From positions 1-64,000 of the forward strand of contig JBAMJV010008943.1 in NCBI GenBank assembly GCA_037951105.1: a stretch of DNA of 64,000 bases, written 5' to 3'. Positions 1 to 64,000 of this stretch are shown in pieces (positions within the stretch are counted from its first letter, which is position 1; each line of letters begins with the position of its first letter). A program made the position numbers and the translations under genes. The notes under the pieces are model-generated. The model made no database searches. It saw only the letters and a program-made list of their open reading frames with translations, and was not told the DNA's origin. The stretch is from Echinarachnius parma. Its lineage: Eukaryota > Echinodermata > Echinoidea > Clypeasteroida > Echinarachniidae.

Positions 1-644
1 CAAAAGAATGTTAATTATTATGATGATATTTATTTTACTCTGGTTAAAGATGGCTAATAATAAGAACTTGTTTATCCTTTTCCACTTCACCCCCCCCCCC
101 CCGTCCATGGTCAATATTGCTGGCGCTTGTAAGCATACCAGTGACGAGCAGCTTTTATACTGATTCAGTCTTTTGTTTTCTTGAATTTTGTCCTGACCAA
201 CTTAATTTTAATTCATTCTTAATTTTAATTCATTGGTATGTATATATATATGTTTTTGGTATGTTTCATCGTCACTTAGCCTCTGAAGAAGATTCGCTAG
301 GATAAACAATTTAGGCACTATATTGACTCACCTTTAATTCATTCTGGTACTTTGTTTACTTTGTTAATAATAAAATAAGAACAAAATGCAATTTTGGCCT
401 AAGTATGACAGATTAATACATGTATGAACTTCCATACCAATATTTTATGGCTTGTGATTATCAGAGCTAATACTACTCCGTCTATAAATCAATTAAGAAT
501 AAATATTTGAATTCAATTTTACATCTTGTTGAGTAGATCTCCATGTGTGTGCAGTGACTTTTATAGACACGCCAATTCATGCTAACATAATTTTGATCAA
601 GGTCTCTGTTCAATGTGCAGAAGTGCCTTTGCTCAGATGTTTAA

Positions 645-1009
645 AGGGATCTAGTAACTTTGTTGACATGTGCAAATAGTGATGAATGGTTGATACAATT
701 ATATTGTTGTGATCTGATGTCCACTGAGTAATGTGTGAACATTTCACTTTCAATGGATGTTTGGCAGAGCGAAAATGCAGAGTAATATTAACTATTCATT
801 GCACTGACCTTATACACGGTTATGACTATCCAGTGGATGGTTACAAATAGTCTCACCACTTCAATCGTAAATATCTTTTAGAAAAAGGGAAATTAAAAAA
901 CAGCAACCTGTCCCATGCTTCTATTGTTAATACGAAAACAACAAGGCATGAGAGAACCGCTAGAATGAAAATTTTATTTTGAGGATTTGGACAATGTTAC
1001 TAAGTCCCT
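645..1009 (+). mobile_element. MITE family A (TTAA target site), copy 1
   Basis: A 365-bp element flanked by TTAA on both sides (641-644 and 1010-1013). The termini are inverted: it begins AGGGATCTAGTAAC and ends GTTACTAAGTCCCT. A second full copy lies in reverse orientation at 56965-57317 and a partial one at 62492-62730. It has no coding capacity. TTAA duplications are typical of piggyBac and Kolobok DNA transposons; which one supplied the transposase cannot be told. Confidence 0.85.
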
Positions 1010-1314
1010 TTAATTCATAGCACTGAGAGAGATTCAGTCCTGTCAATATATTCCATATTGATATTCCAATCCCAATCCCCTATGCACACAACACCTGGAT
1101 AGTTCCCTTGCAACACATCTCCAGCTAATAGTGTATACAATGTTGCTTGCTTCTTGCCCTGTCTTCACCAGTCTCAACTGCCTCGTTTAGTAAATTTCCA
1201 ATATAAACTTACCGGGTTGTTTTTTTCCCCAATTTGTGGGGGAAAATATATATTATTTTGAGTTTTAAATAGTGCTGAAAATCTGTAAAACAAGCCTCCA
1301 CACTAATTTGTCCT

Positions 1315-1480
1315 TACTGGCCCGTTTTGGCAACTTATATCATAACTTTTCAAATGTTGCCCGTTTAATTCTAGATGAGATTTACATAATATACATGTAA
1401 GCCTATTAAAGGAATTACATAATTATTCTATTCTCATAGTGGATCAATACTTTAGATCACTGATCGGGCAACTTAACTAG
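1315..1480. repeat. Dispersed repeat (GGGCAACT/CTTGCCC family)
   Basis: Contains phrases such as 'ctggcccgttttggcaactt' and 'gatcgggcaacttaactaggc'. Related wording recurs at about 11330-11545 and, in the other orientation, at about 50800-51070. It is a diverged interspersed repeat of unknown class. Confidence 0.45.
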
Positions 1481-2940
1481 GCTATTTATAAAATTGTAAT
1501 AGAATAGGGCAGTTTGAGCAATGCTAATTGAAGTAAATGAATGAGCTGCTAATGTTAGCATACAAAATGTTTTTGATAAGGTGGACATTTGTGAAAAGGA
1601 TTTTTGGTGAAGACCTGTTATTTATCAAGTGGAAAAAAGTTCCATACAGTTTAATCGCATACATTAAACATGGTGACGGAGCATCATTGATTCTTGATAG
1701 AATATTAATAACTATCTCGCAACACATAATATGAGTGTGTTAATGATGTGAATATACTTCGAAAGGAGGAGAAAGTCTTTAAATCAATATGTCACTCATT
1801 AATAATTTGAAATTCTGTGACATGTGATAATTCCTTTTTGTCTTCAAATGAAAAGACTAAACAACACGTTTAGCTCAGAGGGCATAAAGAATACCATTGG
1901 ACTGCTAGTTTTTCATGAGTCACTTTATAATGTAGGTCAATTTATTAAATGTGATAATGATACCATTCTTGTAAAAAGGGTATTCCGTAATTGCCTGTCC
2001 ATCTGCAATTTATTTCAATTATGAATGATGCATCTACATGTATGCGCTATAAAACTTTAGTTTATCAAGTTATACACACTTAAATGCACACACATGTATC
2101 TGTTTTATTCATGTTTATAAACTAGTTACACTAAAATCCATAACAAAATATATTTAAGTCAAATAATGCATTTTGAAAATGTCTATATTTTGCAGCTTTT
2201 GTCAAAAGATTTCACTTGTGTAACAGTGAAGCCGCACGCCCTGCGCTGTGCGTTTCTATTATCATATCAGAGACTTCCTCGCAGCGATTTTAGAGTGAGG
2301 ATGCGCCATCATTCGGCACTAAGATTTGTCGTATTTGTCAAGGCAAATAATGAAATAGGAATTATGAAAATGGTGTCTGCAAATATGGGTAATTGTCACG
2401 CGAAAACGACATGGCGAGAATGCTGTATGGTGATGTACTATGTGTACAGTAGTTTCTATCGTGAGCCACCTTCAAGTGAAAAAATAGCTAACTTTATTTG
2501 TATGTGGTCCTATGTATTACATGATAAGGTATTCATATTCTCAATATAGCCTGGCTGAAATTCAGCCCGTGCAGTTAAGAATTCTTTTTAAAATATGATA
2601 ACTGAATCATGTTGTAACATGAGTATATTCTCAGCATGGCCTGTCTAAGTTTCAGCTCTTGTATCCGCTGTCAAGTAAGCTATATGAGGTACCATACCTG
2701 TTTTATATTTTCTTCTGAACTGCCTCGATAAAGAAGTTAATGTTCGCACTTTGCTAATTTGAATGAATGTTTAATATCATGTTAAAATTGTTCACTTTAT
2801 GTGTACCGCTTCAAAGAAGTATTCATATTAGTTAATTCTTGGCCAGTAATGTGCTCCATGTGCATTATGAATGAATTTGACAGAAGCAAGCATAATGTAA
2901 GCTGTTTTCATTGAAACAAATTAGTATGTTAATCTATAAG

Positions 2941-3345
2941 CCTACGCCCTACGGCGCGGCACCATGCATTTCCAAGATGAAAGAAATTCATTATGTAGGA
3001 AACTGAATGAAAAGATGATGAGCAGCAATTCATGAAGATGAAGAACCCGAGGGGGCTGCAGCGGGAGACTAGGCGATGTACCAGGCAGTGAGAAGCTCAT
3101 TAAAATTCAATGAATGCACCAATAATTAATGACAACATGGAAAGCCAGTAATTAATCACCCGCTGCGTGTTAGTACTACCTGGCCTGTAGACCAGCAAAT
3201 GGTTGCTAGTGGTGTTATGGCGGCTTGTCGAGCATCGATGGATATTGGCAATGTGGCCTAATTCCCTATTAAATTACCCCGCTCCAATTTTCACCAAGCA
3301 TATTGCCGATATTGCTCAACCGTTCAGCATCTCGCTATGAAGGTT
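2941..3345. promoter_or_regulatory. Candidate cis-regulatory block
   Basis: A roughly 400-bp stretch of mixed composition without simple repeats or any of the dispersed repeats found elsewhere. It carries several homeodomain-type cores (AATTAATG, TAATTAAT). It looks unlike the low-complexity intergenic DNA around it. Function is inferred from texture only; it could equally be an unrecognised old transposon. Confidence 0.25.
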
Positions 3346-5374
3346 GTCGATACTATTTTTTCAGGGATATTGATACATACAATACATGTTGATACTCGCC
3401 AGAGATTATTTGCTAGCTGTTGGCGCCTTTGCGGTTCATTATAACTCATGGTGTTGCTTGAGATAGGAATGGAATAAAACTTTCTTGTGTCTCTTGTTAG
3501 TGCGTGAAATTCCCAGTTCAGAAGCGTCAGAAGGAATATTGGAATTGAGATTTGACATATTGTTTATAGTCCATGGTAAGTGGTGCAATATATAAAACTT
3601 TCTGTTTAAACTTAACACGTAGAGTCCCAAAGTAGTAATGTCACAATAGTCACATTCAATTGTTCTAAACAACTTCTGATTTGAGTTTGATTTGGGCATT
3701 TGGTAGTGGGTTGAAGCTGGACAATTGAATACGATTACCTTCCTAGAAACCGCTAGGTCAGACATTTTTGGCTTGCCTGACATTGTCTGACATTGTTAAG
3801 AACCATTACCCATGTTAATGAGTGTGACATCACACTTCAGTAGACTACAGTATGATTGGATATTGTTTGCATTCCATTCAGTTTTGAATATTTTCACAAT
3901 AGTATATTCATGTTACATTCCATTCAAGACTGGTCAGCAATAACACGAGTTTCAACTTTCAAGCTTGCTAAACATTCATGATTTACTGGTGTAATGTAAT
4001 AGTTTGCAGACAGGTGTACCATCATACCAAGATGAGATACATTGTAATATGATCAAGCTTATCCGGGTTTTCCTTTTTAATATTTGACTAGCATGTAGCA
4101 CCAAGAAAGCTAGAGTGATCAAGTGTTTGTATAAATTTATCTGTACTATGCATTACATGTACCTTCAATCAAGCTGTATCTAACATCTTATCTCCTGTGT
4201 GGAGATGTGTTTACATCAAGGCATGTTTTCATTGCAAAGACTTGATTATGTTGTGTAGTTGGTACCCATTCCTAGGCATTTACAAAGTGCATTAGCTTGA
4301 TTTGCTTCATTTTATCAAAAACAAGACAGATCAGATGATTTGATAACAACCAGTTACCCCCCTATATGACAGAGTTCAGCTCTAGCACTTTCCCAAAGAC
4401 TGCAGATTAATAAAAATAAAAAACAACAACAGTAACATACAAATACTAAAGCTCACAGTTCACACTTAGCTTTTAAAATTGTCTTTATTGTGTAATGTAC
4501 AAAGTAATTGTAACTGTAAGTCAAATGGAGCTTTCAAACGTAGTTGGTTCTTTATCTATAAAACATAACTAATATTTCATAATTTTTTATTTTTTTTACA
4601 GAGCTTCAAGGGCATGTACATTATAACCATGAAAGAGAAGTATACAATAACTTCATGTGTGGTTTTAAAATTCTAATCAGTGTCTGACCTGGGTAGGGGC
4701 AAAGTCTGAGAATATCATTAAAACAGACCATTGATTGTTTTATTGGACACTTGATAATGTGTGACCTCCTAGCCTCAAGTATAATATGGATTGGGTTGCA
4801 GGAATAAAGAATAAAAAGTACCAGCAGTTTGATATCAGTATCCATACATTTATTTCACTACTAGCAGTGTATTGTTTGGCCTTTGAAAGCTGATGATTGA
4901 GGAAGACTTTTTTCTCTAGGGTTATTGCACTGGTTCATTGCACTATTGATGAACTCCCAATCCAGATTAGCCATAGCGGTATTGAAATAATTTTCCCCAT
5001 GAAGCGCCAAATACAGATGAACCTTTATTAATGGCCATGGTATTATTTTGCTATTCTTTGTTTGAATCTGAAACACCAATTAGATACAGATCTATGCACT
5101 TTTATAAATGGCCCTGTAATGGTTATTATGCTATGTGCGATGATTGTCAATTATAGTATCCATTACAAATAATAACAATCAGCTTTTTGTTACTGAAAAA
5201 ATGTATTATGTATTATTTGTCACTGGCCTGTTAAAAAAAATAGCACTCAGAAAATTGATTTCACATGAGAGTAGAGACTCCATAATCAATGCTAGAAATG
5301 AACCTTTTTGCCTTGTGGACCAGTCGGGCAAGGAAAAACAAGATTATTGAAAATAATATTGATAGTGATATTCG

Positions 5375-5475
5375 TTTGTCTCGCAATGTATGATCAACAA
5401 GGAATCTAAAAGATCACGACGTTTCGTGCGCCGCTGCAACACTTTGTCAGGTGATACAAATCTACTGTAAGCAAG
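5375..5475. mobile_element. Possible Penelope-like or other retroelement tail
   Basis: The phrase around 5416-5450 (acgacgtttcgtgcgccgct... ctttgtcagg) resembles the segment that follows the endonuclease end of Penelope-like retroelements, read on the - strand. There is no coding domain. The assignment is from memory of such tails and is weak. Confidence 0.2.
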
Positions 5476-5539
5476 GGTGTTTTTATATACCCTGCGGTAG
5501 GCTCCAACGCGCTATCCCGTATGAGCGAGTATGCTCCTA

Positions 5540-5670
5540 ATTGGTCAATAACGGACCAGGCGTATTGGCAGAGGCACACGGGTGCTCAACCAATCAACTG
5601 GCCGCTGGCTCTGCTCGCCTGTTGGGCGGAAACAATGGCATGCTCAACCAATCAGCGGGCCGCTATAAAA
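5540..5670 (+). promoter_or_regulatory. Clustered CCAAT boxes and TATA box
   Basis: An inverted CCAAT (attgg) lies near 5540, CCAATCA at 5590-5596 and 5648-5654, and TATAAAA at 5664-5670. The two CCAATCA sites sit in a roughly 59-bp imperfect tandem repeat sharing GCTCAACCAATCA and GGCCGCT. A reading frame of 115 codons (5541-5888) overlaps but resembles no known protein. This could be the promoter of an unrecognised short transcript or of a transposon. The last CCAAT is unusually close to the TATA box. Confidence 0.35.
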
Positions 5671-6701
5671 AACAAGATTGTTCAACTTTGAGTGGCCTGA
5701 AACCGAAATCTAAGAATACAATAACAAATTCTGTTAGATTTGGTTGCCCGAACGGGCCAGTTGAATTTAGGATCAATAAAATTGATAAAATTCTAGTGGC
5801 CCCGGGCCAGCAGGCCTATGCTTATTTTAAGCACTGCCATAATAAATTATGGGAGTGGGAGTTGGTGGAGGGTAGTGCTACATTGTAAATCAATAGATGT
5901 GTTGACAATTTATACAAACCGGGAATAAAATAATAATATATAATTGGTTTCATTTCTGTATAGAGCTTCTAAATCAGCGATACAGTGGGTGCCAAATTAA
6001 GACCAAGGCGAGTAGACGCTAGACAACTTCTGGCAAATATTAATATTGTAATATTATAGCTAGTATTTTCCCCACAAGGTGAGGTGCACTCTTTGATATC
6101 ACCATCAATATATCAGCACGCCGCCGTTTCTTAAAGTTCTGCTCATCAATGCCAAAAGTTCAAGAGCTATTCTTGCTTTTCTTTCTTGTGGTTTCAACAA
6201 ACAACGCCCAGGGACCTAGATCACTGTATCAGTTACCTATAAATGACAGAAATGCTTCCTAAAGGCCTTCACTATTAAACCTTATTGTACCATTTTATTT
6301 CAAAGAAGGGAACAAGAATCAGTTTGTAAAAATGTCCTTGTTGTAATCCCTATTCAATCGCCATAGTAATAATTTCCGAACAGAGGAATCCACTGTTCTC
6401 TATCCTCAATTCAGAAATGTAGGCCAGTTTGAGTGAACAAAATAATAATGTCAGGGTTTCAAACTGCCAATTAATACAAGAATAAAAAATAATATGATGT
6501 GTTTGATATTTATTGGTGCATAAAATTATCTTGACTTGAGAATTGAGCTCCTAGTATGTGTGTGTGTGGATCAGTGGATGTCCCTGACATTATAATACTT
6601 GTCCCAATGTACATGTATATGGGGAAGTCTGGATTATATTAAAAGAATATAATAACTGTAGCCAACAGAGCAGGGAAAATCAAATTTCATTTTTGTCATA
6701 T

Positions 6702-6722
6702 GGGGGGGGGGGGGGGGGGGGG
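6702..6722. repeat. Poly-G tract (21)
   Basis: An uninterrupted run of G, one of about a dozen long G or C runs in the window. Confidence 0.95.
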
Positions 6723-7289
6723 TACATTCAAACTTGCCTGAGTTAAAATAGCTCTCTTAGAATGGAACAGTCTTTAATATGTTAATGTACATTACAGGTG
6801 TATGTGCATGCCTAAACAGCTTTATAGTAGAGTATTCATGAACAAAAATGTGTACATGAAGCATTTTCTAGGGGGAAAATCCAAAACAAGCCTGGTATTG
6901 ACATTGAGTGTTGGCATGGCTTATCCCATATGGGGATCTAGGGAGGTACATGTACATGCAGGCAGGTACCTGGATTTGGCCTGTGTCCTAGAAATATCTG
7001 ATTCAATTTGCAGCGCTCTAGGTACTTGTCACTTAACCTTTCGGGAAGTATGATTTCTGTAATGAAATATGACGGACTTAACCACGTGTTAATGAAGTTA
7101 TCAGGCGCTTAATCCCCCGAGTTGGGAGGGAAAGTGTGAAAATGTCATCATGAGCCCAAGGCAAGTTGTTGAAAAAAAATGAAAATGATTTTAAAGTTGT
7201 TTAGATAGCAGTGTAATTTCAGTTCATATTCCTTTCTTTTATAAAAATTAAAGATGTACATGGACTGGGCCCTATTTATTTTTTTATTT

Positions 7290-7372
7290 TTTTCAGGGGC
7301 TCTTTTGGGCATTTCGGGGGCAAATTCACCCGCCGCCCCGTGTATTTTTTCCCCTGATCCTTGTATTATTCC
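7290..7372. repeat. Dispersed repeat shared with 44095-44400
   Basis: The string around 'gggcatttcgggggcaaattcacccgccgccccgtgta' is the reverse complement of sequence at 44095-44165. It forms a proline/glycine-rich shadow frame but is not a gene. Confidence 0.6.
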
Positions 7373-7490
7373 TTGAGAATGTAATATGCACACTCAAGGG
7401 AGTCCTTGAGTTAATTAGCCCCTATGAGTAGTAATAATGTGTATTTCTAAGAATTGACATAATTGTTTACACAGTTCTAACTGAAGTTAA

Positions 7491-7865
7491 AGGGGATCTA
7501 CCACCAGGCAAATAACACATAATTATATGTTTTAGTACTGTTGTGTGATATCAAATAGATTATCAAGACTATGTATTAGTTGTGTAATTCATAAACCATG
7601 CAATTATTTACTACCACTTACGGAACCATTATGGCCTTTTGGTTCTGTACGCGCCAAACATCTGCGAGTGCGCCAATTCTATTCATGCGTACGTTTGGAG
7701 ACAATAGAATCATGGATGATGCATTCGTCCTAATCAAAAGGTAGGCTTTGTTTGCAGACCCATAAACACATGTTGTATTATAGTGATGCGTTTTCCAATT
7801 ATATAATTTTTCTGGAAACGAAGCATAATTCAATATGAAAACATATTGGAAAAATAAGTACATCA
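7491..7865 (-). mobile_element. MITE family B (TTAA target site), partial copy
   Basis: Preceded by TTAA (7487-7490), it begins AGGGGATCTACCACCAGGC and matches the reverse complement of the complete element at 60636-61065 over most of its length, including 'gatatcaaatagat', 'cttacggaaccat' and 'gcgttttccaattatata'. The far end has diverged or is lost. Confidence 0.75.
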
Positions 7866-8041
7866 TGTAAGAAAATCAAACTAGTGTAAAAATTGGATAC
7901 AATAAGAATAGGAAGATCTTCAGAAAGAATAGGAGAAGAATCAATTATAATATCATCTGGCTGTGGTGTGGGAACAAATTGCTGATCCTCCATCCCAGGA
8001 GGCTATTTACGGTTTAGTATTGTATGGGATAACTATATGTA

Positions 8042-8672
8042 CCGTACTGACCGGCGGAATCGCCGCAGCCGCGTAAACGCCGCATGCCAACTTTGAGCAT
8101 TGAAATAAAAATTTAAAAAGTGGGAGAAAAGTGCGCTAGGGAAACTGGCGACAAAAAAAAGCGGGAATAACCGTCGAAAAACAGAAAATCGGCAGGGAAA
8201 ATTTGCCAAATTTAAGCAGGGATCGGCGGCGCGTAAAATTTCTCGCAATCGCGCTATTTAACTGCCATGCACACTGTATGCAAGCTACGAGTTACGATGT
8301 ACCATCTCGATCAAAATGTCCGAACCGTACTCTAACGTACCTACCCCTACTGTACTACACTGTACTACAGAGAACCCTGTACTACTGTCCAATGCAATGC
8401 ATCCATAACGCACGTAGATTGATGGCAGGCAAGCGCGGCGCGGTGAGAAACTATTCTAGGCCAGGGTAAACGTAGACAATTTGGCTTTATAATGTTTTTA
8501 TCATACAATACAATACAGTGCAATACAACAAATAGTCCCACACCTGCTGAAATGTGTTGTTTTGAGGCCGGTGAAAAGTGAAAATTTGACTATCGCCGCG
8601 TACGCGCCGCACCCCAACTTTGCGGGGTTTTTTCAAGGAAAAAGTATGCGGCGATTACGCCGGTCAGTACGG
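8042..8672. mobile_element. 631-bp DNA transposon with TIRs and TSD
   Basis: The ends form 25-bp inverted repeats with one mismatch; both read inward from CCGTACTGACCGGCG. The flanks are a perfect 6-bp direct repeat, TATGTA (8036-8041 and 8673-8678), which marks a target-site duplication. The interior is CG-rich near the ends with many GTAC-containing words, and has no transposase. The superfamily is not assigned. Confidence 0.85.
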
Positions 8673-8754
8673 TATGTAGATGTAACAAAGCCAAGAATCT
8701 CTTCAAATTCAATCTTGAAAGGCTCTAATGACCATTTCATTTGTATCTCAAGGA

Positions 8755-8815
8755 AATATGTGACCGGCTACATCAAAACCCACTACTTGTTGGCAAATTC
8801 GAATTTGAGATTATA
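8755..8815. mobile_element. Fragment of MITE family D
   Basis: 'tgtgaccggctacatcaaaacccactacttgttgg' matches the left terminus of the element at 48989-49209. Only this end is recognisable. Confidence 0.5.
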
Positions 8816-11329
8816 ACCTGTATACAATTTGAAAGGGGTGTTCATCAGCTTCAGTTTGATACGTATTTCAATCAATTTGGATAATATTAAGCAGAGTTAT
8901 GATAATTTTTATATTTCATAGTGCGTTAAGTTGAAACTGAGATATCGATGGTTAAAATATAACATTCGCTAGTATTAAAACCGTGCACAAAAATGTTGTT
9001 CAAAATCGTAAATAACTTTGCACTGGTCTGGATTAATATTTCAACTTAATTTGTGTTACATTATAAAGAGCAAAATTGTATCTTGTTAGTTATGTAAAAA
9101 TGTTTATTTGCCCCTTGGGACTTATTTTCAAATTAGGAGGCCAATAACAACAACAACATAGAGTTATGGGCAGTAAAGCTTCTCATTTGCATAAATTCTA
9201 CTTCAATTCACATGTACATGTACGTCAATTTATGCCTCATTAAATAGCTATGGCAGTAAGCCAGTAAAGCACCAGTATAGTGTAGCCAGAAATCTGTTTT
9301 CGTACGTGCATGACGGCACAATATTTCTAGAATAATAAAAGCCATATGTTCGAATATTCTTTATCCCATAATATTTTGTTCAAATCCATATTAAACTACA
9401 TTGTATATTATTTCAAACTATTGAAAATGTATATGAGAGCTGAACATCAACATGGTTTTGGTATTAAAGAGTCATGAACTATTGACTGTGTTGAAGTGTG
9501 TTCCTAAATAGTCAAATATGTTTAGTGTAGCAGAACACACATGCAGTGGGCATATTTACATCTGGGAGGTGGATCGCCATGGCAACTCGCAAAATACTAT
9601 CATTTTTGAAATAGCTAAGAACATTGTATTGTCTGATGTAGACGTGGTAAAAGATCAATCCTTTCATATGATGGGTGAAAGAATTTATAAAGTTGGCTGG
9701 TTTCAGCATTAATGTTTAATACATTGTAAATATCAGTATTAATTACGACGGAAATGGCTTAGAAATTATTGTTTACCATGTTGTATCAAGTGACATTTCG
9801 TTGCACGCACATTTTTTTCTTCTGCAAACTCGTAAAATTATCATATTTCATAATAATTTGTATTCCTTTATTTTAGTTCCATAATAAACCAATTTAACTT
9901 TAGGTAGATATGAATATTGTTTTAATTCTTCAATCAAGACCATTTACAAACTCTATCTAGATGTGGTTATATGCAAGACTAAGAAGTATTTTCACATGGA
10001 ATTTTTCTCTCTGAAAAGGTTTTGACCACCCATTCAAGGTTAAAATTTCTTTTGAAACTTTGTTACCCTCAAAAGCAATGCAAAAATGGAAGAGAATATA
10101 TACGATTTGTAGACGTTATTTGCAATCTGTGTGTGATTGGAACTTGTACAGTATCACATCAAATAGGAACCGACTGTAGAATGTGTCAGTGTTGTGTAAA
10201 CATAGCACTTATTAATTTACTTTTCCCATAATATAATGTAAACACAAAATTAATTGAATATTTTCTGAACTCGTCAGAATAACACCTGAAAAGAGGCGAG
10301 GCCTTGATAAATAATCAGATGGAATCGACATTGACTGTTGGAAAATATTTCTTTCAGTCTGAACAAAGCCTTAGAGAAAACAAATAATTGTGCTCAAATA
10401 TTACTAGTTCTGCTTATTCATGAATGAAAAATTAAAACAATAGAATAGCTCGTTACCGACATATTTCAACATCGTTTCAGGATATGATGTTCCACTTGAC
10501 AAAAAGCGGGCTACGGGTGAAATTATGAGCATTATTTATTTGAATTGAACACATGTTTGTGGGATTTTGAAGGATATATTTGGAATATTTTGGGTTTGTT
10601 TGGTTTTGTTTACTCTCCATCATCCATGCATTGTGGCACATCTGTGGTCACCAAGGTCGCTTTGTTACCAGTCTAGATAAATCATCCATATCATACATGC
10701 AGTGTATATTTTTGGAATCGTAACATGTTTAATGGGTTAACGAACACCTTTTTCGGGCAACAATTATTCTTAATTTCTTTTAAAATATAGGCCAGAATTG
10801 TGACCTGTACGTAACTTACATTTGCTCCAGATGTTTAATTGGGCAATTTCTATTTTTCAGTTAAAGAATTGCATGTAGTAGCACCCTCTAGTGTATTTTG
10901 GATATTGTGGCATGTTGGTTATAATATAACACCACATATAGATTATAATTCATCATTTTCTACTGTCTTATTAGCGACAATTTTCATTTACTTTCTAAAA
11001 GTACTGGCTCAAATATGATGTTTCACTTGCTAGGGCCCCGCTAGGAGCAATCTGTCAAATGCTTTAAAGTGAACGTACATTTATGGTAGCATAAAGTGTG
11101 AACAATATCGATGCCTTTTTGATAACCTGGCACTCGCATGGTTAACACAGAGCATTCAGACGAACCCAAAGGGGCTCAGACAGAATCTGTCAAGAGTCTG
11201 TCAAAAGATAAGCATGTGCCATTTCAGGATATGGCACCTTTGGGCTTTGGGTATTTAAAACCAACAGGAAAATGGCATCTAAGTTGCCCAATCATATTCA
11301 TTCCAATTGTAAAAATAAATTCAAGAGTG

Positions 11330-11545
11330 TATGCAAGCCACCACACTAACTTTTTTTTTTACTGTACTAGCCCATTTACTTTTCCCAACAGAGTATGTAC
11401 TTGCTCCATGTACTTCTCGGTGAGATTTGCACTTTAATATGAAATTAAATTTTCTTTTGTTGTTGAACAATTATTTAGTTGCCCGACATCAATTTTTACT
11501 TGCTCCGGGCAATAGGGCAAGTGCTAGTGCCCTTGTGTATAGACC
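11330..11545. repeat. Dispersed repeat (GGGCAACT/CTTGCCC family)
   Basis: Shares 'ccacactaa... tgtactagccca' and 'gttgcccgac... cttgctccgggcaa' with the repeats at 1315-1480 and 50800-51070. Confidence 0.45.
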
Positions 11546-11705
11546 TTCTTACGTGAAATTTCAAATTTCTGCAACATGGAAATAATTGTCAGAAATATGA
11601 CAATTTTCACATCAAGTTTGTGCAAATTGGAGCTGTATTTGCATGTAAGTGACAAGTCTCTATAGATGATGATGATGCAAATCCTTTGGTGTATTAGTTA
11701 TTTCA

Positions 11706-11850
11706 GATTATGCGATGATGATCTATGGCTGTGTGAGAGTGGTTTAGAGCATGGCTGTCTGTGGCATGGTATCATCCAGCACTTCCTCTTTCTACACCTT
11801 TCACCGGGCATCACTGATCTTCATCCGATTCAACTTTCCTGTTATTACAA
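11706..11850 (+). pseudogene. Echo of LZTS-like exon 1, with its own ATG
   Basis: A diverged copy of the first coding exon (12005-12370), about 300 bp upstream of it. It keeps the acceptor (tttcag), the leader 'gatctatggctg', the GAGAGTGGTTTAG motif and an ATG at 11751. That ATG opens a frame starting MAVCGMVSSSTSS, compared with MAACGMVSSNTSS in the real exon, and similarity fades after about 30 codons. The frame runs to a stop near 11901 without a matching donor. It is most simply a decayed tandem duplicate; use as an alternative first exon is not excluded. Confidence 0.7.
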
Positions 11851-11872
11851 TACATGAGACAATCATTCTTAT

Positions 11873-11930
11873 TCTCTTGTCGTTGTCTACCAAGCATCTC
11901 TGAGAATCTGCATCCTGTCTACAACTACCC
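11873..11930 (+). pseudogene. Second, shorter echo of LZTS-like exon 1
   Basis: 'taccaagcatctctgagaat' and the following 'ctgcatcctgtctacaac' match 12096-12130 of the real exon (accaagcatctctgatccgcatcccgtcaac). It is out of frame and without splice signals. Confidence 0.55.
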
Positions 11931-12004
11931 TTTATCCCTGAACATTTCTTCTACTAGTATAATTGAGACAATAATGTTCTTTCTCTTCTTGTTGTCTATT
12001 TCAG

Positions 12005-12043
12005 ATGAGGTGTTGATCTATGGCTGCGTGAGAGTGGTTTAGC
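12005..12043 (+). other. 5' untranslated part of LZTS-like first coding exon
   Basis: The exon follows a pyrimidine tract and AG at 12003-12004. An in-frame TGA at 12029-12031 precedes the ATG at 12044, so translation cannot begin further upstream in this exon. Confidence 0.6.
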
Positions 12044-12370
12044 ATGGCTGCTTGTGGCATGGTATCATCCAACACCTCCTCCTCCTACGGCATCCACCAA
12101 GCATCTCTGATCCGCATCCCGTCAACCTCCGGCCTCGCCCCATCGGACCTCGTCCACTCACCCACGGTGGCCCTCTGCAATGGCACCATGGGTAGCACCA
12201 GCAGTCTTCTTGCAGACAGTGGTTACCGTGGCGGCAGCTCCCATTATAGCGACACGACCAACAGCAGCAATAGCAACAGCTCCGTCTTTGAGGAACCCTC
12301 GTCGTTCAATGACGATACTGAGTCTGTCGGCCCACCTAAGCTAACCCCCATCAGTGGAAAGCTGGAAAAG
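12044..12370 (+). CDS. LZTS: LZTS-like exon 1 (residues 1-109)
   Basis: Encodes MAACGMVSSNTSSSYGIHQA and then a Ser-rich segment including SSLLADSGYRGG, reminiscent of the 'DSGR' motifs in vertebrate LZTS N-termini. It ends KLEK at the donor gtaaca, phase 0. Two degraded copies lie just upstream. Confidence 0.8.
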
Positions 12371-15300
12371 GTAACAATATAATATATTGATGGTATGAGT
12401 TTGATGATAATGATGATATGTAGTTACTTTAGGTATAGAGTATGCAGACTTCTCCATAAATGCACAATTATCTCTTTTGCATCCTTTTATAAAGTAGCAT
12501 TAACATTTGAGAAGTTGTCGTGTATTTTCAATAATCAATACCCTATTAAAGTCTGTCCTGTTATTCCAGAATCATAATTGGTTGTTGTTTTTTCAATTTG
12601 ATTTAGCATTAGTTTACCTTCAGGAGATGTGCATGAAACCATGCTCTTCAAAGTTAGAAAACAGTAACAATGAAGAATTGCATACAATGAATGCTTGCCT
12701 TTCCCATTAGTTGACAGTCACGAACTGAAATGTCAGACTCATAAATCAATTCATGGTAGTTAAACAAAAAGAATATGTTGGTACTAATGGCAAAAAACAA
12801 AAGATTGAAGGCTGTATCATTTATATAATTCAAAAATGTATTTTGATATAACTACCCTGCCCATTTAATAATCAACAGGAAAAAGCGTTAAAATATTTTG
12901 ATTAGATCACAAATGATTCATTTTATGCCTGTCAAATATGTAAAGCTTTGCAAGGTGTCGAAACTAATTGCTAGAACATTAAAGAAAGGAAGGAAATAGC
13001 ATTTGTACAAATATTTACTATTTACGTAAAATGTAACAATCTGTAACTGCCCTGAACAATTTTAATCAGCAGAGGAAAAAAAACCTTATATTTTTAATAG
13101 GGTACAAATAATTCTGTTTATGGCTGCCTTAAATAAAACTGCTGTACAAAAGTGTTACTGATTGTGCTAATGGCTGACAAAAGAATGAAGGCCAAAGCAT
13201 GGAGATAATATTAAACACTATCAGCCTAACCCATTTATCATCAGAAAAGAAAAGGTTCCAATATTTGTATCAGAACAAAATGATTCAGTCCATGCTGCCC
13301 TGGCATAAATATAACTTTTACAAGGTGTTGGTAGTCATCCCTAAAACAAAAGGAGGAAGGTCGTAGGATCGTATCTGAGCAGATGGTTGACGAGGTCGTG
13401 CATAGTCAGAGGAAAAGGGACATGAATAATTATAGTGTTGTGACTGTATTTAGGCCCGTAAGGACTAGATACTATGCATCTTTATTGTACCCAGGACACG
13501 TTTTAGGCTGCGACTGAATACAGTACAAGGACGATGGAGTACAGTAGGTAGGAAGGGTGAGAGTACTCCTGAGAAGTACTGTTCAAAGCCCGGTCACATA
13601 TCACCGGATAGCGTAAACGGATGCCCCACGGAGAGTAAAATTGTCAATCCTTTCATCTCCGTTCGTATGCATTTCTTGTCCTTTCCATGTCAGGTGATTG
13701 TACGTTGTTCTATCCGGCGGAATGTTTTGTGCATAAAGCAATGGAGACGACTTTCACCACCCTTAATTTGATTTTCGCAATTTTCTATTCGTGGGGCTTT
13801 TGTTTATATAAGCTATCCCGTGATATGTGACTGGGCCTTCAAGTAGACACTGTATTTCACACATTCTACAGTCACGTTTAATTCATGAATGGAGTTGAGT
13901 GTGAGCTTTATTGATGTACGACAGCTTGTTCTGAGATTAGCACCATGTAAACACATGTACTCTGTCAGTCTTGGCTTGAAGTTCCCTCTTCTGTATTTAA
14001 CTCAATGAACACTTGTACTTTGTCAAATTTTGTACTGTCATTCTTTTCATGAAAGGTCTGTTTCTTCTATGTAATTAATGTTCAGGGTCATTTTCTCATG
14101 TGGGCCTAATGGCTAAACTTTAGCTTTAATTCTACTACAAAACCTATCCAAGGTATGCCAGATTTTCTTTATATTTTAATATTCACAGCCAGTTCCACTA
14201 GCCATTGGCTAGCTGTTTGATTTGAACTTTCATTGAACCTCATCATCCTACTGTAATTCCTGTGCTTTTATTTCGCCTGTTCTTAACACATCAGACCAAG
14301 GAGAAGAAACTGATCAAGCCGATAGCCGTCCGGTTTGCCTCGCCCAACACTTCTCCGACGGACGCGTACGGCAAGCACACCTCCTCCCAGTCTCCGGCGT
14401 TATCGGATACCATAGCAACCTACGCCCACCCGCCCGATATCCTCATGACGAGCCAGAACCATAGTCACGGCTTCTCGGCCGGGAAGCACTTCGGGAGGCC
14501 TCCGACAAAGGCCATGTCGCTGCAGGACATCACTCCTGTCCACCAGCATTTGTTCCGCATCAACGGTCACGGTGGGAACGGACACCACCAGTCCACCCTG
14601 CCACACAACCACAACAAGGAGTCATCATCTCACAGGTAAGAGGCACTTTTCCCCCTTCAAGTTTCCCTTTTCCTTATTCCAAGCTATCAGAACTTGGTGG
14701 GTCCTGCCTGTATCAACTCTATGTGGTTTGCAAAATCTAGTAGGGAACGGTTTGACTAGGCACAGTGAAATTCAGCGGTCTGTGAATTTGCCTCTTTCAT
14801 AATTGCCTTCCATTTTTGCATCAACTCTATATTCCCTGTAGGTCTTTGATGCAGCAGAAGCTCCACCAGGCACAGTCCCTCAACTTCCTCAACAACCGGA
14901 CAAACGGGGGCTGGACCAACAACAACAACAATTACCATGGCAACAACAAGCTTAGCAACAATGGGCGGCATCGCAGCCAGAGCCAGACGACGTATCCCAA
15001 CGACCAGCGCCCCCAACAGTCTGCCAATGTCAGGCAGAACGGGCAGACCAACAATCATCATGCGTCGCAGAAGCAGAGCGACAAGGAGAACGTCTACGTC
15101 CCAGTGTCTGTGTCGTCGATCAGGGACGAGTCCGACATGGCCGAGGAGAACAGGATTCTCAGGAACAAAGTTCAGGTAATTTGCATATATCTTAACCTCT
15201 TGAGTGCCAATGTTGCATACAGTCAAACCTGTGTACAGTGACCACCCAAGGGAAACAGGAAAAGAGACCACTGTAGACTGATGGTCTTTATAGACATGTT

Positions 15301-18300
15301 CTATAACACTGTTTTTCTCTGCAGGGGATCACTTTTGGTGGCCAATATGGGCAGGTTGGCTGCCATAGACAGGTAGCCACTTGACAGGTTTGAGTGTGTT
15401 TGCACTACACAATGCATGCAAATGCCATAGAGCTTGCATCTCAGCAATCAAAGTGTTAATCCCTAGATAAACCAATCTGGAATATTATTTTTGTTCAGAT
15501 GATGAAATTATTTTTCTGCCTGTTCAAAACCTTACTCGACAGTACAATTTAACCTTACCCCATATTGCAAGCCAGTAGGCACTCAATATAATAGCTCATA
15601 TAGCTAATACTGTATGTTCTTTTTTCTCTTTTATAATGTAGAATTCCCTGAAAGAAAGTGCAATTAATTGTATCTACCTCAAATTATGTTGACCCCAGAC
15701 CCAGTGAACCATACCATTATTTCCACTATTTGGCCTTCTGCCTTTATTTTCTAATCACATCAGATTCTATTTTCTTAACTGGTCAGCAGATGAATGGTTG
15801 GCATTGTTCACTCATTTCCTTGTGTGTAGTGCATTTATATGAATTCTCTTCCATTTGTTAGCCAATCAGTGGGTCTGTTAATCCGACAAGAAAATAACAG
15901 TCCCTTATGGCCTTATATAAACTTTTGGAATATTGCAGAACTAGGCCTCCTACATTTTTATTTGATGTTGATGTTTTTATACCACTTCATGACCTGTTCT
16001 AAGGTGAATGCCCAAGCTTGAATAGAATTACTCGGAAAACTGTTTTGCATGCAAATTATCAAATTGTCATTTAAACTAACAGGAGAGTGATCATGAGTCC
16101 TTACCCACTCTTGAAATTATTTGCAGAATAACACTTTATGCCCTGTTGTTTGTCCAGTGAATGCCCTGGCTTGAAAATAATTACTTGGAAAACTGTTTTT
16201 CTGAAGCATGCAAATTATCAAATGGTCAGTTTATCTAACAAGAGAATGAAGAGTCCTCACACTCTTAATGACCTGTTGTTTGTTCGGGATGCCCTGGCTT
16301 GAAAAATAATTACTTGGAAAAACATTTTTTGGTAGTAATTCTAATAATACATGTATGCAAAATATCAATTTTGTTGTTATAAAGGGAACCAAATTTAAGG
16401 TGAAAAGTACACACGTATGGATATATGGAGGGGAAAATGTGGTTTCTTTCCTGCACACATATTTGGTAGTGAAACATAATACACATCATGTTTGTTTATG
16501 ATATATCCATATCATTTGAAACATTTCCCTTTTACCTATTTATCTATGATGCTACTTATCATAAAATGTTAACATAAACAAACTGTGAAATCAACCCTGG
16601 CCATTTTGCACCTGTTGTGTTGATTGATGGCCCCTGTAATGTTGATATGACATTGCCTTAGATACCAAGTCTGATAGAAAACAAGGGGTACACAAAGTAA
16701 TTGTATGATTTATGCAGCAAATATGCGAGATGTGATAAACAATATGTCTTCTGTGCATTTTGATGAAAGGAAAATAGGACACTGTGATGTGGTACAATAT
16801 GATTAATGACGTTAATTTGATATACATACTCTGCCTGATAGGTTGGAACAAATTTATGCTTGAAATGTGATTTATTTATGCAGCGAATGTTTATCTAGCA
16901 ACAAGGAAACAAAATTAAAGTAATTTGTCAACATGAGTGAATACCTAGCAATATATGTGTTTTAGAGAATGCATTTGGAATGATGAATTTCCTTTCTTGT
17001 CAACAAGGATTCATCTTTTTTATGAATGCATATACATGTATATGCAGTGCAGTAGCCTATTGATACAAAATACATTGTAGTATTATTTATTTAGAATTGG
17101 TCATTGATGGGGATTTATTCCAGTGTGACATACATAAGCAGTATATCAGATTTTTTTTCTGTATGACTATGGCAACAATATTGTTTTGGTTAAAAATGAA
17201 GTACATTATCTTGTACTAAAAAAAAAATCAATTTGATTTTGGAATATCACAAGTATATTTGTTGAAAAGATGTATCTATTTAAACAAATCATAAGCACAC
17301 TTTATTTACAAAAGTCCAACATGACCTTACTATAAGCCAATTTTGGTTGATTTCAGTGAGTATTTTCTTTTGTCTGACAGTCTATGCATGTTTAAATACA
17401 AAAGTTAGGTTATTGGTGCTGTCTGGAATTAAAGCAGTGCATATTGAAGAGACTAACTCTTCTAAATTCAATACGGCATGCGATAGTCTGCGATATAAAA
17501 ATCCTATCGCATGAAGTCTGGAGTGTTGCACACAATTACAAGGTGCTACAGGATGTATAATATAGAACGTAAACATTTAAAGAGCATTTAAAACCAAAAT
17601 TGATTTAGCCCTATTCAATCAACAACCATAGAGCTTAACAATTATTAACTGTTTGGTTACAGACTACATGTATAACTAAGATTTGTCTAAAATAGTATTT
17701 TTGGCTTCTAATGGGCTCAGTTCTTGTACATGAAAACAAAATAATGTGGTAGAGAATAAATCGTTGCGAGGCCAGGACAGAGGCACATCAGGAAGCAGCA
17801 AACCACCCAACCAGTGGTCTCATGCGGGTTCATGTGCCGAACCACCAAGCCCCCCTGGTCGCATCCACTAAGGCCCCCCTGGTCACATCAGATGTCATTC
17901 AAAAGTCATCTTTGTTTCTCCTTTGTCTCGGATATGAGGTCCCTCATGCTGCTAACTCATCTGGGCCCTGTGATCTCTGTCTGAGCCTTTTTCCCTTTTA
18001 GTTTTAACTCATCCCTTAAGATTTAAAGACCTTTATCTGAGCTTTTTTCTTCTTTTTAAGACCTTTATCTGAGCCTTTTGTCCTTTTAGTTTTAACTCTT
18101 CCCTTTGGACTTATGACTTTTATCTTCAGAGCCATTTTTCCCTTTTAGTTTTAACTATTTCCTTTAGAGTTATAATCTTTGTTTTAGCCTTTTTTCTTTT
18201 TAGTTTTAACTCTTTCCTTTGGACTTAAGACCTTTATCTGAGCCTTTTGTCCTTTTAGTTTTAACTCTTCCCAGTTATGATCCTTGTTTTAGCATTTTTT

Positions 18301-21300
18301 TCTTTGTAATTTTAACTCTTTCCTTTGAACTTAAGACTTTAGTCTGAGCATTTTGTCATTTTGTCATCCTTGATATGCACAAAACTTGTCCATGGCCTTC
18401 ATCAGAGCCTTTTATTTCCATATTTTCAGGTTACAAAGGAAACTGCGTTTTGAATAGAAGGCAGAATTACTGATAAACTTTTTCTTTTTAATAAAAAAAA
18501 GAGGTTGGTTGTTAACTTTAAAGCCAATTCCTATTCCAGTGAACTCAAACTACTTGTACACGTATGTCATGCAAACAAAATGAAATACTGCCCATATTGG
18601 AATGTATTGTTGTGCAACTATAGACTATGTACATGTACATCAGTACAATTTGGCAAACTTAGCATACACAGAAAAGAAAGTGTTGACCGTACTTTTCGCT
18701 GAATAGTAGGGCCATTCTAGAAATTGTTTAATCCCAACCTTGCTAGTACAATATGTCATGCAATTTTTTTTCTGACGGATTTGTTTAATACATTATATTG
18801 CATTTAATCCAGGGCATTCAGTCTGTTTCTATTTGTGCTCACAGAATAATTGAAAAATAATTGCCTTTTTAGAATATGTGCGGGATGGCAATTGTGCGAG
18901 TGACATTCGGTAAACAAAGGAATTAAAGTGTGATATATTTAAGTACAAACACAGTTGACTATTTGCCTAGTGTTGTACATACATGTATAGCGATTGAGCA
19001 ATGGTAGATTTGCAATAGCTGGTATGAACCAAGTAGCGACGTGCAATCTGCCCATGATTGGTAATTAAGAGGCAGAGAAATGCAAACTGGACTAATTTGA
19101 CAGATCGTTTTGAGTATTAGCTCCATTGGGGACTGACGTCAGCTAAATTGGGACAATCAGTAGGGCACTATAGCGTTTATGACTTCTACTGATTTGTTTG
19201 TTACAGGCTCAGTAAAAACAAGATAGGCAAAGATACAAAACCAACATTTGAACCATACTGTAGCCTGTAGGGATTGATGCAGTTACATTTTTAAAGGTAC
19301 TGGTTAGTTTCGTAACTTTTGTTGTCATGCACACAAATATTTGCTGGATATCAGTTTAACTATAGTATTTGCTTGCAATTTGTGACAATTTCATGGCAAC
19401 TTCTTATGTTTGGCTATTTAGATACACGCATATCATGAAAATGAATGAAATAAAAAGAACACACATATGCTACAGAAGAGCACTATGTACACAACCTTTT
19501 CGTATAAAATCATTCATGATTCATGAACAAAATGTTTGTCTTCATATCATGTTAATTTCCTGCCCAATCTTGTTCCGTATTTCCAGGCCATATGATATCC
19601 ACAGCTTAAAGGTTTAATGCTACTGCATGTACATTAGGTCAATGTTCGCATGTATTTATTCAGGCTCAAAAATAGAATTTTCCCTGAGGTTATACTGTAT
19701 GTGAAAACAGACTGTGCCATATGTTGACATGTTATCAAATGTTTTTTCTTCATTACATTTGAGAATAGTTTTATTAGTATTTGTTTGTTGCCGATTGATT
19801 TTGCTACGACACGTATTCTCCATAGACCCAGGCCTGGACCAGTCCTGAATGGGTTAAAAACTTGTAATAGTATTTATTTAATTAATTAATTGTTTAACTT
19901 GCATGTTTTTCCTTTACTTTTTTTTCCCATTGCTTGCCCCTCAGACCAAGAAGCCACAGGTTTGTAATTTATTGAATTATTAATTTTTGTCCTCTTTTGC
20001 TGTTGCATATTATTTTCGTCATGCCTGGTGCACATTTCCTTCTCTATGGGGAGCAGTTTTGCCTTGCGGTGTTTTCTTTTGTCATTGATTATTTTCATGG
20101 TGTAATTTTTGTTTGTTGTATCTTCAATCTTTCTTATTTTTATGTCAGTGAGCTTTGTTCAATTATTTGAAATATGTTCAATTATTATTTTAGTCAACAT
20201 TTACAATTTTACTTAAAAACAGACGTCTTTAAAATCAGTTTACTGCCAATTTTAATCAAAACAAAACAAAACAAATTCCTTCAACTACGGTGGGGCACAC
20301 TGCACACAGCACAGTTAACTTGCACTTTCTGACATGCATTAATTTTCTTTTGTTTCAATGAATTTCCATTAAGAAAGGGTAAATTAAACTATCTGTGCAA
20401 CAATAATATTTCCTTTGCACTTTTCTTCGATCAGGCAAAAAATATTGCAGATCTAGAAATTGATTTATCTGCCTCTCCCCTGGACTTGAATAGAGCCAAA
20501 TGTTGATACAGTATCAATAAATACGCCTTCCAGATGACAAAACAGGCAGACGTGAATTTAATTTTGCCTTTCCGTGTACATATACATATCGAGTCCGGTT
20601 TTCACAGTCACCTTTCCTGCACAGCATGGTAGCTTTGTCAACTTTACTGCCGCATCATTGCAGCTTACATCAACTAGTCTAGGGGAAATGAGGGAGTAAA
20701 ATTTCAGGGTTTATGTACACAAAATCGATAAAGCCATTTGTACAATTTATCAAATAAAGCTTCCATCGTATATAGCCTTGTATTTTACCTTGCATATCAA
20801 GTTTTATTTTTAAAAGATATGATTACAAGTAAAACATTCTTATTATTTGATTTTGATTTTTTTCAACAGCTTTAATCTCAATTAGTTTGAATTTGTAACA
20901 AACGGCTTTATCGTTGTTTTGGATATAAAAATATGGTTCACTCACTTGATTTCATACTCTGTATTCAGTGCTTCTTTTCAATGTTCTGTATGTTTAGATT
21001 CCTGAATTAATCAGAATAAGATACATCAATTGTTGGATAATCATGGGACACAGCGGCATTGCTACTGTCGAGGCATCATGGTTTTGCTTACTGCTTCATC
21101 ATTGCAATTTCTATTAAAGGGTAGAAGAAGAGTAATATTCTTCAATTATAGCAGGGATTACTTTACTCGATGTCAGAACATCTCTCAGTCCACTCCTAAG
21201 ATAAATACTACTCTCTTTGAGGTTTAAAGATGGAAAAACCTTTGTTGGTCATGCTTGGTCATGCTTGTCCCAGTTGAACGTAAACTAGGACGTAGTGATG

Positions 21301-24300
21301 CCAATGGCCATATTTCCCCATCCGCTGCCAAAAGGAATGTCAAAACCCTTAACGCTATGTTCTTGATTTGAGCAGTAGACAGAGGGCAGGAGAAATTATA
21401 ACACGATGATGTCTATAAAAACCACATGGCCAATAGGCAATGTTAAAATCCTATTGACATCATCATGTCCCAGCTTACATGGCCATCATGCTATGTTGTC
21501 CACATGGCAAACAATTAAGTCCCTATTGACGCCAGGTGGGATTTTGCAAGCCTGCGAGACACTTGTCGCCTACCAGGGGCATAGTCAGAATCAACACATA
21601 TATGAAGGGGCAAAGGGTTAGGGGTTAGGGGGGGGGGGAGGGGTAAGAGGTCACAAAGGGGGTGTGGAGAAGGTGTGCTGCCTTAGCACAAATTAAAATG
21701 GTGGTAATTATTTTTCCCCCAGGGTTTTAAGGGGGGGGGGGGGGGGGTTAGTGAGAAGGGGAATATAAACAGTCAGTTGGTGATGTGATATTTGCTTTGG
21801 TGACAATTAGGGCTCTAATGATGTGATGCCCAATGTCCTTTAAAACTTTTAGTGAAAGTATACATGTTCAATTTAGAACTAGATTAGGGTTTCTAATAGG
21901 GTTAGATATCTTTATCGATTTATGACAAATAATAACAGAGCGATTGTGGCCATGCAGTTTGAATGTTATGGAAGCTGACCACTAATCAGCCCCCTCTTGC
22001 CCCCCGAGCCCCTCTATTCCTACACCACTGTCGCCCACACGTTGGTTTGACTCTCTGGCTTAATTAGTCAACTTGTCATGACATGGACATCGTCACTATC
22101 AAGATCCTTAAGTGGGGTAATCATACCTAATCCCTATTGTACACTTGGTACAGTTAGTACAATGTTATTTTCATAGAGCGGTACTTGAAGGGTTAAACGG
22201 ATATACCCAAGCATGCATTCACAGCTGCCATTTGGTCATCATGCATGTATGCCTTTGTTAAATCGCTAAAGCTATTCACCGATAGCCACTTACAAATGTG
22301 ATATGGGGGATGTACCATTATGCGACAATATTCATTATGGAGTGCGTTTAATTGGATCTGCCATGAAGAATACTGATCATGTTTGTTGTTACTCTGTTAA
22401 TGGACACATTTAAATTTAGCCTTTAGTGGGTCATGTGATTTGATTGGTTGTGTTTAAGGTAAGAACTTTTAATTTGTTTGTATTTTTATGATTATACAGT
22501 AGATGGTGGGTGCAGATTTTATGTTGGTTGCTGTTCTTATTCGTAGGATTAGAAAATATGTAGTCCATGGATGCAGATTTGTATGCTGGCTGCAACCATT
22601 ACAGAAAAAAATATTAGAACTTAAGTTATTGTACTAATTGTACTTGCTATTCTCATTTGATGCTAGCAGATATATGTTTTTGTAAATGATTGGAAAAAAA
22701 CAACTTCTTTTTGTATTCATTGAAAATTGCACTTTGAATTCATATAGGATACTTAATCTCATTGCGATGAGGTAAGACTCATGAGGAATACTAGTATAAA
22801 GTACAATGTATATCCGATTGGCAATATATCAACAGCTATTTGTAATATATTTCAATAGAAGATGAATGAAACATAATTTAATGAAATGAAATACAGAGTT
22901 TGTTTTTATTTAACCTATTACTTATGGGAACCTAGTGGGCCCTGTATCAACTCTATGGGTATTGCAAAATCTAGTAGCGAACAAGATAAATCCATAATTT
23001 AATCCAATAAAAAATGGTTACATGAGTAGGTGGATGAAATAACACTTTATGTGGATCATGCAGTATTAGCTGTTTGCTATCAAATTATGGATGTTTTTTA
23101 ATTGCTTAAATTCTCTATTTTATATGTGTCTGTTTCTACTGGTTTATATGTTAGTTGTTTTTCATATTCCCCCTAAATTTTCTATTACATATCTGTATAC
23201 ATTGTATACCAGTTAAATGTTAGTTCCTAGTGTTTCTGTATTATTGTACACATGAATGTAATGTACATGTAGTTGTGTAAAATGAATGTTAGATATCCTT
23301 TGGTTCTGTCTTTATCACTGTATTTTATTTTGTGGAACATGTTATTAAAACTTTTCTGTGGTTTTTGAGCTGGTAACAATGGAGAATATTTATTATAATC
23401 TAAATAACAAGATCCTTTTATACAGCCAAACCTGTCTTAGTGGCCACCTGTCTATAGCAGCCAAACCTGCCAATAGTGACCACCTGCCTATAACAACAGT
23501 CAAACCTGCCTATAGTGACCACCAAAAGTGATCTCGCTGCAGAGTTGAACAGTTCTATGGAATCTGTCCATAGAGTTCACCTGTCTACAAGAGCCATTTT
23601 CCTTGTTACCTTTAGGTGGTCCCTAAACATAGGATTGACTGCATGTTATTTATAATTATGACCCTTAGTTTCAGCTAGTGAGTTGGACACCTTTTCATCT
23701 GTGTCTCTTTGTCTTTATTAATCAAACATGATGAGTTTTGGAAGAAGAACTCCTCACGTTACATCTTAATCTCTGTATCTATTATTTCAGGACATGAAGC
23801 ATCAGCTTGCGGTGATAAGAGGCGCAATGGAGGTGAACTTTATTGTAATCCTGCATTTGTTAATCCTGTTGTAGTATATGTGACTGATTGTGACAGCAAA
23901 ACCCTGCACTTGTCGGTAATTCATGTTTTGAAGAAATGGGCATTTTAAGTTCACATAATGTGGGTAAAAGACTTATGATTGTAAAATTGAAACACTTGTA
24001 TCTTTGCCAATTATTGACCAATTTGTTAGAACAAAGCATCAATTGAAAGCTCATGGTGAGGCCTTTTATGAAAATCTACTATGTTTTGATTTTTACCGAC
24101 AAGTGCAGGGTTTTGCTATAGCCCCTCACATATTGTACCTGTTTAAACCCTGTCCTCATAAGTTACATAATAATCTCAATATTGATGATTTCAGGACATG
24201 AAACACCAGCTGGTGACGATGCGGGACACCATGGAGGTCAACGAACAGACCATCTTCCAGGTCCACCAGGAGAAGAGGAGGGACTACGAGGCCAACATCT

Positions 24301-27300
24301 CCCGTCTCCAGGGACAGCTCCAGCAGGAGAAAGACGGCAACCAATCACAGACCAGAGCTCAACAACAAGAGGTAAGAAGGATATAATTATATAAATATAG
24401 GGGGAACACACAGATTTTGATGCCAGATTTTGATGCCATCATTATGGAGTATAAAGGAAGAGGGGAATTTCTAGATAATATAGTGTTTCTATAGCCTCAG
24501 TTAAGGATTTTGGGGGTTTTGAGTAAAGGATATGAAAATTTAAATTTAATTTTCTCTATTAGGAGCTTTGTGTTAACACTTTAACCAAACTTTAACTGTA
24601 TTCCTTATTTTGATATACTATTAAAACTATGCGCAGGACATTCCATTAATTTCCAGTGTCACATTAACTTGTTCAGGACTGGTCCCCAAAATGCTCGGGT
24701 TGGTGTCTTTGGAGAATGTTATATCAAATACCTTAACAAATTATTGAATGTGTTAATGAACTACTAAATGAAGTACATCAGCAGTTCATCTGGAGAGACT
24801 TTCTTTCCACCAACAGTCAAATTTTGTTAGAATTTGGAAGAGTTAATTAACTCATAATTGCCTGCTCAGGCAACATAATTTAACTTGTCAATCCGTGTTA
24901 ATTGCTGCTAATGGCTATCTGTTGACAGTTATAATGTGAGGTGATGGTCCCGTTATATAACTACTCCCAGTTTTTATACATGACACACAAGTCGTACAGC
25001 ATCACCAAAAATTTACTTTCGGACCACCATAATTCACTTATGCCAAATCTTATTTGCCCCCAACCACATTTAACATTAGCTTTGGTCGGGGGTCACCCAA
25101 TTCTTGTTTTGGCCAACAAAAAAACGGTTGTTGTATTCATCAGTAAAAACTTTAAAATTCTTCAACAGCCATCTTCTGGAGCTGTCTCCCGACACACCTT
25201 GTGTCACTCTTCAATTATTCCTTAGGGTTTCCTTCCAGACCTATTTGTTCTTTCTTACCCTAACCCTAACCACAGAGGGAGGTTTGATTGCATAAGCCGT
25301 GTAACCACACAGGATATCTAATCACTGGTGCTAATGTCCTGAATCATACGTATATGTCAGCAATGGATTATCCTTAATACCTGAGCATCACTCAGTCTCT
25401 GTTATAACGACTTCCTTTAAGACTCTCAAGAGGCCTTTGTCTCGTGATTGGTTTATTCATATCCAACTAGCGCTTTGCTCATTTTACAGGGGTTAAAGTG
25501 GAACTCTAGTTCAGGCAAATATCTTTTGGAAAACGAGAAGAAAAAATTGCTTGCTGGATTTGGCAAATCATAGTGCACTGCACATTTTCACAGAGAGAAT
25601 AATCACAAAAGGGAGTGTGTGATTGTACACTTTTATTGTGCTGTAGGACATAACCCTTCCAAGCCCTAGGATTTCTACCCACTCCCTCCATCAGTAAGAT
25701 TTTTGGGGCGAGTAAATTCCTTGGGGCAGCGTTTTTTTCTTCATTAAAAAAAAAAATCTGTATGTTGGGCAAAATAAACATGTTAGTTGATAGTCTTGCA
25801 GTAACAAGCCTTCTATGATGATAACAACCAGCTGCTGTTAGCGACCAATGCATGTGCACTCCAAATGGGAAAAGAATATAAACCTACTTTGAAGATGATG
25901 ATTCCACCCCCCCCCCCCTCCTCACTTAATGAAATTAACCTAACACTACAATCCTACAATTACCCTATTAAACTGTTACTGCGTGCCAAAAAAATAATGT
26001 TTCAAATAATAAATTAAAACTTTTAAACAACAGTGTATGTCAGTATATTATCTACTGTTTGCTTTAATACTTTATTTATAATTTGTATATTAAATTAATA
26101 CTATGTTTTAAAGAATGAAATGCACGTACATGTAGCTGTGTGAGGATCTTTCTTTTTGTCATTAAACAGGTGTAAGATTAACACCAATGAGTCAGGCATG
26201 GGTGGAGCGTAGTTAGTGCATTACTGCAATGTAATCAACGAAATTACAAAAGTACAAAGGTGATATGACATAGAATTTCTTTTATATTCCACATCTTGCA
26301 GATCTACAAACTGGAGCAGGACAGAAAACATCTGAGGACAAGACTGGAAGAGATGCAGAAAGAACTGCTAAGAGTCAAGGAACACGGGAAGAAGTTTGAG
26401 GAGCAGAAAACAGTATTAGCTGAAAGCCAGCAGGAAGTCGCAAACAAGAGACACGATGTGAAGCGGTTGGAGGACACTGTGAAACGCACCAACGATGAAC
26501 TCCAATTGGAGAGGGACAATGTGAAAAGACTCCAGGTTGAGCTTGATAAAGTTAGGTTGCAATTGAGCAAAAGGACACACGCTACTGACCAGCAGCATAT
26601 TGTGAGTAAGAAAGATGCAGAACTATCTCAGGTCAGATCCGATGGCAAAAAGGCGGCTGACCAAAGGGACAGCTTGATGCTTAGAGTCAAGAAGCAGGGT
26701 GAGGAGATTGACCGTCTTGGTGCACTCCTCAAGGTCAAGGAACAGGAAACAGCGCAGGAGAGATGTGAGGTCGCATACCTGAAGGAAGTGAATGAAAGGA
26801 TGACCGCGGCTCTCAAAGAGAGAGAGAAGATAGTGCCGACAAAGAGCAGTGTTGAAGGAAGCTCTGCAGGAAATTCTTCAGGTTCTAGGACTGATGTGAT
26901 AGAGCTAGAACTTGGAAGGACTATCGAGAAGCTGCAGCAATTGCAGACGGAGAAGGACATGGAATCCAGCCGTCTACAAAAGAGGATTGCTGAGAAGGAG
27001 AGTGAGATCAAGCGGCTTCAATCGCGGGTACGAGATCGCGGTAGGGCTGTCGACCGCAACAGCGGTGCCGACCAGAAAGCGAGTCCGGCCATTAGACGGC
27101 TGGAACAGGATAAAGTTGACCTACAGGCCAGGCTGGGCAAGAAGGAACAGGAGCTGAAGCAGGTCAGGAACCAGGTCACAATGCTTCAGTCCCAGGGTCG
27201 GCACACCGGTCCCGCTCTCTCCAACTCCATCCTCCAGAAGAAGGAGGGTGAGCTGAAGTCCTGTCAGGAGAAGCTCCACCAGCGCAATGCAGAGATCACC

Positions 27301-27876
27301 TACATCAGGGACAAGCTGGGTGAGCGTGATGCAGAGCTGACTGCCCTTAAGGTCAAACTGGACAGGGTGCAGAGGCAGCACCCTGAGAACGGTCGGAGAG
27401 CAGGCTCTCTGGATCGAGAACTCTCTGGGACGAGGGCAGCCAAGCACCAGCTAGAATCGCAGGTGAAATCTCTGCGCGAGGAGAACTCTCGCCTCAAGGA
27501 GCGGCTCAACAAGGTAGCCCTAGGTGTGAAGACTCTGTCCGAAAGCCACATGAACCTTGCCAAGATGTCCATGGTCCCGTCTGTCCCTGATCGTCCAAAG
27601 TTTGAGCGGACGGACCCGAAGCTAGCGGGCCAGCTCCAGAAGGAGGTGAACGACCTGAAGAAGGAGATGGCATGCCTGAAGGAGGATCGGGATCAGCAGC
27701 TGCAGGAGTTCAGACAGGAGTACGGCATCTGGCAGGAGGAGAAGCAGAGAGTCATCGCCTACCAGAAGCAGCTGCAGCTCAACTACATGCAGATGTGTCA
27801 GAAGAACAAGAAACTGGAGCAAGAGATCCAACAGTTGACCAAAGAACTGGACACCGAGGAGGTCATTCAGTGTTGA
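12044..27876 (+). CDS. LZTS: LZTS/N4BP3-family (Fez1-domain) coiled-coil protein, whole gene
   Basis: Five coding exons (12044-12370, 14295-14635, 14842-15175, 24195-24371, 26302-27876) join in phase with GT..AG introns to give 917 residues. Residues 1-330 are low-complexity (Ser, Asn, His, Gln rich). From about residue 320 to the end the protein is almost continuous coiled coil. The C-terminal signature WQEEKQRVIAYQKQLQLNYM, then KNKKLEQEIQQL, is the conserved end of LZTS1-3 and N4BP3. A paired motif (KKEGELKSCQEKL, then RDAELTALKVKL) matches the 'EISLLKQQL... EIFSLKTQL' repeats of that family. Vertebrate members are postsynaptic, centrosomal or microtubule-linked scaffolds; the role here is inferred from the family. 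The start lacks the Gly-2 seen in vertebrate members with MG starts. This looks like a single invertebrate ancestor-type gene. Confidence 0.85.
12371..14294 (+). other. LZTS-like intron 1
   Basis: No coding signal. The 13587-13837 MITE is the only recognised feature; the rest is AT-rich intronic DNA. Confidence 0.7.
13587..13837. mobile_element. MITE family C, copy 1
   Basis: About 250 bp with inverted ends (AGCCCGGTCACATATCA... TGATATGTGACTGGGCC) flanked by TTCAA at 13582-13586 and 13838-13842. Further copies lie at 29927-30172 and 31610-31834. All share an inner 'ggagacgac... caccgg' segment. No coding capacity. Confidence 0.85.
14295..14635 (+). CDS. LZTS: LZTS-like exon 2 (residues 110-223)
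   Basis: Acceptor cacatcag, donor gtaag. It encodes TKEKKLIKPIAVRF followed by Ser/Pro/His-rich sequence with PPTKAMSLQDITPV. GC-rich codon choice makes it stand out from the AT-rich introns. It leaves two bases (ag) to complete an Arg codon with exon 3. Confidence 0.85.
14842..15175 (+). CDS. LZTS: LZTS-like exon 3 (residues 223-334)
   Basis: Acceptor ccctgtag, donor gtaatt. It encodes an Asn/Gln/His-rich segment (SLMQQKLHQAQSLNFLNNR...) and then, near its end, DESDMAEENRILRNKVQ, the first turns of the coiled coil. Phase 0 at its 3' end. The following 9-kb intron holds no other convincing exon except a possible 15-nt microexon. Confidence 0.85.
15222..15390. repeat. Dispersed 'CCTGTCTATAG' repeat
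   Basis: Begins 'cagtcaaacctgtgtacagtgacc' and ends 'atagacaggtagccacttgacaggttt'. Relatives lie at about 23423-23642, 38944-39060, 45716-45800 and 48608-48795, and a 1.2-kb relative at 54609-55836. Confidence 0.65.
15990..16385 (+). repeat. Three-copy tandem repeat, about 125-145 bp unit
   Basis: Three successive copies share 'aatgcccaagcttgaatagaatta', 'cttggaaaactgtttt' and 'gcatgcaaattatcaaat' with small differences. It is intronic and has no coding function. Confidence 0.75.
17965..18410 (+). repeat. Minisatellite, roughly 55-60 bp unit
   Basis: About seven or eight imperfect copies of a pyrimidine-rich unit built on 'gagccttttgtcc', 'ttttagttttaactctt' and 'ggacttaagacctttatct'. Confidence 0.8.
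18880..19160. promoter_or_regulatory. Possible intronic enhancer block
   Basis: A block free of repeats that contains a perfect CRE palindrome (TGACGTCA, about 19134-19141), an ATGCAAA word and a TAATTAA word. This is inference from site clustering only. Confidence 0.2.
19945..19959 (+). CDS. Candidate 15-nt microexon in LZTS-like intron 3
   Basis: A pyrimidine-rich acceptor (ttgcttgcccctcag) is followed by accaagaagccacag and then a donor-like gtttgt. It would insert TKKPQ in phase 0 between exons 3 and 4 without a frameshift. The similarity to the start of exon 2 (accaaggagaag) suggests it could instead be a remnant echo of that exon. Confidence 0.25.
21731..21747. repeat. Poly-G tract (17)
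   Basis: An uninterrupted G run; a second interrupted G-rich stretch lies at 21617-21645. Confidence 0.95.
23423..23642. repeat. Dispersed 'CCTGTCTATAG' repeat
   Basis: Three internal variants of 'cagccaaacctgcctatagtgaccacc' occur in a row, followed by 'aaaagtgatctcgctgcagag' as in the related copies. Confidence 0.65.
23791..23838 (+). pseudogene. Echo of LZTS-like exon 4
   Basis: After an intact acceptor (ctattatttcag) the first 48 bases repeat the start of exon 4 in the same frame: DMKHQLAVIRGAMEVN compared with DMKHQLVTMRDTMEVN. Similarity stops abruptly after AATG GAGGTGAAC, and the frame soon terminates. It lies 404 bp upstream of the real exon. Confidence 0.8.
23878..24131. mobile_element. 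MITE family D, copy 1
   Basis: Termini 'tgtgactgattgtgacagcaaaac... cacttgtcgg' and 'ccgacaagtgcagggttttgctatagcccctcaca' are inverted repeats. It is about 250 bp and closely related to 48989-49209. It lies between the exon-4 echo and the real exon 4. Confidence 0.75.
24195..24371 (+). CDS. LZTS: LZTS-like exon 4 (residues 335-393)
   Basis: Acceptor gatttcag, donor gtaaga; 177 nt, phase 0 at both ends. It encodes DMKHQLVTMRDTMEVNEQTI and on to QLQQEKDGNQ, a charged heptad-repeat segment at the start of the Fez1-type coiled coil. Confidence 0.9.
24372..26301 (+). other. LZTS-like intron 4
   Basis: No exon, RNA gene or recognised transposon seen. A C-rich run lies near 25907-25918. Confidence 0.65.
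26302..27876 (+). CDS. LZTS: LZTS-like exon 5 (residues 394-917, terminal)
   Basis: Acceptor atcttgcag, 1575 nt to TGA at 27874-27876. It is almost entirely coiled coil rich in Lys, Glu, Gln and Leu. It includes the KKEGELKSCQEKL / RDAELTALKVKL pair and the C-terminal GIWQEEKQRVIAYQKQLQLN motif diagnostic of the LZTS/N4BP3 family, then KNKKLEQEIQQLTKELD. Opposite-strand frames here are shadows. Confidence 0.93.
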   Translation: MYKLEQDRKHLRTRLEEMQKELLRVKEHGKKFEEQKTVLAESQQEVANKRHDVKRLEDTVKRTNDELQLERDNVKRLQVELDKVRLQLSKRTHATDQQHIVSKKDAELSQVRSDGKKAADQRDSLMLRVKKQGEEIDRLGALLKVKEQETAQERCEVAYLKEVNERMTAALKEREKIVPTKSSVEGSSAGNSSGSRTDVIELELGRTIEKLQQLQTEKDMESSRLQKRIAEKESEIKRLQSRVRDRGRAVDRNSGADQKASPAIRRLEQDKVDLQARLGKKEQELKQVRNQVTMLQSQGRHTGPALSNSILQKKEGELKSCQEKLHQRNAEITYIRDKLGERDAELTALKVKLDRVQRQHPENGRRAGSLDRELSGTRAAKHQLESQVKSLREENSRLKERLNKVALGVKTLSESHMNLAKMSMVPSVPDRPKFERTDPKLAGQLQKEVNDLKKEMACLKEDRDQQLQEFRQEYGIWQEEKQRVIAYQKQLQLNYMQMCQKNKKLEQEIQQLTKELDTEEVIQC

Positions 27877-27957
27877 CATGAAGTGGTCATCTAGTGTTTG
27901 TTCTTATGTCTATTTCTAGTACTGGATGTTGCTTTATACCAGAAAGAATTGAGCCGA

Positions 27958-28065
27958 ACTGATTGCAGATATATAACAGAAGACCAAGAAGCTTGAGCAA
28001 GCGGTCAAGCAATTGACCATAGAAATGGACATGTAAAAGCTCATTTAGTGTTGACGTGAGTAGGA
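27958..28065 (+). pseudogene. Echo of the 3' end of LZTS-like exon 5
   Basis: 'taacagaagaccaagaagcttgagcaag... caattgaccatagaaatggacatg... agctcatttagtgttgacgtga' repeats 27797-27882, including the stop-codon region, with frame-breaking changes. It lies about 160 bp downstream in the presumed 3' UTR. Confidence 0.85.
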
Positions 28066-28398
28066 CTAGCATACATGTTGACATCTAGCTGCCATGCTCT
28101 CATGATATTTTCTTCTGTGTACTGTGGTGAACATTCTTTCCAGGAAGTACTGCCAATTATTTTGTAAATGTCTAAATATTTATACAAATGCCAATATGTT
28201 TTGCAAAACTTTCTTGGTATGTACGATGGATTCATGTTTTATTGCAAGATACACGCACATAAGAGACAAAATCCATGTGTCTGGAAATAAGAGTATTACC
28301 ATAAAGGTTCAATAGAAGTGAATATAAATGGAAAAAGATTGGTCACTTAATTGGTTTACCAACCTAACAACACATTTTTTATTATTTGGCTGATGTAG

Positions 28399-28404
28399 AA
28401 TAAA
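28399..28404 (+). terminator. Possible poly(A) signal for LZTS-like gene
   Basis: AATAAA, about 520 bp after the stop codon. No obvious earlier AATAAA lies in the 3' flank, so it is a plausible but unproven end of the transcript. Confidence 0.4.
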
Positions 28405-29926
28405 ATTAAATCAAAATTAGTGTTCAGTGAACTTGCGTGGATCCTGTACGCTAGGTAATTGCAACCTGCTGGTGTGGAGAAAAGTATGTAGCTGTCATTC
28501 TGAAGTGTCAGAGACGCCATTTTTTTCAGCCCTTTACCATTCCAATTCATTTTCATTTGGTATCAATGCAACATTGTTGGTTGTTCATTCTATAAAATGA
28601 TGTTTCTGGTTCGAAAGCTGCCATTTGTTTATAAAATCTCTCACATTAATTTATGGGCATGAAACTGACCTGGGTTGTCGTAGCTCATATTCAAATTTCA
28701 GACAACTCTAAAATTGACCTCCAACAGAGAGAGAAGTGCTGCACGCTAAAAACAAAACAAACAATAACTGTTAAATATTTGGCAATTTAAAACAAGGTAT
28801 TAATTCAAATACAACTCAATGAATGTATTTCTATATATCAGATTATGGACGATATGGGTGGTTTATGCAAGTATTCAAAGTTTTCCAAGTATAATATTGT
28901 TACCTTCAGACAGAGAATGTAGAGGTAAACTGATTTGTTGTTAACCCAAAATGCCTACGGGAACCGAGTGGGCTATGTACAAAGTGTATGGGGATTTCAG
29001 AATCTCGTAGGGATCGGATTAAATGATGGGTACTCGTACATACAGGGTTGCAAGGCAATGTCACATTGTTTTGTGATACACACAAACAGTTGGTATTACT
29101 ACGTGTATAATAAAAAATGTTTTGTATTGTATTCTATTATGCAAGTTGAAGAAACGGTATATGGTCAAGTCTTCCATTTTGATGTCGTTTCATAGCTACA
29201 TTACAGTTACATTATTACAGTATGCTGTATATGTTCAACATTCATATTTCCTCCATATTGCTATTTATTTATTTTCTGTTCAACTCACTCACATAGGTAT
29301 ACTCATACTTTGTATAGCTGGGGAGGAAAATATATATTGCCTGTATATATATATTATTTTTTCAGAACACGTCTGATGATCATGAACGTTAAATGTTTCC
29401 AGTTGGTAGTAGTATTATTGTTCTTTCCAGCTTTCATGCCAGGTATTTAAAAGGTTGTATTTATTTTATTCCAAGAATAAGCATGGTGTTTTATTCTCTA
29501 TCAGCTGTGAACATTTAGGAATATTTCAAGTTCTAAAATGGTCAATGATTTATTGATTTTTATCATGAGTAGCCTCATGAATACTTGATTTAAAGTCTTA
29601 AACCACAGCAAGTTGTTTACCAACTAGTTCATATATGTACCCTCCAATATTGATGGTATTCACGAATGTTACTGTATTAGTATATTGAAGTATTACTCGT
29701 TCCAATTTATAGTAGTTTATATCTCTTTACAAAATGGTTAGCATTTTGACATGGTATTTCATGTAGAATATTCATTATTATGGTGCTGAGGTGACGTACG
29801 AGATGAAATAACACGTTACGATTTAGCAGTTTAGTGTATGTACAATAAACATGTATATCCATATCTCAATCTCAGAATTTTCAAGATATACTGTACTATA
29901 GTTGTACATGAAGTTTCACTGTTTAA

Positions 29927-30172
29927 GGCCCGGTCACATATCAACGGATAGCGTAAACGGAAGACCGACGAATTACATTTTTTCGAAATCAAATTTTCCG
30001 TTGGTGAAAGTCGTCTCCATTGATTCATGCAAAAAAGATTCCACCGGATAGAATCACGTACATCGCCTGACCAGGAACGGACGAGAAACGCATACCAACG
30101 GAGACAAACGAATTGACAATTTTCTCTCCGTCGGGCATCTGTTTACGCCAATCGGTAGTATGTGACCAGGCC
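29927..30172. mobile_element. MITE family C, copy 2
   Basis: Begins GGCCCGGTCACATATCA and ends TATGTGACCAGGCC, flanked by TTTAA on the left and TTTTAA on the right. Its centre carries the same 'cggagacaaacg' and 'gtcgtctccattg' segments as copies 1 and 3. Confidence 0.85.
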
Positions 30173-31189
30173 TTTTAAGATGTAGAGTAAGACACAAAAT
30201 GGCGATAGCTTTACTGATTGTATGCATAATATTTCAACTTTCTTTGTGGTTGCAAAAAAATTCTCAAAACTTTCAAAAACTTTTTCAAGAAATCATATTT
30301 TGCCACTTTTGGTTGTTATTTGAGCTGAATGATTGTGCATTTGTAGTGTTATCACTAGTTCCTTTCCAAATCTTGTGATTATTCATTTTATATTCTTTCC
30401 ACACAAGTAGAAGTTTATCTCGTATTAAGTTCCTTTTTACCACAATCCCTAGTTGAGATTCTCTGTTTTGTGCACAATTTAATGTCAAGATAGGATACAA
30501 CTTTGCATTGTACTATTACTGAACTTCATTCTCCATGACTGCCAAACATATATATATGTTCTGCCATGGCGTAAAGCCTGCATGGTGTAAATACAGTATT
30601 GGTTTATTCAGCGTTGTGTAATGCGATTTTTTTTTTTTTTTACTGCATCATATTTGTACAAATATATCCATGACGATGAGCCTTTATCACTAAGAGAATG
30701 TGGAATTTTAAAATGTTGCTTGACTGACTAATTCGATTGTGACTGCCACACTTTTGGTCAGAATTGTTCGCAATAGGAATTAATTATTTGTCCCTTTAGA
30801 ATCCCTCAACCCTCAAATATATTTTGACTTGATTAATTGAATAGTTAAAAATGTTTAAAACAAGTGTTGTCATTTTTAAAACATAATTGATAGAGACATT
30901 TCATATTAACTGTACTGTTGGACCAAACTTTGCCAAACTTTGTTAATTTGTCAAAAAGAAACCCTTCTTGTAATACTTATATCACCTCTGTGAATATGAT
31001 AAATATATAAGAAATAGTTTGAGGGAGAAGACAAACTTGATCCTCAAAAATGTGTTAAACTCTAGAATGAAAAAGAGTATTGATTGTAAATAAAAACTTT
31101 TATATTGCAAGTTTTTGTGAACATGGATAAGAGGCACATTATTTGCTATATACTGCAGTCATTCCAGAATCCATATATTTTCCAGTGTG

Positions 31190-31266
31190 ATAAACATTAC
31201 ATTTACAGAAAAACATAACATTTACAGAAAACATTACATTTACAGAAAACATTACATTTACAGATA
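31190..31266 (+). repeat. Short tandem repeat, 18-bp unit
   Basis: About four copies of 'aaacattacatttacag' with minor changes. Confidence 0.85.
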
Positions 31267-31305
31267 ATGTAAATAAATGGTTTTATTTATATTTTCTTAA
31301 AAGCA

Positions 31306-31431
31306 GAGCTTGCCCTTAGTAGTGGCAGAAATGTCATTTGGCCACTAGAATCTCGCAGTCTATGGTGGGCCGTCTATCTGATGTGTCATTTTGGTGACCT
31401 GAAGGAAAAACTATAAAGGGATAGCCCTGTT
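31306..31431. repeat. Dispersed 'GGCCACTAGAA' repeat
   Basis: Shares 'gcttgcccttagtagtggc', 'catttggccactagaa' and 'gacctgaaggaaaaact... gggatagccc' with 41526-41711, and its second half with 38620-38680. Confidence 0.6.
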
Positions 31432-31609
31432 TAGATTGTTTTTGCATTGTAAAGGCTCTTGTATTTTGAGTGTAAATCATGCTTAGTTTAATTGATTGAG
31501 CTCATGTGAAGTAGCAGAATGTGAAACAGGTTGTAGATTAAATGTTTGCATTTATATGTGACATTGATTCATTTTCAAGAACAGCCTGAATTGATCACAC
31601 CATTTTATA

Positions 31610-31834
31610 GCCCGGTCACATATCAACGGATTGCGCAAACGGATGTCAAACGGAGAGCTAAATTTTCCATCCGTTCTATACGTTTCTTGTCCGTTCCTTG
31701 TCCGGTGATGTACGTTGTTCTATGTTTTGTACATGAAGCAATGGAGACGACTTCCATCACCGGATAATTTAATTTCGCAAATTGTCTATTCGTTGGGCAT
31801 ACGTTTCCGATATCCGTTGATATCTGACCGGGCC
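31610..31834. mobile_element. MITE family C, copy 3
   Basis: Begins GCCCGGTCACATATCAACGG and ends TTGATATCTGACCGGGCC. It is the shortest of the three copies, with 'ggagacgacttccatcaccgg' inside. Confidence 0.85.
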
Positions 31835-32536
31835 ATTAAGATGACACTTTGTAATGGTGGTCACTCTTAAAATACTGTTCATATACTTTTATGTGTTACC
31901 GTACAAGTATAATGTACATTTTGTTTTGTTTTTACTTATAGTTGTTTTTAACCTTCTATTACATTGTACAATTCAGGTTTTTCCCTTGCAAAAACCCATT
32001 TATTACATAGCATCTCAGTTATTCCTCCCATCATATTGTAATCATTTTATACCATGTTTATGTACAAATATTTTTTCAATATATTTTTGTCAAATAGTGT
32101 AAACATATGTACATTTATATAGTAACCTTGTATTATTTATGCTATACAGTAGGTTTATTTTGTTTTTGTTATTAAATCACATGGGCCCAAATTCTCAACA
32201 GTGGATGAAATTTATCCCTTGGTTGGAAATGAAAATTGTCTCACATTATGTCATTTTTAGTATTTGATGGAGTACCTTCTACTCATTTTCATTACCAACT
32301 GTGTGTTAGATTTAGCCCATAGACTAAAATAACATTTAATTTGATCCTCTGATGAGAATTTTGGCTAATATGTCCTGACAAGAAGCATTGGTCTCTGACC
32401 ATATACCATGTCACTTTGAACCCCTGCCATTCATGTTTCAAATAAAGGAAATATTGAAACAATTATTAAACCCTTGTGATTTTTGTAAGTGATTTATAAT
32501 GGCATGAAATTATTGTATGGATTATAATGTGAATAA

Positions 32537-33140
<604 letters not shown>

Positions 33141-33965
33141 GATGATGTTCTGATCATGATAAAACTTCAAACAAAGTGAAAAATACATGTACAAGGACCA
33201 TGTTTACAATCGGTTTAAATTTAATGCAATTAGTTCACACAAAACATTTTTTTTTTCATCAAAAAATTAAGCTTATTGGATTAATTAAAGGGATAGTTGA
33301 GTATTGGTCAAACTTAACTTTAGTAACCAAACCTGCACCATTATGGTACAAAGTAATAGTTATAACTTCACCATGCTCGAAAAGTATACATAATTACAAA
33401 CGACTGTAAAACCCCTGTTATCATTCAAAAAGAGCCGTTACAACTCAAGAGGGCGCTATTTAAAAAAATCATTGGTTTTAGCCTTTTTTCATACATAATT
33501 GTGCATTTAATGTTTGTTAAAATAATGATTCAATAGAGATATCATCAACGACTTTTTAAAAACCTATTCAGTTCAAGCATTTTTTTTAAAAAGTCTAAAA
33601 AGTCTAAATATCGCCCGGTGATGGCCGGTGTGAACTATTTTGAATACAAATATATTTATGGATATTTCAGCCGTTTCTGAACCGATTTTGATCAAATAAA
33701 GTTTATTCTGTCATTCAAATTGTATGTTCTTTCGAATTTGACAGTCAGTTTTTCATTATCTCACAAAAAAATATCGGGGGAAATACCAATACTCAACACT
33801 TCCTTTAAATAATGCCAACTACATGGAATACATCATCATATTTTAAGTTATGTCCTAATAGGAACTGAAGGATTAAATCATTATTTTGAAAAGAAAGTGG
33901 GTATAGAAACTGCAAAATGACAATCAAATATCTCAACCCAGGCCCGTAGCCAGGGGGGTGTGTTT

Positions 33966-33990
33966 GGGGGGGGGGGGGGGGGGGGGGGGG
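33966..33990. repeat. Poly-G tract (25)
   Basis: It follows 'aacccaggcccgtagccaggggggtg'. The same lead-in recurs at 34078-34110 before a poly-C run, so this is a duplicated pair. Confidence 0.95.
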
Positions 33991-34131
33991 TACGCATCCC
34001 CCTAATTGGAACTGAAGGATTACATAATTATTGTTTTAAAAGTGGGTATAGAAAATTCAAAATGACAATCAAATATCTCAACCCAGGCCCGTAGCCAGGG
34101 GGGTGCGTTGGGTGCGTACGCACCACCACCT

Positions 34132-34152
34132 CCCCCCCCCCCCCCCCCCCCC
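34132..34152. repeat. Poly-C tract (21)
   Basis: The partner of the poly-G at 33966-33990 in a roughly 140-bp duplicated block ('gaactgaaggatta... aaatatctcaacccaggcccg'). Confidence 0.95.
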
Positions 34153-34186
34153 AATTCAGAAAGGTCCATTTTTTGCCGGTCTCGGC

Positions 34187-34213
34187 ATGGATAGTACTCC
34201 TAGTACTATCCAT
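34187..34213. repeat. 27-bp hairpin
   Basis: Perfect 12-bp arms ATGGATAGTACT / AGTACTATCCAT around a 3-nt loop. No function known. Confidence 0.9.
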
Positions 34214-34570
34214 CCCGGGAGGGGGCACTCATGTTTAATGTTTAATGTTTAATGCTTACAGACCGCCGTTTTCACACCCGATTGCCGCTCTCAAGATACC
34301 CGATTTTCACAACTTGCCGCTCCATAGACCCCCGGAATGACTTGGCTAGGTAGTTGAGTAGCGGCAAGTCCATTATTCTTCTGTTAGTCAGCTCCTTGGA
34401 CCCTTGGACCACCATTTGAGGGTTTCCGTAGGTCTTTGGTAGCTCCAAGTCCATGTATTTTGTACTTTTAGTCTGCTCCTTAGACCCCGTTCAGGGTTTT
34501 GTAGCTCCAAAGACCCTATATTTTGTGTTTGTAGTCAGCTCTTAAGAGCCATCTAAACCAATGGTCTCGC

Positions 34571-34571
<1 letters not shown>

Positions 34572-34605
<34 letters not shown>
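34572..34605. repeat. Poly-C tract (34)
   Basis: The longest homopolymer in the window. Confidence 0.95.
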
Positions 34606-35017
34606 ACACACACCCTGATACTAAATGAGTGGTCTCGGTCTCGGCCGCGAATTTTGTTGGTGACGGACAGCCTCTCCCCTAGGCCTCCCCTCCCGGATGC
34701 GGGATCCCCATCCGATCCCGGATCCCCCCGCCGATATGCGATTTGCATGCTGATATGTAAACAATGTTTGATTGTGGAAGCGCCGGCCGTGCAATCTAAT
34801 CTCCAACGACGCTAATTTGCCTGACGACTCGAGACGACAGACTCAGTCTCTTGAAAACTGTATTTACTTCCTTTTATTTGGATTCTAAAATACTCTGTCT
34901 TCATTTTGTTTATGCAGGACGTAAGTGCCAAAATGTATGTGTTTGTGTGTTTTCTTTGTTGGTTAGTTTGAAATGAATGATACTGATAGATTTGATCACC
35001 TCGCTACTTCGCGCGAA

Positions 35018-35066
35018 GTATCCGAATTCGGATACTATGATCGATCAAGTGTCCGAATTCGGATAC
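35018..35066. repeat. Pair of GAATTC-centred palindromes
   Basis: GTATCCGAATTCGGATAC (35018-35035) is a perfect 18-bp palindrome. A one-mismatch copy, GTGTCCGAATTCGGATAC, follows at 35049-35066, and TTCGCGCGAA precedes. Function unknown. Confidence 0.9.
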
Positions 35067-35301
35067 TCTTCACTACTTGTCTTGTGTTGTCTGGTCAATA
35101 CTGCACAAATTGCCTCCAGATTGTGGCTATAAACGTGCAGGCCTTCGTGCAATCAAAGCTATGCACTAGATTTCTGCTTTTTCAAGCAGATTCTTAAATG
35201 TTGAGGCAGCTAGTACCACTTTTACTTACTAGTTAGCAGCTGCCGCCGTTTTATTTGATGCAATGACGCAGTGCCAGTGAATTCCAGAGTGGAATATATG
35301 G

Positions 35302-36268
35302 TCCGGCACTATGTATGATTGAGCGACCCCCACATCGGCACCCTAAAACATTTCCGACAGTTTTAGACTTAAAAATCGTACACATTTCTTGAAACTTTAC
35401 GAACACAGTGAGGAAATAGTGCAGATTCCGATGCGATGATCAGATTTGCGATGTATTAATTACATTTTGAGGTAGCGCCTTCGAACGCGCGCGTTGTTTT
35501 TTTGCTTCACGAGTTCGAAGTGTTTTTAATACCGGCACCCCTTCAACTCTCGTTGACAATGCACGCAGCTCAAATTTTGTTGGCATCATTTCACAAATTC
35601 ACTCGTAGCGGACGATCTACGCATTATTTCTCTTCAAACTTCGAACAGTTCAATTTCTACGGCCGGGTAGCACGCATCATCACATGCGCGATTTCTTCAC
35701 AACAAGCGCAAAAACAAATATTACGTGGTGTGCCGATATTAAAAACAGTGCCGATGTGTAGTACACCTACCATATGTCTTAACTATGGCAAATCACTGTA
35801 TGGTTGAGTGACCTACACATTGGCACCCTAAGATATTCCTGGACAGTTTTAGACTTAACAATCGCACACATTTTAAAAAAATGTACTCACACATTGAGAA
35901 AATAGTGCAGATTCCGATAGTCATACTAGTGCAGAGTCAATGATCAGATTTGCGATTTTTTTTATAAGGTATATTTTGAGATATCGTCTTCGAACGTGCG
36001 CGTTGTTTTTTGGCTTCACGAGTGCGCCGTGTTTTATTATCCGGCACCCCCTCAACTCCCATTGACAATGCACGCAACTCAAAATTTCACAAATTTACCC
36101 GTAGCGGACGATCTACGCATTATTTCTCTTTGAAATTTCGATCAATGTTGCAGTTCTAAGGGGAGCGCGCATTATCACATGCGCAATTTTTCACAACACG
36201 CGCAAAAACAAAGTTTACGCAGGGTGCTGATATCCAAAAGCAGTGCCGATGTGTACTAGTACACCTAC
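35302..36268 (+). repeat. Tandem duplication, two copies of about 480 bp
   Basis: Copy 1 (35302-35778) and copy 2 (35796-36268) share blocks in the same order: 'gattgagcgacc', 'gacagttttagactta', 'aatagtgcagattccgat', 'gcgcgttgtttttt', 'cgtagcggacgatctacgca' and 'gtgccgatgtgta'. Copies differ by substitutions and small indels. No coding frame is shared, so this is probably a duplicated transposon or regulatory segment. Confidence 0.9.
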
Positions 36269-36917
36269 CATACACAGATAGAGCAAATCCTGGCAAAAGT
36301 GGCATGTACCTTTTGTACAGGGCAATTTTTTTAATTGGCTGTAACTTATTTCCTGCAAATAATTGAAAGGTGGAAGGTATACCAACTTGTTGTCAATCCT
36401 ACAAAGAATCAATTAATTATTTCGGGGCTATAAGAATTCACTGTGGCTATTCTTACGTGACCGTAACCGTATACTTTGGCTATTTTTACGTGAGTTTTGG
36501 TAGCGCATGCGCATACTCGACTTATAAGTATTTCCGACTCACAAATAGACTTATAGCCACAAAATCTGACCTATAGCTACATGTACAAAAAAAGTTTTTG
36601 CTCATTACGCCATATAGTACATGTCGTCAAGTCCAAATTTACTTCTTAGGTATGCACCAGATTGCACATTTCCAAGTCGAAAAATGCAAAAAGTTATTTC
36701 ATTCTTCTGTTTCTAACAAAAAAATACAACTACAAGAGAAATGTGTATTAAACTCCCAGTCCCAAGTGACTTGGTTGAATGTTACAAGGTTAATAGATCA
36801 CTTTGTCTTTATATAAGTGTAGACTGCTTGTTATGGCTATGATCTAGACTCTCTTCACAATTCATAATAATTTTTATTCAAATAGATGAGAATTAATCAA
36901 ATACGATTTCTCCACAG

Positions 36918-37024
36918 GCACAGGTAACCAGTCAATCGAAGAGGATGAGTTCATCAAGGGTTTCATAGTATGGTTGCCATCATCACCATCTTCCTCACCT
37001 CCATCTCCATGGTAACTGATTGCC
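36918..37024 (+). other. TRPM 5' UTR portion of first recognised exon
   Basis: Follows an acceptor (tttctccacag). An in-frame TAA at 37013-37015 lies just before the ATG at 37025, which fixes that ATG as the first possible start in this exon. Confidence 0.6.
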
Positions 37025-63799
<26,775 letters not shown>

Positions 63800-63909
63800 G
63801 GAATGTCATCTCTCCTTCAAATCTGGCAATCATTTATTTATTTATTAATGGTATTTATTTTGAACACGTATGGCAGCAAACAAGCTGAATTGCATGTGAT
63901 AAACATTCA

Positions 63910-63924
63910 ATTAAATCAATTAAA
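63910..63924 (+). terminator. Possible TRPM poly(A) signals
   Basis: Two ATTAAA hexamers (63910-63915 and 63919-63924) about 115 bp after the stop codon; ATTAAA is the commonest variant of AATAAA. Confidence 0.45.
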
Positions 63925-64000
63925 TTATGGACTGTTCAGAATTAGACGTTATGTTAGATGTAGGAAATCTTATTACATGCCCAAGGTGATCTCAAAGCGT

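Follow-up and report, generated by a model that had tools for sequence, protein, structure and literature searches.

The window and its genes

The DNA analysed here is a stretch of 64,000 nucleotides from Echinarachnius parma, referred to as the window (contig C8927:1-64000), and genome searches were performed on a 1.2-Gb assembly of 14,790 contigs. Two genes are located on the + strand of the window, a Fez1/LZTS-type gene of 5 exons extending from 12.0 to 27.9 kb, and a TRPM channel gene extending from about 38.76 to 63.8 kb, of which 20 exons were found. The exon models (5 LZTS and 20 TRPM exons, 6831 bp) combine protein matches, open frames and splice sites. The LZTS exons are designated L1 to L5 and the TRPM exons T1 onwards, starting at 38762; the TRPM exon numbers used in a preliminary description of this DNA correspond to the T number + 2. 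The start of T19 was entered in the computations as 62330, one base off 62329.

The window also contains remnants of mobile elements. The segment 37957-38455 is taken from its motifs to be a Tc1/mariner-type transposase remnant; a few bases after its stop codon come a stem-loop of the histone 3' type (Rfam RF00032, 36.6 bits, E 5e-7) and an AGAAAGA element rich in purines. The stem-loop unit occurs as a tandem pair (38327-38384 and 38396-38455). It would be unusual for a DNA transposon to possess an mRNA end of the histone type, and a literature search for such a combination found nothing. The segment 59269-59862, on the - strand, is presumably a non-LTR reverse-transcriptase remnant, as judged by motifs. 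A dispersed inverted-repeat element occurs at 13585-13842, 29922-30174 and 31609-31848, and the stretch near 30000-30200 has at least about 40 relatives in the genome at 82-89%.

Partial exon copies in the window

Self-comparison of the window shows that 12 of the 25 exons (9/20 for TRPM and 3/5 for LZTS) possess same-strand partial copies within 3 kb, hereafter called echoes (Table 1). Depending on how the copies are grouped, the total number of same-strand families within this distance is 22, both in the local self-comparison and in a list grouped by hand, or 23 when a different mask is used, and 12 of them always touch an exon, namely L1, L4, L5, T1, T3, T4, T5, T6, T16, T17, T18 and T19. 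Microsatellites were masked before counting (18 stretches in the window and, in the other mask, all units up to 25 bp), and the transposon pair 29922/31604 was retained among the non-exon families. Chance as a source of the echoes was ruled out by a control made with the reversed, non-complemented window, which yielded 0 pairs versus 46 direct pairs at 45 bits or more, and 3 versus 54 at 35 bits. A putative T11 echo near 49829 was dropped, its score of 16 falling short of the highest control score, 22. Inverted local pairs of at least 35 bits number 26 in the window, none touching an exon, and none of the inverted pairs of at least 40 bits found across 12 regions touches an exon either. In a tile test, an inverted local match (score 28) occurred in 1/104 tiles consisting of at least half exon and in 3/46 tiles containing less.

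The echoes of the window are thus confirmed as real. The preliminary description had named the same 12 exons (TRPM 3, 5, 6, 7, 8 and 18-21 in its own numbering, and LZTS 1, 4 and 5), and had assigned to each copy an acceptor or a donor side that agrees with the alignments; the single orientation it had reported is found in 12/12 exon families, and its statement that no echo comprises a complete exon with both splice sites held in the aligned pairs. Local copies are not limited to exons, 10-11 families of the window occurring without any exon. The copies it had reported next to T4 form a 207-bp array with seven GTAAGT donors, one real and six ghost. In this array the exon (first unit) and the last unit agree in sequence version, and most of the units between them carry a second version, as in an array that would have grown from the middle. 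T4, where one acceptor precedes seven GTAAGT donors spaced by about 207 bp, offers a natural test of donor choice. The spacer between the L4 echo and its exon holds a dispersed element (23895-24133, with a relative at 49002-49212), and another dispersed element (56952-57322) sits between the T17 echoes and exon T17; the distances from echo to exon are therefore partly stretched by insertions.

Table 1. Echoes of the window and the exons from which they derive
Feature	Position	Strand	Basis or identity
LZTS exon 1 (5'UTR + start)	12005..12370	+	splice sites
LZTS exon 1 echo, acceptor side, upstream copy of 11997-12126	11699..11834	+	81% over 128 bp
LZTS exon 4	24195..24371	+	exon model
LZTS exon 4 echo (acceptor + 48 bp)	23751..23838	+	74% over 90 bp
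LZTS exon 5 (Fez1 domain, E 5.9e-28)	26302..27876	+	exon model
LZTS exon 5 echo, 3' end, stop-codon side, downstream	27937..28059	+	74% over 124 bp
TRPM exon T1 (exon 3 of the preliminary description)	38762..38930	+	exon model
T1 echo, acceptor side	38550..38617	+	70% over 71 bp
TRPM exon T3	40801..40998	+	exon model
T3 echo, acceptor side with intron flank	40568..40736	+	65% over 201 bp
TRPM exon T4	41757..41931	+	exon model
T4 207-bp tandem array (3' 65 bp of the exon + donor + intron)	41867..43411	+	
TRPM exon T5	45033..45201	+	exon model
T5 echoes (two), donor side, 206-bp unit	45278..45681	+	86% / 81%
TRPM exon T6	46120..46331	+	exon model
T6 echo, acceptor side	45864..46028	+	88% over 166 bp
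TRPM exon T16	56094..56271	+	exon model
T16 echoes (three), 5' side	53965..54578	+	68-81%
TRPM exon T17	57372..57504	+	exon model
T17 echoes (three), acceptor side	56434..56945	+	self-comparison
TRPM exon T18	58452..58642	+	exon model
T18 echo, donor side, 196-bp unit	58735..58908	+	80% over 174 bp
TRPM exon T19	62329..62461	+	exon model
T19 echoes (three), acceptor side	61772..62196	+	67-79%

Recurrence in other genes and on probable haplotype contigs

To avoid the bias of a window chosen for its echoes, independent genes were picked by protein family. A genome search for the TCP1 family gave 63 matches, and nine gene regions (151 kb) were fetched and submitted to the same comparison. Local direct partial copies accompany 21/52 of the TCP1/CCT exon matches, with no inverted pair touching an exon, and 4/6 exon matches of one adaptin gene are echoed as well; in both cases the exons are profile matches, some exons of these genes being unlabelled. 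The repetition across other genes proposed in the preliminary description thus turned out positive, and the echoes are a recurrent feature of this genome. A probable haplotype contig of the adaptin gene (C4320, included in the histogram of unit lengths and excluded from the exon counts and the age table), 89-96% identical in the aligned stretches, carries these four echoes as well. Similarly, the T6 echo is also present in C9285, a probable haplotype contig of the window of which 3.8 kb were compared. No counterpart of the segment 45317-45870, in which most of the T5 echoes lie, is present in this stretch of C9285, which does not include exon T5. The 0.64-kb element 46646-47289 is also absent from it; this element is palindromic, with dozens of genome matches at 99-100% among the matches listed, and represents a very recent insertion.

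Both haplotypes of some loci are apparently kept as separate contigs, 89-99% identical where compared, which permits polymorphism tests. Such an assembly might be suspected of creating echoes by misassembly or by collapse of haplotypes. Most copies are only 62-93% alike, below the identity between haplotype contigs, a few young arrays being closer, and the T6 and the four adaptin echoes were found again on separate contigs; since echoes recur in this way they are not assembly artefacts, and the probability left to such an origin is negligible.

Geometry of the copies

In 12/12 window families and 20/20 aligned pairs, copies of the 5' part of an exon lie upstream of it and copies of the 3' part downstream, two copies of the T4 array being taken in the alignments and L5, as the last exon, showing its stop-codon side. 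The side predicted from tandem duplication was likewise found in 24/24 CCT exon-side cases (P 1.2e-7). Tandem duplication of a segment [a,b] with b inside an exon would leave the whole exon in the second copy and, in the first, an upstream half-exon with its acceptor; with a inside the exon, a half-exon with its donor would end up downstream. With one breakpoint in the exon, an intact exon therefore survives and the half-copy has one splice site, so that the geometry of tandem duplication accounts for the single splice site, the constant strand and the lack of complete exons. The length of the unit together with selection would explain why complete-exon copies do not occur.

Contiguous units measure 207 bp in T4, 206 bp in T5 and 196 bp in T18, and homology extends over nearly the whole unit in these three exons and in several CCT cases. 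Each aligned echo of the window and of the CCT pairs contains at most one splice site, together with gaps and some in-frame stops. Tandem duplication of mutually exclusive exons was rejected, the echoes lacking the pair of splice sites and the open frame of such exons, and decayed whole exons were rejected too as the origin of the echoes. Retroposition, as in processed retrocopies, was discarded because the echoes carry a splice site and often intron flanks and adjoin their source, and intron gain inside an exon because the copies occupy introns or flanks that were already there and adjoin exons that are intact.

Decay, conversion and selection

In the window, the differences between echo and exon at codon positions 1, 2 and 3 amount to 79/515, 64/514 and 132/517, respectively (chi-square P 6e-8), and the Jukes-Cantor ratio of codon positions is 2.03, a neutral copy of a constrained source being predicted to give 2. 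The corresponding CCT differences, from 24 aligned pairs picked by hand as main matches, are 64/583, 42/586 and 133/582, and their ratio near 2.8 exceeds what neutral decay allows. Between haplotypes, divergence reaches 11/467 in echoes, 27/827 at third positions, 351/10887 in introns and 3/1652 at exon positions 1+2. When the adaptin haplotypes are aligned globally, the values are 14/301 for echoes, 21/402 for third positions and 430/4721 for introns, the last figure probably raised by misalignment. The CCT ratio and the adaptin alignment hint at a rate of evolution below that of neutral DNA for the echoes; strong selection on them is unsupported, and mild constraint is possible.

In 19 echoes, selected for a match that ends at the exon edge or close to it, the exon parts are 73-92% alike, whereas in 17/19 the similarity over the next 90 bp does not exceed that of shuffled sequence. 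This loss of similarity past the exon edge is not predicted by decay at equal rates; a faster decay of introns (rate 1.5, with indels at 0.27 per substitution) could produce it. Both this abrupt edge and the elevated CCT ratio would fit gene conversion in which the exon repeatedly overwrites its counterpart in the echo and the intron half is left to drift. Five exon/echo pairs compared across haplotypes show, however, 0 conversion-like sites versus 47 old shared differences, and conversion appears improbable.

The echoes might also be selected as splicing decoys, or represent decayed mutually exclusive exons. Many of them keep an AG or a GT, all seven donors of the T4 array read GTAAGT, and echo divergence between haplotypes lies a little below that of third positions. 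However, it stays near third positions and far above exon positions 1+2, and the single splice site, the gaps and the occasional in-frame stops of the echoes further reduce this alternative to a very slight likelihood.

Excess of exon-touching families

A placement null for the window expects 5.7/22 families to touch an exon versus the 12 found (P 0.0023 by circular shift and 0.0007 by independent placement). Taken alone, the TRPM region shows 9/13 for a null of 6.0 (P 0.05-0.08) and the LZTS region 3/6 (P 0.2). Over 223 kb, 41 families touch an exon and 50 do not, whereas uniform placement, in a prediction that includes selection against whole-exon and within-exon events, gives 10.7%, with a rate ratio of 6.9. 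Counted as 130-bp tiles, a local direct copy exists for 19/104 exonic and 110/779 non-exonic tiles, a difference that nearly vanishes because the echoes themselves count as non-exonic tiles. A high G+C content was discarded as the driver, intron-only families being not significantly richer in G+C than the background (P 0.32 for n=10 and 0.26 for n=37).

The excess could reflect ascertainment alone, with duplications arising uniformly and those linked to exons remaining recognisable owing to a conserved partner and fast introns. Duplications spiked into the real window are recoverable 1.35x longer at exons, and the exon advantage ranges from 1.24 to 2.00 when the indel rate measured between haplotypes is used. 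In the same direction, the intron parts of many units have faded, the introns open 0.27 indels per substitution between haplotypes, the tile counts differ little and the excess weakens in the youngest class. Source conservation accounts for up to twofold of the exon excess; as the whole explanation it failed against the spike-in tests and the other genes. When the geometric chance is doubled, P remains 4e-7 over all ages, 0.007 at an exon identity of at least 85% and 0.15 in the youngest class (10 exon-touching versus 23 other families, P 0.0018 undoubled), in an age-matched table that assumes equal neutral rates for introns and silent sites and whose thresholds would shift with faster introns.

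Forward simulations combining conserved exons, neutral introns, indels (also at high rates) and transposon turnover produce 15-27% of exon-touching families versus 52-55% in the window. No replicate reached 12 exon-touching families (0/120) or a share of 0.545 (0/72), and the highest share over 60 replicates was 0.34, the window showing 12/22 or 12/23. Scaled to the density of intron-only families, the simulations predict echoes at 10-11% of exons in the window versus 12/25 (P 2e-6 to 5e-6), and at 14-15% in the CCT and adaptin genes versus 25/58 (P 5e-8 to 3e-7); doubling the predictions gives P 0.003-0.004 for the window and 0.016-0.028 for the CCT and adaptin genes, all these values treating families as independent and the window, unlike the CCT and adaptin set, being preselected. 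Pure ascertainment is accordingly regarded as unlikely.

Since the excess exceeds the spike-in advantage, some bias of copying towards exon borders is needed, less supported at the youngest ages. This residual bias, about threefold or more over geometry and detection, is supported statistically, best at intermediate ages and most weakly in the youngest class. Two readings had been offered in the preliminary description. The first, that DNA is copied locally with a preference for exon borders, gains from the residual excess beyond the spike-in and loses some ground in the youngest class. The second, duplication everywhere with exon parts recognisable for longer, is correct insofar as 50 intron-only families exist and exons enjoy an advantage of 1.24-2.0, but falls short of the 6.9-fold excess over geometry. 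The favoured form of the first reading is the tandem duplication of units of about 190 bp with a breakpoint in mid-exon.

Unit length and mid-exon breakpoints

The smallest offset falls at 180-220 bp in 23 and at 140-180 bp in 9 of 45 exon families, both adaptin contigs included, and intron-only families peak at 140-180 bp (15/51). With one adaptin contig, the median of units up to 300 bp is 188 bp in exon families (n=36) and 151 bp in intron-only families (n=37, P 0.0015), and units of 140-230 bp represent 29/41 and 23/50 of the families, respectively. Simulation with log-uniform lengths gave no such peak. For 36 exons (11 from the window and 25 from other genes, one side per exon, L5 excluded), the exon portion of the echo measures 92 bp (SD 33), or 0.50 of the exon (SD 0.16), the ends of the CCT and adaptin exons being derived from a splice-site matrix and some of them doubtful. 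Uniform breakpoints simulated through the same pipeline have a SD of 0.25 (Levene P 0.003, KS P 0.13). Upstream echoes outnumber downstream ones, 26 vs 10 (P 0.011).

The unit of about 190 bp and the mid-exon breakpoints suggest the duplication, from dyad to dyad, of one nucleosome repeat. Exons are generally known to carry positioned nucleosomes. If each exon bears a nucleosome, lagging-strand (Okazaki) ends could coincide with its dyad, in the middle of the exon, and errors involving flaps or template switching might duplicate one nucleosome repeat from there into the intron. That exons become hotspots of duplication through their chromatin in this way is a tentative idea, possible rather than probable. 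If true, a single process would account for the unit of about 190 bp, for the distance of 92 bp (SD 33) between breakpoint and splice site and for the residual exon excess, and genes would shape their own mutation map through their structure.

Proposed origin of the echoes

The strand, the geometry, the unit size, the near-neutral decay, the presence on probable haplotype contigs and the recurrence in unrelated genes are observed features of the echoes. They are probably the outcome of frequent tandem duplications of about 190 bp, which, when their breakpoints fall in an exon and in the neighbouring intron, would leave one intact exon and a decaying, nearly silent half-exon with a single splice site. 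Such a half-exon could not be defined as an exon and would be removed with the intron; the duplication would be close to silent because the half-exon leaves with it. The copy would then be fixed by drift and decay at or somewhat below the neutral rate, the source exon staying conserved, whereas duplications within an exon or of a whole exon would mostly be purged by selection.

Comparison with known systems

Local, same-strand copies of exons inside genes, as found here, are known from tandem exon duplication and mutually exclusive exons (PMC9013439, PMC12343006), and Exonize distinguishes 'partial', 'inter-boundary' and 'intronic' classes of exon duplications (PMC12343006). In the sections cited, both works centre on full or expressed duplicates, whereas the present copies consist of parts of exons with one splice site and decay as non-coding DNA. 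Copies with at least 80% identity are reported for 2% of exon bases in human, 0.08% in fly and 0.06% in worm (PMC9013439); the corresponding figure for the window is 718/6831, from a hand-made list covering 7/12 families and a search that differs from the published one. Intron gain by tandem genomic duplication (PMC3296678) similarly relies, as described there, on a short genic duplication whose surplus is spliced out, as proposed here, but no new intron is created in the present case, an existing intron absorbing the surplus half-exon. The Okazaki-linked flanking duplications of FEN1/rad27 mutants have their breakpoints at the midpoints of nucleosomes and a median length of 148 bp, and the loss of rad27 also increases tandem duplications (PMC13334657). 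That work deals with inverted triplications in yeast and tumours, whereas the echoes are direct duplications in an animal genome. No description of the echo pattern was found in open-licence papers; in a pattern search of viral contigs one match failed confirmation, and a further search gave none. The kind of event is already known, and what is new is the density, the near-constant unit and the exon-centred breakpoints.

Biological significance

Echoes can mislead gene prediction, and they are material from which ghost splice sites, pseudo-exons and new isoforms can arise. Should about 40% of exons have partial copies, the introns of this lineage would document short tandem duplications densely, in a record invisible to exon-based annotation. 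Whether exon borders or nucleosomes set the starts of the duplications can be tested in any such genome, and gene structure may steer where DNA is copied.
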